Positions 1-64,000 of a stretch of 64,000 nucleotides of DNA are shown piece after piece. The notes under the pieces are model-generated. The model was not told where the DNA came from. It did not search any database and worked only from the letters and a program-made list of their open reading frames with translations. Source of the stretch: Terriglobus albidus (lineage in GTDB: Bacteria > Acidobacteriota > Terriglobia > Terriglobales > Acidobacteriaceae). The position numbers and the translations under genes are program-made. Numbering within the stretch: position 1 is the stretch's first letter; each line of letters starts with the position of its first letter. The stretch covers positions 124,001 through 188,000 of the forward strand of contig NZ_JAGTAS010000055.1 in the NCBI RefSeq assembly GCF_025685425.1, written 5' to 3'.

Positions 1-1120
1 CCTCACACAGGTGAGGCTGCTCGGGTCTAGGCCCAATCAGACTCATTTCGCCACGCAATACATTGACGAGCTGCGGCAACTCATCGATACGATATTTCCT
101 TAGATGCTTCCCCAATGGAGTAATACGATGTGTCTCATTGCCGGCCCAGCCGGTCTTTTGTACCGATGTCACCGGCGACATCGTTCTAAACTTCAGAATA
201 CTGAACCGTTTTCCAAATAGCCCGACACGCTGCTGCCGGTAAAACACTGGACCGTCCTGCTGCAGGTAGATCACGAATGCAACGATAAAAACAACCGGAC
301 TGGTAACGATCAATAGCATTCCAGCAACCAGAAGGTCGAAGATCCGCTTCGCAAATCGCTTCCCTATCCGATTGCTATAGCGGTCTGAAAAGATACATTG
401 TTCAGCACTCAGATGATCGACGCGGACTCTTCCTGTTGCCTTCTCAAAGAAGGCCTGAGCATCCTCGATCTCCGTGCCGGCCATCTTGCAACTCAGCAAT
501 GTTTCCAGGTTCTCGTCAGACTGTGCCTTCACGTTGGTCACGATGATACGTTCGAACGCCTCACCTGCCCCCTTCTCACTTTGAAGGACCTTCGTCAGCA
601 TGGCAGGAGGCGCAATCTCGGCTACCTCCATATTCCATTCCGGGCTCGAAAGAACAATCGCCTGTAACTCCGCCGCCTCGTCACCGGCACCCACGACAAG
701 AACCCGCTGCCGGTTGCGAGGCAGAGCCAGCCTTCTCGAAACCAGCGTCACCAGTGCAAGAAAGCCGGCGAATAGCAACACCTTTGACAGCACGGGGGCC
801 AGCCACGGCAGAAGCAATACTCCCATGGCCAGCAGCAGAAACAGGAGAGCGAAGGCGCGCAGAACCTGCACGATCGTGGTTCTGGGAATTCGAACTGTCT
901 GCAGGTTATAGAGATCGTGATAGTAGAAGATAACCTGACAGACAATTCCTACCAGCATCAGCCGCAGCAAGCCTAGCAGAACCGCACCAATGGGCTTGCT
1001 GCTCGATCCCGCGACAAGCGGCACGATAAAGAGGAGCGGCGCCGCAATCACCAGAACAACAAAGTCCAGAGAGAGGAGCAGCGCCGCCCTTGGAGGCAAT
1101 GCTTTTCCGCAAATCTTCAT
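1..1120 (-). CDS. Polyprenyl-phosphate sugar-1-phosphate transferase (bacterial sugar transferase family), C-terminus off the window
   Basis: Membrane enzyme that moves a hexose-1-phosphate from a nucleotide sugar to undecaprenyl phosphate, the first step of exopolysaccharide or O-unit assembly. The frame is open from the ATG at 1120 past the left edge, so the protein is partial. The N-terminus carries several hydrophobic segments, followed by a CoA-binding-like region with VLVVGAGDEA. The C-terminal catalytic domain is recognisable from KRIFDLLVAG, FRQQ-type and FRTM segments, KYRIDELPQLVNVLRGEM and SLIGPRPE. This architecture matches WcaJ/WbaP-type enzymes. The start lies four bases after the aminotransferase stop, so the two genes are probably co-transcribed. 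The sugar specificity cannot be read from the sequence. Confidence 0.9.
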   Translation of the reverse strand, partial: MKICGKALPPRAALLLSLDFVVLVIAAPLLFIVPLVAGSSSKPIGAVLLGLLRLMLVGIVCQVIFYYHDLYNLQTVRIPRTTIVQVLRAFALLFLLLAMGVLLLPWLAPVLSKVLLFAGFLALVTLVSRRLALPRNRQRVLVVGAGDEAAELQAIVLSSPEWNMEVAEIAPPAMLTKVLQSEKGAGEAFERIIVTNVKAQSDENLETLLSCKMAGTEIEDAQAFFEKATGRVRVDHLSAEQCIFSDRYSNRIGKRFAKRIFDLLVAGMLLIVTSPVVFIVAFVIYLQQDGPVFYRQQRVGLFGKRFSILKFRTMSPVTSVQKTGWAGNETHRITPLGKHLRKYRIDELPQLVNVLRGEMSLIGPRPEQPHLCE

Positions 1121-1123
1121 ATA

Positions 1124-2272
1124 TCAGCTCACCTGTGCCAGGATCACTTTGGTTCGCATCTCAGGTTTCGCCATGATCTGCTTCAACGCGTCGCCGACGT
1201 AGTGAATCTCCTCAGGAAGCAGATGGGGATAAATCGGCAATGAGAGCACCTCCCCTGCAGCCTTCTCCGCCTCGGGTAAGCGGCCTTTTTTATATCCCAG
1301 GTGCTCGTACATGGGCTGGAGGTGCAGTGGAATGGGATAATGAACGGCTGTTTCCACCCCTAACTGGCGTAGTTCCGCCTGCACGGCGTCACGATTTGGA
1401 ACCCGGATCGTGTATTGGTGAAATACATGCGTCCGGCCCTCCACGGTCTCCGGAAGCACTACTTCATCGATATCCCGTAGCACCTGATGATAGAGAGCTG
1501 CGCGTTCACGTCGCTGCTCGTTCCATTGATTGAGATGTGGAAGCTTGACCCGCAAGATCGCCGCCTGGATCTCGTCGAGACGGCTGTTCCACCCAAGAAA
1601 TTCACTCTTATACTTCTTCGCACTGCCGTGGGCGCGCGCCATTCGCAAATACGCGGCATGTTCGGCGTTCTTCGTCACAATCATGCCGCCGTCTCCGTAT
1701 GCGCCGAGGTTCTTGCTGGGGAAGAAGGACAGGCATCCGAAATCTCCAAACGAGCAGACCGCATCTCCGGCATATTTGGCGCCGAGTGCTTGTGCCGTGT
1801 CCCCAATAAACACAAGATTGTGTGCGCGTGCAAACTTCGCGATTGCGAAGATATCTGCCGCCTGTCCATAGAGGTGCACCGCAATAATCGCCTTTGTCGC
1901 CGGCCCCACCAGCGCTTCCAGCCCATTCACGTCCATGGTGTAGGTGACTGGATCAATGTCGGCAAATACTGGCGTCGCCCCCAGCAAACTCACGGTATCC
2001 GCCGTGGCAACGAAGGTAAAAGCCGGAACGATGACCTCGTCGCCGGGGCCAACTCCAGCAGCCTTCAGGGCCAGAAGCAGCGCATCGGTTCCCGAGGCGA
2101 CACCTACCGCGTGCCCCACCTGGCAATAACTCGCAACCTCTGACTCAAGCGCGGCCACCTCAGGTCCGAGGATGAAGTGCTGCTTTTCCAGCACGTTTTC
2201 AATCGCTTTGTCGATCTCTTCGCGAAGCGATGCATATTGGCGCTCCAGATTGAGCATTTGAATCTTCTGCAT
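1124..2272 (-). CDS. DegT/DnrJ/EryC1/StrS family PLP-dependent sugar aminotransferase
   Basis: A 382-residue PLP enzyme that transfers an amino group to a 3- or 4-keto nucleotide sugar. The family signature is complete: GDEVIVPAFTFVATA near residue 80, IAVHLYGQAADI, a GDTAQALGAKY segment, and the PLP lysine in FFPSKNLGAYGDGG around residue 190. HVFHQYTIRV and VETAVHYPIPLHLQPMY are typical of QdtB/WlaRG/DesV-like members. The ATG at 2272 is preceded by GGGAGGG. It lies directly upstream of the sugar transferase, so an amino sugar in an exported polysaccharide is the likely product. The family call is secure; the exact substrate is not. Confidence 0.92.
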   Translation of the reverse strand: MQKIQMLNLERQYASLREEIDKAIENVLEKQHFILGPEVAALESEVASYCQVGHAVGVASGTDALLLALKAAGVGPGDEVIVPAFTFVATADTVSLLGATPVFADIDPVTYTMDVNGLEALVGPATKAIIAVHLYGQAADIFAIAKFARAHNLVFIGDTAQALGAKYAGDAVCSFGDFGCLSFFPSKNLGAYGDGGMIVTKNAEHAAYLRMARAHGSAKKYKSEFLGWNSRLDEIQAAILRVKLPHLNQWNEQRRERAALYHQVLRDIDEVVLPETVEGRTHVFHQYTIRVPNRDAVQAELRQLGVETAVHYPIPLHLQPMYEHLGYKKGRLPEAEKAAGEVLSLPIYPHLLPEEIHYVGDALKQIMAKPEMRTKVILAQVS

Positions 2273-2638
2273 TGGCTCTTCCCTCCCTGTGGATCCGCCG
2301 GCCTATGAGGCACAGGTCACCCTCATAACGGCTTCTTTGCACGCCGGCAGCCAGACCTGGGTTTGCTTCAAAGTAGCGACCAGGCACGAATTACACGCAG
2401 GAAACGAAATTTGCAGGACTTACAAGCTTCGGAAGCGATGCAACCGTTTGCACACTTTTACAAAAGTGCTGCCCCCGGGTTATTCGCCGCCGCATGCCGC
2501 AAGTCCTTGCTCCCTTTATGTATCCGTACGCCAGTTGCGGAAATTGTGGATTTGAGCGGCTGTTGTTGGGCCATTTCGCTATGGTCTTTGAAATGCACCT
2601 ACCATGGCGATTCTCAGAATGGTCCAGGAGTCGGCAGG
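2273..2638. other. Divergent intergenic region between aminotransferase and epimerase genes
   Basis: About 365 bp separating a minus-strand and a plus-strand gene, so both promoters should lie here. The epimerase frame stays open back to 2363, but that stretch shows no Rossmann start and no ribosome site. I read it as leader rather than coding. No riboswitch or strong hairpin was recognised. Confidence 0.5.
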
Positions 2639-3607
2639 ATGGCACGTTATCTTATCACTGGAGTAGCAGGGTTTATCGGATCGTCCCTCGCGCATGAACT
2701 TTTACAACAAGGGCACGAGGTGATTGGAGTAGACAACCTTACAGCCGGTGACGTTCACAATCTTGATGGCGTCATTCGGGACCTTGATTTCCGGGTCATG
2801 GATGTCAACGAAACCAGCCGCCTGCGCGAGTGCTGCCGTGGTGTAGATTTTGTCCTTCACCAGGCAGCACTCGCATCCGTTCCGCGCTCTGTCCGCGACC
2901 CCCTCTCGACGCATGTCGCCAATGTAGATGGAACACTGAGCGTCCTTATGGCCGCACGGGATGCCGGCGTTTCCCGAGTGGTTTATGCGGCTTCGTCCTC
3001 CGCTTATGGCAATAAGTCGTCACAACCGAAACATGAGGAGATGTTGCCGGAACCCCTCTCTCCATATGCAGCACAGAAACTCGCAGGCGAGTACTACGTC
3101 CGTAGTTTCTGGCATGTATATGGGCTTGAGGGCGTATGCCTGCGTTACTTCAACGTCTTTGGTCCGAGGCAGAGCTTCGATTCACCCTACTCCGGCGTTA
3201 TCGCGAAGTTTGCTTCTGAGATGCTGAAAGGCGAGTCTCCATTGATTTTCGGTGACGGCAATCAGAGCCGGGACTTCACCTTCATCGATAATGTAGTCTC
3301 TGCGAACCTCCTGGCATGCAATGCTCCTGCCGCCGAGGTCTCCGGGAAAGTCTTCAACATCGGTACCGGGCAGAGTCACACCCTTAACCAGACCTACGAC
3401 CTACTGGCCCACTTCCTCTGCTTCAAGAAGAGAGCACTCTATACGGCCCCAAGGCTCGGCGACGTCCAGCATTCTGAAGCCGACCTCAGTCTTTCGAGAC
3501 GTACGCTCAAGTACGCACCCATCAGCAATTTCAAGGACGGTATCGCAAAAACTGTGCAATGGTTCCTTGAGCGGGAAGCACTTACCATCACCAAACACAC
3601 AGCCTAA
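2639..3607 (+). CDS. NAD-dependent nucleotide-sugar epimerase (UDP-hexose 4-epimerase type, extended SDR)
   Basis: A 322-residue extended SDR. The chosen ATG at 2639 has AGGAG eight bases upstream and starts MARYLITGVAGFIGS, placing the GxxGxxG NAD motif at residues 8-14. The catalytic triad is visible as SSSAYG and YAAQK (YxxxK). RYFNVFGPRQ, a Y-S-GVI segment, FGDGNQSRDFTFIDNV and FNIGTG match the WbpP / UDP-GlcNAc or UDP-glucuronate 4-epimerase group. The frame extends 276 bases further upstream without protein-like content. Beside glmS and an aminotransferase it probably supplies a UDP-amino sugar or uronic acid for polysaccharide. Confidence 0.9.
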   Translation: MARYLITGVAGFIGSSLAHELLQQGHEVIGVDNLTAGDVHNLDGVIRDLDFRVMDVNETSRLRECCRGVDFVLHQAALASVPRSVRDPLSTHVANVDGTLSVLMAARDAGVSRVVYAASSSAYGNKSSQPKHEEMLPEPLSPYAAQKLAGEYYVRSFWHVYGLEGVCLRYFNVFGPRQSFDSPYSGVIAKFASEMLKGESPLIFGDGNQSRDFTFIDNVVSANLLACNAPAAEVSGKVFNIGTGQSHTLNQTYDLLAHFLCFKKRALYTAPRLGDVQHSEADLSLSRRTLKYAPISNFKDGIAKTVQWFLEREALTITKHTA

Positions 3608-3635
3608 CGACGCCGCGAGTGCGGCCCATCTACAT

Positions 3636-3651
3636 AAGATCACGTGATCTT
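3636..3651. promoter_or_regulatory. Perfect 16-bp palindrome in the glmS leader
   Basis: AAGATCACGTGATCTT is fully self-complementary and ends 15 bases before the glmS ATG, just upstream of its AAGGAG site. It could be an operator for a dimeric regulator or a small RNA hairpin near the ribosome site. It is not a glmS ribozyme, for which the 59-bp leader is far too short. The role is inferred from position only. Confidence 0.4.
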
Positions 3652-3666
3652 GAGTAAGGAGACCTC

Positions 3667-5556
3667 ATGTGTGGAATCGTCGGATACGTTGGTCCGAAAC
3701 CTGTTGTCCCTGTCATTATTGAAGGTCTGCGCCGTCTTGAATACCGAGGATATGATTCGGCCGGCATCGCACTTGCCGATAGTGATGGCGACTTGTCTAT
3801 CTATCGTGCACCTGGCAAGCTTCGCAACCTGGAGGCTCTGGTTGCCGGTATGCCGCTGACCGGCAGCTATGGTCTGGGACACACACGATGGGCGACACAC
3901 GGCCGTCCGACAGAAGAGAACGCACATCCTCACCGCGACTGCTCCGGCTCCCTCGTTGTTGTCCACAACGGAATCGTGGAGAACTACCTCACCCTCAAGC
4001 GGGATCTGGAGGAGAAGGAGCATGTCTTCGTCACGGAGACCGATACAGAGATCATCGCGCATCTGATCGAACAGGAATTCCTCGACGCAGACGATGTTCC
4101 GGGCTCCTCGGCGCCTCTGCCCCTGGAAGAAGCAGTTCGGCGTGCGGTCCGAAAGTTGAAAGGCGCCTTTGCTATCGGTGTACTGTCTGCCCATGATCCA
4201 GGAAAACTGGTCGCAGCCCGAAGCGGCCCGCCGGCTGTAATCGGTTTTGGAAACGGCGAATACTTTCTGGCTTCCGACATCCCAGGCATTCTTCACCATA
4301 CGCGCAATATCGCCTTTCTCCAGGATGGTGATCTCGCCGTACTGACACCTGCCGGCGTACAGTTCAGCGACTTCGAGGGCAATGCTCTCTCGCGGCCACC
4401 GCAATATGTTGCATGGGATGCGGCCCAGGCAGAGAAGGAAGGCTACCCGCATTTCATGCTCAAGGAGATCTACGAGCAGCCCCGCGCCGTCCGTGACACG
4501 ATCAGAGGCCGTCTCTCAACGACCACTGGCCGGGTCAGCCTGCCTGATCTGAAGCTGTCAGAAGAAGAGCTTCTCAAGATACAACGTGTTGTCATTGCGT
4601 CCTGCGGCACAAGCTGGCATGCGAGCCTGGTAGCGAAATTCATGATCGAACGGCTTGCGCGTCTTCCTGTTGAGGTCGACTACGCCAGCGAGTTCCGCTA
4701 CCGCACACCTATCTTAGGAAAGACTGATCTGGGAATCCTCGTCAGCCAATCCGGGGAGACAGCAGATACACTCGCCGCACAGGCAGAGATGATTGCAAAC
4801 ACAATGCCGACGCTTGCGGTCTGCAATGTTATCGGCTCCGCCATCCCCCGCAGAGCCCTGGGATCAATCTCCACCAACGCAGGTCCTGAGATTGGTGTTG
4901 CCAGTACAAAGGCATTTACGGCACAACTAACAGCTCTGTTTTTGTTTTCGGTTTACCTTGCGCAGGTCCGCAAGACACTGAGCAGCGAGGAATGCAACCG
5001 GCTTCTCTCGGCGCTCAGGGATCTCCCCAACCAGGTTGATGCGGTTCTGCGCACAGCTGCGCCCGTCTGCGAGCAGCTTGCGAAGGCGTTCTACCGTGCA
5101 GAGGATTCTCTCTTTCTCGGTCGCGGAATTCACTATCCCATCGCTCTGGAGGGAGCACTAAAGCTGAAAGAGATCAGCTACATTCACGCTGAGGGATATC
5201 CGGCCGGTGAAATGAAGCATGGTCCCAACGCACTGATCGATGAAACCCTGCCAGTGGTTTGTGTGGCGACGAAAGATCCAAATGATCCCGTAAGTGTACT
5301 CAAGTACGAAAAGACCCTCAGCAATATCCAGGAAGTGACGGCGCGCAATGGGCGTGTCATTGCCATCGCATGCAAAGACGATCAAGAGATCTCCCGGCTT
5401 GTCGAGCAGGTAATCTTCATTCCATCGACCGTGGAAGCCTTACTGCCCATCCTCGAAGTTGTCCCATTGCAACTATTCGCCTATTACATCGCCGTAGAGC
5501 GTGGATGTGATGTCGATCAGCCTCGTAACCTCGCAAAGAGCGTCACCGTGGAATAA
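3667..5556 (+). CDS. glmS: Glutamine--fructose-6-phosphate aminotransferase (isomerizing)
   Basis: Makes glucosamine-6-phosphate from fructose-6-phosphate and glutamine, the entry step to UDP-GlcNAc for peptidoglycan and polysaccharides. The 629-residue length is typical. The N-terminal Ntn glutaminase domain begins MCGIVGYVG, so Cys2 becomes the nucleophile after Met removal. HTRWATHG and HNGIVENY are present. Two SIS isomerase domains follow (SCGTSWHASLVAKF, SQSGETADTLAA, GRGIHYPIALEGALKLKE), and the protein ends NLAKSVTVE as in canonical GlmS. AAGGAG precedes the start. Adjacent sugar-nucleotide genes fit a precursor-supply role. Confidence 0.98.
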   Translation: MCGIVGYVGPKPVVPVIIEGLRRLEYRGYDSAGIALADSDGDLSIYRAPGKLRNLEALVAGMPLTGSYGLGHTRWATHGRPTEENAHPHRDCSGSLVVVHNGIVENYLTLKRDLEEKEHVFVTETDTEIIAHLIEQEFLDADDVPGSSAPLPLEEAVRRAVRKLKGAFAIGVLSAHDPGKLVAARSGPPAVIGFGNGEYFLASDIPGILHHTRNIAFLQDGDLAVLTPAGVQFSDFEGNALSRPPQYVAWDAAQAEKEGYPHFMLKEIYEQPRAVRDTIRGRLSTTTGRVSLPDLKLSEEELLKIQRVVIASCGTSWHASLVAKFMIERLARLPVEVDYASEFRYRTPILGKTDLGILVSQSGETADTLAAQAEMIANTMPTLAVCNVIGSAIPRRALGSISTNAGPEIGVASTKAFTAQLTALFLFSVYLAQVRKTLSSEECNRLLSALRDLPNQVDAVLRTAAPVCEQLAKAFYRAEDSLFLGRGIHYPIALEGALKLKEISYIHAEGYPAGEMKHGPNALIDETLPVVCVATKDPNDPVSVLKYEKTLSNIQEVTARNGRVIAIACKDDQEISRLVEQVIFIPSTVEALLPILEVVPLQLFAYYIAVERGCDVDQPRNLAKSVTVE

Positions 5557-5611
5557 ACAGGAGATCCTAAAAAGATGGGACCTGCGTTCCAGCGTCCTGC
5601 ATATCTGGTCT

Positions 5612-7165
5612 ATGGAAAATTCGAAGCGTAGTGCTGACCTCCCCCTCCGATGTCCATGGAGCTTCCCCGAACAATGGCTCGCAGTGATCGTCGAATCCTC
5701 CGATGCGGCGATTATGGGCGCGTCGCTTGACGGCACAGTCATAAGTTGGAACCGCGCGGCTACTCAGATGTTCGGCTATACCGCTGAGGAGGCTATCGGA
5801 AATTCCGTTCTCTCTCTCGCATGGCCGGGAGAAGAACAGAGAATGCGTGAACTGCTCTCTGCAGTACGGCAAGGCGAACAAATCCGCGGACTTGAGACAT
5901 CCAGAAAGCACAAGGATGGCAAACGCGTACACATTTCACTCAATCTTTTCCCAATCGAAGATGGCAACGGGGCCGTGATCGGCGTCGCCAAGATCGCCCG
6001 CGATATCACCGGCGGTAAACAGGATGAAGAGCAGTTCACCCGGCCACATGTTGAAGGAATATCCAAAGAGATGGTTGACCGTGCTCCCGATGCGGTTCTG
6101 GAAGTCAATCAAGATGGCGATATTGTGACAGCAAACAGAACAACGGAAATACTCTTTGGGTACCGCCGCGAAGAACTACTCGGGCAACCCATAGAGCAAC
6201 TTATCGCTCCCGCACACCGCAGCAAACAGATACTCGGCCTCTCGGTCTTTATGACGTCGAAAAGGCGATGCTCGTTACACTGCCTTGAGGTCAACGCCCA
6301 AAGAAAGGATGGCTCAGAGTTTCCCATAGAGATCGCCCTCAATACCAGCAAAGATGATCATGGAACTATGATCGTCGTGATGCGAGATATATCGGAACGG
6401 CGGAGCGCCGAACAGCAACTACGAAGTATTCACGAAAGCTATCTGAAGGAATTAGTCGCACGGCAGCAGGAGTCGGAACGTCTTAATCGCTTGAAAAGCG
6501 AATTTATAGCAAACGTAAGCCACACACTGAAAGCGCCGCTCCATACCATTCTCGGCCTTGCCGGCCTTCTCAGGGAGGAAATCCACGGTTCGCTTTCCCC
6601 TGCACAGATACGTATGATCGAGCACATTCAATACGATTCGGAACATCTGCTCACAACCCTGAATAACGTTCTCGATTTAAGCAGGATCGAGGCCGGCACA
6701 GTCCATCTTCACACCCGGGAAATCGATATTACGCATCTTCTGCGGGAGATTGTCGACTCGGTTCGCGGTCGGGCCATGGCGAAGGGCGTTGCACTGGAGT
6801 CGGAATGGAGATCGAACCTCCGGATCCTCGCGGATCCCACATACGTACGCCAGGTACTCCACAAGCTCCTCATCAATGCCATCAAGTTCACCCCGGACGG
6901 AGGAGCGGTATTGATTCGAGCTATCGAGCAGGAAGAAGGGATCCGGATATCTGTACTCAACAATGGAGCAGGAAATCCGCCCAGTGATTTGGACCAGATC
7001 TTCGAAAAGCTTTATCAGGCAGAGATAAGGACCGGAGGCGCCAAGGAAGGTATCGGTCTGGATCTAGCAATCTGCCGTCAGTTGATCAAGATGCACGGCG
7101 GCGAACTGTTCATTAATAGCTATCCGGGCATTGGACGCGAGTTCTCATTCACTCTACCTGCTTAG
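5612..7165 (+). CDS. Two-PAS histidine-kinase-like protein with degenerate catalytic boxes
   Basis: Cytoplasmic PAS-PAS-HisKA-HATPase protein of 517 residues from the ATG at 5612. The frame extends back to 5501 inside glmS, so the start is uncertain. PAS 1 (about residues 20-130) contains VIVESSDAAIMGASLDG; PAS 2 (about 150-270) contains MVDRAPDAVLEVNQDG. The H-box reads NVSHTLKAPLHTI: the phospho-accepting His is kept, but the usual acidic neighbour is Thr. The N-box KLLINAIKFTPDGG is normal. The G1 box reads VLNNGAGNPP, so the adenine-binding Asp of DxGxG is Asn. Catalysis may be weak or lost. The stop codon lies within the first bases of a mobile repeat. Confidence 0.85.
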   Translation: MENSKRSADLPLRCPWSFPEQWLAVIVESSDAAIMGASLDGTVISWNRAATQMFGYTAEEAIGNSVLSLAWPGEEQRMRELLSAVRQGEQIRGLETSRKHKDGKRVHISLNLFPIEDGNGAVIGVAKIARDITGGKQDEEQFTRPHVEGISKEMVDRAPDAVLEVNQDGDIVTANRTTEILFGYRREELLGQPIEQLIAPAHRSKQILGLSVFMTSKRRCSLHCLEVNAQRKDGSEFPIEIALNTSKDDHGTMIVVMRDISERRSAEQQLRSIHESYLKELVARQQESERLNRLKSEFIANVSHTLKAPLHTILGLAGLLREEIHGSLSPAQIRMIEHIQYDSEHLLTTLNNVLDLSRIEAGTVHLHTREIDITHLLREIVDSVRGRAMAKGVALESEWRSNLRILADPTYVRQVLHKLLINAIKFTPDGGAVLIRAIEQEEGIRISVLNNGAGNPPSDLDQIFEKLYQAEIRTGGAKEGIGLDLAICRQLIKMHGGELFINSYPGIGREFSFTLPA

Positions 7166-7272
7166 AGCATTTTCCCTATTGCCGGGTATCCCGGAAGAGA
7201 AGTGCAGCGGCGTTTTCATTGTGGAAAACGCCCATAGATGCAGAAGCCCTACTCTACACCTACCAGGGATGC
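7163..7272 (+). repeat. MITE/REP-like palindromic element, copy 1
   Basis: Begins TAGAGCATTTTCCC, where the TAG is also the stop codon of the upstream kinase gene. It carries the internal hairpin GGCGTTTTC-N6-GAAAACGCC and ends in a diverged right terminus near CCAGGGATGC. It shares long blocks with the copies at 7357 and 9066. The right terminal inverted repeat has decayed, so this is probably the oldest copy. Confidence 0.75.
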
Positions 7273-7356
7273 GGGAGCCGAAACCCGGGAAAACTAATCG
7301 TTGTGATTGGCATCACCTTCCTTTGTGTCTGAAGCGCGGATACTTATTGGTAGCTC

Positions 7357-7471
7357 TAGAGCATTTTCCCTGTTGCTGGGTATCCCGAAAGAGGAGTACA
7401 GCGGCGTTTTCATTACGGAAAACGCCCATAGATGCGGAAGCCCTACGCTACCCCTACAGGAAAAATGCTCT
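7357..7471 (+). repeat. MITE/REP-like palindromic element, copy 2
   Basis: A full-length copy of about 115 bp with terminal inverted repeats (AGAGCATTTTCC at the left, GGAAAAATGCTCT at the right) and the internal stem GGCGTTTTC / GAAAACGCC. Same orientation as the other two copies. No coding capacity, so any mobility would depend on a transposase supplied elsewhere. It lies just upstream of a small membrane-protein gene. Confidence 0.8.
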
Positions 7472-7507
7472 GTTCGGAAACCTCCCTGCAGAAGGAGGGA
7501 GCCGTCA

Positions 7508-7633
7508 ATGCAGACGCTTGTTCCCATTTTGATCACCGTTATTGGCTTTCTTTTCATCATCGTCGGAACAGGCGGCGCGCTGCTCACTCGTCTAAGAAGA
7601 AAACAAAAGAGGAGTGCACACACTCCACAGTGA
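7508..7633 (+). CDS. Small single-span membrane protein (41 residues)
   Basis: ATG at 7508 with AAGGAGG nine bases upstream. The product starts MQTLVPILITVIGFLFIIVG and then has GTGGALLTRL, giving one hydrophobic helix at about residues 3-27. It ends in the basic tail RRKQKR, predicted cytoplasmic. Function unknown. It sits 18 bp upstream of the phosphoribosyltransferase gene and is probably co-transcribed with it. The strong ribosome site and clean helix-plus-basic-tail layout support a real gene despite the length. Confidence 0.65.
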   Translation: MQTLVPILITVIGFLFIIVGTGGALLTRLRRKQKRSAHTPQ

Positions 7634-7651
7634 ACTGAGCGAGGAGAGGCA

Positions 7652-8338
7652 ATGAAATTCAAAGACCGTACCGATGCCGGCATGCGATTGGCACAGCTTC
7701 TCGAAAAGTTCACAAATCGGCCGGACACCGTTGTCCTTGGAATTCCACGTGGGGGCGTCCCCGTCGCATCTCACGTAGCCCATGCCCTCCATCTCCCTCT
7801 CGACATCTTTCTTGCCCGTAAGCTCGGAGTCCCAGGTCACGAAGAATATGCATTTGGCGCCGTCTCAGAAGGTGAGGGGTGGTACTTCAACGATGCCGTG
7901 ATCCGCAGCGCAGGAATCACTCCCGAGAAAGTAGAGGAGATCACGCGTGCGGCCAAGGCTACGTTGGACGAACGTGCCAGGCTCTATCGGCACGAAAGAC
8001 CAGCTCTCCGGCTGGAGGGAAAGACCACCATCCTGGTTGACGACGGCATCGCGACGGGGGCTAGCATCCTGGCGGCTGTGCGATCGCTCCGTTCCATCAA
8101 TATCGCGCACCTTGTGGTTGCGGTTCCGGTTGCCCCTCGCTCTACCTGTGCATGGCTCTCTCGCGAGGTCGACGAGCTGTTTGTTGTAAGTGAACCTACT
8201 GACTTTTATGCCGTAGGCCAGTTCTATGAGGATTTTGGACAGACCACCGATCAGCAAGTAGTCACCCTTTTGAATGAAAATTCTATGGGCATCGTTTCAC
8301 AAAAGGCGGAAGGCGGAAGTCTGCCGGTCGGTCCCTGA
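7652..8338 (+). CDS. Phosphoribosyltransferase-family protein (COG1926-like)
   Basis: A 228-residue class I phosphoribosyltransferase fold. The PRPP-binding loop is clear: ILVDDGIATGAS around residue 130. VVLGIPRGGVPVA and LARKLGVPGHEEYAFGAVSE are the N-terminal signatures of this predicted group. GCGAGGAGAGG precedes the ATG. Members often sit beside CBS-domain and universal stress protein genes in low-energy or stress loci, as here. The substrate base is unknown for the family, so no specific reaction is claimed. Confidence 0.85.
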   Translation: MKFKDRTDAGMRLAQLLEKFTNRPDTVVLGIPRGGVPVASHVAHALHLPLDIFLARKLGVPGHEEYAFGAVSEGEGWYFNDAVIRSAGITPEKVEEITRAAKATLDERARLYRHERPALRLEGKTTILVDDGIATGASILAAVRSLRSINIAHLVVAVPVAPRSTCAWLSREVDELFVVSEPTDFYAVGQFYEDFGQTTDQQVVTLLNENSMGIVSQKAEGGSLPVGP

Positions 8339-8371
8339 GTGGCTCCAATATCTCTTACTCCTGTCTGGAAC

Positions 8372-8387
8372 AGTGATCCGTATCACA
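8372..8387. promoter_or_regulatory. Possible CRP/FNR-family operator
   Basis: AGTGA-N6-TCACA is one mismatch from the CRP-type consensus TGTGA-N6-TCACA. It lies 170 bp upstream of the CBS-domain gene and 34 bp after the phosphoribosyltransferase stop. Binding by a CRP/FNR-like regulator is inferred from sequence only. Confidence 0.35.
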
Positions 8388-8556
8388 TCCACGCGGCACA
8401 CCTCGGGACGAACATGAATACCACGAAGGAAAGATCGTCATGGCTGGAACGTGAAGAACCGTAGCAAACCGCCTGACGCGCCTCAGGCCATCGCATAGAT
8501 TCGCGATTGTTCTTTGGAGAATCATCAGGCCTGACATGCGGGAGGGAGTATCTGGT

Positions 8557-9000
8557 ATGAACATCACAGTAAAAGATGCAATGAGTAAATCCGTTGTGGC
8601 ATGTGTTTCGACGGAATCGTGCCAGCGCGCAGCCGAACTTATGCGACGACATCATGTGGGCGCTATTCCGGTTGTGAGTGACAAAAACAGCCAGCATCTC
8701 ATCGGGATTATCACCGATCGCGATCTCGCTATGAAGCTGGTCGCGATGGGACGGAACGCCGCTGTCCCTGTTTTCAATGTAATGACGATGAACCCTATTA
8801 CCTGCCGGGCGAGCGATCCCCTCGACATCTGCGAAGAAAAAATGCGCCTGCATCGTATTCGCCGGGTGCCAGTCGTCGACGAACTCGGCTCCTGCATCGG
8901 CATAGTGTCCCAAGCGGATGTCGCCTTGCACGATGATGCGCAACACCTGCAATCGACCGTTTCAACTATCTCAAGACCAGAACCCATCCTGGCTGCCTGA
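8557..9000 (+). CDS. CBS-domain pair protein
   Basis: A 147-residue protein made almost entirely of two CBS motifs. CBS 1 (about residues 6-62) includes MSKSVVACVSTES, HHVGAIPVV and LIGIITDRDLA. CBS 2 (about 73-130) includes VMTMNPITCRASD, HRIRRVPVVD and CIGIVSQADV. Such stand-alone pairs bind adenine nucleotides and act as energy or stress sensors. The start at 8557 is preferred because GGAGGGAG lies eight bases upstream; an in-frame ATG at 8536 has no ribosome site. It lies between a phosphoribosyltransferase and a universal stress protein. Confidence 0.88.
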   Translation: MNITVKDAMSKSVVACVSTESCQRAAELMRRHHVGAIPVVSDKNSQHLIGIITDRDLAMKLVAMGRNAAVPVFNVMTMNPITCRASDPLDICEEKMRLHRIRRVPVVDELGSCIGIVSQADVALHDDAQHLQSTVSTISRPEPILAA

Positions 9001-9065
9001 CCTCGAACATGAGGGCGCAAATCGATAACGCCATGCGCCCTTGCTCTCGTTCGGCCTTGAGCTTG

Positions 9066-9180
9066 TCTAGAGCATTTTCCCTGTTGCTGGATATCCCGGA
9101 AAGGTCGTACAGCGGGCGTTTTCATGCGAAAAACGCCTATAGATACAGATGCTCTGGACTACGCCTACAGGAAAATGCTT
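9066..9180 (+). repeat. MITE/REP-like palindromic element, copy 3
   Basis: Begins TCTAGAGCATTTTCCCTG and ends CAGGAAAATGCTT, giving a near-perfect terminal inverted repeat. The internal stem GGCGTTTT / AAAACGCC is present with a shortened loop. It lies between the CBS and universal stress protein genes, in the same orientation as copies 1 and 2. Confidence 0.8.
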
Positions 9181-9265
9181 TGATCGATCTCTCCTGATGT
9201 GACCTCAATCACTGCGGTACCCTCAGCCGGGATAGTGTGGCCTCGCGTTCTCCGGAGGGCCACCA

Positions 9266-10186
9266 ATGAACATTTCAAGGCTTCCAAAACCATCCGGCAA
9301 TCATTTGGTAGCTTCACCAATCTCCTTCGAAAGAATCCTCGTTGGCACCGATTTTTCTGAGCCGGCTGAGCGGGCATTCGATGTCGCATTCGAATTCGCA
9401 GAACAATTCGGATCGCATCTTTACATTGCACATGCCATCTCGTTGATGCTGCCCAGCATGGCATCGGCCGGCATTGTTCCAGAGGCTGTTGACGCTCTTG
9501 TCCAGTCAGCGAAGGAGGAGCTCAACAAAGTTATTCGCTCACGTCGGACAAATGCAGTGTCGATCGAAAAAGTCGTTGCGTTCGGTGGTGCGGAAGAGGT
9601 GCTTCTGGAAGCCGTCCGAGAGAAAAAGATCGACCTTCTCGTGCTTGGGACCCATGCCTCATTGGGGATAGCCCGCATCGCACTCGGATCGGTGGCCGAA
9701 AGTGTGATGAGGCATATTTCTTGTCCTGTGCTCATAACAGGACCTAAGTGTCAGCGAACATCCAATTTATTTGGCTCAATCCTCTTTGCGACCGACCTGA
9801 CGACAACCGGCACACGCGCCGCGAGATACGCAGCAGCGCTGGCCGAACAGTTCCAGTCGATGCTCACGATATTTCATGCCATGGTTAAGAAAGAGTCCGT
9901 AGCAAGCGGGCGCCGCGAAGAAAGCGAGAATGCAAGCAGACTGCAACTGGAGTTTCTCTTGCCGGAAACCGCAGACCTGTGGTGCAGCCCCCATATGGAG
10001 CTCGCATACGGCGACCCGGCGGAAGAGATATTGGCCATGGAAAGTAACTGCGATGCGACCCTTATTGTTACGGGGACCGGCCGCCATCGTGCCCTGGCAG
10101 ACCACTCCCCGCATAGCACGCTTAGTAAGGTCCTACATATCGCGAAATGCCCAGTCCTCGCCGTTCCCGATTCCACGGGCGAATGA
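9266..10186 (+). CDS. Tandem universal stress protein (UspA-like, two domains)
   Basis: A 306-residue protein with two Usp domains. Domain 1 (about 25-160) begins RILVGTDFSEPAERA and contains the ATP-type motif LGTHASLGIARIALGSVAE before CPVLITGP. Domain 2 (about 170-300) begins GSILFATDLTTTGTRAA and has TLIVTGTGRHRAL with CPVLAVP, but its G-rich loop is less regular. Domain 1 is therefore the better nucleotide-binding candidate. GGAGGG precedes the ATG. The role is general stress or energy-limitation survival, inferred from family and from the CBS neighbour. Confidence 0.9.
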   Translation: MNISRLPKPSGNHLVASPISFERILVGTDFSEPAERAFDVAFEFAEQFGSHLYIAHAISLMLPSMASAGIVPEAVDALVQSAKEELNKVIRSRRTNAVSIEKVVAFGGAEEVLLEAVREKKIDLLVLGTHASLGIARIALGSVAESVMRHISCPVLITGPKCQRTSNLFGSILFATDLTTTGTRAARYAAALAEQFQSMLTIFHAMVKKESVASGRREESENASRLQLEFLLPETADLWCSPHMELAYGDPAEEILAMESNCDATLIVTGTGRHRALADHSPHSTLSKVLHIAKCPVLAVPDSTGE

Positions 10187-10543
10187 TCTACTTGCGGATG
10201 GCGGTACCTGAAATTGAATGCGCCAAATTCTGCCAAGTGTTCCTTTCGCTGGCAGGAAGTTATAAGCTCGGCTTAGACAGGACAGAAAACCGTTTCAGAT
10301 GTAAGCAAGTACTCTTTGAATTAATTAAGCTCGAATTAAGCTTTCGTGGAGACTCACGCTTTCAGGGTGGATTTATCCCGCCTGCTATATATTGCTAACA
10401 AGTAGTTGCCTGAATTACCGCCAAATTGATCGATACTCATGAAAACACCATAAAAATGCCCCTCGTCGGTTTTATACGTGCTATGATTTTCCCGCATTAC
10501 AAGGGAACCTGAAAGATCACTTCGACCTCCGCGGAGAAGGCCT
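10187..10543. other. AT-richer intergenic region upstream of the winged-helix gene
   Basis: About 357 bp without a convincing gene. AATTAATTAAGCTCGAATTAAGC near 10320 and AT-rich runs suggest promoter DNA for the winged-helix gene. No terminator or operator could be assigned. Confidence 0.4.
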
Positions 10544-10975
10544 GTGAGAAGTGTTTATATTTTCGGTGACTATATTTTCGAGACGTCTCCCGATACGCTG
10601 TCCCGGGGAGTGCAGACCGTCCCTGTGCCCTCGAAGCAACTCAGTCTGCTTCGCGTCCTTCTCCAGGGAGAAGGCAACGCAGTAAAAAAAGAAACCCTGC
10701 TGCGCGAAGCATGGCCCGGCTCCGACGTGGAAGACCATACCCTTGTCCAAACGGTCTATCTTCTTAGACTTACGCTGGGTAAGATGTCCGACGGGAGAGA
10801 ATATGTTGAAACGGTCCCCCGTTACGGCTACCGGATCGCCGCAAGCATTTCACAGCAGGGGCTGGCTTTCCCAGAAAGTGACCCGTGGAAGCGCCCATCG
10901 AGAGGATCGGGATTCGTCCAGTCTCTAAGCCAGATCTGGCGGAGACTCAGTTCTTCTTCCCGGGCTGCGGTGTAA
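10544..10975 (+). CDS. Stand-alone OmpR/CadC-type winged-helix DNA-binding protein
   Basis: A 143-residue protein with a GTG start and GGAGAAGG just upstream. Residues 1-105 are a Trans_reg_C winged helix: FGDYIFETSPDTL, PVPSKQLSLLRVLLQGEG, LLREAWPGSDVEDHTLVQTV, LRLTLG and the wing YVETVPRYGYRIA. In Acidobacteriota this domain is usually fused to a long TPR or WD40-like C-terminal sensor; here only about 38 poorly conserved residues follow. It may be a natural minimal regulator or a truncated relic. No receiver domain or membrane helix is present. Confidence 0.8.
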   Translation: MRSVYIFGDYIFETSPDTLSRGVQTVPVPSKQLSLLRVLLQGEGNAVKKETLLREAWPGSDVEDHTLVQTVYLLRLTLGKMSDGREYVETVPRYGYRIAASISQQGLAFPESDPWKRPSRGSGFVQSLSQIWRRLSSSSRAAV

Positions 10976-11114
10976 CCAATTCTAAACACCTGACCTATCA
11001 CTCGTTGAAGTCGATACGAGAGAGGGCTTATTTCTATCTGACTTACAATCCCTTCGGGAGCGCGAGGAGAAGATTCACCAGGCCAGCTAGGTAAGACACA
11101 GTGAAAGAAAATTG

Positions 11115-11160
11115 GTAACCTTTTCTAGTTACCTATAGTTACCTTTAAACTAAAGTAACC
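11115..11160. repeat. Cluster of four GTTACC/GTAACC sites
   Basis: GGTAACC at 11114, AGTTACCT at 11127 and again at 11137 (exact repeats one helical turn apart), and GTAACC at 11155. The spacing suggests a cooperative binding site, yet it lies between convergent genes with no known downstream reading frame. An unannotated small RNA promoter or a relic operator are the options. The rest of 10976-11282 shows nothing coding. Confidence 0.4.
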
Positions 11161-11282
11161 CTTCCTGCTCGATTTACCCGGTGCGGGTAGAATGTGCGTC
11201 GTCCGACTTTACTTACAGGCCTCAGTGGAGAATGTCTGCCCAGAAAATCGAATTGGCTGGCTGACTTCTCGTTCTAGCGTGC

Positions 11283-12881
11283 TTAGTTCATAACGAAGGC
11301 AAATAGCTTATCCCCGGCGCCGATAAGCAGGTACTGATGGCCGTCGAGCTCATAGGTGATGGGGCCGTTTGACATGCCTGTTCCCAGGTTTACGTGCCAG
11401 AGTGGGCTGCCAGTCGTCGCATCGAGTGCGACGAGGTTGTTGTTTGGATCTCCGGCAAAGACAAGATTGCCTGCGGTGCTAAGCAGCCCGCTTTCTCCAC
11501 CCGATGTTTCCCACTTGTGGCTCCATCTGATCTTTCCGGTGCGGTAGTCCACCGCCTGCAACATTGCCTCTGACCATGTGCCGATACCATGTCCTCCCCA
11601 GCCTTCCGGTTTCTGGCTATCGTCGTAGATGTAGAACATCGAATACGAATGCGTGGCATTGATGTAGAACAATCCCGTCTTCGGGCTGAACGTCGAAGGC
11701 GCCCAGTTCACGCCGCCCGAGGAATCCGGTGTGACCAGCACACCCGGGATCTGCGGCTCCTTGGCGGGATTGGGTATCGGCTGTCCCTTAGCGTCCAGCC
11801 CCTTGGTCCAGTTTGTCTTCACGAACTCCGAGCTGACGTAGTTTTTCCCCGTCTCGCGATCCAGGACAAAGAACCAGCCATTGCGGCTCGCCTGTGCCAG
11901 CAGTTTGTGCGGCTTGCCTTCTATCTCGCCATCGAACAGGACCGGGGTTTGGATTGCGTCCCAGTCGTGGGTGTCGTGCGGTGATGGCTGGAAATACCAG
12001 GCCATCTTTCCGGTGTCTGCATGAAGAGCAACGATGGATTCTGTATAAAGATTGGCGCCCTTGCGTCCACTGCCGGCAATCACCGGCTGCGGATTCCCAG
12101 TGCCGATGTACAGCAGGTTTAATTCCGGATCGTAAGTTGGTGAGATCCACGTCATGCCGCCGCCGTGTGCCATCGCATCGGCATTTGGCCAGGTTTCAGA
12201 CCCCGGCTCGCCAGGCTTGGGTACAACCGACCAGCGCCACTGCAGCGCGCCGGTCTCCGGATCGTGGGCTTCGAGAAACCCGGGACGGTCAAGATCATCA
12301 CCGCTGACGCCGGTGATCACATGATTCTTCACTACCAACGGCGCCATCGATGCGTAATACATCTGATCCAGATCGCAGATGGACTGACTCCAACGCTTTG
12401 CGCCATCAGTCAGATTCAGAGCGACCAGGTTGCAGTCCGGCGTTTCGAAATACAGGGAATCACCCCAGACACCAACGCCGCGGTTTCCCAGGTGAATGCC
12501 CCCCTTGGAAGTCCAGGCGTAATGCCACAATGGCTTGCTTGTCCGCGCATCAATGGCCCATACATGGTCAGGCACAGTGATATACATGACACCGTTCACA
12601 ACAACCGGCGTTCCAGCGAGCCGCCGGACCATTCCATCGCCCAGATTGGGTAACTGGTAAAGCCAAGCGAGACTGAGCGATTTAACATTCTTATCGTTGA
12701 TCTGAGCCAACGTGCTGAAGCGCCGGCCGGAGTAATCTCCGTTGTAAGTCGGCCAGGTGTCCGGCGTTGGGTTGAGTAATACCGCCGGATCAAGGCCGCC
12801 GCCTGCCTGCTGTTCGGCGCTGGCACCGCGCGCGGAAGCAAAGGTTAGCAGGGCAAGGAAGAACGTTGCAAAAAGCTTCAT
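11283..12881 (-). CDS. PQQ-dependent dehydrogenase propeller (alcohol-dehydrogenase type), operon A
   Basis: A periplasmic quinoprotein of 532 residues with the signal peptide MKLFATFFLALLTFASARGASA. It is an eight-bladed PQQ propeller: WPTYNGDYSGRRFSTLAQI, the catalytic-Asp segment HDTHDWDAIQTPVLF, ASRNGWFFVLDRETG and GVNWAPSTFSPKTGLFYI are typical of type I alcohol-type quinoproteins. The adjacent Cys-Cys ring of methanol dehydrogenases was not seen. Its ATG overlaps the stop of the cytochrome c gene by four bases, so the two are translationally coupled. The cytochrome is the likely electron acceptor. The substrate is probably a sugar, polyol or alcohol. Confidence 0.88.
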   Translation of the reverse strand: MKLFATFFLALLTFASARGASAEQQAGGGLDPAVLLNPTPDTWPTYNGDYSGRRFSTLAQINDKNVKSLSLAWLYQLPNLGDGMVRRLAGTPVVVNGVMYITVPDHVWAIDARTSKPLWHYAWTSKGGIHLGNRGVGVWGDSLYFETPDCNLVALNLTDGAKRWSQSICDLDQMYYASMAPLVVKNHVITGVSGDDLDRPGFLEAHDPETGALQWRWSVVPKPGEPGSETWPNADAMAHGGGMTWISPTYDPELNLLYIGTGNPQPVIAGSGRKGANLYTESIVALHADTGKMAWYFQPSPHDTHDWDAIQTPVLFDGEIEGKPHKLLAQASRNGWFFVLDRETGKNYVSSEFVKTNWTKGLDAKGQPIPNPAKEPQIPGVLVTPDSSGGVNWAPSTFSPKTGLFYINATHSYSMFYIYDDSQKPEGWGGHGIGTWSEAMLQAVDYRTGKIRWSHKWETSGGESGLLSTAGNLVFAGDPNNNLVALDATTGSPLWHVNLGTGMSNGPITYELDGHQYLLIGAGDKLFAFVMN

Positions 12882-14002
12882 TGCAGAGTCTCCAGGTATG
12901 ACACGACGTCGTGAATGTCCTTGTCGGTATATGTGTCAAGTAGGGCGTCGTGACCCGCATACGGATTGTGCTTCTCTACCTTGAGCTGAGGACTGCGGGT
13001 AAAACTGAAATAGTGTCCGTCCGCGTCTCGAAGAGACACATTGAAGTCATCGAGATTCAACGGTTCGCCGGTCACAGTTGCACCGGAAGGTGTCGTAACG
13101 GTGATGGTGGTGCGGAGTTGACGCGAAGCCGTGCCCTGTCTGGTGATCGCCCGGTTTTGCGGAAACACAACCTTCTGCTGAAGAGCAGGGGGAGCATACT
13201 TACCGGCGATATGAGCAAGATCGCCCGTGACCGAATGGCATTTTATACAGCCGCCAGTCTTTTCAAAGTAAACTTTGCCCGCTTCGGCATCACCCACCAG
13301 GATATTCAGCGGGTTGTTATAAGGTCCTGTACGCAGTGTGTCGCCGATCTGCTGATGTAGAAAGTGAGACAGATCCTTCACTTGTTCCTGGGTCAGCTCC
13401 GCCGGCTTGGATTTGGGATGTCCCTGAGCGAGATACGGTCCGATGGTGCTGCCATACCGATCATGCAAAACCACCACCGATCGCACCAGATCAGCGCCGC
13501 GGCTGCCGCCGCGCGCTCGTGTTCCATGGCAGGTAATACATTGCGCGATGTAGACCGTCTTGCCGCGAGCGGCGGCATCCTCATCGACGACCTGCTTGTC
13601 GTCGGAGCCGGCCTGGTCGATCAGGCTGGGCTTGCGCGGAACCTTGGCTTGCTTCGTTGTAGCCGTGCCCGGAGCGGCCTCACCGTTGAGAGGAAAAGTC
13701 GTTGCCAGATAGCCGACGATCTGGTCGAACTCGTCATCGTTGATCTTTGCTCCGCGGGCGATCATGCTCGAAACGGTAGTTCCCCACTGCTCTCGACTCA
13801 TCCTGCGCGCGGCGAACATCTGCACAGAGTGACAGCTCGAGCAGACGCGCTGGACAGTGTCGCGGTGCACACCTTCCGGTAGCTGCGAGCTTTGTGCTTG
13901 CCCAATCGCAGCGAGGGGCGCCAGGGTGGTCGTCAGCAGAAAGCAAAGACGAGACAATCGCATAACGTGAATCATAGGTGTGATGAACATCTCTTGGCGC
14001 AT
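12878..14002 (-). CDS. Secreted triheme cytochrome c with SH3-like C-terminal module, operon A
   Basis: A 374-residue exported cytochrome with three heme motifs: CSSCH (about residue 54), CITCH (about 155) and CIKCH (about 255). A hydrophobic leader (RLCFLLTTTLAPLAAI) follows several possible Met starts at residues 1, 5, 10 and 14, so the exact start is uncertain. After heme 3 a beta module with ATVTGEPLNLDDFNVSLRDADGHY resembles the small domain in the fused PQQ protein at 40203. The tail DKDIHDVVSYLETL is cytochrome-like. It presumably takes electrons from the coupled quinoprotein. Confidence 0.88.
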   Translation of the reverse strand: MRQEMFITPMIHVMRLSRLCFLLTTTLAPLAAIGQAQSSQLPEGVHRDTVQRVCSSCHSVQMFAARRMSREQWGTTVSSMIARGAKINDDEFDQIVGYLATTFPLNGEAAPGTATTKQAKVPRKPSLIDQAGSDDKQVVDEDAAARGKTVYIAQCITCHGTRARGGSRGADLVRSVVVLHDRYGSTIGPYLAQGHPKSKPAELTQEQVKDLSHFLHQQIGDTLRTGPYNNPLNILVGDAEAGKVYFEKTGGCIKCHSVTGDLAHIAGKYAPPALQQKVVFPQNRAITRQGTASRQLRTTITVTTPSGATVTGEPLNLDDFNVSLRDADGHYFSFTRSPQLKVEKHNPYAGHDALLDTYTDKDIHDVVSYLETLQ

Positions 14003-14047
14003 GGCCGGAAGGTGCGCAGTGAAACTGTGCGGCTCAAGCTCTGGGAA

Positions 14048-14950
14048 CTACGCCTTAGGATGCATCTCGCCTGACAGGATCAGAGCAAAGCGGCGCCGCA
14101 TCTCCTTCAGATAATCCGCATCACCGGGATTAAGCTCGAGCGTTGCCGTTCCCTGATAGCCGATCTCCTGCAGTGCTGTATAGACGGCGATCCAGTCGAT
14201 ATCCCCGTCCCCGGGAGACACCCAGCGGGCTACCGAATCTCCGCTTCCCTGACCGCGATGGAACGAGAAGTCCTTGATGTGCAACTTGACGATACGCTTG
14301 CCCAGAGTGCGAATCCAATCCTGGGGATAGCCATAGAGCACAACATTGCCTACATCAAAGTAGGCCCGCACATGCTGTGAGTTGTACTCATCAATGTAGT
14401 GCGCAAACTCCAACGGACTCAGCAGGAATTTATTCCAAACCTCTTCAAGCGCGAGCGTTACGTTCAACTCCTCGGCGAGTGGAATCAGCTTACGAACGGC
14501 TGCCTGCGATCGCACGTATGCATCCTTGTAGGACGTTTGGGCATTCACCACACCCGGCACCAGCAGTACCGTCGAGGCGCCCCAAAGATGCGCGTTTCGA
14601 ATCGAAGTGCGCGCGCCCTCCAGGCTTTTCTCCACCACAGCGGGATCAGAGGAGGTGAACGGATACTTCCAGTGATCCATATTCATGACGGAATGAATGG
14701 GCAACCCAGACTTTTCGGAAGCACTCTTCATCGCCTCTGCAGTTGCCTGATCCGTTTCGGTAGGGCACTCAATCTGCTCATATCCACAGTCTTTGGCAAG
14801 TTGGAAGCGCTGCGCGATCGAGAGATTCTCGGGTAGCATGCTGTATTCCACCGCCATGCGGATCGGCAACCGGCTCTTAGACTGCGCGGGTAGAGAAGAG
14901 GACATGATGGTGAGTGCGGCGTTCTGCAGAAAGCTTCGACGAGTCATCAT
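14048..14950 (-). CDS. Tat-exported TIM-barrel sugar isomerase/epimerase-like protein, operon A
   Basis: A 300-residue AP-endonuclease-2/xylose-isomerase-like TIM barrel with the twin-arginine leader MTRRSFLQNAAL. GGGGAG lies close upstream; the second Met (14947) is equally likely as start. Metal ligands can be followed: Glu in LALEEVWN, Asp in YFDVGNV, His in LHIKDFSF and Glu in TLELNPGD. The gene lies 45 bp upstream of the cytochrome gene on the same strand, first in a three-gene operon with the quinoprotein. An action on the keto product of the dehydrogenase is inferred. Confidence 0.87.
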   Translation of the reverse strand: MMTRRSFLQNAALTIMSSSLPAQSKSRLPIRMAVEYSMLPENLSIAQRFQLAKDCGYEQIECPTETDQATAEAMKSASEKSGLPIHSVMNMDHWKYPFTSSDPAVVEKSLEGARTSIRNAHLWGASTVLLVPGVVNAQTSYKDAYVRSQAAVRKLIPLAEELNVTLALEEVWNKFLLSPLEFAHYIDEYNSQHVRAYFDVGNVVLYGYPQDWIRTLGKRIVKLHIKDFSFHRGQGSGDSVARWVSPGDGDIDWIAVYTALQEIGYQGTATLELNPGDADYLKEMRRRFALILSGEMHPKA

Positions 14951-15141
14951 GACTCCCCTTTGAGGATGACCATTAATAACAAGAAACAGTTAGAAAAACA
15001 AATAAAACCATACAAACGAAAGAAGTAAACGTAATCAACATCTAACCATACCAGTTGGGGCAGGTTTCTCCGCCCAGGACTCGTGCAGGTCATGCGTGGC
15101 CGCGGCGCTGGCTGATCTTGAAACACCTCCGTCGTGATCGA

Positions 15142-15549
15142 CTAGGTGCTTGGATAGTCCCAAACATCAGCCGGAAGCTTATCCTTGAGCGACGCGTACA
15201 TGGCATCGCGGAACAGTTTCAGAGCCGGATAGGGCCGGAGGGCAATGGTTCGCTCCACAATCAACCCCTGCTCATTATCCACGATGACCTCCAAGCTCTC
15301 GAACTTGTGACCATCCATGGTTCCAACCCAGCGCAAGAAGGTAGTGCGCTCATCGAGCTTGAACTCCGCTGTATAGGTACCGGAACCACGTGTAGAGCTC
15401 GACTGAGCGAAAATAGCCGCGATAGTTTCGCGCCCCTTGATCGGCCGTACCAGGATCGGGCTGTTAAATACGATGTTTTCGGCAAGCAGCTTGCTCACTT
15501 GAGCGGCTGTAGGGTTACCGGATTCCCGAAGCTTTCGTAGTGGATGCAT
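15142..15549 (-). CDS. SnoaL-like / NTF2-fold protein
   Basis: A 135-residue cone-shaped NTF2-like protein. AQVSKLLAENIVFNSPIL and KGRETIAAIFAQ are typical of SnoaL-like polyketide-cyclase or nuclear-transport-factor-2 family sequences. The ATG at 15549 is preceded by AGGAGAA on the minus strand. No catalytic residue set allows a reaction to be named. It lies 105 bp downstream of an SRPBCC gene on the same strand and may be co-transcribed with it. Confidence 0.75.
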   Translation of the reverse strand: MHPLRKLRESGNPTAAQVSKLLAENIVFNSPILVRPIKGRETIAAIFAQSSSTRGSGTYTAEFKLDERTTFLRWVGTMDGHKFESLEVIVDNEQGLIVERTIALRPYPALKLFRDAMYASLKDKLPADVWDYPST

Positions 15550-15654
15550 GGTGATTTCTCCTGTGCGGTGTTAACTACCGCCAACACACAAGTTCTGTAA
15601 GCGTGAGGCGTGCTTACGTTGGCAACTCTTCGCCCGACTGCCCATGAGAGTACC

Positions 15655-16113
15655 TCAGGCCGTGATTGCCTGTCCGTTCCTAGCTTCGATGGCTTTGACG
15701 CTATTCACAAAGGCCTTCTCCAAGACTCCTTTGCCAATGGTCCTGAGCACAAAGCCTAGCAAGTACCCCTTAAAGTTCTTGCCCTCACGTACCACCACCA
15801 GGTCAATATCGGTTGCACCATCCGCGTGGCGCGTGAAGGTGTAGTCATGGCCGGAAGCGCCGCCCCACACGTTGGAGTCAGTAGTGGTCAGGACGACATG
15901 ATTGGGGTCAGACCAGTCGTACTGCAGACGTTCCCACACGCCATCCGAGCCTTCGGTCACATCGGCGTGTGAACGGCTGACGTGATGTACGGTGAGATAT
16001 TCGTCGGCGCTGTTGCCAAAGATCTTCGAGCGGCCGGGCCCGAAGTCGACGAGCCCGGCGATGTATTGCTCGGGAGTGAGAGTAGTTGTCAGATGCAGAT
16101 GGATGGAGGACAT
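15655..16113 (-). CDS. SRPBCC-family protein
   Basis: A 152-residue START/Bet v1-like lipid- or ligand-binding fold. MSSIHLHLTTTLTPEQYIAGLVDF fits the first beta strand and helices, and WERLQYDWSDPNHVVLTTTD and YTFTRHADGATDIDLVVV form the sheet. A long C-terminal helix (VLEKAFVNSVKAIEARN) is diagnostic. GGAGAA lies upstream of the ATG. The ligand is unknown. It is the upstream partner of the SnoaL-like gene. Confidence 0.75.
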   Translation of the reverse strand: MSSIHLHLTTTLTPEQYIAGLVDFGPGRSKIFGNSADEYLTVHHVSRSHADVTEGSDGVWERLQYDWSDPNHVVLTTTDSNVWGGASGHDYTFTRHADGATDIDLVVVREGKNFKGYLLGFVLRTIGKGVLEKAFVNSVKAIEARNGQAITA

Positions 16114-16167
16114 GGGTTTCTCCTTCGAATTGATTTCTACTGGTGAGCGCGCCGCGTATGGCAGCCC

Positions 16168-16368
16168 TCATCCATTGCTGCGCAACGACCGGAAGCCTGT
16201 GCAAAGCTCTTCGGAAGCGCCATCAATGAGCGCCGTTTTTTGTAGCCAGTAGGCGACATAGTTGATACCTCCCGAAGCCGTAGGCAATTTGCCTGACAAC
16301 TCAGTAGAGTAGACCAGTCGGTCGAGGGATTCACAAAGTTCCTGGGTTGCGGCGCGATCTGATCGGAT
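16168..16368 (-). pseudogene. Unidentified coding remnant
   Basis: An open stretch of 66 codons bounded upstream by a stop and lacking a start. It reads with protein-like composition, including LDRLVYSTELSGKLPTASGG and YVAYWLQKTALIDG. I do not recognise the family. It is probably the 3' end of a lost gene at the edge of the decayed zone, but chance cannot be excluded. Confidence 0.3.
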
Positions 16369-16445
16369 TCACCGACGATAAGTTTGGCCACGCACAATCG
16401 GGAACGTCCGAGAGAATGCCGGCGCGCAGCAGAGTATCGCGACGC

Positions 16446-16495
16446 AGTTTCCTTATTGGCCCTTATTGTCCCCGCAGATAGACCCTGATCGGAAG
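16446..16495 (+). repeat. Short dispersed repeat R1
   Basis: CCTTATTGGCCCTTATTGTC followed by CCCGCAGATAGACCC. Related blocks occur at 17560 (R2) and 17748 (R3), sharing CTTATTGGCCCC-CAGATGGACCC. All three lie within 1.3 kb around a tRNA remnant and are probably debris of integration events. Confidence 0.5.
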
Positions 16496-16782
16496 TGGCA
16501 GAAAGCGAAGTGATTGAAATTTGTCCGTTTTGCCTCCGAATAGGCGCTCATATCCGCTCGCAGTTTGGCACGAATTCGGATTGGGAGAAGAAAGTTAAGC
16601 CAGATATGCCGAAGATTCTCCGAGCGGCAAAGCGGCAGAGACTGAAGCCACTCTATACCGGTAAGAAGCTCGCAAATAGCCGCAGGTGAAAGTTAGTAGA
16701 GAAGCGGTCACATATAACTGAGACCGCAACACTAACAGCCACGTAAAACAAAGGCATAAGGCTTGCCTGGGATGCAATCTGC

Positions 16783-16925
16783 TCATCCATGAGGGAGACG
16801 ACGAATCGGATTAAGTTTCCGTTCCAAATTCGCGGTCAGTTCCTGCAGATGATCCTTTGCTTCGAACCGGGAAGCCTCAGCCTCAATGAGGGCTTTCTTG
16901 GCAGCCCTCTTTTCAAGTCACTCAT
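16783..16925 (-). pseudogene. Small frameshifted gene (about 46 codons)
   Basis: Begins ATGAGTGACTTGAAAAG directly after the stop of the 67-residue gene upstream. With one base removed in the AAAAGAGGG run it reads MSDLKRAAKKALIEAEASRF then EAKDHLQELTANLERKLNPI to a stop at 16783. It is a charged helical protein of unknown function, probably inactivated by a single-base insertion. Confidence 0.35.
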
Positions 16926-17129
16926 CTATGCTGGCTCCAATATGTAGACGAAGCGCTGTTGACGCTGATTCGTGTTGCGCTTGTTAACAAGCTGGAACGC
17001 CTCCAGCTCTGGCATACCCGCCATTAAAGACGCTGGGACACCCATTTCTTGAAAATCATCGGCAGCGAACGGGATACGCTTCACGTCTCCCGTCTTCAAA
17101 GACTTCTTTAGGTAATGTGTCGGTCTCAT
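16926..17129 (-). CDS. Hypothetical protein (67 residues)
   Basis: ATG at 17129 with AAAGGACGG upstream. It reads MRPTHYLKKSLKTGDVKRIP, then an acidic segment with PELEAFQLVNKRN and the end RFVYILEPA. Composition and ribosome site look coding. No family is recognised. It abuts a frameshifted small gene, so it may belong to the remains of a mobile element. Confidence 0.5.
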   Translation of the reverse strand: MRPTHYLKKSLKTGDVKRIPFAADDFQEMGVPASLMAGMPELEAFQLVNKRNTNQRQQRFVYILEPA

Positions 17130-17387
17130 TAGTTAACCGTCCTTTCCTAAACGCGTGTGTAGCAATTGCCGATCCAGGATTTTTGCGCTGTCCAGGGCCA
17201 AAGTGTTTATGGCTGTATACAGTTATGTTTCGGAATGGATCCGGGCGATACACCAGGGCGGGCATAGTGAAAACTAACGAATCAATCCGTCTTTAGGAGT
17301 GTTCTCGCGCGAAGTCGGGTCTGAATCCCGATCGGGGGAAACAGTCCGCCGGAGCTTGCTCGAGTTGCGAGGTGCCGGGGATCCAAG

Positions 17388-17409
17388 AAGAACACCAGAG
17401 GGTGTTCTT
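17388..17409. terminator. Possible terminator hairpin
   Basis: AAGAACACC-AGAG-GGTGTTCTT is a perfect nine-base-pair stem with a four-base loop. It lies just past the stop at 17423 of a minus-strand gene fragment. It ends in T on both strands, but no long T-run follows, so termination is possible rather than clear. Confidence 0.45.
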
Positions 17410-17422
17410 GTATCAACGAGCT

Positions 17423-17557
17423 CTATTGCACCAGTGCGATCTCGCTAACGTGGTAAATCGTGCTGGAGCTGATGTTCATGGTGACGGCTCCATTGCCGCC
17501 CAATTGCAGGGCGTCAACGATAATCAGTTTCAAGGGGGGAGATGCATTGCAACACTG
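17423..17557 (-). pseudogene. C-terminal fragment of a secreted or pilus-type protein
   Basis: The minus strand reads LKLIIVDALQLGGNGAVTMN followed by ISSSTIYHVSEIALVQ and a stop. This resembles the C-terminal end of TadG-like or other secreted Acidobacteriota proteins. The upstream part is missing: the sequence abuts repeat R2 at about 17560. I read it as a gene truncated by an insertion or recombination event. Family assignment is tentative. Confidence 0.4.
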
Positions 17558-17559
17558 CT

Positions 17560-17600
17560 TGCTTGTTGGACCTTACTGGCCCCGCAGATGGACCCAAATC
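17560..17600 (+). repeat. Short dispersed repeat R2
   Basis: GTTGGACCTTACTGGCCCCG then CAGATGGACCC, related to R1 and R3. It marks the break point of the secreted-protein fragment on its left and leads into the inverted repeat around the tRNA remnant on its right. Confidence 0.5.
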
Positions 17601-17615
17601 GGAGGTGGCGGAGAG

Positions 17616-17703
17616 CTAAGTTGTTGAGATAAATGGTGACCCGGGCAGGAGTCCAACCTGCGACCTTCGGAGTTCCCTGCCACACGTATTTTCAACAACT
17701 TAG
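17616..17703. repeat. Perfect 12-bp inverted repeat enclosing the tRNA remnant
   Basis: CTAAGTTGTTGA at 17616-17627 and TCAACAACTTAG at 17692-17703 are exact inverted copies 64 bp apart. The tRNA 3' half lies between them. The arrangement suggests recombinase arm sites or the termini of a minimal element. Confidence 0.55.
17634..17674 (-). other. 3' half of a tRNA gene (attachment-site-like remnant)
   Basis: On the minus strand it reads TCCGA-AGGTC (3' anticodon stem and variable loop), then T-arm GCAGG-TTGGACT-CCTGC, acceptor strand CCGGGTC, discriminator A and CCA. The 5' half (D-arm and anticodon) is absent and the flanking sequence cannot complete the cloverleaf. tRNA 3' halves of this kind are what integrase crossovers leave behind. 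The amino acid cannot be assigned because the anticodon is lost. Confidence 0.6.
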
Positions 17704-17747
17704 AGAAAACACTTAACAATAAGAATCAATAACTTAGAACCCTGCGC

Positions 17748-17792
17748 AATCCTTATTGGACTCTTATTGGCCCCTCAAATGGACCCGCGCTG
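17748..17792 (+). repeat. Short dispersed repeat R3
   Basis: CCTTATTGGACTCTTATTGG followed by CCCCTCAAATGGACCC. It contains an internal doubling of CTTATTGG, as does R1. It lies between the tRNA remnant and the XRE relic. Confidence 0.5.
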
Positions 17793-17848
17793 AACCCACT
17801 GCGGCACGAACGGCAGTTCAGCGTCCCAGATGACGGCCAGTTCGGCGT

Positions 17849-18013
17849 GGCGGGAAACAGGAGCAAATCTCGAGGTCCGAGAGCCGTGCCGACATTCATC
17901 TCTCGACATTGAAGCGCTACGTCGAGGCAATGGGGGGCACGCTCACGCTTGTTGCTGAGTTCCCTGACAGTTCCCCTGTGAAGCTCACCGGGTTCGCGGA
18001 TATCGCCAAGTAG
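17849..18013 (+). pseudogene. 3' remnant of an XRE-family (HigA-like) regulator gene
   Basis: An in-frame 54-codon tail reading GGKQEQISRSESRADIHLST, then LKRYVEAMGGTLTLVAEFPD and a stop. The pattern of recognition helix followed by STLKRYVEAMGG and a C-terminal strand is characteristic of HTH antitoxins paired with HigB/RelE toxins. The N-terminal half and any toxin gene are missing. A second, more damaged copy of the same 3' end lies at 31009. Confidence 0.65.
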
Positions 18014-18059
18014 GCCTAATTCAACTGCACTGAAGCGGACCAGGTGATGACTCGACAGC

Positions 18060-18389
18060 ATGCACTCGCCCAACTTTCGGTTTTCAACCGCAATGGCCTA
18101 CGCGTTCTGCCTCCTCGACACATGGTCGAGTTCTCCGCAACACGAGGCCGAGCTGCGGGAACTCGCGACGTCTCTAAAGAAAGAGTTGCAGGAAGAATAT
18201 GAGCGAGTCATTCCCGCGCGGAGCCAGAAAAACATGACTCTCTTTGAGCTAACGCTCTATTCGCCAGCAATCGAGGAACTGTGGTCGGAAACTGGAATCA
18301 GCCGCTTGAAGCCCGATGGGGCGATCACCAAGAAATGGAACGACATCTTCGAAGATGTAGCCTACAAGCTGTCAAAATATTCTTCTTAA
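18060..18389 (+). CDS. Hypothetical protein (109 residues)
   Basis: Coding-like protein of unknown family, rich in charged helices (ELRELATSLKKELQEEYERV, then IEELWSETGISRLKPDG). An alternative Met at residue 12 (MAYAFCLLDTW) may be the true start. No clear ribosome site precedes it. It lies between two gene relics, so it may itself be a passenger of a lost element. Confidence 0.45.
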   Translation: MHSPNFRFSTAMAYAFCLLDTWSSSPQHEAELRELATSLKKELQEEYERVIPARSQKNMTLFELTLYSPAIEELWSETGISRLKPDGAITKKWNDIFEDVAYKLSKYSS

Positions 18390-18408
18390 ACTTCGAATCC
18401 AGGGCGGG

Positions 18409-18726
18409 TTGGCGAGAAGCAACTACTATTCTCGACCTCGTCGCCAAACAGGAGATTCCCACCTCTGCCTGCTCGACCTTAGCAGTCAGAATTCAGCTCT
18501 CATTCGGGACGGTATCGATCACCTCACCCGCACCATCGAGCTGAATCCCGACTACGACAATGCCATGCGGTATCTGAATCTCGCCTATCGCCACCACGCG
18601 GATCTGTCATGCGGCGACGACACAAAGCGAAGCGAAGACCTCACACTGGCAGCTCAATGGAGTCAAAAGGCAATGGCAGCGCGAAAGCACAACGAGGAAA
18701 CCCGCGTCAGCCGAATCCATAAGTAG
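18409..18726 (+). pseudogene. C-terminal remnant of a secreted TPR protein
   Basis: From about 18480 it reads NSALIRDGIDHLTRTIELNP, DYDNAMRYLNLAYRHHADL and LTLAAQWSQKAMAARKHNEE. This is the final TPR and tail of a widespread Acidobacteriota lipoprotein-like TPR family. The normal N-terminus (signal peptide and earlier repeats, about 200 residues) is absent and the first 25 codons do not fit the family. A truncated relic is the best reading. Confidence 0.55.
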
Positions 18727-19066
18727 GAGACGGGCGTCCCACCCAAGCCTGGGACCCATTTTCCGCACGGACATTTCGACCCGGTTCCACGAAAGCTCCG
18801 TATTGCCGGTAATACGCCACTGCCGGCTACCAAACTATACTCCTCAGCGATGAGGAGAGGCCGTTCTGAAGCAGCTATCAAGATCGATCGTTTCCTTGCT
18901 GTTTTGTCTGTTTCGAGACCCCTTGGTTCGTCCGCAGATTCAGAGCGGGCCAAACCCGAACCCACCTGCAACCAAGACGGTACCCTTTGCGTGAAGGCTG
19001 ACGTGGAACAGTCCGTAGTCGTGAATCCGCTCTATTTTGAGGTCCGTGTAAGGTGCTCGGAGCAGA

Positions 19067-19720
19067 TCAAGTACGCCCAGAAGCCCTTCCATGAGTGATG
19101 CGAGCTTGTAATCGCTTCGCCCACTCCGGCGCATCAGTTCTCAGGGACTGCGTATCCGCATCGCCCGAGACTTCTGACAAAAGCTTGCCCGTTTTCACAT
19201 CATAAAGGCGGTAGTCTCCAACCTCGGGACCGTGCGTCGGTCCGTAGACGACCGCCACCTGCTTGCCACCTTCGAGAAACATCCAACCCCACACCATCTG
19301 GCCCTGACGGAAGGTATGGAGCACCTGCTTGTGCTGAAAGACGACAACACTCAAGGGGATCGAATAGGACGTACAACAGTTCTCGACATTAATCGTCCAA
19401 CCGAGCGTTTGGCGATCTTGCGCTAACTCAACTCCAGAAAACCCGACCACGTTGAAGACAATTTCCTTATCGGTGCTGGCCTTCAATGGTGGAAGGGTTT
19501 GGACAGATTCCGTTCCGTCACTGTAGATGATGTGCAACGGGCCGGTCTCGTATCCAGAACCGGATGTCGGTTGTGCGATGAAAAACTTCGTAATCTGAGC
19601 CGCTTGCGACGCGTCTTTCATTTGCAGAATCGTCACCGAGGAGTGTCCAAATGTCGTTGCGGGTAACCAAGCGACCGGCAGAAACACCCATGCAAGAGAG
19701 GGACCTTTCACGAGCACCAT
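19067..19720 (-). CDS. Secreted hypothetical protein
   Basis: 217 residues from the ATG at 19720. The start MVLVKGPSLAWVFLPVAWLP and following residues form a signal peptide. The mature part is beta-rich (GPLHIIYSDGTESVQTLPPL, VVGFSGVELAQDRQTLGWTI, GKQVAVVYGPTHGPEVGDYR). The last ends in a YDVKTGKLL-type strand, which suggests a repeat-like or propeller-like fold. The frame continues upstream to a TTG at 19780. No family recognised. Between 19780 and 20080 only a short antitoxin-like scrap (MTDRSRLHELVDSLPE, minus strand near 19860) is seen. Confidence 0.6.
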   Translation of the reverse strand: MVLVKGPSLAWVFLPVAWLPATTFGHSSVTILQMKDASQAAQITKFFIAQPTSGSGYETGPLHIIYSDGTESVQTLPPLKASTDKEIVFNVVGFSGVELAQDRQTLGWTINVENCCTSYSIPLSVVVFQHKQVLHTFRQGQMVWGWMFLEGGKQVAVVYGPTHGPEVGDYRLYDVKTGKLLSEVSGDADTQSLRTDAPEWAKRLQARITHGRASGRT

Positions 19721-20079
19721 CCATCGCTGCGAGTTGATCGACGAAACTTCCGATAGAAGTCTACCGCGTTCTTGCTGCAATCAGGAGCTAGGTCATCGAC
19801 GGCGAGCGTTGTTTCCGGCAAGCTATCAACAAGTTCGTGGAGACGAGAGCGGTCAGTCATGGCTGGATCGCATGCCAGGCCGGTCGTCGGCAATTCGGAA
19901 GTTTGCGTGCCGATGAATGTCGAAGAGCATAGTCGCCAAGTAACTCACCGAAGCTGGGCTCGATGGGTGATTTGCCCTGTTCTCAACAGAAGGGTGGCGA
20001 CAGAGACTCGGGAGACGAGGGGGGAAGGCTTAAGCAAATCTGTATCGTTTGCGGACCGTCTTTCAGCGGCCCGCAATCG

Positions 20080-21207
20080 TCAGTCGTGAGAGACCTCTTG
20101 AAAAGAAACAACACTCTTGTTCAGTGGTAGCTCGTGTGTTCGTTGCTGCGCACTTGAACTACCCTTTGTGGGCATGAGGGTGTAGTGGTCAATGACATAC
20201 GGAATACCCTCACCGATGAGCGGTTTGGGGGATGTTGTGACCTCGAAGTGCAAATGAGGCTCGCGGGCATCTCCAGAGCCACCAATACGCGCGAGGACTT
20301 GTCCACGACGGACATGCTCCCCAATCTTTACCCGGATGCTCCCTGGTTGGAGGTGGAGATAATAGGCGTATTGTCCATGACCGAGATCCAAGGTAATGAA
20401 GTTGCCTGGGACAGTATCGAGTGTGATTGGTATAGCTGGGTGGAATGCATTTCCGTGCCCAGGAACGTTCTCCGGTAGACCATCTCTGACAGCGATGACA
20501 CGGGCATTCGCAACCGCGAGCGCAGGCTTCCCATAAGAGAAATAGGAGTCTCTTTTCGTCGGATCTCCGGACAAGGTAACCCCATTTTGCATTTGTTGCC
20601 AGTCGATCGCGTAGCGTTCATCGATGGCCGGCTGACCATTAAGGACGTGTACCCCACGACGATGGTGATTGTCGGGACTATTATCTGGAGCGTCATCAGC
20701 AATCCAGTCCGGCCCTTCTACAGGTGGACCTAGTACTTGTAACGGCGTGTGATGTGTTTCAACAATAGCGCCTTCTGCTACTAATCCGGAAGCCACGACA
20801 CGATGAGCGAGTCGTGGGGGTATTTGTGCAGTTCCGTCAAATTCGACCGACATAAACACTATGACAGTCTGACCGCCTGGGATTTGAACTGGCACCGTCG
20901 GCTTTCCAGAAGTCAGAAGCGCAGTCATGGACTGAAGATTCTCACCATCAAAGACCGCGATTGGTTGGGTCGGTGCGTCAGGGTTGATCACCTCTATGCG
21001 GTCTAGGGCCGCAGCAGAAGGCATGAAGTTAGTGAGGTGTAACTCGTAGAAAAGATGGATACGACCTTCACTCGGAAATGCAGTTGGAGCGAATGGAATG
21101 CGCGTTTCCATCTGAAGGGGAAAAGGAGCCTGCTTCGGTGGCTGCTGGCACGGTGCCGCAATGCAAATGGAGGCGGTCATCATGGCAAGAAGGAAACGGA
21201 ATCGCAT
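20080..21207 (-). CDS. Secreted M23-family metallopeptidase (LytM-like)
   Basis: 375 residues from 21207, starting MRFRFLLAMMTASICIAAPC, a signal peptide. The N-terminal half (about 25-210) is a beta domain of unknown family. The C-terminal M23 domain (about 250-350) shows GHGNAFHPA, LDLGHGQYAYYLHLQPGSI, GEHVRRGQVLARIGGSGD and the diagnostic EPHLHFEV (HxH zinc ligands). It is likely a periplasmic peptidoglycan endopeptidase, or a degenerate LytM factor if the first His/Asp pair is incomplete. The frame extends upstream to 21303 without signal-like content. Confidence 0.8.
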   Translation of the reverse strand: MRFRFLLAMMTASICIAAPCQQPPKQAPFPLQMETRIPFAPTAFPSEGRIHLFYELHLTNFMPSAAALDRIEVINPDAPTQPIAVFDGENLQSMTALLTSGKPTVPVQIPGGQTVIVFMSVEFDGTAQIPPRLAHRVVASGLVAEGAIVETHHTPLQVLGPPVEGPDWIADDAPDNSPDNHHRRGVHVLNGQPAIDERYAIDWQQMQNGVTLSGDPTKRDSYFSYGKPALAVANARVIAVRDGLPENVPGHGNAFHPAIPITLDTVPGNFITLDLGHGQYAYYLHLQPGSIRVKIGEHVRRGQVLARIGGSGDAREPHLHFEVTTSPKPLIGEGIPYVIDHYTLMPTKGSSSAQQRTHELPLNKSVVSFQEVSHD

Positions 21208-21465
21208 GCCCTGTGTTACGAAGCCGACATCAAAAAGTTCCCGGCTTCTCAACTTGAACTTGACACCGCCGGGCCTTCTCATGGAAGGTCCGCTCAACCT
21301 CACGAGCGATTTATCGCCGAAGCACTCATCGAGAGGGGCTCGATCGGTGCCTCGCCGGAGTCAACAAGTGAGCATCGTGGTCAAGATGCTGCTGAATGGC
21401 CGATCGAAGTTTTCTTCCCCGAGAGATACGCCACAATCCCTTGTCGCCGAATGGCAGTTCGATCC

Positions 21466-23899
21466 CTAATCACAACGCAGTGCTGTTATTGGATCAACGC
21501 GAGAAGCTTCCCGCGCAGGAACTGCGCAGGCGATTCCCGCAACCACGCCCAGCACCAGGACGCCGCCCAGAAGAACGAAGGGGTCTTGGGCATTGCCGTC
21601 ACTCCACTGTGCAACGAATTTGCTCAAAACCACCGTGAGCGCCAAACCACATAGGACACCGCTGCCCACACTCAAGAATGTGGACGCGAAGACAATCCGT
21701 AAAACATGACCGCGCCCAGCCCCCAGCGCCAGTCGAATCCCAAACTCATTTGTACGCTGAGCTACGGTATAGGAAACGACGCTATAAAGACCCACAGCAG
21801 CCAGGATCATGCCTAGTGCGGCGAACAATCCAAATATCCACGACACCAGATGATCTTGTTGCCACTTTGGCTCGTTGCTGATCCAAGTCTCCAAATCCTC
21901 AACATTGTTGTAAATCTGCTGTTCTGGATTCACCGCATTCACCTGAGTCGCCAGGGCATGCATGAGTGTCAAAGGAGGCACGTCCGACCTCGCAAGGACT
22001 TGGGTCCCCTCGCTCATGCTTAGCGTGTAGGGAATAAAAATCCCTGGTTTGACTGGATTTTTCAATCCATCGTTGCGTGCATCTCCGACAACTCCCACGA
22101 TCAACAGCCATGCATCCGCAATACCTGGCACGGACAAGACCTCCGGCGGCCGGCTTTCGATGCCCAGCAGCTTCAACGAGTGTCCGACGGCGTCGCCGTT
22201 CGGAAAGTAAGATCGCGCCAGCGTCTGGTTGATCAACGCTACGTGGGCGCCGTTCCGGTTCTCCGTTTCGTTCCATAGCCGTCCTTGCAATAACGGAATG
22301 CGAAGCGTCGGGAAGTAACCTGAATTGACAAGATTGAGAGAACCCAGCTCCTGGTCTGTCGCAGGCTTGCCCAATTTCAAATCGCAGGTTCCATCCGTTG
22401 CGTGGCGGAGTTGCATTGCTTGAGATCGCGGTCATCGTTACCCCAGGAGTTTCCGCGATCTTCGAACGCAACTGTTCAAAGTAGGCCGCACGAGCAGCCC
22501 ATGTGGTAAACGAATTCTTATGGAGTGGAATCCCCACCGACATGATATTGTGCGGGTCGTAGCCCAGAGGTGCATGCATCAACCGCGCAAAGCCCTTCAT
22601 TGCAGAACCCGCTCCAACAAGTAGTAGAAGGGTGAGCGCAATCTGTCCGGCGATCAGTGCGTCATGCGTTCTGCGCCCATGCACGCTTCCGGCTACACGT
22701 CGAGTTCCCGACAATGCCACACGGCTCAACTGCGGACGCGAGAGCTGCAGCGCAGGCCACATGCCGAAAAGAATCCCTGTGCCCAGCGCGACGCCGATGC
22801 TGAACATTAGTACTGGGAAATTAACGTGTATTAGTACCTCGGGCGCGAAGGCATACTTCGGCAGCACCACTTGTAGGACCGCGAGAATGCCATAAGTCAG
22901 AGCCACGCCCAGCGCGGCCCCGATTGTGGACAGCAGCAGTGATTCAGTGAGCAACTGTCGTACTATGCGCCGTCGGCTTGCCCCAATCGCTGCTCGCACA
23001 GCGAGTTCATGCTGTCGTGCCGTGCCACGGGCCAGCAGCAGAATAGAAACATTGCTGCACCCGATTGCCAGGAGCAGCCCCACAGCGCCAAATAACAGAT
23101 ACAAAGTTCCGCTAATACTCTTGACGACCCAGTCGTTCAGTCCTTCCACCTGTACCTTGAAGTGTTCGGGGAACTGTTTTGGACTGCTTTGAGCGAGCCG
23201 CTCCAGTAAAGGCTGCAAATCAGCGTTTGCGGCGTTGTGGGTCACGCCTCGCTTCAGAAGAATGTCGATCATGTACCGGGAACTCTGGGTCTGAATCAGC
23301 TTGAGAGGGAGAAAGACATCGGCGCTATACCAAGTGAAGCGTGGCGCGGCTATACCAACGATCACGTAGTTCTTCCGATCCAACTGCAATGTCTGCCCCA
23401 ATACTGCTCGATCCCCCAAAAGTGCTTCTGCCAAAACTTGTACGAAAGCACAACTACAGGCTGCGGCTCTTGACCATCAGGAGCGTCCGAGGGTAATAGT
23501 CCCCGTCCCAGGACAGGAGGCACACCCAGTTCATTAAACCCGTTCGCGATCAGGCTGATTGCGTTAACGTTCTCGGGTAGATCGTGTCCGGTAAGGGTCA
23601 TGGGATCATAGTCCATCGCGAGCACGCCCTCTACGCTCCGCAGCTGCTGCAACTGCTCAACCTGTTGACCATTCAGATTGATCCAATCGCCTGATCTTAT
23701 TTGCTGTTTACAGTCAGCCGAACGATGCGGCCGCCGCAGGATATGGATACGGATTTACGAGCGCGGCATAAATGACGCTAAAAACCGCCGTGGTTGCCCC
23801 AATACCTACAGCCAGCGAGACCACCGCCGTCAGGGTAAGCCCTGGATTTCGAAAAAATTGGCGCGTTGCGTACCGGACATCATGAAGCAAGGTCTGCAT
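21466..23899 (-). pseudogene. ADOP-family (MacB/FtsX-like) ABC permease, broken by several frameshifts
   Basis: One permease gene can be followed through successive frames. The N-terminus at 23899 reads MQTLLHDVRYATRQFFRNPG; two indels lie near 23700-23730. The next frame ends at KFWQKHFWG, with an indel in a T4G5 run near 23420. The next frame carries VRAAIGASRRRIVRQLLTES and runs to NATPPRNGWNLRFEI, with an indel near 22380. The last frame carries GRLWNETE, FGIRLALGAGRGHVLRIV and PAREASRVDPITALR. Both FtsX repeats and the periplasmic MacB domain are present. Four indels in one gene indicate a pseudogene, unless the sequence quality is poor. Confidence 0.8.
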
Positions 23900-24156
23900 A
23901 CACCGTCCCTACAACATAGAAGTTGCTGCCCATGTTCGCATAAAAATGACTCTTGCAGAAACGTGTTCGCTTAAGTGCGTCCCTACTACTTTCGAGCGCC
24001 ACAGCCAATGCACTCGTTGAAGGGATCGGCACCGAAAGTCGGCCTGTGGAAGGTGATTTCTGGGGCAATTACTTCCGCCATACGCGTTTATGAGGACAGA
24101 TGCCTGACTTTGTACTCGATAAGAGAGAATGGTAACGAGCGAGGTACGGCGGGCAG

Positions 24157-24790
24157 ATGGATCAACAGTTTTGGCAAGACAAGTGGGCTAGCAATAAGAT
24201 CGCGTTTCACAATGCTGAGGCACATCCATTGCTGGTCCGGAACTTCCGTGCTCTGGGACTACGGAGGGAGGCCCACATTTTCGTGCCTCTCTGCGGCAAG
24301 AGCAGGGATCTGAATTGGCTAGCTCAGCAAGGCTATCGCGTTACCGGAGCCGAACTGAGCAACCTCGCAGTCAATCAGTTCTTTCAGGAGCTAGGCGAAC
24401 AGCCTACAGTGTCCACGTGTGGTTCCCTGCAACGTTGCGAGGGAGGTTGGATTCGTGCTCTTCCAAGGCAGCATCTTCGATCTCACTCCGGACCTTCTCG
24501 GCCCCGTCGATGCCGTGTACGATCGGGCAGCTTTAGTCGCCCTGCCGGCAGGTCTACGCGACGAATATGCGAGCCATTTGACAAGCCTAACGCGAGCGCG
24601 GCGGCAACTTCTGATCTGCTATGAGTACAACCAAGCTTGCGCTGAGGGGCCACCTTTCTCCGTACCTGAAGACGAAGTAAAGCGGTTGTATCAAGCGACC
24701 TTTGCAATAGAGCTTTTGGAGAATCAGAGGGTGGAGGGAGGTCTGAAAGGCCGTTGTCCCGCTACTGAACGTGTTTGGCTCCTTCGGTAA
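24157..24790 (+). pseudogene. tpm: Thiopurine S-methyltransferase-family gene with one frameshift
   Basis: The first frame reads MDQQFWQDKWASNKIAFHNA, FVPLCGKSRDLNWLAQQGYR and GAELSNLAVNQFF, the TPMT N-terminus and SAM-binding signature. From about 24400-24440 the family continues in a second frame: FQGSIFDLTPDLLGPVDAVY, DRAALVALPAGLRDEYASHL and GPPFSVPEDEVKRLYQ, to the stop at 24790. Combined length (about 210 residues) is normal for the family, so a single indel separates it from an intact gene. Intact homologues methylate thiol, selenium or tellurium compounds. Confidence 0.75.
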
Positions 24791-25489
24791 CGACGAGTCC
24801 GCTCCTATTTGTCAATTTTGGCTTACGCTAACGTCGCTGACAAGGCGGCGCAGAGCACAGTTCATTGAGAAAGAATGTGGCGGATGGTTTGGAATGGCCA
24901 GATCCATAGAGGCGGCGTACGGGCAATCACATCTCCGCGATTCTCGATGAGCGCATTATCGCCAATGCGCTCATCGACGTGTGCTGGGCAGGGATGAGCG
25001 TCTGGCCAATGTTTTGTCCGTAACAGCATGGCGGCATCCTGGCTTTATCCAGCACTCGCCGCACGAAAAACAGGCCATGGAAATGACAGAGTATGGAAAG
25101 CATGAAAGCCATGAAGCCGGCTTTCCACCCTTCCCACGCTCCTTGGAAATCCCTGCGGGATTCCCACATTCCCACGGCCTCGACGATTAGAGATATCTTC
25201 TTGTCCCCCCTGAAACCCGAATCATCGCCACCGCAAGGGGCTTGTAACGGATGTCTGAGGTCCACAACGTAACGCATGTCCAGGTACACTCCCCCTAGTG
25301 GACTGTAACAGCCGAATCCGTAGTGGGCAGGATGGAATGAGAGCGATCGCGATAGGCGCACTTGATCGCCTTGGCGCTAGGTTATGATGTCGGATGTGGC
25401 CGTGAAGCCCGATGCCGATGAAGCACAAGGATTGCGAAGAGCGCAACCAGCCAGCAACCCTGATGGAGCGCGGCTTGGCAGCCATCCAA
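24791..25489. other. Non-coding region with one copy of a direct repeat
   Basis: About 700 bp without a convincing gene. Short open stretches lack protein-like composition. It contains repeat copy A at 25300, which matches copy B on the far side of the SDR gene. A low-complexity patch with tandem GGGAATCCC-type words occurs near 25130-25190. Confidence 0.5.
25300..25341 (+). repeat. Direct repeat copy A, downstream of the SDR gene
   Basis: GGACTGTAACAGCCGAATCC followed by GTAGTGGGCAGGATGGAATGAG. It matches 26316-26357 with about four differences, in the same orientation. The two copies bracket the SDR gene as a 1-kb cassette. Confidence 0.65.
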
Positions 25490-26284
25490 TCACCAGGTAA
25501 GCCCAACGGCCTTTCTCATTGCATCCTCGAATGCCTGATCGTCGAGGTTTCTTCGCAAGCCCACAATCATCTCAGCGTCTTGGCCGACCGGGACACGGAG
25601 GGGTGTTGCGGGATCTTCGATTGCACTGGCGATGGCCAATGCGACCACTTCAGGTCCGGTTGAACCAGATGGGCCCGTCATCTTGGTGTGGGCTCCGGCC
25701 CACTGCTCCCAAAGTCCGGCGTAGTCGGCTGGTCCCTTATGAGGCTCGATCGGTTTTATGCCAGTAGCGATGTTTCCAGGCTCGATTAACACGCTGCGTA
25801 TTCCAAAGTGACGGACTTCCAAGTGCAGTGATTCGGTCATGGCTTCGAGCGCGAACTTGGAGGCGCTGTAGGCTGCTCCGAGCGGCGAGGAGACTCGGCC
25901 GTTCACACTCGACACATTCACGATGACGCCGGAACCCCGCTTTCGCCAGGCGGGCAAGACCGCCTGGATGATGCGCAACGCGCCGAGCGTGTTTGTCTCG
26001 AACATCTGTCGGAAACGATCCAGTGGATAGCCTTCCACCGGCCCTCCGCCAAATATCCCTGCGTTGTTGACGATTGCATCGAGCGGACCAATCTTTTTAA
26101 GGCACCGCGCCACGGAGTCATCGCTGGTGACATCGAGCACATGTGCCTGGATGCCTTCCAATCCACTCAACGCGGAGATGTCGGTGGCGACGACTGAATG
26201 CCCTCGTTTGGCAAGCACCTGCGCCGTTTCCATTCCTATGCCGCGTGCCGCGCCTGTAATCAAAATCTTTAGTGCCTTTGACAT
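25490..26284 (-). CDS. Short-chain dehydrogenase/reductase
   Basis: A 264-residue classical SDR. ITGAARGIGMETAQ is the TGxxxGxG cofactor motif. Asp in ATDIS at the end of strand 2 favours NAD. NNAG is at about residue 80. The catalytic Ser is in NVSSVNG and YSASK supplies Tyr and Lys. PGNIATGI follows. It resembles oxidoreductases of the YusZ / 17-beta-HSD-like group, but the substrate is unknown. It is flanked by direct repeats at 25300 and 26316, suggesting acquisition or mobilisation as a cassette. Confidence 0.9.
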   Translation of the reverse strand: MSKALKILITGAARGIGMETAQVLAKRGHSVVATDISALSGLEGIQAHVLDVTSDDSVARCLKKIGPLDAIVNNAGIFGGGPVEGYPLDRFRQMFETNTLGALRIIQAVLPAWRKRGSGVIVNVSSVNGRVSSPLGAAYSASKFALEAMTESLHLEVRHFGIRSVLIEPGNIATGIKPIEPHKGPADYAGLWEQWAGAHTKMTGPSGSTGPEVVALAIASAIEDPATPLRVPVGQDAEMIVGLRRNLDDQAFEDAMRKAVGLTW

Positions 26285-26315
26285 TCGGAAGTCCTCTTGC
26301 GTGTCGTAGATAGTT

Positions 26316-26357
26316 GGACTGTAGCAGCTGAATCCGTAGTGGGCAGGATGCGATGAG
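26316..26357 (+). repeat. Direct repeat copy B, upstream of the SDR gene
   Basis: GGACTGTAGCAGCTGAATCC followed by GTAGTGGGCAGGATGCGATGAG, matching copy A at 25300. It lies 31 bp upstream of the SDR start, so it may also contain promoter sequence. Confidence 0.65.
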
Positions 26358-26402
26358 TCTACGGTCTCTCACAAGCTGCCGATATCAAGCCGTTGTTCAC
26401 AT

Positions 26403-29177
26403 TTACGGCTTGAGCGGGGTGTTTGCCGATTCCAGCCCGGATGGGAGGACAACACAAAACACGGTCCAACTCTTTCCGGGGGTTGTATTACTTTTCACTC
26501 GAATCGACCCGTGGTGTCTGTTCACGATATTGGTGCAAACCCAAAGTCCTAGACCGGTGCCGACATCTGTCTTGGTGGTAAAAAACGGCTCGAAAAGCTT
26601 TGAACGTAAAGAGAAAGGGATACCCGGCCCCGAATCGGCGACGGTAATGCGAACTGCTGACGATCCATTGCTATGAAGACGGGTCGCATCGATCCGGATT
26701 CGAATGAGACCCTGTGAGCCGACGGCATCGATGCTGTTGCTGACAAGATTGGTGATGACCTGGCGAATCTCCCCGGCTACCGCATATATCTCTGGGTCTC
26801 GTCGAATTTCCGAGAGAATTTCAATTCCCCTCTTCCGTGCACGCGCTCCAAAGAATGAGACCAGCGAATCGAGCATCGGACCGATTCTTACAACAGATGG
26901 AGCCTTGGATTCGCGGTAGAAGCCAAGAGTTTGCCGAGTGAGATGGGCGATGCGTTCCAGTTCTTCATCAATTGAATTGAGGTATTTCTGCACATCTTCG
27001 CGAATGGCGGAGCTCTTGGCCAAATACACCAGATTCGTTACTGCTTCGAGAGGGTTATTGATTTCGTGAGCGACCGTCGCTGCCATCCGTCCAACGGAGG
27101 CGAGGCGTTCGGTCATTCGCAGGGCACGCTCGGTCTTTTTTTCCTGAGTGATGTCCCGCGCAATCGAAGCCGCACCGATGACCCGGCCTGCTTCATCCCG
27201 AACCGGAGATATCGTCAGCGACACATCCAACCGTTCGCCGTTCCGTGTCACTCGGACTGTCTCTTGGCGTTCGATTCGTTCTCCGCGCCCGATAGTTTCC
27301 AGAATCTTCCGTTCGTCGTCGTGCAATTCGGGGGGGATGACGGCCGTGATCGACCGCCCGATCATCTCCTTTGCCGAGTACCCAAACATTCTTTCGGCGG
27401 CCGGATTCCACGTGGTCACAATTCCCCTGAGATCCTTGCCAACTATGGCATCATCGGACGACTCTACGATGGCCGCGAGTCGATTCTGGACTTGTTCCGC
27501 CTCTTTACGAGAGGTGATGTCGATATTGACCCCGGTCATTCGTACCGGCTGGCCCATTTGATCTCTGAAAGCCTGCCATCTCCCGAGAATCCAGTGAACG
27601 CTCCCATCGGGCCAGATGATGCGAAATTCCGCTTGGACGGGAGTATCGATCTGGATTGCAATTTCCACTTGACGGATTGTTGCATCCCGATCTTCGGGAT
27701 GCAGGAGCTCCTGCCAGGCCTCCAGCGTGCCTTCAAATTCTCCTGGCCGAAGACCGTAGATTGCTTCTAGAGTGGGGGTCCACCGGTTCACATTTGTTTG
27801 AACGTTCCACTCAAAAGTACCTATGGTTCCGACCTGCTGTGCGAGGCGGAGGTGCTCCTCACTTTCTTCCGCGCGAGCTCGCTGATTCCGCATTGCGTCA
27901 AACAGGCTGGCATTATCCATGGCGATGGCCGCCTGTTTGGCGATACCCTCTATCAGGCGTTCTGCACGTTCAGTAAAGACACCCACTTGGGAATGACCGA
28001 AAAAGAGCCCGCCAATAACTTCCCCTGAACGCGAAATCACCGGAACAGCAAGATAACTGCGTACCGGCAGATGACCTGCAGGAATGCCATGATGGGGCGG
28101 ATTCTTTCCATAGCGAGGATCGCGGAAGATATCGGCCACACGCACTGTCCCCTCGCCTCGAAAGGTAGGTCCAAATACTGCTGTATTGCGCGGCATCGGA
28201 AAATGGCTGAACGCCGTCTCAGGGACACCGGACAGTGTGTAAAGGAGATATTTTTCTCCTGCCTGATCGATATCGTTGTAGAAGAACGCCCCAAACTCAG
28301 CCTGGCTCAGTTCTCGGCCCGCATCGGTTATTGCCTGCACCAGCTTCTTCAGGTCAAGCTCAGAAGCCAGAGTAGAACCCACCCGATGGAGGATGCGCAG
28401 TTCTTCCTCGCTCTCACTTAAGGCTTCTATGGCGCGTTTGCGTTCGGTGATGTCCTGAATGGTGATGAGGGTGGTCTGGCTAGTATGGGTTCCCCGCATC
28501 AATTGACGAGCGTTAAGTGATAAGGTTCGCCGACCCACTCCTGAAAATTCAAGGTCGCACTCAAGTGATCGAGAATTCTCCTCGATGGATGAGTTGTCGC
28601 CTAATAGCGCCTGCAGACGGGGAATATTCCAGTCTCCGCTTCCCAGATGATAAAGGTGGGTTCCCTGAGATTCTTGACGCGAGGTCTGGAACAATGAGTA
28701 GAATGCCTGATTAGCTGCTTGAATCTTCAGATCGGAGTCAACAATCACCAGACCGTCGCCAATGGTATTGAGTACGACCTTCGTGAATTCACGTTCCTCA
28801 ATTGCCCGTTCGATGCTTTCACGAAAAGCTGTGACGTTGGTGAACGTGAGTACGGCCCCGTTGATGTTCTGATCTGCCTTGTGACAGCCGACATCGACCG
28901 AAAAGCGCGATCCTTTGCCGTCGGCAACCTCCATCCGGTGGGAAGAACCGGTGGCGATGACGTGTTCGCAGAGTTCCTCTATTTGTAGTGTTCCAGCCGG
29001 CTTCTGAATGGAATGGAGGCGCTTACCATGATCGCCATCTGAAAGGGATAACAACCGTGCCGCCGCCGTATTGAAGCTGGTCACAGTCAGGTCGCGGTCA
29101 ATGATAAGGATGGGAAGCTCGATACAATTAATGAGTTCCATCCCCGGCCAATTTGGAGCGGGACGCGCGTCGAGCAT
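26403..29177 (-). CDS. Soluble multi-PAS/GAF sensor histidine kinase
   Basis: A 924-residue cytoplasmic kinase with no membrane helix. Apparent order: PAS (about 12-110, [20 protein letters not shown]), PAS (125-240), GAF (270-410, ending [16 protein letters not shown]), a PAS fold-3 unit (430-550, [20 protein letters not shown]), PAS with PAC (555-680, [16 protein letters not shown]), HisKA ([17 protein letters not shown]) and HATPase ([28 protein letters not shown]). All catalytic boxes are intact. No receiver domain or DNA-binding partner is adjacent. It lies 26 bp downstream of a MEDS-domain gene and is probably co-expressed as a redox or C1-type sensory pair. Confidence 0.92.
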
Positions 29178-29203
29178 GGTTCAGTTCCGCCTCAAAAAAG
29201 CTT

Positions 29204-30085
29204 TCAAATTGACTGGGTGCGATATAGCGTGCCGCTCCGCTGAAGCACAGCGTCAGCTACCTGCGGCAGAAGTTGGCGCAATGCGAAAAGCAATGCCTGG
29301 GAGGCAGGCATCTTGAATGGAGGCGTGTAATGCTCCAGCAGCTTCTTTTCAAGCACGCTCGCCTCGACCGGCCCAACGATTTCGCGAAGTGCATCGGCGA
29401 CTGCACCTTCGAGGCGATTGTAATTCTCGACGGGAATGAGATGCGAATGATTCTGCCCAAGCCTCGGCAGCATACGGGTATGAATCTCCCCATCGAAATT
29501 GTCCATAAGGAAAGAGCAGAAGATTGCAATTTCCTGTTCGTGCGCCAATTGGTCGAATAGGTCCTCAAGAGCCATGCTAGCGGTTGCATTGCCGCGTTCC
29601 CACAAAACATTCACCATCTCGCCCCACCAGCGCACCTTCGGATAACGGTTTCCACCTCTCGCGCGCGCTACTGCTTCGCCGGCAAGCCCCAGAAAGACAG
29701 GCGCATCTGGCATCTCCTGCCCCATGAAGCGAGGCAGGAGTTCGTCCGCATCGATCACAGACAACTGACCCCGCGACTGCGCTTCCGTAATATTCACGCC
29801 CTCCGCTTCGAGACGCGGATAGAAAGCTTCCCAGTGAGCGGCGGTGGGGACCAGGATCACACCTTCTCCGTGGGCGAGCGCAGCGGCAGCGAAGCGGCAG
29901 ACGGCCCGGTTAAGAAACTGCTCATCCTGATAAAGCTGGACTATATGTTCGGTGGGCGCGGCATCGTGCAGGAGATTCCTCCAGGGCTCTTGATTCTCCG
30001 CTTTGTGACTACCACGGCAGCAGGCAGGTTGGAAGCCGGTCTTCGAAAGCTCCGGTGATTGCGAATCGGTATCAAAAGAACTCAC
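29204..30085 (-). CDS. MEDS-domain (DcmR-like sensory) protein
   Basis: A 293-residue protein with a MEDS domain, as found in DcmR and beside histidine kinases. EHIVQLYQDEQFLNRAVCRF, GVILVPTAAHWEAF, GQLSVIDADELLPRFM, KVRWWGEMVNVLWERGN and EIAIFCSFLMDNFDGEIHTR cover the RecA-like fold. The C-terminal 80 residues are predicted helical. There is no DNA-binding domain, unlike DcmR, so a signalling role with the downstream kinase is inferred from the 26-bp spacing. Confidence 0.88.
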   Translation of the reverse strand: MSSFDTDSQSPELSKTGFQPACCRGSHKAENQEPWRNLLHDAAPTEHIVQLYQDEQFLNRAVCRFAAAALAHGEGVILVPTAAHWEAFYPRLEAEGVNITEAQSRGQLSVIDADELLPRFMGQEMPDAPVFLGLAGEAVARARGGNRYPKVRWWGEMVNVLWERGNATASMALEDLFDQLAHEQEIAIFCSFLMDNFDGEIHTRMLPRLGQNHSHLIPVENYNRLEGAVADALREIVGPVEASVLEKKLLEHYTPPFKMPASQALLFALRQLLPQVADAVLQRSGTLYRTQSI

Positions 30086-30419
30086 AGTTGTTCCCCCAGT
30101 GCGGGAAAAGCTCCGCCATCTCGTTCAGAACACAAAAAGGCCTGTGAGCGTGAGATTCTTGGTCGTCTTGCCGGGTTGCTCAACTACATGAGTTGTCAAG
30201 TGAAAATTCGATACTACCTGGCATGTGCGGAAACACGGGCAGCGCCCCTAGCGAGGTCCTGGTTTCCTTATTCGTGCGGGTTAGCGCACCAAATTGTCAG
30301 GGCGGCGTTGCGGGCAGGAACAGGCCCGCCGAGATGGTGACAAAAGAAGTCACGCGGCGCTAGCCAGGGAGGAGACCTCACTCCTTCCGACAAGCCGACT
30401 TCTCAGTCCCAATGAATTT
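30086..30419. other. Intergenic region upstream of the MEDS-kinase pair
   Basis: About 334 bp without a supported gene. It should hold the promoter of the MEDS gene. No recognised operator, hairpin or repeat. Confidence 0.4.
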
Positions 30420-30937
30420 CTAAGGCGGGATTGACTTTGCCTGGTCTCTTACCCAAAGAAGCCAAGGGTCACGGTCGCTGTGTAGCTGCTCGTTCACAGG
30501 GGCGGGAGCAGCCCAGGTTCACTGTCAATTCAGAGGAATCCTTTGACCTTTTCAAGAACAGGAGATATTCCGCTCCACCCTTGTAGAAATTGGCAAAACA
30601 GCTTCCTCCGCGACCTCCGGGGCGAACACAGGTGTACGGAGGGACGTGGTCGTTGAAATCATCCCGTTGAGCAAGGTAGCCACGCAGAAGGAGAGAGCGC
30701 AGAGGACTACCATGAACGACCTCAACAACCCTGAAGGACACGACGGAATCAAGAACGCCTGTCGTCCACATGTTCGGGTTAGCTGGCGGGATTTGGTAGT
30801 CGGCTGCCACGGCTCGCACGATCACGTCAGCTCCTGAGACCGGTTCTTTTGGACTTTCTAGGCGCGAGACAGAACACGCAAGGGCGAACGATGGAAACCA
30901 TTGCGGCAATCAGAGCGATAGTGTGCAGTTTCGACAT
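30420..30937 (-). pseudogene. Secreted hypothetical protein gene with two frameshifts
   Basis: A signal peptide starts at an ATG at 30937 after GGGAGG: MSKLHTIALIAAMVSI. An indel near 30890 moves the frame to SFALACSVSRLESPKEPVSG and onward (VIVRAVA, VVSFRVVEVVHGSPL, YTCVRPGGRGGSCFANFYKG, EYLLFLKR). A second indel near 30520 restores WAAPAPVNEQLHSDRDPWLL to a stop at 30420. The intact family is a small secreted Acidobacteriota protein of unknown function. Both shifts are needed for continuous homology-like reading. Confidence 0.6.
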
Positions 30938-31008
30938 CACGACGCAGACCTCCCAGGAAGAGCATCGTTTTTGTTTACAGAACTCACTCTAACGGCAATC
31001 TGCGCAGA

Positions 31009-31100
31009 GGTCCCTGACGGTTTCCGGTGAAGCTCAACGGCTTCGCCGCTATAGTCTAGTAGCCTGATCTAACCGCACTGAAGCGGACCAGCTGATTGGA
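31009..31100 (+). pseudogene. Second relic of the XRE-regulator 3' end plus its downstream flank
   Basis: TCCCTGACGGTTTCC, GGTGAAGCTCAACGGCTTCG and GCACTGAAGCGGACCAGCTG match the end of the XRE relic and its 3' flank at 17965-18049 closely. One base is lost in the coding part. The homology continues about 35 bp past the stop codon, so it is a copied DNA segment and not just a paralogous gene. Confidence 0.6.
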
Positions 31101-31150
31101 AAGTGTGTCTCAGAACCTGTCCCGCTTTGCAGTTTCAGTTGCGATTGCGG

Positions 31151-32017
31151 CTATATAGCTTCAAGAAGAGAAAGCAGCAGACTATTGCACGGTGTCGGAA
31201 TGCTGTGCTGCTGTCCAAAGCGAACGATGGCGCCAATGCGAGCGTCCGTCTCCATGGGACGGCCAGCGAGGCGGTCGGCCAAAAGCGAGTTCACCGAGTC
31301 GACGGGGAAATTGCGGTATTGAGCGAGCACTTTCTGAGGAAGATCCTCATCCAGAATTGCTCCTACAGCGCGACCTACCGCGGCGCATTCACGCACTACA
31401 TCGAGTGTTGCTCGACCGATCGCCTCATCCTGAAAAACGCCAGCGGGCTTGCCCAGAAGCGCAGAGATCGAACCAGCGGAGTTGATACAGAGTTTTCGCC
31501 ATGCGGCGGATAGAAAGTCAGCGGTCAAAGTAATCTGTGCGCCTGAGCCATCAAATATCATCCCGAAAGAACGGCCAAGCGTGTCTGCCTCTATGAAGAG
31601 TTCGACTGGCCCGCGTTGGTGCACGCTGTCAGGTGCTCGACGCTCGGCAGGGCAGTCGATAATGACAGGGACGATCCGGTCCGCTGGCACATAGGAAGCA
31701 AAGCGTTCGCGATGCTCCACCCCATTTTGAATCACCGCCACAGGAGCACCCTGTCTGCAGAGATGTTCGATCCACACCGCGGTGCCAGGAGCGTCGTACG
31801 TCTTGGTGGCAACTATGACCCAATCCACCGGTTGCGCCTGTGACGGCGCGGTAATGTTTGTGTAGTGGACGTGAATGCTCCTTCCAGGAGTCTCAACATC
31901 GAGGCGTGGCAGAGGCCGTCGCGTGCATAGTACAAGTTCGTGTTGTTCGGTGGACTGTAGTAATGCCGCGATAACACTTCCGATAGCGCCCACCCCGACA
32001 ATTGCGATCCGTGCCAT
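31151..32017 (-). CDS. Ketopantoate reductase (ApbA/PanE) family protein
   Basis: A 288-residue NADPH-dependent reductase fold. The N-terminal Rossmann motif is IAIVGVGAIGSVIAALL. IVATKTYDAPGTA and VAVIQNGVEHRERF follow, and WRKLCINSAGSISALLG carries the family catalytic Lys and Asn. The C-terminal helical domain includes SVNSLLADRLAGRPMETDAR, matching the PanE pattern. It may be the pantothenate enzyme or one of the many paralogues acting on other 2-keto acids. It stands alone, with no panB or panC nearby, so the symbol is withheld. Confidence 0.85.
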   Translation of the reverse strand: MARIAIVGVGAIGSVIAALLQSTEQHELVLCTRRPLPRLDVETPGRSIHVHYTNITAPSQAQPVDWVIVATKTYDAPGTAVWIEHLCRQGAPVAVIQNGVEHRERFASYVPADRIVPVIIDCPAERRAPDSVHQRGPVELFIEADTLGRSFGMIFDGSGAQITLTADFLSAAWRKLCINSAGSISALLGKPAGVFQDEAIGRATLDVVRECAAVGRAVGAILDEDLPQKVLAQYRNFPVDSVNSLLADRLAGRPMETDARIGAIVRFGQQHSIPTPCNSLLLSLLEAI

Positions 32018-32292
32018 AGCACTATTATGGCAGTGGAATTGAATGCGACGAGCATCTGATTCGGTGGGCTGGAGTGCAGCAACGCCTCGCTTCCGATACC
32101 GATCGTGGCGCCAGTCGTTGCCCTACTGGTTCGGTCATGGTCTCTACCGTTCTAGATCAGGAGAGGAGGCTCATTTTGCTGCCCCTGTTGTGCATCGGAA
32201 CGCAGCTCCGACCTTTCCGAGAACGCATCTTGCTATATGAACCCGCCTGCCTGCAGTGAGTAGCAGTGAATCCAATCGGAAACTTTGGCAAT

Positions 32293-33699
32293 TCAATTGT
32301 GAGGATAAGGCTCACTCACAATCTCCGCGCATGGGAAAGCCACAGTGAAGATCGTCCCCTTCCCTACTTCACTGGCCAGGGTGATTGAGCCGCCATACAC
32401 CTCCGTCAGACTCTTTGCGATGGACAAACCAAGCCCCGAACCTCCGTCGCCCGGTGTGCGCACTACATCCACACGATAAAACCGTTCAAAGACCTTGCTC
32501 TGAAGCTCGGCGGGAATGCCGATGCCGTCATCTATGACACGGAATCCTCCTCTGAGGCCATTTCTCCACATCTCAACTTGAACTGTCCCGCCTGTGGGTG
32601 TATACCGAACCGCGTTGTCGACCAGGATCATCATGACCCGTTCAACAACATTCTGGTTTCCTTTCAGGAGCAAGAGATCTTTTTCAAAGTCTGTCTTTAT
32701 CTGGATATTCTTTCTGCGGGCAAGGGATAGAATCCTCGGTTCCAGCGCACGCAGCGACTCACTAAGCTCAAAGAGTTCACTCGGGGGCAGGTTATCGTTT
32801 GCGGATGCCCGTGCAAGGGTCAATAAATCTTCGATGACCCGCGTCATGTAGTCCGCTTCCGAAACGATGTGGTTCAGCGTTCTGCGAGCCGCGTCAGGCT
32901 GGCTGTCCTCCATCAGCAAAACCTCGGCAGAGGCCTTAACGACCGCGGTCGGAGTTCTCAGCTCGTGGGATGCATCTGCAGTAAATTGCTTGATCCTCTC
33001 GTAGGAGCCTGCAATCCGGTTCAGCATCCCGTTGATCGTCTCCGAAAGACGATCCAACTCGTCTCCAGTCCCCGTGATCGTCAGCCGCCGTTCCAGATTG
33101 TTTGCATCAATCGAATTTGTCGCGCGGGTAATTTCCTGGATCGGCCGTAATGCCCGCCCACCCATCCAATATCCAGTGCCCGCCGCGAAGAGCCCAGCCA
33201 GAGGTGTGATGAATACGAACAACCAGGCGAGACCAGTGAGCAATTCATGGTATTCCGTCTGGTCCACAGCAACTTGCACTACGAACGGGTATGGTCCCGC
33301 ATATGCGTAACGGCTCATCGTTCTGTACGAGCGAGAGCCAACTTTGAGATTCCGTACTGTCGTGCCTTCAGACGGCTGCACATTCGGGATCACTGCCATC
33401 TGATCTGGCTGATAGATGAGATTGCCATTCTGATCTATAGCCCGAAACATCCGATTGCGTGGAAGAAGCGCAGCGTGTTCACGCAGCTCTTCTCCCAGGT
33501 TGTCCACCTGGTTGATGTCAAACTTGTGGCGTAGAAAGGCTTCAATGCCGTTGATGCCGGCATTCAACTCCTGGTCGGCAACCCGCCGGACGCCCCAGAT
33601 GGCCGCCAGGTAGATTCCGCAACTCAGCAATGCAATGGTGATTGCCACCACTGCGGCGTACCAGATCGTCAAACGGATACGAATCGAGAAAGACTTCAT
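32293..33699 (-). CDS. Membrane sensor histidine kinase of two-component system 1
   Basis: 468 residues. Transmembrane helices lie at about 11-35 and 150-178 and enclose a periplasmic domain of about 115 residues. A HAMP linker follows (PIQEITRATNSIDANNLERR), then HisKA with FTADASHELRTPTAVV, N-box LVDNAVRYTP, DDGIGIP and GDGGSGLGLSIAKSL. All catalytic residues are present. The start overlaps the response regulator stop by four bases. The pair follows a TonB-dependent receptor by 16 bp, so the sensor is expressed with the receptor and may report its ligand. Confidence 0.94.
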   Translation of the reverse strand: MKSFSIRIRLTIWYAAVVAITIALLSCGIYLAAIWGVRRVADQELNAGINGIEAFLRHKFDINQVDNLGEELREHAALLPRNRMFRAIDQNGNLIYQPDQMAVIPNVQPSEGTTVRNLKVGSRSYRTMSRYAYAGPYPFVVQVAVDQTEYHELLTGLAWLFVFITPLAGLFAAGTGYWMGGRALRPIQEITRATNSIDANNLERRLTITGTGDELDRLSETINGMLNRIAGSYERIKQFTADASHELRTPTAVVKASAEVLLMEDSQPDAARRTLNHIVSEADYMTRVIEDLLTLARASANDNLPPSELFELSESLRALEPRILSLARRKNIQIKTDFEKDLLLLKGNQNVVERVMMILVDNAVRYTPTGGTVQVEMWRNGLRGGFRVIDDGIGIPAELQSKVFERFYRVDVVRTPGDGGSGLGLSIAKSLTEVYGGSITLASEVGKGTIFTVAFPCAEIVSEPYPHN

Positions 33700-34373
33700 A
33701 ACTTTTCCGAGGCCAGACGATAACCGAAGCCACGTACCGTATGGATCAATTTGATCTCAAAGCCATCGTCAATCTTCGAACGCAGCTGCTTCATAAATGC
33801 GTCCAGGGTGTTGTTTTCGACCGTCCTCTCATAGCCCCAGACCGCGTTAATGATGGAATCTCGCCGAAGAACCGAGTTAGGACGGCGCATCATGTACTCA
33901 AGTAGCAGATATTCAGTACGCGTGAGCTGTATTGACCTTCCCGATCGGCTCGCATGGTGCGTGACAGGGTCGAGCTTCAGGTCTTCTATCTGGTAGTGCA
34001 TGGAAGGCATGCCGACCCGTCGGCGCGCCAAGGCCCGTAGACGTGCAAAGAGTTCTTCGAACGCAAACGGCTTCGTCATGTAGTCGTCAACACCACAATC
34101 AAGCCCATCAACGACATCGGTGATCGTATCCCGAGCAGTCAACATCAGGACCGGAGTACCGATGTTGCGGGCTCGTAAACCGCGAGCGACCTCAAGCCCA
34201 TTCATACCAGGCAGCATGATATCCAGGATAATCAGTTCGAACTCATGTTCAGAAGCGATCTCCAGCCCATCGCTGCCAGAGGTTGCCAGGACCGTGAGAT
34301 ACGATTTCTTCTCAAGCGCATCCTTCAGAAGCGGTCCCATCCTTGGATCATCTTCGACGACGAGAATCCTCAT
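33696..34373 (-). CDS. OmpR/PhoB-family response regulator of two-component system 1
   Basis: 225 residues. The receiver domain has VVEDDPRM, phospho-Asp in IILDIMLPGMNG, MLTARDT and TKPFAFEEL. The C-terminal winged helix shows IQLTRTEYLLLEYMMRRPNS, VLRRDSIINAVWG and LIHTVRGFGYRL. It is coupled to the kinase gene and sits in the same probable transcript as the TonB-dependent receptor at 34390. It is one of two candidates for the regulator that binds the 11-bp direct repeats found in this locus. Confidence 0.95.
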   Translation of the reverse strand: MRILVVEDDPRMGPLLKDALEKKSYLTVLATSGSDGLEIASEHEFELIILDIMLPGMNGLEVARGLRARNIGTPVLMLTARDTITDVVDGLDCGVDDYMTKPFAFEELFARLRALARRRVGMPSMHYQIEDLKLDPVTHHASRSGRSIQLTRTEYLLLEYMMRRPNSVLRRDSIINAVWGYERTVENNTLDAFMKQLRSKIDDGFEIKLIHTVRGFGYRLASEKL

Positions 34374-34389
34374 ACACTCAGCCTACCGC

Positions 34390-36933
34390 CTAAAACGAGA
34401 ACCGCGCTCCGAATTGAACTCTGCGGGCAGGCATCGCCGCGGTCGGATGCGAAAAGAAAGCAGACCGGACATTCCCGACATATGTTGTATAGGACGTCGT
34501 GTTGGTGACATTGAAGACATCGATCGACAGTCCAAGCTTTGCCTTCACGTCTCCGTTCTTCAGCCCCAGATCGTTTTCCTTCCCCCAATGAAGATCCAGC
34601 GCAGCGGTCCGTCCTCCCTGCAACGTATTTCGCGATACGCCATCGGGCCGAGCATTGAGGAGGCCAGTGTTGTAGCGATCGAACCCGGCCGTCTGCGTGT
34701 AAGGCAGGCCCGAATACAGCTTCACCGCAACGCCCAGGTTGAGCCAATGATCCTCATTGAAGGCTCCGAGCATGTTGAAGCGATGCCGCTGGTCAAGATC
34801 GGAATGGCCATACTCCCCAACGAGCGAATACTGATTCGCCGGAAACCAGGTCACACCGCCTGTGTCATTGTTCGTGTGGCTGAAAGAGTATTGAGTCATC
34901 CCCGAAAACCAACGTCCAGCTTTCCCTTGGATGGTGACGTCGAGCGTATTTCCAATCTGTTTCCCACGCGACTCCATCTGACGCACAATCCCGAAATTCG
35001 CTTCAGGAACGATTGAGTATGCCGGCGGCAAAGGGGCGTTGATATTTCTGGACCGCAGAAGAGATATCCCTCTCAGCCCCCGATAGGTAACCGCAAGGGT
35101 CATTCCCTTTACCAACTCATGTTCCGCCGTAAGGCTGTAGTTGATGTTGTACGGAACGCGTCCGCCAGGCTCCAATGTCACAAGATTTGTTGGAAAGGAG
35201 TTGATACCCGTACCTGAAGGATAAGGGTTTGGGTAGCCGGGATTCAGAAGAGTGACCGCTCGAATCGTGTGCCCGTTGTATCGGTTGAGATCGGCCTCCG
35301 GCGGCGCTCCGCTTCGGTCGAAGAAGACACCAACCCCGCCTCGCAACACAGTCTTCTGGTCGTTGAAGCGGTACGCAATGGACCCGCGCGGACCGAAATC
35401 GTTCCACGCCTTGAAGTAGGTCTGCCAATCGTAGCGAACACCGAAAGATAACTGCAGGTTCTTTCTCAGCTGAACCTGGTCTTGCACAAATGCACCCAAT
35501 TCGTTCATCCAGAAGATTGAGCGTCCGGGCCCCGCCTGCTGCGTGAACGAATACGGCTTTCCTGATTGGTAATCGCCGATACTCGCGAAGTTGTACGTAC
35601 CGCGCCGATTCGAATTGTCGTCCCATGCGCGTCGGCTCAAGTTGGGGATATTTACTCCAAATGTGACGTAGTGGCGCTTGTGAGTCCAACTCACCGTGTC
35701 ATTGATCTTCAGATTGTTTTCGTTCTGCAGCATGTCGGCCTGGGCGCCGCCACCGGTGAAGCTTCCATCGACAATAATCTTTGGCGCATTGGTCGTACTG
35801 CGGATGGGCCCATAGTCCTGCTCATAGAACAATTGGATCTGGTTTAGAAGATCCGGAGTCACGATGATGCGCTGCGTGAAGATCACATCGTCCTCACGAA
35901 TTCTCTGGTTTGTTCCGGCTTCGGCCAGGACAAGACCGCCTGCACCCTGATTCCTGGTCACGACATCGCTGACGTTGTATTGAAAGGAGACGCGGTTTGA
36001 TGCCGAGAAGTCGTGTGAAATACGTGCTGCAAATTCCGTAGTGTGCAATGGCGTTGCAACGTTGGCGTTGCTGATACCGGTAAGCGTGATGGCATGCACA
36101 ATGGCTTGCAGGTTATCTTCCTGCCGCGTACCGGAGATGAGGAACGTAGTGTGGTGGTCTGTCGCCGCAGGACCGGTGATCGAGCCCTCATAGATCCGCT
36201 TCTGCTCGAACGGCTTCGTCATAGCAAAGTAGTTCTTCGCATCCGTCACAGAGTCGCGCATAGTGAAGTTAAAGCTACCGTGTACACGCGGAGTTCCAGG
36301 TTTGGTAATGATGTCGATGCGTCCGCGGCCCGGTTGTCTGGTCTCTGCGCTGTACGGATCTCGATTGATCTTCACCTCCGAGATCGCGGAAGCCGAAACA
36401 CCGGGCCCCTTCCGCTCGACGCCGTCAACAACAATGGTCACTCCCCCGGTGCCAATCCCCGCTTGATCGAGAAAGGGGCTGAGTGCCGCGATGTAGTTCT
36501 GGTCAAAGACCGGAACGGACTGCAGCAGACTCGCGTCCGCCCTGATCTGGTCTCGGTTGTTCGAGTCATCCAAGGAGACCGCATCCGGTTCGCTGGCGAC
36601 AACGACTTCTTGTGCAACTGAACTTACCTTGAGCTGAATGGAAACACTGACCGCGTTCGCACCCACGGAGATATTTCTCTCGTACGCTTCGAACCCGTGG
36701 TTTGCTTCCACTCTCAACCGGTATTTGCCGGGCGCCACGTGTAAGAACTGGAAGCTCCCATTGTTGTCTGACGTTGTCGCCAACTGCCGACCATTAGCGA
36801 AAACCGCAACCTGAACCTCTGGAACATTCGCGCCATCTGGATCTGAGATATGCCCTGATACCGTGACTTGCGCGTAAAGGGTCGGCGACAGCAGGAGCAG
36901 AACAAGCGCCCGAAAAAAAATTCTGAAGTTCAT
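34390..36933 (-). CDS. TonB-dependent receptor-like outer-membrane protein 1
   Basis: An 847-residue outer-membrane protein with the signal peptide MNFRIFFRALVLLLLSPTLY. Residues about 22-110 are a carboxypeptidase-regulatory-like beta domain (VTVSGHISDPDGANVPEVQV, FLHVAPGKYRLRV). The plug region follows (GGVTIVVDGVERKGPG, RGRIDIITKPGT), then a long barrel ending in FGARFSF with a terminal aromatic residue. It is shorter than the two other receptors here and Oar-like in style. It probably imports a large substrate such as an oligosaccharide. A direct-repeat operator lies upstream and a two-component system directly downstream. Confidence 0.9.
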   Translation of the reverse strand: MNFRIFFRALVLLLLSPTLYAQVTVSGHISDPDGANVPEVQVAVFANGRQLATTSDNNGSFQFLHVAPGKYRLRVEANHGFEAYERNISVGANAVSVSIQLKVSSVAQEVVVASEPDAVSLDDSNNRDQIRADASLLQSVPVFDQNYIAALSPFLDQAGIGTGGVTIVVDGVERKGPGVSASAISEVKINRDPYSAETRQPGRGRIDIITKPGTPRVHGSFNFTMRDSVTDAKNYFAMTKPFEQKRIYEGSITGPAATDHHTTFLISGTRQEDNLQAIVHAITLTGISNANVATPLHTTEFAARISHDFSASNRVSFQYNVSDVVTRNQGAGGLVLAEAGTNQRIREDDVIFTQRIIVTPDLLNQIQLFYEQDYGPIRSTTNAPKIIVDGSFTGGGAQADMLQNENNLKINDTVSWTHKRHYVTFGVNIPNLSRRAWDDNSNRRGTYNFASIGDYQSGKPYSFTQQAGPGRSIFWMNELGAFVQDQVQLRKNLQLSFGVRYDWQTYFKAWNDFGPRGSIAYRFNDQKTVLRGGVGVFFDRSGAPPEADLNRYNGHTIRAVTLLNPGYPNPYPSGTGINSFPTNLVTLEPGGRVPYNINYSLTAEHELVKGMTLAVTYRGLRGISLLRSRNINAPLPPAYSIVPEANFGIVRQMESRGKQIGNTLDVTIQGKAGRWFSGMTQYSFSHTNNDTGGVTWFPANQYSLVGEYGHSDLDQRHRFNMLGAFNEDHWLNLGVAVKLYSGLPYTQTAGFDRYNTGLLNARPDGVSRNTLQGGRTAALDLHWGKENDLGLKNGDVKAKLGLSIDVFNVTNTTSYTTYVGNVRSAFFSHPTAAMPARRVQFGARFSF

Positions 36934-36958
36934 CGAATGAAAGCGTATGCCTGGTGAC

Positions 36959-36975
36959 CTGAATATTCCCTGAAA
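36959..36975 (-). promoter_or_regulatory. Direct-repeat operator (Pho-box-like), receptor 1 promoter
   Basis: In gene orientation it reads TTTCAG-GGAAT-ATTCAG, two half-sites 11 bp apart. Ten bases further lies ATACGC, a weak -10. The ATG of receptor 1 is 26 bases from the motif. It belongs to the five-member set described under findings. Confidence 0.6.
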
Positions 36976-37016
36976 CGAATCGTGAAATCGACGTAACAGA
37001 GCCTGACAACAATCGA

Positions 37017-37054
37017 GAAAAGGGGACGCGGCCGCATGTTGCGGCCGCGTCTCC
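37017..37054 (-). terminator. Rho-independent terminator after receptor 2
   Basis: On the minus strand GGAGACGCGGCCGC and GCGGCCGCGTCCCC form a 13-14 bp GC-rich stem around a five-base loop, followed by CTTTTC. It lies directly downstream of the receptor 2 stop and separates it from the receptor 1 promoter. Confidence 0.8.
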
Positions 37055-37060
37055 TTAGAG

Positions 37061-40000
37061 CTAGTAATCGATGCGCAGGCTGAGCTCCAACTGCCGTGGT
37101 GTTCCGCTTCCGGTAGGGACCGTGCTGAAGGCGCTCTGAATCAAGCCAAAGTTTCCAGGAACGATCTTTGCGGCGCTTCCTGCTCCTGTCGAGGTCAATG
37201 CAACGATCGGCGAACCATACTGCGCTACATTGAACACATTGAACGCCTCGGCGCGGAACGATGTGCTCAGCGACTCCCAGACCTTGAACGTTTTCTGAAG
37301 AGCAATATCCGCCTGCCAATGGCCCGGTCCACGGACCGCATTGCGGCCGAGATTACCCCAGGTTCCATCTGCAGGCACGGCGAATGCAGCCGCGTTCAAC
37401 CATTGCCGAGTTGTCTTACTGACCGGATAAAGAGAAGCACCAGGAAGAAGATTCGGACGCTGATTGCTGTTGATCTGATCGGGCAATACGCTTGCCGCGC
37501 GCGAAAGGGTTACGTTGAGAGGCAGTCCGCCGCGTACACTGCCGACTGCCGCCATCTGCCAGCCACCCAGAATCGTGTTGACCACAGGCCCAGCGTTGCC
37601 AAACACCGCATGTCCTCGGCCCACCGGAACCTGCCAAATAGTGCTGGCGGAGAAGTAGTGCCGCATGTCGAACTGGCTGTTCGCGCGCTCACAAGAGATG
37701 CAGCTCTGGTTCTGAGGAGCAATCGCTTCCGCTCCGCCAACCGAACCCGTGTCGATGGAGTGGGAGAGTTGATAGTTCGCAGCAATCATCAGGCCCGTAC
37801 GATAGTCACGGTGCAGGCCGACCTCCAGCGCGTCGTAGGCTCTGTCACCCTGTGTACGGTTCCATGTAAAAGTGGAGTTGCTGTAGCTCGCATACGGGCG
37901 CTTCCCTGTCGCAGGATTGATTCCGTTGGCAATGGTGTTGCTCCACAGGCTGCTGCCTACGCTGCCAATGTACGACACCATCATCGATGTCCGCTTCGCC
38001 AACTGCTGTTGGAGGCTTAGCGTCCATTCGCTGATCTGCGCATCTTTACGATTGCGGTCCTGCGCGGAAGGGCTAAGGCTGAAGGCCGCGCTGCCGAGGA
38101 ACGGATCGATGGGGAACCTCAGACCAGGTGAGTTCACTTGTGTAAGAGTGAAGCGTTGCGGAATGTTGCCCACCGCAGATCCCTGGTGACCAAACTGTCC
38201 CTGGCCATAGAAGATACCGCCGCCTCCGCTAATGACCGTCTTGTTGTGAAAGATCGCAGGTGACCACGATAAGGAAAGACGTGGAGCAATGTTGTTCCGG
38301 TCCGGGAAGTACCATGCACTACCCGATGGGCATTGAATATTCGGGCAGGTAGACGGATCCACGACAACGCCGCGGCCCAGGACATCGTGATCGACGCTCC
38401 AGAAGTCATAACGAAGACCGGCTGTGAGAGTGAGGTTCTGTTTCAACCTCACAGTGTCCATAAGGTAAGCGCCATACTCGGTCTGGCGCTGGCCGGTCAT
38501 ATTCGAGAACCCCTGGTAAGCGTATGAGTCCATTACATTCGACGTAAAGTTGGTCTCATTCAGATAGGTTGCAGTAATAACCGGAATCTTAGGAGTGTTC
38601 TTGTTCTCCTGGATACGGCGAACGCGCACACCGCCTTTGAAAACATGACTGGCCTTGACGAAGGTCATGTCATCGACAACGCTGTAGGCTGTGTCGTAGC
38701 GATCATCCGTCGCAGGCGTAGTCAGTGTGGCGAATCCGGTGACGGCCACGTTGTAGGGCAACAGCTGATCGCCGCCTTCGGAATATTCGTCGCGGTTGTA
38801 GCCGATACGAAAGTCGGTAAAGATCGACGGCGTGAAGTTGTGTGAGATGTCGATAACGGCATTGGGTGCGGTCAACGTATTGAATAGATTTGAAAGCTGG
38901 CCTCCAGGTGTGACCTCAATACCGTTCGGCGCCGTGGTGCGGAAGTGGTCTGTACTGTAGCGGCCGAAGATGCTGGTGCGAGTGCTCAGCTTATAGTCCA
39001 GCCGGATCATGCCGGAGTCTTCCTGCACAGGATTCCGTCCATTGCCGCTAAAGCTGATGGCATTCGGGTCCTTCGCCGTTGGCGTGCAATTCGCCGGGCA
39101 TGGGTTGATATACGAATTGACAACGCCCGCAAGGCTCGGCGACTTGGCAATGAGTGCGGCGCGGTATGCCGGAGTCGGGACCAAGCCTGTCACTTGTGCT
39201 GACAACACCTGGCGGTACGCTTCCCAGTTTGTGAAGAAGAAGAAGCGGTTCTTGAGGATCGGCCCGCCAATGTTGGCGCCGAAGTTATTCAGGCGCAACT
39301 GCGGCAGGCCGGTGGAGTGCCAAGGCGTTGCATCGAAAACATTGTTGCGCAGATACTCCCAGGCAGAGCCATGGTACTTCTCTCCGCCGGACTTGGTAAC
39401 AATCTCAATCTGGCCGCCGGCAGATCCGCCCTGGTCGGCACTGTAGGCGGCACTGCTTGCCTTGAACTGCGAGATGGCTTCCACCGGAATCTGCAGGCGC
39501 ATGTCCAGCTTCTCGAACTGATGGTTAATACCCGATGCGTCGACCCCGTCCATGTGAAAGTTGTTGTCCTCCTGCGACAGGCCGACGAAACGAATCTGGT
39601 CCTGGGTGCTTCCAGCGGCATCCACCGCTCCTGGCACAGAGGCTTCAAGACGCTCGAAGCTGCGGCCATTCATTGGAAGCTCGTTGAGCTGCGCGCCCTG
39701 AACAACCCCGCCGATCTCAGCGGAAACACGGTTCAGATCGTCTTCCTCCGTGCTTACCTGAACCACGGTGTCGACGGCGGCAACTGCCAGCTTCGCGTTC
39801 ATCTCACGGGTTTCACCAACTTGCAGTGCAAACGATTGAAACTTTATGGTCTGAAAGCCGCCACCATTAATGGTCTCTATGTAATTCCCCACAGGTAAGG
39901 AACTGAGCACATACACGCCGGCAGAGTTCGTGAGCGCCGTATAGGTCACTCCGCTCTCCATTGCGGTTGCAGTAACTGAGGCGCCACGAACCGATGCTCC

Positions 40001-40105
40001 CTGGACGTCGGTTACAGTCCCGGTCAAGGTGGCACGATCCGTTTGCGCCATCATCGGAACCACCCCGAGAAGAACGGACAACACCGTGCGTACAAGCGTT
40101 CGCAT
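37061..40105 (-). CDS. TonB-dependent receptor-like outer-membrane protein 2
   Basis: A 1014-residue Oar-like receptor with the signal peptide MRTLVRTVLSVLLGVVPMMA. The N-terminal carboxypeptidase-regulatory-like domain (TLTGTVTDVQGASVRGASVT, SLPVGNYIETINGGGF) is followed by a plug with ELPMNGRSFERL, NFHMDGVDASGINH and GGSAGGQIEIVTKSGGEKYH. The large barrel ends LELSLRIDY. Family members move large or complex substrates across the outer membrane. It has its own operator (40151) and a strong terminator downstream. The cytochrome-PQQ fusion gene lies upstream on the same strand. Confidence 0.92.
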   Translation of the reverse strand: MRTLVRTVLSVLLGVVPMMAQTDRATLTGTVTDVQGASVRGASVTATAMESGVTYTALTNSAGVYVLSSLPVGNYIETINGGGFQTIKFQSFALQVGETREMNAKLAVAAVDTVVQVSTEEDDLNRVSAEIGGVVQGAQLNELPMNGRSFERLEASVPGAVDAAGSTQDQIRFVGLSQEDNNFHMDGVDASGINHQFEKLDMRLQIPVEAISQFKASSAAYSADQGGSAGGQIEIVTKSGGEKYHGSAWEYLRNNVFDATPWHSTGLPQLRLNNFGANIGGPILKNRFFFFTNWEAYRQVLSAQVTGLVPTPAYRAALIAKSPSLAGVVNSYINPCPANCTPTAKDPNAISFSGNGRNPVQEDSGMIRLDYKLSTRTSIFGRYSTDHFRTTAPNGIEVTPGGQLSNLFNTLTAPNAVIDISHNFTPSIFTDFRIGYNRDEYSEGGDQLLPYNVAVTGFATLTTPATDDRYDTAYSVVDDMTFVKASHVFKGGVRVRRIQENKNTPKIPVITATYLNETNFTSNVMDSYAYQGFSNMTGQRQTEYGAYLMDTVRLKQNLTLTAGLRYDFWSVDHDVLGRGVVVDPSTCPNIQCPSGSAWYFPDRNNIAPRLSLSWSPAIFHNKTVISGGGGIFYGQGQFGHQGSAVGNIPQRFTLTQVNSPGLRFPIDPFLGSAAFSLSPSAQDRNRKDAQISEWTLSLQQQLAKRTSMMVSYIGSVGSSLWSNTIANGINPATGKRPYASYSNSTFTWNRTQGDRAYDALEVGLHRDYRTGLMIAANYQLSHSIDTGSVGGAEAIAPQNQSCISCERANSQFDMRHYFSASTIWQVPVGRGHAVFGNAGPVVNTILGGWQMAAVGSVRGGLPLNVTLSRAASVLPDQINSNQRPNLLPGASLYPVSKTTRQWLNAAAFAVPADGTWGNLGRNAVRGPGHWQADIALQKTFKVWESLSTSFRAEAFNVFNVAQYGSPIVALTSTGAGSAAKIVPGNFGLIQSAFSTVPTGSGTPRQLELSLRIDY

Positions 40106-40150
40106 AATCGCTCCTGATTGGTTTGTTCGGAGCGATTACAACAAGGCCGC

Positions 40151-40167
40151 CTAAAGGAAACCTAAGA
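40151..40167 (-). promoter_or_regulatory. Direct-repeat operator (Pho-box-like), receptor 2 promoter
   Basis: In gene orientation it reads TCTTAG-GTTTC-CTTTAG. Ten bases downstream is TGTAAT, a good -10. The receptor 2 ATG lies 46 bases from the motif, and TCAGGAGCGATT before the ATG supplies the ribosome site. Confidence 0.7.
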
Positions 40168-40202
40168 ATTCAGGCTTTGTGACGGAACATTCACACAAGC
40201 GA

Positions 40203-42209
40203 TCAGCGTCCTCCAGACGTCAGCCCGAAGACGAACACGCCACTAGGACCGGACAATGCAACATATTGCTTGCCGCCAACCATGTAGGTCATCGGAGAGG
40301 CCTGCCAGTCCTGCCCGACCGGGATATGTTTCAGCACTTTACCCGTGGATGCATCCAGTGCAAGGAACGTGCCGCCGGGTCCTCCGGCAAAGACCAGGCC
40401 ACCTGCTGTCGCGAGCACTCCGCCGCGATTATTGGTTGAAAGAGGACGCTCCCACATCTTCCTGCCGGTATTCACGTCCAACGCGCGAATATAGCTTTCG
40501 GCACTTGCCTGGTTCGGAGCAACTCCGCCATACCATCGGTTTTCAACCAGTGGATCGTTCTGTTTCTTGTAGATCGCGCACCACTCATTTGCTCGCAGGT
40601 AAAACAGCCTGGTCTGGGGGCTCCATGCGCTGGAATACCAATTCGTTCCACCGCTTGACGCCGGGCAAATAAGCGCTCCAACTTCCGTTGGCTCCGATGC
40701 CTCTGTAAGGACCGGACGCCCATTCTCATATCGCTTCGCCCATGTTGTCTTGACGAAGGGCTCTGCCAAGAGGAGCTCGCCCGTCTCACGATCAAGAACG
40801 AAGAAGAACCCGTTCCGGTCGGCGTGCACCAGCAGCTTCCGAGGCCTTCCCTTCCAGAGCTGATCGATCAGAAGAAGGGGCTGCTCAGAATCCCAATCAT
40901 GAGTATCGTGCGGTGTGAACTGAAAGTGCCACTTCAGCTCCCCCGTCTTCGCGGACAGAGCAACCACGCTATTGGCGTAGAGATTGTCGCCTTTCCGTTC
41001 GTCGCCATTGAAGTCCGGGCATGGATTGCCGGTCGCCCAATAGACCACGTCAAGCTTTGCGTCATAGGAACCGGTCAACCAGGCAGCGGCACATCCATGC
41101 TCCAGCGCGCTTCCAACCCAGGTTTCAGCTGCCTTCTCACCACGCGCAGGAATTGTGTAGAAACGCCATACGCGCTCGCCCGTGCTTACCTTATAAGCGG
41201 AGATAAAGCCACGAGCACCTTCTTCACCACCTGCAACACCAACAATCACCAGATCGCCAACGACAAGCGGTGCTGCCGTCGCGCTATAGCCATCGGCAAC
41301 CGCACCCATCTCTACATCCCAGAGTTTGCTTCCATCAACACGATTCAATGCCAATAGATGCGCATTGTCCGTCACCATGAATAGCCTGCCGTTCCATACG
41401 CCTACACCGCGGTTCGTCCCTCGTCCAGCCTCACTCAGCAAGCCTGGCGTGTGGGGCTGACGATACATCCACAACTGTTGGCCGGTGGTGGCGTCGAGTG
41501 CATAGGCTTCATTCCAACTTGTGACGTACATAACACCGTCGATGACAACAGGCGTTGTCTCAAGCCGCACGGAGACCGTGGGGAATAACCATGCAAGCGA
41601 CAACCTGTCGACATTCGCTTTATCGATCTGTGCAAGTGCGCTATACCGGTTTCCTGAATCGTCGCCGTTATAGGTGGTCCAGTCCTGCTTCGGCAGAATG
41701 GCTTTTTCCGTATACTTGCTTTCATCACGAGAGAGCAGATGATAGTGACGATCTGTGGTCAATACTTCTGCCGTATAGTCACTCTCGATCACAGTACCGT
41801 GTAGTGTCCGGCCATCCACTAGTTGCACCTTGCCAGGGTGGGGTCCTGGAGGCGGCTTCTTTCCTCCACCTTTGACAGGAGCAATTCCGGTATAGCCCGC
41901 AGTTCCCATCGCGGCATTGGATCCGGCCAGCTGGCGGAGATGTGGAATGAGGTTTTTCAGATCATCCGACGAAAGATCAAAGTTCGGCATCCCACGATCA
42001 ATTCGCCCTTCATGGAGGAGCGACGTCAGCTCCGGGTCCGTGTGATAGCGGACAAAGCCAAGGAGCGACGGCGCACGTCCGCCCCCGCTGCCATCGCCCC
42101 CATGGCATAAGGAACAACGGTTCTCAAAGATTGTGGCACCGGCAGAGACCGCCGATTGCGCATGACACGTAGCAGAGAGAAACAACAGGAGACCAGCCAA
42201 CAATCGCAT
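40203..42209 (-). CDS. Fused cytochrome c - PQQ dehydrogenase, module B
   Basis: A 668-residue exported quinohemoprotein. The signal peptide (MRLLAGLLLFLSATCHAQ) leads into a cytochrome c domain with CSLCH at residues 32-36. A small beta module follows (LVDGRTLHGTVIESDYTAEV), then a PQQ propeller from about residue 150: WTTYNGDDSGNRYSALAQID, the catalytic-Asp segment HDTHDWDSEQPLLL, ADRNGFFFVLDRETGEL and GGTNWYSSAWSPQTRLFYL. The heme domain is N-terminal, unlike classical quinohemoprotein alcohol dehydrogenases where it is C-terminal. It starts six bases after the FG-GAP gene stop, in the same operon. The substrate is unknown. Confidence 0.88.
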   Translation of the reverse strand: MRLLAGLLLFLSATCHAQSAVSAGATIFENRCSLCHGGDGSGGGRAPSLLGFVRYHTDPELTSLLHEGRIDRGMPNFDLSSDDLKNLIPHLRQLAGSNAAMGTAGYTGIAPVKGGGKKPPPGPHPGKVQLVDGRTLHGTVIESDYTAEVLTTDRHYHLLSRDESKYTEKAILPKQDWTTYNGDDSGNRYSALAQIDKANVDRLSLAWLFPTVSVRLETTPVVIDGVMYVTSWNEAYALDATTGQQLWMYRQPHTPGLLSEAGRGTNRGVGVWNGRLFMVTDNAHLLALNRVDGSKLWDVEMGAVADGYSATAAPLVVGDLVIVGVAGGEEGARGFISAYKVSTGERVWRFYTIPARGEKAAETWVGSALEHGCAAAWLTGSYDAKLDVVYWATGNPCPDFNGDERKGDNLYANSVVALSAKTGELKWHFQFTPHDTHDWDSEQPLLLIDQLWKGRPRKLLVHADRNGFFFVLDRETGELLLAEPFVKTTWAKRYENGRPVLTEASEPTEVGALICPASSGGTNWYSSAWSPQTRLFYLRANEWCAIYKKQNDPLVENRWYGGVAPNQASAESYIRALDVNTGRKMWERPLSTNNRGGVLATAGGLVFAGGPGGTFLALDASTGKVLKHIPVGQDWQASPMTYMVGGKQYVALSGPSGVFVFGLTSGGR

Positions 42210-42215
42210 CTTCTT

Positions 42216-43400
42216 CTAGCGCTTTCCCTGGGGAGCTGATTTGGTCTGGTTCTCGAACACGAAGAGGCCCGTCTTTCCGCCCATCACCAGGTCCAGATCG
42301 CCGTCCCCATCAAGATCAGCAACGGCAATCTGCATGCCGGCGCTGATGCGTCCGCCATAGTCGATCACGTGCTTGATCCATTCGATCGAGCCGTCCGAGG
42401 CTTTGCGATACTCGTACCAATAAATGCCCAGAGGTTCTCTTTCGCCGGGATCGCTGCCGTTATGCGCCATATAGCGTTTGCCCGTCACGAAATCGGCCCG
42501 TCCGTCGCCGTTCAGGTCGACCATCGTGAGCGCATGGCCTTGCGACCAGGTGTCATCGATGACATGTTTTTGCCACTTGCCTCCGCCCATGTTTTCCATC
42601 CAGAACATGCCGTAGTCATGGGCGACAGTGGCCACAAGGTCCACGCGGCCATCTTCATTCACATCAAGCGCGTAGATATATCCAACACTCACCAGGTTGA
42701 ATTCCTGGTGGAAGGTCCAGTCCGGCATGCGAGGATCCGCGGGAGCTTCCAGCCATCCAAATGGTGTAATGATGTCGTTCCGCCCATCGTTGTTCAGGTC
42801 GCCGACACCAATGCCGTGAAAGTAGCTGCGCGAGCTGACGACATGTTTGACGACCTTTCCATCGCCGACAATCTCAAACCACGCCAGCGGATCGACCATC
42901 GTATGCCCGCCCCACTGTGGCAATATTGCGGGCGTCTTACTCTTCTTATCGAGTGTCACCAGAAAGCTGAACTCGACGCTGTGACCAACTTCGATGAGGT
43001 GTTCTTTCCATTCCCCTGGTTTTCCCTGTGGGTTTTCGTTCCACCAGATGCGATTGCCATGGGATGCGGAGCTCACTACATCCAGGTATCCGTCGCCATT
43101 CACATCCACAAGAAGATCCGTCAAATCTTCAGTGGCGTTGCGATAGTACTCAATCGAGCGGAAGGGATGCTTTATCCAGTGCGGACCCTCGTACCAGTTC
43201 TCACCGGAGACGATATCGGGATGGCCGTCGCTATTGATGTCCCCTACGGCTGCCGTCTCAAAGGCGCCTGGGTCGATCATCCGGCTGGTAAAACTAATCT
43301 CCGCTGGACGACGTTCAGCCTGAACCGCGGAGGTACCGGCGAGCAACACAATAAGAAATAACGGCAGCCCAAGCGAGCTTCGGAACATGGCAATCCCCAT
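42216..43400 (-). CDS. Secreted FG-GAP/VCBS-repeat propeller protein
   Basis: 394 residues with a signal peptide (FRSSLGLPLFLIVLLAGTSA). Five or more FG-GAP-type blades carry calcium-binding loops: VGDINSDGHPDIV, DVNGDGYLDVV, VGDLNNDGRNDII, DVNEDGRVDLV, DLNGDGRADFV and DLDGDGDLDLV. This integrin-alpha-like propeller is probably a periplasmic or surface binding protein for carbohydrate or partner protein. The start may be the Met at 43388. It lies between a TIM-barrel gene and the cytochrome-PQQ gene in one operon, with its own direct-repeat operator upstream. Confidence 0.88.
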   Translation of the reverse strand: MGIAMFRSSLGLPLFLIVLLAGTSAVQAERRPAEISFTSRMIDPGAFETAAVGDINSDGHPDIVSGENWYEGPHWIKHPFRSIEYYRNATEDLTDLLVDVNGDGYLDVVSSASHGNRIWWNENPQGKPGEWKEHLIEVGHSVEFSFLVTLDKKSKTPAILPQWGGHTMVDPLAWFEIVGDGKVVKHVVSSRSYFHGIGVGDLNNDGRNDIITPFGWLEAPADPRMPDWTFHQEFNLVSVGYIYALDVNEDGRVDLVATVAHDYGMFWMENMGGGKWQKHVIDDTWSQGHALTMVDLNGDGRADFVTGKRYMAHNGSDPGEREPLGIYWYEYRKASDGSIEWIKHVIDYGGRISAGMQIAVADLDGDGDLDLVMGGKTGLFVFENQTKSAPQGKR

Positions 43401-43424
43401 AGTCTGAAGGAGTACCAGCGAACT

Positions 43425-43441
43425 CTAAAGAGAACCTGAGA
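43425..43441 (-). promoter_or_regulatory. Direct-repeat operator (Pho-box-like), FG-GAP/PQQ promoter
   Basis: In gene orientation it reads TCTCAG-GTTCT-CTTTAG. TACTCC follows after exactly ten bases as a -10 candidate. The first possible ATG lies 25 bases from the motif. It lies between the TIM-barrel and FG-GAP genes, so the latter can be transcribed independently. Confidence 0.65.
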
Positions 43442-43483
43442 AAAAGCCATCTATTAACAGCGATTCACAATGTGTCTCGGCAG

Positions 43484-44434
43484 CTAAAAGTTCAATCCCA
43501 GATGGCCGGACATGTAGTCGTACATCGGCTTATCCCCGCCACCGCTCTCACCCATCACCCAGCCGGCAAAACCATCCCACTTTAGCTGCATCAGAATGCT
43601 GGACAGATCCACGATTCCTTCGCCAAACGGCACATTCCCGGCAACCTTGCCTGCCTTCACAGCAATGCCTGCCGGCGGCGCAGGGGAAAAGTCTTTCAGG
43701 TGTACCGCTATCAGACGTTTCCGGTACTTTTTGCATATTTCCAAGGGATCATCGCCACCTGCAGCGATATGCCCCACATCGGCGACAAAGAACACATACC
43801 GTTCATCGGTTGCCTGAAGCAACCGCTCATACAGTTGATGGCTCACCTCTCGCTGCTCAGGGTGGTACGCCACCTTCACGCCGTGTTGCTCGTATACCCG
43901 TCTGGCAACCTCATTCAGATTCTTCGCCCATGTCTCCAGGTTGATCCGGTTGTATGCCTCTTCATCGTCAACCTCGTTCAACACTTCTGAGGGCGCAATC
44001 ATGTGCGTGATGTATTTGCCGCCGATCTTCCCCATGAATGCTGCAATCAGCAGATGTTGTTTGGAGATTGCTTCGATCTCCGACGTGTTCCCCATATGGC
44101 TGAACTGTGCGATACCTGGCATGGTGAGATGGCGCGCAGCCATTCCATCACGGAACTCTGTGATGCGGCTGCGGTAGGCTTCGGCGATCCGGGCCCGTGT
44201 GTTGTTGAACTCAATCCGGCGTACGTTCAGCTTCGCCACTTCATCGCAGTGGGTCCAGAAATCCTGTACTCCGGTCTCGATCGTCGTCTTACCCGCTGGT
44301 ATAAGGCCCACCTGAAACAGTGAAGGCGTTTGACCGCCCGCGAACAAGCCTGCCGCGGAAAAGGAGACATTTCTCAAAAAATCTCTTCGGTCCATGGAAA
44401 GGAAGGATGTCGTCATGGGAGAAGGACAACACAT
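43484..44434 (-). CDS. Tat-exported TIM-barrel sugar isomerase/epimerase-like protein, module B
   Basis: 316 residues. A twin-arginine leader (MDRRDFLRNVSFSAAGLFAG) begins at the Met at 44395; Mets at 44434 and 44416 are also possible starts, and no clear ribosome site distinguishes them. The barrel shows VAYHPEQREV, FVADVGHIAAGGDDP (Asp ligand), VHLKDFS (His ligand), FGEGIVDL and WVMGESGG (Glu ligand). It resembles inosose-dehydratase / IolE-like proteins. First gene of the minus-strand series that includes the FG-GAP and cytochrome-PQQ genes. Confidence 0.87.
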   Translation of the reverse strand: MCCPSPMTTSFLSMDRRDFLRNVSFSAAGLFAGGQTPSLFQVGLIPAGKTTIETGVQDFWTHCDEVAKLNVRRIEFNNTRARIAEAYRSRITEFRDGMAARHLTMPGIAQFSHMGNTSEIEAISKQHLLIAAFMGKIGGKYITHMIAPSEVLNEVDDEEAYNRINLETWAKNLNEVARRVYEQHGVKVAYHPEQREVSHQLYERLLQATDERYVFFVADVGHIAAGGDDPLEICKKYRKRLIAVHLKDFSPAPPAGIAVKAGKVAGNVPFGEGIVDLSSILMQLKWDGFAGWVMGESGGGDKPMYDYMSGHLGLNF

Positions 44435-44517
44435 GAATTTAAGCTGAATCTAAAAAAATCGACCTGTCACACGCGTTTCATGTTTCTGGAGTTTGCAGAA
44501 CGTTAACGTACCTGCAT

Positions 44518-45189
44518 ATGCAAATCCTGGTTGTAGAAGATCGCCCCCGGATGGCGCGCCTTCTGGACCGTGCACTTCGGCGCGAGGGTCACACGGTTAC
44601 CCTCGCATTCGATGGAGAACAGGCTGTGGACTATGGCCGCTCCCCCGATCTCGACGTCATTCTCCTCGATGTCTCCCTGCCGGTCACAGACGGGTTCACC
44701 GTTCTTCAGAGGTTGCGCGCGGAACGCTTTTCCACACCAACCATTATGGTGACAGCCCGTGACTCGATGCAGGATATCGTCCGCGGACTTGATCTCGGAG
44801 CAGATGATTACCTCACAAAACCGTTTGCGCTCGACAATCTGCTTGCCAGAATTCGAGCAGTCTCACGCCGCCGTGCAGCCATCGAAACCGACCGGCTGGA
44901 ATTTCAGGACCTTACCCTTGATCGCAAGACCCATCAAATCTACCGGCTGGGCCGAACAGAGATGCTCACACGCATTGAATTTGCGTTGCTCGAGAAGCTT
45001 ATCCGAAATGCCGGCTTGATCGTCTCGAAGGACATGCTTGTCGAAGCCGGATGGGGGCTTGGCGCAGGTGTGAGTGATGGTTCGCTTTATGTCTTCGTGC
45101 GCGCATTGAGAAACAAAATCTCGGCCAAAGGCGAGCCGCAGCTGCTGCACACTATTCGCGGCGTTGGTTATTCCTTGCGGCGGGCTTGA
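44518..45189 (+). CDS. OmpR/PhoB-family response regulator of two-component system 2
   Basis: 223 residues. The receiver has VVEDRPRM, phospho-Asp in ILLDVSLPVTDG, MVTARDS and TKPFALDNL. The winged helix has EMLTRIEFALLEKLIRNAGL, VSKDMLVEAGWG, and LLHTIRGVGYSLR. No Shine-Dalgarno is visible before the ATG, so the message may be leaderless or weakly translated. It is divergent from the module B TIM-barrel gene across 83 bp. It heads the transcript kinase - quinoprotein, a direct link of regulator and enzyme. Confidence 0.94.
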   Translation: MQILVVEDRPRMARLLDRALRREGHTVTLAFDGEQAVDYGRSPDLDVILLDVSLPVTDGFTVLQRLRAERFSTPTIMVTARDSMQDIVRGLDLGADDYLTKPFALDNLLARIRAVSRRRAAIETDRLEFQDLTLDRKTHQIYRLGRTEMLTRIEFALLEKLIRNAGLIVSKDMLVEAGWGLGAGVSDGSLYVFVRALRNKISAKGEPQLLHTIRGVGYSLRRA

Positions 45190-45190
45190 T

Positions 45191-46588
45191 TTGAAACATA
45201 AAGTATCGATCTCTCTGCGCCTGACCCTGTGGTTCTCCGCTGCCTTCATGCTCGGCTACCTGATCTTTGGCGTAGCAATGTATCTGCAGCTCTCCTTCTC
45301 TCTTGCCGCCGGCCGGGATAAGACCCTCTCGCGGAGAGCAGAGCGAGCTGCCGCTCTATTGAGAACGTGCCATGTCGGCAACACAATATGCGAGGCAAAG
45401 TACGACGACTTCGCCGCAGCAACACCTGAAGGTAATCTCATTCACGTTTTCAATCAAAATGGCACGCGCCTTTATCCCGTCGCTACCAGTCCTGACGATA
45501 TCTTTCCATGGCCTACCGCAGCTGCACTACAAGAACAGGAGTTCTCAAAGGTTCAATATCAGGGAGCTTCCTTTCGCATGCTCTCCCAGATCGTATTGCT
45601 GGGCGGGCAGAGATACCGCATCGTAGTCGGCGGCCAACTGCGAGACAATCGTGCGCTTGTTGCCCAGTTCCGCCGCGGGCTGCTCTGGGCAGTGCCGGTG
45701 TTCCTCGTCTTCTCAGCCGCATTTGGATATTTCCTGAGTACACGCGCGTTGAACCCCGTGGGAGAACTGATCGCATCCTTCCGTTCAACCAGCATCGGCA
45801 ACCTCTCGCGCAGGCTGCCGACGCTCCATTCCGGCGACGAACTTGAGGCGCTCACTGAGACCTGTAACGAGATGCTCGCACGGCTGGACACGGCGGTTAG
45901 CCAGATCACGCGATTCACCGCCGATGCATCGCACGAACTGCGAAGTCCGATCACCTATATCTACACACTCGCTGAATGTGCGCTCAGAAACTCCTCTCTC
46001 GATGAAGAAAGCACTGAATCCTTTCAAGAGATCGTAAAAGAATGTAAGGAAGCGACGGAGCTGCTTGATGACATGCTTACGCTCGCCCGATGTGATTCAG
46101 GACACACGGGCATGGTGTTCGCTCCAACAGATCTGCTAGAGATTCTCGAAGATGTCGCCGCGAAAGCCGGCCCCATTGCAGACCGCAAACAACATCGTCT
46201 GATAACCGATTTCAACCGCCACGACCCGGTATGGATCATGGGGGACGCCTCCAGTCTGCGGCGTCTGTTTTGGATCATGCTGGACAACGCCATCAAATAC
46301 ACTCCGGCGACCGGGCAAATCACGATGCGGCTGCAAGTTAGTAGCGGTGAAGCGCGCATTGCCATTCAGGATACCGGCGTCGGTATTCCACATGATTCCC
46401 TTCCCCATGTCTTCGATCGCTTCTATCGCGTCGATAAAGCGAGAACCTTCAGCGAAGGAACGGGCCTAGGCCTCTCCATCGCAAAGTGGATCTCAGACAT
46501 TCATCGCGCCGTCATCTCAGTAGAAAGTACCGAGAATGCCGGCTCAACCTTTCAAATTGCTTTCGGGACGATCAACGCACGCATATGA
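45191..46588 (+). CDS. Membrane sensor histidine kinase of two-component system 2
   Basis: 465 residues from a TTG at 45191, one base after the regulator stop; an in-frame TTG at 45164 is the alternative. Membrane helices lie at about 10-33 and 160-182 with a periplasmic domain between, containing one Cys pair (CHVGNTIC). HAMP, then HisKA (FTADASHELRSPITYI), N-box LDNAIKYTP, QDTGVGIP and GTGLGLSIAKWI are intact. Its stop overlaps the ATG of the quinoprotein gene by four bases. Confidence 0.92.
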   Translation: MKHKVSISLRLTLWFSAAFMLGYLIFGVAMYLQLSFSLAAGRDKTLSRRAERAAALLRTCHVGNTICEAKYDDFAAATPEGNLIHVFNQNGTRLYPVATSPDDIFPWPTAAALQEQEFSKVQYQGASFRMLSQIVLLGGQRYRIVVGGQLRDNRALVAQFRRGLLWAVPVFLVFSAAFGYFLSTRALNPVGELIASFRSTSIGNLSRRLPTLHSGDELEALTETCNEMLARLDTAVSQITRFTADASHELRSPITYIYTLAECALRNSSLDEESTESFQEIVKECKEATELLDDMLTLARCDSGHTGMVFAPTDLLEILEDVAAKAGPIADRKQHRLITDFNRHDPVWIMGDASSLRRLFWIMLDNAIKYTPATGQITMRLQVSSGEARIAIQDTGVGIPHDSLPHVFDRFYRVDKARTFSEGTGLGLSIAKWISDIHRAVISVESTENAGSTFQIAFGTINARI

Positions 46589-48732
46589 ATGGATTTAAAA
46601 AGCAGGTATCGGTTTACCCTCGCCACACAAAGATTATTGCGGCATCTGCCTTGCTTTTCTGCACAGCATTCCTTCCAGCGCAGACACCTGGAACAGGTAA
46701 GGATTGGCCTGCGTATCAAGGTGGTTCCGATTCTATTCATTACTCAAAACTCATACAGATTAATCGACAGAACGTTAAGGATCTGAAGGTCGCATGGACC
46801 TTCGATACGGCGGAACGCACGAAAGCAAAACGTGAGTTCGAATCGAATCCTCTCATCATCAACGGCGTATTGTACGGTCTTAGCCCTACGGTAAAGGTCT
46901 TTGCTCTAAATGCTGCCACCGGTCAGAAGCTGTGGTCGTTCGACCCAGCCCCAAACTCGGCACAGGTTGGCAGTACGCGGAATCGCGGCGTCACCTATTG
47001 GTCGGATACGGATGGAAGCAATGCTCGTATCTTCGTGACTTTTCGCCAATATCTTTATGCGATCGACGCAAAGACAGGCAAATTGATCGAAAGCTTTGGC
47101 GAGAAAGGTAAGGTCGATCTCCGGGTCGGACTGCGTCACGAAGGCGAAGGCCTGTTCGTTACCATGTCGACTCCCGGTGTCATCTATAAAGACATGCTCG
47201 TGTGCGGCAGCATGATCGCCGAGCAGCTTCCTGCATTTCCTGGAGACATCCGCGCTTTCGATGTTCGCACGGGTAAGATTCGCTGGCAGTTTCACACGAT
47301 TCCGCATCCCGGTGAGTTTGGCTACGATACCTGGCCAAAGGACGCGTGGAAGTACAGCGGCGCTGCCAACGATTGGGCCGGCCTCAGCATTGACCAGAAG
47401 CGCGGCATCGCCTTCGTTCCCCTCGGATCCGCTGCTCCTGATTTTTACGGCGGTGACCGTATTGGCGACGACCTTTTCGCCAACTCGCTTGTCGCGCTGG
47501 ATGCGAATACCGGCAAGCGTCTATGGCACTACCAGTTTGTTCATCACGACATCTGGGATCGTGACCTCAATGCTCCGCCCGCTCTGGTCACCATCAAACG
47601 CGACGGCAAGCTGATCGATGCCGTGGCCCAAACCACCAAGACCGGCCACGTGTTTGTCTTCGATCGTGTAAGCGGAAAGCCGGTCTTTCCCATCGAAGAA
47701 AAGCCGTATCCCCGCAGCCAGATTCCAGGCGAAGTCACCGCGAAGACGCAGCCGTTGCCCGTCGCACCTCCCGCATTCGCACGGCAAAGGATGACAGAGA
47801 AAGACATCACCAACCGGACACCTGAGGCCCACGAAGCCGTACTGCAGCGCTTCAAAACGGTTTTGAGCGATGGACAGTATGCCCCTCAGACATTGGAAGG
47901 CACCATCCTGTTCCCCGGATCCGACGGCGGCCAGGAATGGGGTGGACCTGCGTTCGACCCTGAGACAGGCTACCTCTACACCAACGCAAACGAAATGTCA
48001 TGGATCGTCAAGCTGGCAAAGCGCCCTGCCCCCTCTGAGTTGAACAGCGGGAAAGGGCTCTATGCAGCGCACTGCGCCAAGTGCCATAACAGTGACCTCT
48101 CCGGCAATCCACCAGATGTTCCAGCGCTTGCGAAGCTCGACCAGCGGCTGACGAACCGTGAAGTCGTCACCACCGTTCGCGGCGGCAACGGCAGAATGCC
48201 GGCCTTCCCGCAACTCAGTCCCCTTGAACTGAATGCAATCGCCGAATATGTCCTCAAAGGCAATGACAACATCGTCAGCGCCACGGCTCCCGCTTCGGAA
48301 CAGCAATATATGCTGGGAAGCTCACTGCGTTTCCTGGACCCTGATGGCTATCCGGCCATTACACCTCCGTGGGGAACCCTTACCGCCATCGACTTGAATA
48401 AAGGGACGTTCGCCTGGCGGATTCCTCTTGGAGAGTACCCAGAACTCGCCGCCGAAGGATTGAAGAACACCGGTTCCGAGAACTATGGCGGGGGTGTCAT
48501 CACTGCGGGCGGACTTTTCTTTATCGCAGCTACGAACTACGACAAAAAGTTCCGCGCCTTCGATAAAGCCACCGGAGAGCTTCTGTGGGAGACAACACTT
48601 CCTTTCGCAGGCAATGCGACGCCTTCCATTTATGAAGTGAATGGCAAAGAATACATCGTAATCGCCGCGGGCGGCGGCAAGTCAGTTCATGAAGATTCCG
48701 GAGGAGTCTATGTCGCATTCTCCCTACCGTAG
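46585..48732 (+). CDS. Glucose-dehydrogenase-like PQQ quinoprotein with an inserted cytochrome c domain, module C
   Basis: 715 residues from the ATG at 46585, which overlaps the kinase stop. A signal-like leader (TKIIAASALLFCTAFLPAQ) precedes a PQQ propeller of the glucose/quinate dehydrogenase branch: STRNRGVTYWSD, HHDIWDRDLNAPPALVTI, TTKTGHVFVFDRVSGKPVFP and the end GGGKSVHEDSGGVYVAFSLP. A cytochrome c domain with CAKCHN (Cys 497) and GGNGRMPAFPQLSPLELNAI is inserted between blades before the final segment (GSSLRFLDPDGYPAITPPWG). It likely oxidises a sugar or polyol in the periplasm and passes electrons to its own heme. Coupled to two-component system 2. Confidence 0.9.
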   Translation: MNGFKKQVSVYPRHTKIIAASALLFCTAFLPAQTPGTGKDWPAYQGGSDSIHYSKLIQINRQNVKDLKVAWTFDTAERTKAKREFESNPLIINGVLYGLSPTVKVFALNAATGQKLWSFDPAPNSAQVGSTRNRGVTYWSDTDGSNARIFVTFRQYLYAIDAKTGKLIESFGEKGKVDLRVGLRHEGEGLFVTMSTPGVIYKDMLVCGSMIAEQLPAFPGDIRAFDVRTGKIRWQFHTIPHPGEFGYDTWPKDAWKYSGAANDWAGLSIDQKRGIAFVPLGSAAPDFYGGDRIGDDLFANSLVALDANTGKRLWHYQFVHHDIWDRDLNAPPALVTIKRDGKLIDAVAQTTKTGHVFVFDRVSGKPVFPIEEKPYPRSQIPGEVTAKTQPLPVAPPAFARQRMTEKDITNRTPEAHEAVLQRFKTVLSDGQYAPQTLEGTILFPGSDGGQEWGGPAFDPETGYLYTNANEMSWIVKLAKRPAPSELNSGKGLYAAHCAKCHNSDLSGNPPDVPALAKLDQRLTNREVVTTVRGGNGRMPAFPQLSPLELNAIAEYVLKGNDNIVSATAPASEQQYMLGSSLRFLDPDGYPAITPPWGTLTAIDLNKGTFAWRIPLGEYPELAAEGLKNTGSENYGGGVITAGGLFFIAATNYDKKFRAFDKATGELLWETTLPFAGNATPSIYEVNGKEYIVIAAGGGKSVHEDSGGVYVAFSLP

Positions 48733-48755
48733 CGAATAGAAATTAGGCCATCGAA

Positions 48756-48772
48756 TCTCAGTCTAATTTTAG
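48756..48772 (+). promoter_or_regulatory. Direct-repeat operator (Pho-box-like), module C TIM-barrel promoter
   Basis: TCTCAG-TCTAA-TTTTAG, followed after ten bases by TACTCT as -10. It lies 88 bases upstream of the TIM-barrel start in the same orientation as the gene. The site is also part of a small dyad GAATCT / AGATTC that might act as a terminator stem after the quinoprotein gene. Confidence 0.6.
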
Positions 48773-48860
48773 ATTCAGTCAGTACTCTCTCCGTGACGCT
48801 CCAGCAGTCTCTGCTTTCTGCGTGAAAGCAGAGACATCGAGGGGCTCGGAGATTTCAGCG

Positions 48861-49865
48861 ATGAATTACTCACGGCGCCAGTTCAACAGGCTGGCTATAT
48901 CAGGTATCTCTGCCGCAGCGGCAACATCGTTCGCCCCCGTCAGGGCCTTTGCCGCCCAAAAACCCAATTCAAAGTTCGGCGGAGTCCAGATCGGACTAAA
49001 CACTGGCTTCAGCTATCACAACATGCCCAACGATGCCGTAACGGTGTTGAAGTACCTGGTGCGTGACGGCATCAATGCCATCGAAATGCAAACGCCCACG
49101 CACGAAGATTGGGCTGGAGCTCCGCCGGCGCCACCACGGCCATATCCGGAAAGGATCGGCGGCGAACAAGTCGGCGCACCGCCTCGTCCGCCTCTTACCG
49201 CCGAGCAACAGGCGGCCCGCAAAGCTTATCTCGAAGCCATGACTCGCTGGCGCACCACCATGCCCGTCAGCAAGTATGCGGAGCTTCGTGCGATGTACAA
49301 CGATGCCGGTGTCAGCTTCTATGCCTTCAAGCTTCCACTTGAAATGCGCATGCCCGACGCTGAATTCGACTATGCCTTTACAGCCGCAAAGACCCTAGGG
49401 TGCACTCAACTCACCATGGAGATGCCTGATGGCAACCCTGCATTGACAGCACGGGTCGGAAAGTTTGCCGAGAAATACAAACTGCCGGTCGGCTATCACG
49501 CTCACCTGCAGGCAAAGCCAACCACATGGGACGAAGCAATGGCTCAGTCAGCCTACAACTGCATCAATCTCGATATCGGCCATTACGTCGCCGCCGGCAA
49601 TCACGACACGCTGGAGTTCATCCGGAAAAATCACGCTCGCATCACCAGCCTTCACATCAAGGATCGCAAGTTCCCAGAGCGCGGCGGACAGAATGTTCCC
49701 TGGGGGGAGGGCGATACGCCCATCAAGGAAGTTCTTCAGTTGGTTAAGAAGAAAGGTTACGAGTTCCCGTGCACCATTGAGATGGAATACGCGCCTCCCG
49801 AAGGCTCAGACAGTGAAAAAGAGATCCTGAAGTCCCTGGCTTATGCCAAAGCCGCACTCGCATAA
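48861..49865 (+). CDS. Tat-exported TIM-barrel sugar isomerase/epimerase-like protein, module C
   Basis: 334 residues from the ATG at 48861 (GGAG upstream; a GTG at 48822 is in frame but lacks a site). The Tat leader is MNYSRRQFNRLAISGISAAA. A proline-rich insert (about residues 83-115, APPAPPRPYPERI) is unusual for the family. Barrel motifs: LTMEMPDGNP, VGYHAHLQAKPTTW, NLDIGHYVAAGNHD (Asp), SLHIKDRKFP (His) and CTIEMEYAPP (Glu). The strand that carries a metal Glu in many relatives reads YHAH here. It follows the quinoprotein gene on the same strand. Confidence 0.88.
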   Translation: MNYSRRQFNRLAISGISAAAATSFAPVRAFAAQKPNSKFGGVQIGLNTGFSYHNMPNDAVTVLKYLVRDGINAIEMQTPTHEDWAGAPPAPPRPYPERIGGEQVGAPPRPPLTAEQQAARKAYLEAMTRWRTTMPVSKYAELRAMYNDAGVSFYAFKLPLEMRMPDAEFDYAFTAAKTLGCTQLTMEMPDGNPALTARVGKFAEKYKLPVGYHAHLQAKPTTWDEAMAQSAYNCINLDIGHYVAAGNHDTLEFIRKNHARITSLHIKDRKFPERGGQNVPWGEGDTPIKEVLQLVKKKGYEFPCTIEMEYAPPEGSDSEKEILKSLAYAKAALA

Positions 49866-49950
49866 GCCAATTCGCTCTCTATCGTCTCCCAAAACGCTAA
49901 CCCTTTATCCACGAATCCGCTTTTGCGGAAACACCTCAAGGAGAGTTCCT

Positions 49951-50712
49951 TTGAACCGCACGCTTGCCGTCCTTGCCTTCGCACTGACTATTCCTGTATT
50001 CGCAGCCCATGCTCAAGCACCCACCTCCAAGCCTGCAATGTTGAAGAAATTGAAGTTCCTTACCGATGCGGAAACCGACCCCTCCAAGATTCTCCCCCCT
50101 CCGGCCGCGGACGGTTCAGAAGCACAACAAAAAGAAATGAAGGAGGTGAAGGCCCTCATCCACAATCGTTCGAAGGAACGCCATGATCAGGCAATCTGGG
50201 ATGCGCGGAATGAAAACCCATCGCCCTTCATCACTGTCCTTGGACCGGAGCTCGATCTGGCGAAACTGCCGGCGACGAAGAAGCTTCTCGACGATGTATT
50301 GAACGAACAGAACGTGGCGACCAGCCACGCCAAAGACTACTTCAAGCGCAAGTTCCCACTCTCCGCTGCCGACGACAATGATACGTTTGCAGACTGGACC
50401 TGCGACGTGACCGCGCGCAAGCCCGCTGCGCTGCCTCTGCGTTCCTACCCCAGCGGCCATGCCACCATGGGATTCACGCTCGGCGTTGTCCTGTCAGACC
50501 TCGTTCCCGAAAAGTCGCAGGCGCTTCTAGCTCGTTCAGCCACCTATGCTTATAGCCGCGAGGTCTGCGGAGACCACTATCATTCGGATACGCAAGCTGG
50601 CCAGGTATTGGGCACTGTACTTGGCTTCAAGTTGCTGAAGAACGAAGCCCTGAGGCCCGAGATCGAAGCTGCCCGCGCAGAATTGCAGGCAGCGACAAAG
50701 GGAGCGAAGTAG
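49951..50712 (+). CDS. Secreted PAP2-family acid phosphatase (class A type)
   Basis: 253 residues from a TTG at 49951, preceded by AAGGAGAG; the frame extends to 49843 inside the previous gene. Signal peptide MNRTLAVLAFALTIPVFAAH. Catalytic motifs: YPSGHATMGFTLG (PSGH) and SREVCGDHYHSDTQAG, which fits SR-x5-H-x3-D exactly. The first motif (K-x6-RP) is degenerate (KRKFPLS). It dephosphorylates organic phosphates in the periplasm. Last gene of the plus-strand series before a bidirectional terminator. Confidence 0.88.
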   Translation: MNRTLAVLAFALTIPVFAAHAQAPTSKPAMLKKLKFLTDAETDPSKILPPPAADGSEAQQKEMKEVKALIHNRSKERHDQAIWDARNENPSPFITVLGPELDLAKLPATKKLLDDVLNEQNVATSHAKDYFKRKFPLSAADDNDTFADWTCDVTARKPAALPLRSYPSGHATMGFTLGVVLSDLVPEKSQALLARSATYAYSREVCGDHYHSDTQAGQVLGTVLGFKLLKNEALRPEIEAARAELQAATKGAK

Positions 50713-50730
50713 GCATCCTGGAACACATCA

Positions 50731-50768
50731 AAAAGCGGAGACTCACCCTAGAGTGAGTCTCCGCTTTT
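50731..50768. terminator. Bidirectional rho-independent terminator
   Basis: AAAAGCGGAGACTCAC-CCTAGA-GTGAGTCTCCGCTTTT is a perfect 16-bp stem whose A and T ends provide U-tracts on both strands. It lies between the convergent phosphatase and YncE-like genes. Confidence 0.93.
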
Positions 50769-50775
50769 GTTTGGC

Positions 50776-51792
50776 CTAGTGTGCTGATTCTGCTTCGATA
50801 CGCAACAGAGTAAAGGTTCCAGGCAGCACAGGCTTCTTGGCCTTGCTTCCCTCGGGTACTGTTCCAAATTTCGCTGAAGCGACAAAGACCGTGTGGTTGC
50901 CGGCGTCCAGGCCCATGTTCCGCGAGCCAGCTGCCGTTGCTAGGTTCTGGACGACTCGATACTGATCTGCACCATCCTGGTGGATTACCGTCAAGGTCCC
51001 ATCGGCATTCGCAGCAAATGCATCATGCGTTCCCGCGTCATAGCCAACGCCGTCGACTCCGGCTCCAATTAGAGCGCTCGCAACGACTTTCCCCGCCTTG
51101 TAGTCAGATACGGCCATCACACCGCTGCGGCAACCGCTGAAGAGGCGATGGTTCTTCATGTCGATCGCCATGGCAACCGGCTGCTTGCAACCATCCGTCG
51201 ACCAGCGGCGCGTCACCGTCAGGGACTTTGTGTCGATTTCGACAACCTCATTCGTGTCGACCAGGTTGGCATAGACCTTCCCGTCTCCCGCAGAGACGCC
51301 ATATTCCGGCTTTCCTCCCAGCGGGATATTCGTAACCAGCTTGCCGGTTGTTGCGTCAATCACCGTGGAGGAATGAGCATCGCCATTCAAGGTAAAGACA
51401 CGATCCGATACGTTGTCGAATAGGATGGCATCGGCGTCGTCAGCCGCCTGCACACGTTCCGTTACCTTCAGCGTCTTCAGGTCGAAGATCATCACGGCCT
51501 GATCGTTTCCTGCCGTAGCAAACCCCTTACCGCTCTTATGTGAGATCGCAGTGCCATGCGCACCGTTGATGCCGGTCACTTCGCCGATCAGCTTTCCGCT
51601 GTTCTCGTCCACGACCATCAGGCGGTTTTGGCGAGCGATGTAGATGCGATGGTCTGTTGTATCCGGAACAATGTAGTCCCAGCCTCCATCTCCGCCAAGC
51701 AAATACGACTGAGAGATCTTGTAGTGCGCTGGGGACTGCGCGAACAGACTGCCTGCAATAGAGAGGGTAAAGAGAAGTGATTTGAAACGCAT
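50776..51792 (-). CDS. Secreted YncE-like beta-propeller protein
   Basis: 338 residues from 51792, where AAGGAG lies four bases upstream; the frame extends to 51879. Signal peptide MRFKSLLFTLSIAGSLFAQ. YncE/NHL-type blades are visible as IYIARQNRLMVVDENSGKLI, MIFDLKTLKVTERV, STVIDATTGKLVTNIPLG, VVEIDTKSLTVTRRWS and GVMAVSDYKAGKVVASALIG. No cofactor motif or heme site. It is probably a binding or scaffold propeller in the periplasm. It may be transcribed separately from the receptor upstream because a terminator lies between them. Confidence 0.85.
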   Translation of the reverse strand: MRFKSLLFTLSIAGSLFAQSPAHYKISQSYLLGGDGGWDYIVPDTTDHRIYIARQNRLMVVDENSGKLIGEVTGINGAHGTAISHKSGKGFATAGNDQAVMIFDLKTLKVTERVQAADDADAILFDNVSDRVFTLNGDAHSSTVIDATTGKLVTNIPLGGKPEYGVSAGDGKVYANLVDTNEVVEIDTKSLTVTRRWSTDGCKQPVAMAIDMKNHRLFSGCRSGVMAVSDYKAGKVVASALIGAGVDGVGYDAGTHDAFAANADGTLTVIHQDGADQYRVVQNLATAAGSRNMGLDAGNHTVFVASAKFGTVPEGSKAKKPVLPGTFTLLRIEAESAH

Positions 51793-51831
51793 AGTGCTCC
51801 TTGGGTTGACGAACGTTAAACCTGACAAAAT

Positions 51832-51867
51832 CCATAGACCCAACCGATGTTTCGGCTGGGTCCATGG
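51832..51867 (-). terminator. Rho-independent terminator after receptor 3
   Basis: On the minus strand CCATGGACCCAGCCGA and TCGGTTGGGTCTATGG pair with few mismatches around a four-base loop and are followed by ATTTTGT. It lies 25 bp downstream of the receptor 3 stop and upstream of the YncE-like gene. Confidence 0.75.
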
Positions 51868-51891
51868 AATCTGCCACATACTGCTTCTTTC

Positions 51892-54800
51892 TTAGAACGC
51901 GATCTTGAGTGCGAACTGAATCTGACGAGCCGGTAGCGTGCTGGTGATTTTGCCAAACGAAGAGTTGGCGCGATCGCCGTTCGCCGGAGAGAAGTTGGTC
52001 TTGTTGAATGCGTTGAAGAATTCGGTTCTGAACTGCAGGTACTGCCCTTCCCGAAGTAACGGGAACTCTTTCTTCAAGCCGAGATCGAGGTTGTAGTAGT
52101 TGTTGCTGCGTCCGATGTTGCGAGCGGCGTTTCCATATGGATGGCTCACATCGGTCGGTACAGTAACGGTGCTGGGATTGAAGTACTGTGTGATCGTCCG
52201 TTGCCCCTTCGGCATCATCGGATCACCCGATACATTCGGCCGGTAGATTGCAGAATTCTTGCTTCCATCCGTTGCAAGAAAAGCTGCACTGGGCGTGTAG
52301 GTAAGGTTGATCGGCTGTCCGCTGGTCATGGTGTTGATACCGGTCAGGGTCCATCCACCGGCAATCGCATTCACCAGCATTGGCGAACCGCCACCGAAAT
52401 GGCGCCCGTGGCCGTACGGAAGATCGAACACAAACGAAGTCGTGTTGTTCAGGGGTTGATCATACCCTGACACGCCGCGAGACGAGGCAATATCGTAGAT
52501 ATTGACCGACTGCTGGTCTCCATTTGCCATCTCCAGTGCACCGGAAGCACTGTCCATCGCCTTGGACCAGGTGAACGAGTTCAATAATGAGAGTCCATTC
52601 GAGTAACGCTTCTCTACCTTGAACTGCAGCGCGTTGTAATTGGCAAAGCCGGCACTCAGGTTTGAGTCAATGTAGTCAAACTTGGCGTTCGGTCTGCGAG
52701 CCTTCACCGAAAGGTTTTGCCCCGTTTTGTTTGGCAATGCCTGATTCAGGTCGCCCGTGACCCATAGGGCTACCGTGTGGTTCCCCACATAGGCCAGATC
52801 GGCCATCATGTTCCATGGAAGCTCACGCTGCAGGCTCAAGTGCCAATTCTGGACATACGGAGTGCGGATGTTCGGATCGATGTAGACGGTCTTCGTCGTC
52901 ACCGTCGAGAAGTTCGAGGGCGAAGTGAAGCCATCCGGATATCCCATCTCCGTCGGGCGGAAGCAGGAGGTGATTGCCGATGTAGCTGTGCATAGTGGCG
53001 AAGAAGGCGTCTGTGTGATCTGCGAGTTCACCACAAACGGTCCATTGTAAGCCAGGTAGCTATCGCCGCCCTGGCGCAGGAAAAGTACGTAGCTGATGCC
53101 GTATCCGGCACGCACCGCAGTCTTAGGCGTCAGGCTATACGCGACGCCGGCACGCGAAGCCCAGTTTTTGTATGAAGGATTTACCAGGGTGCGGTTCTTC
53201 AGTGAACCACCTTTCGCATATACCAGCGAATTGCTCGCCGGATCGAAGTTCGCCATGCGGTTGTCGCGCTCATACTGCGGGGTCGCAAACTCATAACGAA
53301 TCCCGAGGTTGAGCGTCAAACGCGGCGACACCTTCCAATCGTCCTGCAGGTATCCAAAGTCCATCCACTGGCGCAGGTTTGCAGTCGTGTATGTCGAAAG
53401 CTGATAGGTCGAACGCGCGCCAAAGAGAAAGTCCGCCAGGTTATAGACCGAATTGCTCTTCGTCGGTGTAGGGTTGCTGAACTGGCCGGTATAGATGTCC
53501 TGACCATAAGCAGGATTGAAGTCATCCATATATGTATGGATTGCCTGGTACTCGTAGCCAACCTTAAGCGTGTGGCGGCTCAGAATCTTGGAGTAGTTGG
53601 CCTTTGGGTTGAAGACCATGGGATTCTGCCACTGCGGACTGGTGTAGTCGCGCCCATAGGATGCGTATCCGGAGACATTTTGCGTGTTCAGACCACCGGT
53701 CAGCGCCTTGTCTGTCGGCAGACCAGAGATTCCGTAGAGGTCCAGCATACTCGGACCGCCATCAAGCGTTGCCGGGGTCTTCCCAGCCGAGGTATTCGAC
53801 ATCCCGAAACGCACGTCCAGATAGGAACTCGGGTTGATGGCCCAGGTCAGGCCGGTAGCCGTCTGCCAGTTATTGGCATAGGAGACGATACCCGCGCCTT
53901 GACCGGATGGCCCCGGAATATTGTTGTTCGGCGCAGCCAGCTGGTTATACACGCGATAGCTGTACCGCTCGAAGAATGTGATCTTTTTCGTTAGATAGTG
54001 ATCGTAGCGAATGTTCGCCTTGTTATCGTTGTCCGTCGCGGGAAGCAGCGCCTGGTAGTTTGAAGTGTTGCCGGAAAGATTCGGCGCGGGCAGAGCAGCA
54101 AATACGGTTCTGCCAAACTTCGTGATGGCCGACGCCGGAATCGTACCGTTGGCATACACGGCTCCGCTGTATGGATTCACCACAGGAAGGCTGCTGCCAA
54201 AGATTCCGTTTCTCTGGTCCAACGTCGGAACACTGCCGAAGCTGAGGGCGCGCTGAAGACGCCGCAGGCCCTCATAATCCGCGAACAGAAAGAGCTTGTC
54301 CCTCTTGATCGGTCCGCCGGCTGCCGCTCCAAACTGGTTCTGGATGTAGACAGGCTTCTTGCCTCCCGTCGGCTTGAAGTATCCAGGTGCATTCAGAGTT
54401 GTGTTCCGCAGAAACTCCCAGATCGTACCGTGAAACTGGTTGCCGCCGTTCTTGTATACGGCATTGATCACTGCACCGCCAACGTGCCCATATTCGGCAC
54501 TGTAGTTGTCGGTGATGACCCGGAACTCCTGCAATGCGTCAGGAGAGACCTGGATGACCTGGTTGGAAAGGCCCTGATTTGAGGTTCCGTAGGCGTTGTT
54601 ATCCAGCCCATCGAGCACAAAGTTATTGAACTGACTGCGCAGTCCATTCACATTAAATGATGCTTCGCGCTTTGCAAGTCCATAGGCATTACGAACTCCC
54701 GGGGCAAGCAACGCCAGCGACCCGGTCGATCTTCCGTTCAGGGGGAGTTCCACAATCTTTTCATTGCTGATCACTTCGCCGCGATCGCTGGATTCTGTCT

Positions 54801-55203
54801 GAAGAAGCGTCGCGGCCCATTTCACTTCAACAACCTGGCTCGCATCTCCTACCTGCAGTGCTAAATTGACCCGCTGTCGCTCACCGGCGTCAACGCGGAA
54901 GCCGTCGCTCTGGGCGGACTTGAATCCCGAGGCGTCTACATTGACGCGGTACTTTCCGACATGAACCTCAAGAAACTGGTAGTCCCCTTTGGAATCTGTT
55001 GTAACTTGTTGCACTACTCCTGTATCGATATTCAGAAGACTCACCCGCGCTTGCTGCACAACTGCGCCATTGGGATCTGAGATCGTTCCCAGGACAGCCG
55101 CGTTCTCAAACTGTCCAAAACAGAAGGTCACCTGTGAGAATAAGGCCGCCATGAAGAGAGCAGCACAAAGTGCACCGGAAAAGCGTCCATAATTTGTCTT
55201 CAT
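51892..55203 (-). CDS. TonB-dependent receptor-like outer-membrane protein 3
   Basis: 1103 residues from the ATG at 55203 (a TTG at 55236 is in frame). The signal peptide MKTNYGRFSGALCAALFMAA continues to CFGQ. The carboxypeptidase-regulatory-like domain shows VLGTISDPNGAVVQQARVSL and FLEVHVGKYRVNVDASGF. The plug has ELPLNGRSTGSLALLAPGVR, NFVLDGLDNNAYGTS and GGAVINAVYKNGGNQFHGTI. The barrel ends IQFALKIAF. It is Oar-like, as in receptors 1 and 2. Its operator lies 23 bases upstream of the ATG. Confidence 0.92.
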   Translation of the reverse strand: MKTNYGRFSGALCAALFMAALFSQVTFCFGQFENAAVLGTISDPNGAVVQQARVSLLNIDTGVVQQVTTDSKGDYQFLEVHVGKYRVNVDASGFKSAQSDGFRVDAGERQRVNLALQVGDASQVVEVKWAATLLQTESSDRGEVISNEKIVELPLNGRSTGSLALLAPGVRNAYGLAKREASFNVNGLRSQFNNFVLDGLDNNAYGTSNQGLSNQVIQVSPDALQEFRVITDNYSAEYGHVGGAVINAVYKNGGNQFHGTIWEFLRNTTLNAPGYFKPTGGKKPVYIQNQFGAAAGGPIKRDKLFLFADYEGLRRLQRALSFGSVPTLDQRNGIFGSSLPVVNPYSGAVYANGTIPASAITKFGRTVFAALPAPNLSGNTSNYQALLPATDNDNKANIRYDHYLTKKITFFERYSYRVYNQLAAPNNNIPGPSGQGAGIVSYANNWQTATGLTWAINPSSYLDVRFGMSNTSAGKTPATLDGGPSMLDLYGISGLPTDKALTGGLNTQNVSGYASYGRDYTSPQWQNPMVFNPKANYSKILSRHTLKVGYEYQAIHTYMDDFNPAYGQDIYTGQFSNPTPTKSNSVYNLADFLFGARSTYQLSTYTTANLRQWMDFGYLQDDWKVSPRLTLNLGIRYEFATPQYERDNRMANFDPASNSLVYAKGGSLKNRTLVNPSYKNWASRAGVAYSLTPKTAVRAGYGISYVLFLRQGGDSYLAYNGPFVVNSQITQTPSSPLCTATSAITSCFRPTEMGYPDGFTSPSNFSTVTTKTVYIDPNIRTPYVQNWHLSLQRELPWNMMADLAYVGNHTVALWVTGDLNQALPNKTGQNLSVKARRPNAKFDYIDSNLSAGFANYNALQFKVEKRYSNGLSLLNSFTWSKAMDSASGALEMANGDQQSVNIYDIASSRGVSGYDQPLNNTTSFVFDLPYGHGRHFGGGSPMLVNAIAGGWTLTGINTMTSGQPINLTYTPSAAFLATDGSKNSAIYRPNVSGDPMMPKGQRTITQYFNPSTVTVPTDVSHPYGNAARNIGRSNNYYNLDLGLKKEFPLLREGQYLQFRTEFFNAFNKTNFSPANGDRANSSFGKITSTLPARQIQFALKIAF

Positions 55204-55226
55204 GGCCCGGATTGAACCAAGCAACT

Positions 55227-55243
55227 CTGAAGACAATCTAAGG
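55227..55243 (-). promoter_or_regulatory. Direct-repeat operator (Pho-box-like), receptor 3 promoter
   Basis: In gene orientation it reads CCTTAG-ATTGT-CTTCAG. TTCAAT follows after ten bases. The start codon is so close to this -10 that the message would have almost no leader. Confidence 0.65.
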
Positions 55244-55924
55244 AAGCGAGCGTGTCACGCGAAATTAACCCAGGAGAGGCAGTTCACGGGCCGCCCAAAT
55301 GCCCACTATCGCTCTCACGAATACCTCCTCGGATTCCATAACAACGCATTTGAGATGCGGAGCCTTCCTTCAATTCATCTTAGATAAAGACTCTCTAAAG
55401 GAAGGAGAGAAGGAGGTTTGCCAAGGAAAATGCCCTCAGAATAGTGCAATTGGATCGGCTTGCAGCCCAAACGAAGCGGGCCATTCCGACCCGGTTACCA
55501 AGGATTAAGGCATGGAAGGTACCGCTGTCCTCGCGCCCAGCAACTGGGGCTGATATCTTGATCGCACCCCCCGAGACTAGAACGAGGTATTGCGGATGGA
55601 TCTGTATATCCCACGCAATTTTGAGTTACGGATCATTCACGACTCTAAAAAATCTGAAGTCAATACGGTTCACTGCACGGTATTGCCGAAGTCCCATGGA
55701 GGCAGTCGTCAGCTCTCAACACCTTCCTCTCCGGAGGGTGTTCTTATGTCGATGCGTTTCCGGTAAGGAAAGTAAGGTGGATCCAATATAGATTCACTAA
55801 GCTCGCTCGCGGTGGTGGCTACGAGATTTAGCGAGGAACCAATTAGGGACAATAAAGATCGCGTAGAGTTAAGTTGTTTTTAGTTGAGGTTTTCTCTAAG
55901 CGTTGGATGATTTCGAAAGCGCGC
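55244..55924. other. Long intergenic region without recognised genes
   Basis: About 680 bp between the promoter of receptor 3 and the 3' end of the FNT-channel gene. Open stretches exist but lack protein-like composition and ribosome sites. A small dyad around 55718-55742 (ACACCTTCC / GGAGGGTGT) could be a weak terminator. Nothing else is recognised. Confidence 0.5.
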
Positions 55925-56785
55925 TTATAGTTCGGCTCCCTCCGCCGCATGCTTTTGCGCATCTTCGGCGATCGCCTTTTCCCCCGCTTTATCAGAGATC
56001 ACCTGACCATATTCAAGCAGGGTGACGATAAGAACCCCGCCGCAAACGTTGCCGGCGACGGCCAATGCCATCCATCGGATGTAACCAGTCCATGCAATCT
56101 GCTTTGTCAGAAGCGCTGTGATCACTTCCCCACTCCCCGCGATGCAGTGTGCGAAGTGTCCAAGACCGATCACGAAGGTGAGTGCCCAGATGACGATCAC
56201 CGATCCGCTGATTGAATGGGATGCCGAAACCAACCAAGCGACCGTGGCGATCATCCAGCCTGCCAGCACCGCGCTCCAGAAGATCGAAGACGATGGCCTT
56301 TGCGCAGACTCGATACCTATGTGAGCCAGCTCAGAAAGAAATTCCGGCTTGAGGGCGGACGTTCTAGCGACAAGCAACGCAAACACACCCGCACCAACTA
56401 TGTTGGCAGTAAGAACAATTGCCCACAGCCTTAGAGTGTGCCCGAAATATTTACGCTCAGCGAGGGAGAGCGCCACGGGATAGAGAGTGTTCTCCGTAAA
56501 CAGTTGGGCTCGACCGAGAATGACAACCATGAAGCCCAAAGGATAGAACATCTGAGCGATGTAGTGGGAGGCTTGGGAGGGACCTAGCAGGGCTGTTGAG
56601 ATGGCAACTCCGAGGCCAGACAGCCCCATAAACATGCCACCTGCGAGACCTGAAATCGCCAGAGAGAGCCACGACCGCTTCAGCTCATCGCGCGCATTGG
56701 CGGCAACTTCAACGTAAATCTCCTTTGCACTGGGCCGGGAAAGTTCATTCTGCGCTCCCGAACTGTTATTGTGTTCATCACCCAT
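55925..56785 (-). CDS. Formate/nitrite transporter (FNT) family channel
   Basis: 286 residues from the ATG at 56785 (GAGGTG upstream); an upstream Met at 56824 is in frame. After a hydrophilic N-terminus (SAKEIYVEVAANARDELKRS) six hydrophobic segments are visible, with LAGGMFMGLSGLGVAIS, GRAQLFTENTLYPVALSL, ANIVGAGVFALLVA, WSAVLAGWMIATVAWLVSAS, FVIGLGHFAHCIAGSGEV and GNVCGGVLIVTLLEYGQ. This fits the pentameric FNT fold and especially the YfdC-like subgroup. Formate, nitrite or another small anion is the likely substrate. It stands alone on its strand. Confidence 0.88.
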   Translation of the reverse strand: MGDEHNNSSGAQNELSRPSAKEIYVEVAANARDELKRSWLSLAISGLAGGMFMGLSGLGVAISTALLGPSQASHYIAQMFYPLGFMVVILGRAQLFTENTLYPVALSLAERKYFGHTLRLWAIVLTANIVGAGVFALLVARTSALKPEFLSELAHIGIESAQRPSSSIFWSAVLAGWMIATVAWLVSASHSISGSVIVIWALTFVIGLGHFAHCIAGSGEVITALLTKQIAWTGYIRWMALAVAGNVCGGVLIVTLLEYGQVISDKAGEKAIAEDAQKHAAEGAEL

Positions 56786-56999
56786 GTCAGCACCTCGATA
56801 TTCAGGTGCTGAGATGCGGCACACATCGATGCGGATCGCCTCGCGATGCCACGGTCTTGCACCTTCGCATCGGCTTCATCGAGTCGTACGATTCCGAACC
56901 GATGACGAAGACGCCCTGGGCTCCGGGTCCATAGTGGACACGACGGGCACGCCATAGTTTCCGGCTTTATGCTGTAGGGAAGCTTTTGGATCTAAGAGA

Positions 57000-57173
57000 T
57001 TAAGAGGGGTCGTACACGCGGACCGAAACTACCGCTCGTTCTACTTCGAAGTAATCGCGCCGCTCATGCCGTTGGGGTAGAACCCGACCGATGTTGCCCC
57101 TCTGGCGTAAACAATGTTCAGTATTTGCGATGGTGTCCTCAGGACTCTCTTCACGGTACGAAACGTAAATCAT
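57000..57173 (-). CDS. Small hypothetical protein (57 residues)
   Basis: ATG at 57173 with AGAGGA seven bases upstream. It starts MIYVSYREESPEDTIANTEH, continues with CLRQRGNIGRVLPQRHERRD and ends with a strand-like segment (VERAVVSVRVYDPS) before the stop. The coding-like composition and good ribosome site argue for a real gene. No family recognised. It lies alone between the FNT channel gene and the divergent HEAT operon. Confidence 0.55.
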   Translation of the reverse strand: MIYVSYREESPEDTIANTEHCLRQRGNIGRVLPQRHERRDYFEVERAVVSVRVYDPS

Positions 57174-57241
57174 CTTCCGGTCCTCTCACGGGTACAACCC
57201 AGGGGCGACAAACCGCTTAATAGGAATATCCAGGAATCAAT

Positions 57242-57293
57242 CTAGACATTGACCAGATCAACCATTTAAAGGCAAACTAGACATTGACTAGAT
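57242..57293. promoter_or_regulatory. Tandem operator-like repeats upstream of the HEAT operon
   Basis: CTAGACATTGACCAGAT (57242-57258) and CTAGACATTGACTAGAT (57277-57293) differ at one base and start 35 bp apart. Each has a partial dyad (CTAG...CTAG). They lie about 140-190 bp upstream of the HEAT-protein start, in the region expected to hold its promoter. Confidence 0.5.
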
Positions 57294-57430
57294 TGTTGCG
57301 TAATTGACAGAAGTTCCGACAGGGCGAATCCGTGAGGCTTCCTCTCGTCCGGTACCAGACCCACACAATGAATCTGGTGCAAGGGCCTGCCAACAAATGG
57401 CAGCTAACACCGCGGAGTTCGAGGAATGTG

Positions 57431-58351
57431 ATGACAAATATCGGAAAAGCAGCACTCTCACTCTCTATTTTCTTTGCTTCCATTCCTGGACTAGCGCAGA
57501 GTCCCTCGGCTGCGGAGGATACCGCTAAAGCAGTGCTTTATCAGGCTACTGCTTCCAACGATCCCCGAGTGCGAGTCAAAGCGGTCGAAGCGACCGCACT
57601 GATTGGTGGGGACGAAGATGTACGCACCCAGATCGAGCATTTTCTTACTGACAAGAATGTGGACGTTCGGGTGGCTGCCGTAACGACTTTGGCCGGTCAC
57701 GCCTTCCAGGCAAGCATTCCTTCTCTCGAGAATGTGCTCAAGACGGACAAAGTTCCGGAGGTCCAGTTCGCTGCGGCGAAAGCCCTCGATGCCCTCAAAG
57801 ATCCTGAGGGTCGGAGCTGGTTGATCGATGTCTATGCGGGAACTGAAAAGGGGAAATCCGGCCCGCTGGCAGAGCGATCACGTAAGTTTTTGGCTAACTT
57901 CCACTCTTTCGAATCTGCAGGAACATTTCTTGTGACGCAGGGAGTCGGCTATGCCCCGATCCCCGGCGCAAGTGAGGCATGTTCCGCGCTTTTGGACCTG
58001 ATTTCCGACCAGGATCTTTCCCCAAGGGCCACGGCGCTCTTGTTGGTTGGGCGTGACGCAGACCAGTCTATCGACCAGCTGCTGGAGCAGGCGCTCAAAG
58101 ATGGCGACTGGTCTGTCCGCGCGACCGCCACCCAGGTGATCGCACTCACGAATCGGCAAAATTTGCAGGAGAGCCTTACCCCACTCCTTCACGACAAAAA
58201 TGAAAGAGTCCGACTGCAGGCGGCTGGAGCATACCTGCGATTGATCACTCTCTCAGAATGGAATTCATCCTTCAAAGCAGCTCGATCCAGACAAGAAGTC
58301 TTGAAGACAGGCACGGAGCAAAGCAGCCGCGCCGACACCAATAAACTTTGA
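57431..58351 (+). CDS. Secreted HEAT-repeat protein
   Basis: 306 residues from the ATG at 57431 (GAGGAA upstream). The signal peptide starts MTNIGKAALSLSIFFASIPG. About six HEAT-like helical repeats follow: NDPRVRVKAVEATALIGG, KNVDVRVAAVTTLAGHAF, VPEVQFAAAKALDALKD, LSPRATALLLVGRDADQSI, GDWSVRATATQVIALTNRQ and KNERVRLQAAGAYLRLI. Such repeats serve as binding scaffolds. The downstream dehydrogenase frame begins at or just after its stop, so the three-gene operon is tightly packed. Confidence 0.85.
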   Translation: MTNIGKAALSLSIFFASIPGLAQSPSAAEDTAKAVLYQATASNDPRVRVKAVEATALIGGDEDVRTQIEHFLTDKNVDVRVAAVTTLAGHAFQASIPSLENVLKTDKVPEVQFAAAKALDALKDPEGRSWLIDVYAGTEKGKSGPLAERSRKFLANFHSFESAGTFLVTQGVGYAPIPGASEACSALLDLISDQDLSPRATALLLVGRDADQSIDQLLEQALKDGDWSVRATATQVIALTNRQNLQESLTPLLHDKNERVRLQAAGAYLRLITLSEWNSSFKAARSRQEVLKTGTEQSSRADTNKL

Positions 58352-58371
58352 AACTACATACAAAGGTCCTT

Positions 58372-59448
58372 ATGCCTATCTCGATTTCTATCATCGGCGC
58401 TTCAGGATCTGTAGGCGCGACCCTGGCCACGCATATCCTCCGTAGCCATTTGCTGGGTGCCTATGACCGTCTTCAGCTTGTCGGAAGAGGTATGCCCGCG
58501 AGCACTGCCAAACTGTTGGCCACGCGTATCGACCTGCTCGACGCTTTTGATGATCAACGTGTCGAAATAGAGGCAGTGCCCAACATTGAAGATGTTGATG
58601 GCGATATCGTCATTGTATGCGCCGGAAATACGATTTCGCCCAGGCTGATGAACCGACGGGATCTGGGCGCAGCCAATCTTCCGATCTTTGAAAATATCGC
58701 GCAGGCCTGTGCCTCGCGTGTTCCTGAAGCGCTCTCTATTGTTGTCAGTAATCCGGTAGAGCTCGGAGTACAGGTCCTCTCTGGGAAACTCGATCGGCAT
58801 CGTGTCCTTGGAATGGGGGCTCAGCAGGATTCGTTGCGCTTTGCCCGCGCGATCGCAAAAGACCTGGGTATCAGCCGTCACGAAGTACATGCGTCAGTTC
58901 TCGGCGAACATGGCCAGGCTATGGTTCCTTTGTGGAGCACCGTTGAACTTATGGCTTCAGATCCAGCCCTCCGAAGTGCTCTTTCCGAGCTAAAAGAATG
59001 GAGTGGAGCTGTCCCGCTTAAGGAAAGAGTGGCAGCACTACAAAAGGAGATTTCAGAACTCCTTCGCTCAGAAAATATTGCAGAAGCCTATGAGGTGACT
59101 CGGCGCGCCACGCCCGATGCTCGAATCATGGTCGAACCGGCCATCACAGGACACGCGATGCACTCGACACCGGATGCAACCGCAAATGCTACGCTACAGT
59201 GTCTCTCGGCCGTTCTGACGAACGATCACCGGCGCATTCACGGTCAGGTACTCCTTCGCGGTGAGTTTCTTGGACTCAATGGAATTTGCGGTGTTCCACT
59301 CAATGTAAATCGAGACGGTTGGCAAGCTGCACAGCTCGATACCCTGACAGACGAAGAGCAGGTGCAAATCAGGGGTGCCGCCCGTTCGATCGGTGACTAT
59401 CTGAAGACCATCTATGCCGAGACCGGCCTGCTCTCGAAGCTCCCATGA
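58372..59448 (+). CDS. Malate/lactate dehydrogenase-family protein
   Basis: 358 residues from the ATG at 58372; a TTG at 58348 overlapping the HEAT gene stop is also in frame. The Rossmann motif is ISIIGASGSVGATLATHIL. VIVCAGNT, MNRRDL (substrate Arg region), IVVSNPVELGVQVL and the catalytic His in VLGEHGQAMVPLWS follow the MDH/LDH pattern. It is about 30-40 residues longer than typical MDH, and the usual NPVD is NPVE. Substrate may be malate or another 2-hydroxy acid. Its stop overlaps the phosphatase start by four bases. Confidence 0.85.
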   Translation: MPISISIIGASGSVGATLATHILRSHLLGAYDRLQLVGRGMPASTAKLLATRIDLLDAFDDQRVEIEAVPNIEDVDGDIVIVCAGNTISPRLMNRRDLGAANLPIFENIAQACASRVPEALSIVVSNPVELGVQVLSGKLDRHRVLGMGAQQDSLRFARAIAKDLGISRHEVHASVLGEHGQAMVPLWSTVELMASDPALRSALSELKEWSGAVPLKERVAALQKEISELLRSENIAEAYEVTRRATPDARIMVEPAITGHAMHSTPDATANATLQCLSAVLTNDHRRIHGQVLLRGEFLGLNGICGVPLNVNRDGWQAAQLDTLTDEEQVQIRGAARSIGDYLKTIYAETGLLSKLP

Positions 59449-60539
59449 AACCTGCGAATCTTTATTCTGATACCCCTGCGTTGATCGCGGGCATGCTGAA
59501 CGCGGTGGTCCTAGCTGCTCTTGCTGCCGTCGCGTACGCTGACTGGATCGTTGTTACCGACGCATCGCTGGCCTACCTATATGTGCTACCAATCGCGCTC
59601 TGCGCTCTAGTGAACCCCCTCACGTTCACCGTTACTCTGGCCGCCATCTGCACGTTCCTGGGAGATGTCTTCGGGCCAGCCCGGGATTCGTTGTATTGGA
59701 GGATGGTCCACAATACTGTTCACCTGACCAGCTTCCTGATCGTCGGATCGCTCGTTACTCTCATCGCACGTCAACGTAATCGTATGGCTGACGTGGTGCG
59801 GGAGCAACGCGACGCATATGAGCAGGATCTGCTACTGGCAGCCCAGGTACAGCGTCGTGTACTGCCCAAGCCTCTCAGTTTTCCGGAGATTGATATTACT
59901 GGGCAGATGACGACGGCCCGTCTTCTCGGCGGAGACTACTACGACTTTTTCTCGATCTCAGAGCACCTCATCGATATCGTGATCGCCGATGTCTCAGGAA
60001 AAGGAATCGCGGCCGCACTCTTAATGCCATCGCTGGCGGTTGCCCTGCGTTTGCGTGCAAGGGAACTGGAAGGTCCGGCGCAAATCATCGCAGATCTCAA
60101 CGAAGTCCTGTTGGAAATAACAAGTTCATCAACCTTCGTAACGATGTTCTACGCACGTTTTAACCGCACCACGCGGACCTTGCAATATACCAACGCGGGA
60201 CACAATCCGCCATTGTTCTTGTCAGCTGAATCGCGCGAACTACAACAGTTGGATAAGGCTGGAGGCCCGGTGCTCGGCTTACTCAGCAGTGCAGAATACA
60301 CCGAGACATCCATCGGGCTCGGAGAAGGCGACGTGCTGCTCCTCTATACCGATGGCATTACGGAGCAGGAGAATCCACAGCGCGAGGAGTTCTCCGTTGA
60401 GAGACTAGCGGATGTCATCTGCCGGGAAAACGGTGCGTCCGCAGCCCGGATTGCTGATCATATTGCGGATGCCGTGACAAGATTTGCTGGATCTGCTGGA
60501 CAAAACGATGACTCTACAATACTCGTGTTGAAGACATAA
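59445..60539 (+). CDS. Membrane-anchored SpoIIE/PP2C-type phosphatase
   Basis: 364 residues. Three or four hydrophobic segments (about 12-105) are followed by a coiled linker (REQRDAYEQDLLLAAQVQRR). The SpoIIE/RsbU domain then shows GGDYYDFFSI, IADVSGKGIAAALLM, NAGHNPPLFL, LLYTDGITEQENP and the final Asp in GQNDDSTILVL. Metal-binding Asp residues are all present. Such enzymes dephosphorylate anti-sigma-antagonist proteins. ATGA overlap with the dehydrogenase gene indicates translational coupling. No anti-sigma or STAS gene is adjacent. Confidence 0.92.
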   Translation: MKPANLYSDTPALIAGMLNAVVLAALAAVAYADWIVVTDASLAYLYVLPIALCALVNPLTFTVTLAAICTFLGDVFGPARDSLYWRMVHNTVHLTSFLIVGSLVTLIARQRNRMADVVREQRDAYEQDLLLAAQVQRRVLPKPLSFPEIDITGQMTTARLLGGDYYDFFSISEHLIDIVIADVSGKGIAAALLMPSLAVALRLRARELEGPAQIIADLNEVLLEITSSSTFVTMFYARFNRTTRTLQYTNAGHNPPLFLSAESRELQQLDKAGGPVLGLLSSAEYTETSIGLGEGDVLLLYTDGITEQENPQREEFSVERLADVICRENGASAARIADHIADAVTRFAGSAGQNDDSTILVLKT

Positions 60540-60561
60540 CGGCATACTTTATGTGGCCTCA

Positions 60562-60599
60562 GGCCCCTCCTAAAAGTGTGATACCTATGCAGAGGGGCC
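60562..60599 (+). terminator. Possible terminator after the HEAT-dehydrogenase-phosphatase operon
   Basis: GGCCCCTC and GAGGGGCC pair across a 22-base loop just after the phosphatase stop. There is no T-run, and the loop is long, so the call is weak. The rest of 60600-60783 has no supported gene. Confidence 0.3.
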
Positions 60600-60783
60600 A
60601 TGATGGAACTGGTAGTGTTCAGGCGCACCGGGATCCGTCGATGGATCAGAGCTGCCGCGGGAGGATAGGTCTGACTGTTCTCCGACTGCGAAAAAGAAAC
60701 ACTCGGCTCGAAGATGGATTTCGCGTTATTGAAGGCGTTGGTAACGTCGGATGATCTTCGACGAGCGCTTGTGATCTGTTCCT

Positions 60784-61239
60784 TCAGTTATCTGCGGTTA
60801 CTTCCCGGCGCTTTGCCATCTCCTGTACATTGCGCAACATCGTATTGAGGCGGGCTCTACCTTCTGGAGAGCCCTCAACGATGCGCTCGATGTTCCGCAT
60901 CCATTCAGGAAGATTCATCTTTTCTCGGAAACCGGCGAGGTGCGGGTGTATCTTGGCGTACTGGAAGTACATCTCCTGGCAGACATCGTAGATGAGCGCA
61001 GGTTCAAGCGCGCCGTGGAGGGCGAACCCCGCAACCATATCCCAGTATCCGTATACCTGCAGGATGTACGCCCCCTCCTGCTTGCCGGAAGCGACCAGGG
61101 ACACCAACTCATCGGCCGAAGCCGGCAAGAACGCTCCGCCGATGTAGCTGCGGGCTTGGCGCATCACTGGTTCACGCCGAAGCTCATAAAGTTTCAGAAT
61201 CAACTCGGCTTGTCGGATAGAAATCTCGGTTGGCATCAT
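60784..61239 (-). CDS. Conserved hypothetical helical protein
   Basis: 151 residues from 61239, where AAGGAG lies four bases upstream (the next Met at 61236 is equally possible). It is helical, with a motif-like core: YELRREPVMRQARSYIGGAF, GAYILQVYGYWDMVAGFALH, DVCQEMYFQYAKIHPHLAGF and LPEWMRNIERIVEGSPEGRA. I believe similar proteins occur in Acidobacteriota but cannot name a domain with confidence. It lies 28 bp after the cupin stop, probably in the same operon. Confidence 0.75.
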   Translation of the reverse strand: MMPTEISIRQAELILKLYELRREPVMRQARSYIGGAFLPASADELVSLVASGKQEGAYILQVYGYWDMVAGFALHGALEPALIYDVCQEMYFQYAKIHPHLAGFREKMNLPEWMRNIERIVEGSPEGRARLNTMLRNVQEMAKRREVTADN

Positions 61240-61267
61240 AGTTCTCCTTATTTGTGGTGTCGATCTC

Positions 61268-61717
61268 TCAAGCATCCAAAGGCTTCTCAGCTGGCAGAAA
61301 AGTAATTCCGTACGGAGCAGAGATATCAATAACCCGATTCATCTCAGGCGGCATTGGGAGTTTGGATAACTCTTCGAGATAAATATCCAGGCCACCGGGA
61401 ATGACTGTCGTTTGAATGCAGCCCATCTCGGCGCCACGGTTGCGGAACGTGTGCACTTGACCTCGCAACGTGAAAGCGTTTTGCATTCCGTCGAGCGGAT
61501 GCCATTTGCGACCATCGAAGATCTCGAACTCGCCTTGGATGACGGTGAACAGCTCATCTTCGTTTGCGTGGGCGTGGGGCGGCGGCCCTCCGCCGGGGCC
61601 GGAATACTGCCGCAGCACACAGAAACTACCGTTGGTTTCCGCACTGGTGACGAGGATTTCGACCAGTTCGCCGAATACATGAAACTTCTTCTTCACTTCA
61701 GACATAGAGATATCCAT
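61268..61717 (-). CDS. Cupin-domain protein
   Basis: 149 residues of a single conserved-barrel domain. Cupin motif 1 is PPPHAHANEDELFTVIQGEF (two His, one Glu metal ligands). Motif 2 is less regular (FTLRGQVHTFRNRGAEMG). It could be a small dioxygenase, isomerase or a binding protein. Start at 61717 or at the in-frame Met at 61705. It sits between the DUF1254 and the helical-protein genes on the same strand. Confidence 0.85.
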   Translation of the reverse strand: MDISMSEVKKKFHVFGELVEILVTSAETNGSFCVLRQYSGPGGGPPPHAHANEDELFTVIQGEFEIFDGRKWHPLDGMQNAFTLRGQVHTFRNRGAEMGCIQTTVIPGGLDIYLEELSKLPMPPEMNRVIDISAPYGITFLPAEKPLDA

Positions 61718-61801
61718 TCATAGGGTGATGCTGGACAGAGACAGGCATCGCGTTGCTCCTTCCGCTGTCCACATAGGTCAAATTCGGTGAGCCTGGGTGT
61801 T

Positions 61802-63166
61802 TTACGGGAGAGGTTTGACGGCGGGCGGATGCCAGCTGCCATTTAGGATCTCGGCCTCCGGCCAATACAGCCGCAACATCAGGTTGAAAGGGCCTTCGCC
61901 GCATGGCAGCCAGTTCGCTTCGTGAGCCGGCCCAGGGTTCTGATTCTGGATGTACAGATCCAGGGAGCCGTCAGGATTGACCTTCAAGTGGTCACGGTCT
62001 CCGATTGCGTACCGGTTGATGGGGTTTGCAATGAAGTAGCCCTCCTTGTCGTAGGCCGTAACCGACCAGAATGCCCGTACTGGCGGCAGCTGGGATGCTT
62101 CGAAGTGCAGACGGTAGCTCCTCGATCCATTCAGGGCTTCTCCGTTTGCATCGGTTGAGTTACCGATGTAGACCGCGTCTTCCGCAGGGTTAGCGCCTAC
62201 CGCGATGCGCGCCGTTACGGCACGCGCGACGTAGTTGGCGCCATACCGCCCCACTGTGCCCTGGAACGAGCTCCAGCCAGGTTTCAGTGCCGCCCCTGAC
62301 GCCACATACTTTTCAATATGCGCCGCTGCTGCCTTTACACCCTCTTCCAGAGCGGCTCGCTGTTCAGCTGTCAGTTTGGATGGATCGAAGTCCTGCCCCG
62401 GAACTAAGCCGATACGAGCCAACTGCTGCATGACCGGCGCATCCTCTGCGTGAGGAGGGTTGATCTTCATGGCCGTTGCGAATGCGGCGAAGAACGCTTC
62501 TGGCGTCATGGCCTTGATCTGCTCGGGCGCCGTCGGACCGCTCATGGCCGGCCGCGTGACCGGCGGCGTTGGCTTTTGGTCCTGCCCAGGGTACTGGCTC
62601 AAGGGGACCAAACGCATTCCACGTTGAAAGGCATGGACATTGTCATAATCGGCTACGCCATTCGTTTGCGTGCGCCCAAGCAGCCACACAAGATTGGTCG
62701 GCGCATCGATACGAACCACGTGATCGGGCAGCTTGGCGCTCCATCCCGGACCGACCAGGGCATACCATGCCTCCGAGGTCCCGGTGGTTCGCTTACCAGG
62801 ATCCGCAAACGTCTCCGTCCAGGCATCCATGAACTGCAGCAGGTAGTATCGTCCCGCTGAATCCGGTACATGCAGCAACATCGGTTCTTTAGAGACGTCG
62901 ATCCATGCCGTGGAGTAAAGCGTGTCCGCATTGGGACGAACGATGGTGTGGAAATTAGCATCCGGAAAGGCCGCCACGTGAAGCAGATGGTTGGTCGGCA
63001 TCGACGCGCGGGTGGTCTCGAGCATCACCAGAGGATAGGCGTAGACATACGCCTTCTCTGCGATACTCTGGACCTCGGCAGGCGTGGGATCTTGTGCATT
63101 GAGATTCGACATAACAGAGAACATTACAGTAGCCACTCCTGAAAGGAACCAAATCCTTGGTTTCAT
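61802..63166 (-). CDS. Secreted DUF1254/DUF1214-domain protein
   Basis: 454 residues from 63166 (GAGGAAGA upstream; the frame runs to 63229). Signal peptide MKPRIWFLSGVATVMFSVMS. DUF1254 covers about residues 35-165 (AEKAYVYAYPLVMLETTR, RPNADTLYSTAWIDVSKEPM, GRYYLLQFMDAWTETFADPG). DUF1214 covers about 330-440 (LPPVRAFWSVTAYDKEGYFI, NRYAIGDRDHLKVNPDGSLD, ANWLPCGEGPFNLMLRLYWP). Function of these domains is unknown. It heads the minus-strand transcript with the cupin and helical-protein genes. Confidence 0.9.
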   Translation of the reverse strand: MKPRIWFLSGVATVMFSVMSNLNAQDPTPAEVQSIAEKAYVYAYPLVMLETTRASMPTNHLLHVAAFPDANFHTIVRPNADTLYSTAWIDVSKEPMLLHVPDSAGRYYLLQFMDAWTETFADPGKRTTGTSEAWYALVGPGWSAKLPDHVVRIDAPTNLVWLLGRTQTNGVADYDNVHAFQRGMRLVPLSQYPGQDQKPTPPVTRPAMSGPTAPEQIKAMTPEAFFAAFATAMKINPPHAEDAPVMQQLARIGLVPGQDFDPSKLTAEQRAALEEGVKAAAAHIEKYVASGAALKPGWSSFQGTVGRYGANYVARAVTARIAVGANPAEDAVYIGNSTDANGEALNGSRSYRLHFEASQLPPVRAFWSVTAYDKEGYFIANPINRYAIGDRDHLKVNPDGSLDLYIQNQNPGPAHEANWLPCGEGPFNLMLRLYWPEAEILNGSWHPPAVKPLP

Positions 63167-63186
63167 TGTTTTCTTCCTCGCCCGCG

Positions 63187-63975
63187 CTACTGGGCGTCCT
63201 TGGCGGCGCCGGGAGCAGCGGAAATCCAACCCTGCGCGATCATGCGGCTCTCCACTTCCCTGGCAGCAGCAGCAGCAAGACGAGAGGAATCACCCTGCAC
63301 CGTGGCTTTACCATCAGTACCGCCACTTGCAGCTACACTTGTCGCTGCGGATCCGATGCCCATTGTTTCCACGGCTCCGGGCTTTTTGCCGCTCACCGAA
63401 TCCACTTCGAACTCCGCCAGCAGTACCGGCCCGTTCGGGGTAATCAAGGACACGATGACGTCTGCCTGCACATCGCTCGCGCCTCGGCCGAGACCGATCA
63501 TCATCCTGGCGGCCTTGTTGCCCTGTTTGATCGTTGTAAAGTTACCGCGGATGATCAGGCTGCCAATCGAAGGCGGCTCATTGGCATCGAGGGATACCTC
63601 GCGGGTTGGGACACCTGTCTTCGTCAGGCTGGAGACGAGGGTCTTGGAAAAGGAAGCCCGGACATGGTTCGCAACGTTGGCCGGATCCTCCTCCTTCCCG
63701 GTGTCTCCCTTGATGTGCGCAATCGGATCGTGAGACAGGATATGCGCCGCCGGCGAGTGATCGATGGTGATGACTTCACCAGGTACATCGAAGTGGTGAA
63801 CTAGGATCTCTGTGGGCGTCGGAAGCTTTTCGTGGTCTCTGTACTCGGCAACGACAGTCACCTTTGTGGTGCCAACCAGTACTTTCTCCGCGGCATTCTG
63901 TGCCTGCGCCGCAACAGAGACCGCAAAAATCAATGCTGCGACGAGGCAGGCTTGGCGCTTTCTAATTGTCTTCAC
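63187..63975 (-). CDS. Secreted DUF4410-domain protein
   Basis: 262 residues with the signal peptide MKTIRKRQACLVAALIFAVS. The central region has the DUF4410 pattern LIIRGNFTTIKQGNKAARMM followed by IGLGRGASDVQADV. The C-terminal part is Ala-rich. Members are periplasmic or lipoprotein-like and of unknown role. It is 21 bp upstream of the DUF1254 gene on the same strand and therefore the first gene of that operon visible here. The ATG at 63975 has GAGGAACTG upstream. Confidence 0.82.
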   Translation of the reverse strand: MKTIRKRQACLVAALIFAVSVAAQAQNAAEKVLVGTTKVTVVAEYRDHEKLPTPTEILVHHFDVPGEVITIDHSPAAHILSHDPIAHIKGDTGKEEDPANVANHVRASFSKTLVSSLTKTGVPTREVSLDANEPPSIGSLIIRGNFTTIKQGNKAARMMIGLGRGASDVQADVIVSLITPNGPVLLAEFEVDSVSGKKPGAVETMGIGSAATSVAASGGTDGKATVQGDSSRLAAAAAREVESRMIAQGWISAAPGAAKDAQ

Positions 63976-64000
63976 AGTTCCTCCACAAGAGCAGTTCTGA

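Follow-up and report, generated by a model that had tools for sequence, protein, structure and literature searches.

The Pho box is an 11-bp direct repeat that ends about ten bases before the -10 element. The repeats described here, from a gene cluster of Terriglobus albidus, resemble PhoB sites in their 11-bp period, in the distance of about ten bases to the -10 hexamer, and in the regulator family; however, their half-site letters are unlike those of the Pho box, and none of their putative targets is annotated as a phosphate gene: Pfam identifies these as receptors and as quinoprotein-like, FG-GAP, and TIM-barrel proteins.

For PmrA (BasR), the box is given as CTTAAG-N5-XTTAAT in Salmonella and as CTTAAT-N5-CCTAAG in Klebsiella pbgP (PMC3973317), and the -35 element is placed within the half-1 site (PMC4660055). 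The likeness to the present repeats extends to the hexamer direct repeat, the 5-bp spacer, and an OmpR-family regulator, described for PmrA as bound head to tail (PMC3973317). The half-site letters are also close to the CCTTAG/CTTTAG found here, except for a T or C in place of A at the third or fourth base (YTYAG versus TTAAG/TTAAT). The Salmonella letters as such were not found at the five sites, none of which has a TTAA half-site; a sixth place in the cluster has one (GCTTAA). The OmpR-family silver-resistance regulator AgrR is described in PMC7380067 as binding an inverted 6-4-6 repeat, which differs from the direct repeats here. A preliminary description of this DNA had called the repeats a Pho-box-like operator; this was borne out for the architecture, an 11-bp direct repeat over the -35 region of a sort that OmpR-type regulators use, but the letters are nearer to the PmrA box.

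Organization of the cluster and its promoters

The cluster (Table 1) lies in a stretch of 64,000 nucleotides, hereafter the window. Both RR1 and RR2 carry the Pfam domains Response_reg and Trans_reg_C above the gathering score, which places them in the OmpR/PhoB family by domain content. The best-scoring NCBIfam model for both was the CztR/SilR/CopR heavy-metal model TIGR01387 (RR1, 233.5 bits; RR2, 191.4 bits; cut-off, 279.2 bits). Scores with the PhoB model TIGR02154 (196.5 and 162.9 bits; cut-off, 296.2 bits) and the PmrA model NF007928 (165.9 and 159.4 bits; cut-off, 330 bits) were likewise below the respective cut-offs. Uptake of PQQ as the role of the receptors is disfavored: the genome has PqqE and PqqC above the cut-off, and TBDR2, the one of the three receptors that was searched, had no PDB relative at E 0.01.

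Table 1. Repeats and genes of the cluster, with window coordinates.
Feature	Coordinates	Strand	Letters or description	Remarks	Basis
Site 1	36959..36975	-	TTTCAG-GGAAT-ATTCAG	RR1-type box ahead of TBDR1	letters, matrices
Site 2	40151..40167	-	TCTTAG-GTTTC-CTTTAG	RR2-type box ahead of TBDR2; extended -10 TGT-TGTAAT	
Site 3	43425..43441	-	TCTCAG-GTTCT-CTTTAG	RR2-type box ahead of FG-GAP and PQQ1; extended -10 TGG-TACTCC	
Site 4	48756..48772	+	TCTCAG-TCTAA-TTTTAG	box ahead of TIM2, flavor ambiguous	
Site 5	55227..55243	-	CCTTAG-ATTGT-CTTCAG	RR2-type box ahead of TBDR3; TGG-TTCAAT	
Sixth place	44433..44455	-	RR2-type and RR1-type repeats interleaved	between RR2 and TIM1	
HK1	32293..33699	-	sensor histidine kinase	overlaps RR1	Pfam
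RR1	33696..34373	-	response regulator with Trans_reg_C domain		Pfam; tree, helix
TBDR1	34390..36933	-	TonB-dependent-receptor-like with carboxypeptidase-regulatory-like domain		Pfam
TBDR2	37061..40105	-	TonB-dependent-receptor-like with carboxypeptidase-regulatory-like domain		Pfam
PQQ1	40203..42209	-	quinoprotein-like with cytochrome c domain		Pfam, NCBIfam models
FG-GAP	42216..43400	-	FG-GAP repeat protein	PQQ1 behind it	Pfam
TIM1	43484..44434	-	xylose-isomerase-like TIM barrel		Pfam
RR2	44518..45189	+	response regulator with Trans_reg_C domain		Pfam; tree, helix
HK2	45164..46588	+	sensor histidine kinase	start from ORF list overlaps RR2	Pfam
PQQ2	46486..48732	+	quinoprotein-like with cytochrome c domain	real start likely lies further in	Pfam
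TIM2	48822..49865	+	xylose-isomerase-like TIM barrel		Pfam
TBDR3	51892..55236	-	TonB-dependent-receptor-like	start more likely at the ATG at 55203	Pfam

Re-examination of the DNA confirmed the five gene-facing hexamer-N5-hexamer repeats of 11-bp period, with all 17-mers at their reported coordinates and strands, and at five of five sites exactly ten bases separate the repeat from the -10-like hexamer that had been named. The pattern YYTYAG-N5-NTTYAG and the equal distance to the -10 are common to all five. The box at site 1 probably also serves TBDR1-RR1-HK1 as one operon.

The repeats in held-out sequences and across genomes

When a hexamer matrix made from the five sites only was run over 41 other loci (677,443 bases) at a threshold of 14.5 bits, a spacer of 5 gave 23 matches, whereas the 20 remaining spacer lengths between 0 and 20 gave 1 to 8 each. 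This peak matches the roughly 11-bp period of the direct-repeat operators of the OmpR/PhoB family. A de novo 17-bp motif was learned from the upstream regions of 21 RR2-clade homologues in other genomes, with the window excluded. It scored at least 20 bits in 18 of the 21 regions, always towards the divergent gene (L125, L137, and L140 had no box), and in the window it ranked sites 5, 3, and 2 first to third and the sixth place fourth. Eight shuffled sets scored 81.7-90.9, compared to 275.9 for the real set, and none of their motifs recovered site 1, 2, 3, or 5. A 28-bp version performed less well in the window: site 3 came top (14.3), followed by an unrelated place and then by site 5 (7.9), and site 2 ranked eighth (3.7). 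The more distant RR1-like clade (L146-L162) yielded a different motif, TTAATATTTCTTCAGGT in gene direction, by which site 1 was outscored at 17 bp by one place within the RR2 gene, and at 28 bp ranked fifth; given these ranks, the motif was taken as weak support and left out of the assignment described below.

The operator is conserved in relatives, a check that the preliminary description had proposed: each of the five sites has a counterpart, in one or more other genomes, ahead of the gene or operon orthologous to its own. Counterparts of site 1 ahead of TBDR1 were found in G013, G003, G412, G076, G157, and G138, with a weak one in G007, and those of site 2 in G013, G003, and G412. For site 3, G013 and G003 carry a box upstream of an additional gene X that itself precedes FG-GAP (13.0 and 9.5 bits), and no box was found ahead of FG-GAP in G412 at the thresholds used in the box scan. 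Site 4 has a counterpart in G412 (TATCAG-N5-TTTCAG, RR1-type by 12.1 bits), and site 5 has counterparts ahead of TBDR3 in G412 and L122, of RR2 type by just 7.3 and 2.1 bits, respectively. RR1-type boxes also occur ahead of RR1 itself in G076, G196, G157, G007, and G003; in G013, G138, and G383, none was found there at the box-scan thresholds.

The preliminary description had held that equal frequency of a matrix of the sites in coding DNA or random promoters would count against its reading. The loose pattern YYTYAG-N5-YTTYAG, which site 1 falls outside, is not enriched in the 6.1-Mb genome (19 matches versus 31 for the reversed control); four of the 19 matches fall in this cluster, and inspection by eye of the remaining 15 revealed no convincing promoter. 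The strict flavor patterns hit this genome only at the sites: the RR2-type pattern YTYAGRTTNNYTTYAG matched three times, at sites 2, 3, and 5 (reversed control, 1), and the RR1-type pattern YTCAGRRNAWATTCAG once, at site 1 (reversed control, 0). Both strict patterns were composed after the sites had been seen; independent evidence comes from the de novo motif. In a scan of 61 genomes, no excess of the RR2-type pattern was seen (28 matches versus 27 reversed). Seven of the 28 lie in this cluster, in orthologues, or beside RR2-clade regulators (three in this genome, and G003, G013, G004, and G010); of the other 21, 18 were inspected, most of them inside long open frames and none before a recognized receptor gene. 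Those at L203, L206, and L217 are outside or at the edge of an open frame, L217 with a possible -10 (ATACAA). The RR1-type pattern matched five times versus 0 reversed, three times at TBDR1 promoters (this genome, G003, and G013) and otherwise in G003 at 4851313 and in G057.

Chance resemblance in AT-rich promoter DNA would fit the two comparisons without excess (19 versus 31 and 28 versus 27). Against it stand the held-out spacer peak, the de novo motif with its shuffle control, and the counterparts at orthologous promoters, and we consider it extremely improbable; judged from the sequences, the repeats are real. With no excess of the loose pattern genome-wide or of the RR2-type pattern over the 61 genomes, a global regulon finds no support here. 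Because the strict patterns match this genome only at sites 1, 2, 3, and 5, the putative regulon looks small and local, made up of receptor and oxidation genes.

Two box flavors and two regulators

Flavor matrices were built from the sites of other genomes, the 12 RR1 sites, located ahead of true RR1 orthologues or of TBDR1, being hand-picked by position and score, and leave-one-out assignment gave the right flavor every time (12/12 and 18/18). Site 1 scored 22.2 bits on the RR1 matrix, the highest value in the window (next, 17.0), and -7.7 on the RR2 matrix, a difference of 29.9 bits towards the RR1 type. Sites 2, 3, and 5 scored 17.1, 17.3, and 20.6 on the RR2 matrix and -1.9, 5.0, and 6.1 on the RR1 matrix, with margins of 19.0, 12.3, and 14.5 bits in favor of the RR2 type. 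The flavor of site 4, which scored low on both matrices, is ambiguous (3.1 bits towards RR1). An extended -10 TG was present at 9 of 12 RR2-type sites versus 1 of 11 RR1-type sites. RR1 and RR2 form separate clades in the tree (support 100/99 and 99/96), and their recognition helices differ (NTLDAFMKQLR in RR1, SLYVFVRALR in RR2).

The sites look like two flavors tracking two sister OmpR-type regulators, with a predicted docking role. The preliminary description had assigned all five to one local OmpR-type regulator that binds and activates them, which would make the flavors tolerated variation. The pattern and -10 spacing common to all five sites and the low score of site 4 on both matrices agree with such an assignment; however, site 1 and sites 2, 3, and 5 score in opposite directions and the helices differ. 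As the sites split into two flavors that follow two regulators, we regard a single regulator as unlikely.

Interleaved repeats between RR2 and TIM1

At the sixth place, an RR2-type repeat (44439-44455, TTTTAG-N5-GCTTAA) is interleaved with an RR1-type repeat (44433-44449, ATTCAG-N5-ATTCAT) within a 34-bp block (44426-44459) that is identical in three species. No clear -10 was seen downstream. At the same place, G412 has a pure RR1-type box (ACTCAG-N5-ATTCAG, 24.3 bits).

This place scores on both matrices (17.0 RR1, 13.4 RR2), as might be expected if both regulators bound all boxes with graded affinity, giving one cross-wired regulon with two inputs. The half-site length, spacing, and YTYAG core common to both flavors and the ambiguous flavor of site 4 point the same way, but sites 1 and 2 score negative or near zero on the matrix of the other regulator, and we find such cross-wiring unlikely. 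Tentatively, and with somewhat less than even confidence, we propose that duplication of the two-component systems was followed by a split in their operator code, and that they stay linked via this one compact element, in which the boxes are shifted by 6 bp and the regulators would compete or alternate at the RR2/TIM1 promoter region; family-wide, each regulator-receptor module may have its own dialect of the 11-bp repeat.

Discussion

As far as the DNA allows us to judge, the repeats are likely to be operators for the cluster's two sister response regulators of the OmpR/PhoB type. Each regulator, phosphorylated by its own kinase, would occupy in head-to-tail fashion a pair of half-sites that are spaced 11 bp apart and cover the -35 region, and would activate rather than repress by recruiting RNA polymerase to a -10 located ten bases downstream. 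RR1 is predicted to work through site 1 and thereby to control its own likely operon, TBDR1-RR1-HK1, in a positive feedback; RR2 would use sites 2, 3, and 5 to control TBDR2, FG-GAP with PQQ1, and TBDR3.

Control of the many TonB-dependent receptors of Acidobacteria seems little described, and no such operator was found in the literature searched (titles and abstract starts). The present predictions join two regulators with their boxes and targets in one testable set. Related regulators with matching box dialects are natural material for studying how regulator-DNA recognition diverges after duplication.

Repeats in the cluster and in related loci

The cluster at 32-56 kb, part of a 6.1-Mb genome, encodes two OmpR-type response regulators with their sensor kinases (RR1/HK1 and RR2/HK2), three TonB-dependent-receptor-like proteins (TBDR1-3), two cytochrome c domain proteins resembling quinoproteins (PQQ1, PQQ2), one FG-GAP protein, and two TIM-barrel proteins (TIM1, TIM2). 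The preliminary description had placed five hexamer-N5-hexamer repeats, each ten bases from a -10-like hexamer, before TBDR1, TBDR2, FG-GAP, TIM2, and TBDR3 (sites 1-5), and all five matched the sequence exactly. A loose form of the pattern matched 19 places in the genome and its mirror image 31; there is thus no genome-wide enrichment of the motif. Four of the 19 fell inside this cluster; the other 15, several of them coding, yielded no convincing promoter when read by eye. At four of these 15 loci, CTTCAGCCAGGCTTCAGCCC and similar sequences with a dispersed inverted-repeat look mimic the loose pattern. PQQ1 was best matched by the NCBIfam model acido-empty-quinoprotein group A (523.4 bits, under the cut-off of 650), a family name that hints at a quinoprotein fold without PQQ.

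A weight matrix built from the five sites only and run over 41 other loci, some of which (L122-L124) are orthologous to the window cluster, gave 23 matches at spacer 5, compared with a mean of about 4 and a maximum of 8 for the remaining 20 spacers. Of the 720 ways to order the matrix columns, six reached 23 spacer-5 matches, the true order among them, and these six differed from one another only in how the first four columns were arranged. Using per-locus dinucleotide shuffles, 14 of the 21 RR2-clade loci (L125-L145) showed p <= 0.05 in the divergent direction.

An EM search of the 220 bp upstream of these 21 regulators, made without window input, returned CTTAGATTGgccTTAGA, which scored at least 20 in 18 regions, always directed to the divergent gene, and below 20 in L125, L137, and L140. 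Because the regions of L131 and L143 are 91% identical, the set represents about 20 independent cases. The real set scored 275.9 versus 81.7-90.9 for eight shuffled sets; among the top 20 window places, one of the eight shuffled-set motifs fell near site 4 and none near sites 1, 2, 3, or 5. The top window matches were site 5 (22.7), site 3 (22.2), site 2 (17.7), and a sixth place between RR2 and TIM1 (15.4). A 28-bp de novo motif was weaker in the window, ranking site 3 first, site 5 third, and site 2 eighth.

Two box types and their promoters

Two flavours, named after the regulator whose relatives they accompany, were distinguished: RR1-type (.TTCAGG..AAATTCAG; 12 sites from other genomes, upstream of RR1 or TBDR1) and RR2-type (CCTTAGATTG...TTAG; 18 RR2-clade sites). 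We selected the 12 sites by position and score, flavour being no criterion, and leave-one-out assignment was correct for 12/12 and 18/18 sites, respectively. When both matrices were compared, site 1 was RR1-type by 29.9 bits and sites 2, 3, and 5 were RR2-type by 19.0, 12.3, and 14.5 bits; site 4, with 3.1 bits toward RR1, was assigned to neither. An RR1-type box is present at the RR1 promoters of G076, G196, G157, G007, and G003, and at the matrix-scan thresholds none was seen upstream of RR1 in G013, G138, and G383.

The block TBDR1-TBDR2-PQQ1-FG-GAP-TIM1-RR2-HK2-PQQ2 is kept in the same-genus genomes G013 and G003; both retain the TBDR1 box with its -10 ATACGC and the TBDR2 box with TGTAAT. 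Both also carry an extra gene between TIM1 and FG-GAP, preceded by an RR2-type box and TGTAAT (13.0 bits in G013, 9.5 in G003). In G412, boxes are kept before TBDR1, TBDR2, TBDR3, and TIM2, further boxes lie upstream of PQQ2 and TIM1, and none was found upstream of FG-GAP at the matrix-scan thresholds used. The TBDR3 relative at L122 (68% identity) is preceded by a box whose flavour is weak (2.1 bits).

In 11/18 RR2-clade sites, the ten-base stretch separating box and -10 closes with TG and a single further base; the same holds for 9/12 RR2-type sites of the window and relatives versus 1/11 RR1-type sites. RR2-type promoters therefore tend toward an extended -10. All 18 RR2-clade -10-like hexamers end in ACT. 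From hexamer to ATG there are only 9 bases at TBDR1 (8 in G013 and G003) and 7 at TBDR3 (also 7 in G412); these mRNAs may be leaderless or near-leaderless.

The sixth place lies in a 34-bp block that G013 and G003 share with the window base for base, with differing flanks, and holds an RR2-type repeat followed 6 bp along by an RR1-type repeat. Among window positions it ranks fourth with the RR2 matrix, its 13.4 barely exceeding the 13.3 of the fifth, and second with the RR1 matrix (17.0). Its RR2-type repeat begins 62 bp from RR2; RR2-clade boxes begin 59-75 bp from their regulator in 17/18 loci. Since inspection revealed no clear -10 downstream, the sixth place may serve RR2 rather than TIM1. 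Elsewhere, L077 and L092 carry four half-sites at 11-bp spacing between PAP2-like and HK2-like genes, on the opposite strand to both.

Coordinates of features in the window and compared loci
Feature	Locus	Position	Location
RR1/HK1	window	32293-34373	
RR2/HK2	window	44518-46588	
PQQ1	window	40203-42209	
Hexamer to ATG, TBDR1	window	36933-36948	
Hexamer to ATG, TBDR3	window	55203-55216	
Loose-pattern mimics	L002, L005, L007, L018	around 1501-1517	
Four half-sites	L077	13039-13077	
Four half-sites	L092	7280-7318	
RR3-dialect box	L093	10076-10092	before its own regulator
RR3-dialect box	L190	12855-12871	before its own regulator
RR3-dialect box	L188	16795-16811	behind kinase gene

Regulators and proposed mechanism

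Three groups each formed one side of a branch in the regulator tree, which covered 61 sequences: RR1 (support 100/99), RR2 (99/96), and RR3 (99/95). RR3, with one copy in the genome of the window, has the box dialect CTTAG-N6-CTTAG, e.g. TCTTAGATCAGCCTTAG. The recognition helix reads NTLDAFMKQLR in 9/10 RR1 orthologues, NTLDVFMKQLR in G383, and NTLDVFIKQLR in the more distant G386; SLYVFIR occurs in 18/23 RR2-clade helices outside RR2 itself, and the five RR2 helices are variable (SLYVFVRALR in the window). In PmrA, recognition-helix residues contact bases (PMC4660055), and we infer by analogy that these positions are transferable to RR1 and RR2. RR1-like regulators of other genomes (L146-L162) have in common TTAATATTTCTTCAGGT or a TTTCA-N6-TTCAG repeat upstream, toward their own gene, perhaps for autoregulation.

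OmpR-type regulators that use 11-bp direct-repeat boxes are a well-known kind; among the titles and opening abstract text listed in a literature search, no description of these boxes and targets came up. PmrA and PhoB are described as binding their boxes head to tail and recruiting RNA polymerase (PMC3973317, PMC4660055). By analogy, each kinase would likely sense a signal and then phosphorylate its regulator, which would bind its box head to tail and recruit RNA polymerase. The gene order TBDR1-RR1-HK1, with one 16-bp gap and one overlap, suggests a likely operon, and RR1 would exert feedback on its own operon via site 1.
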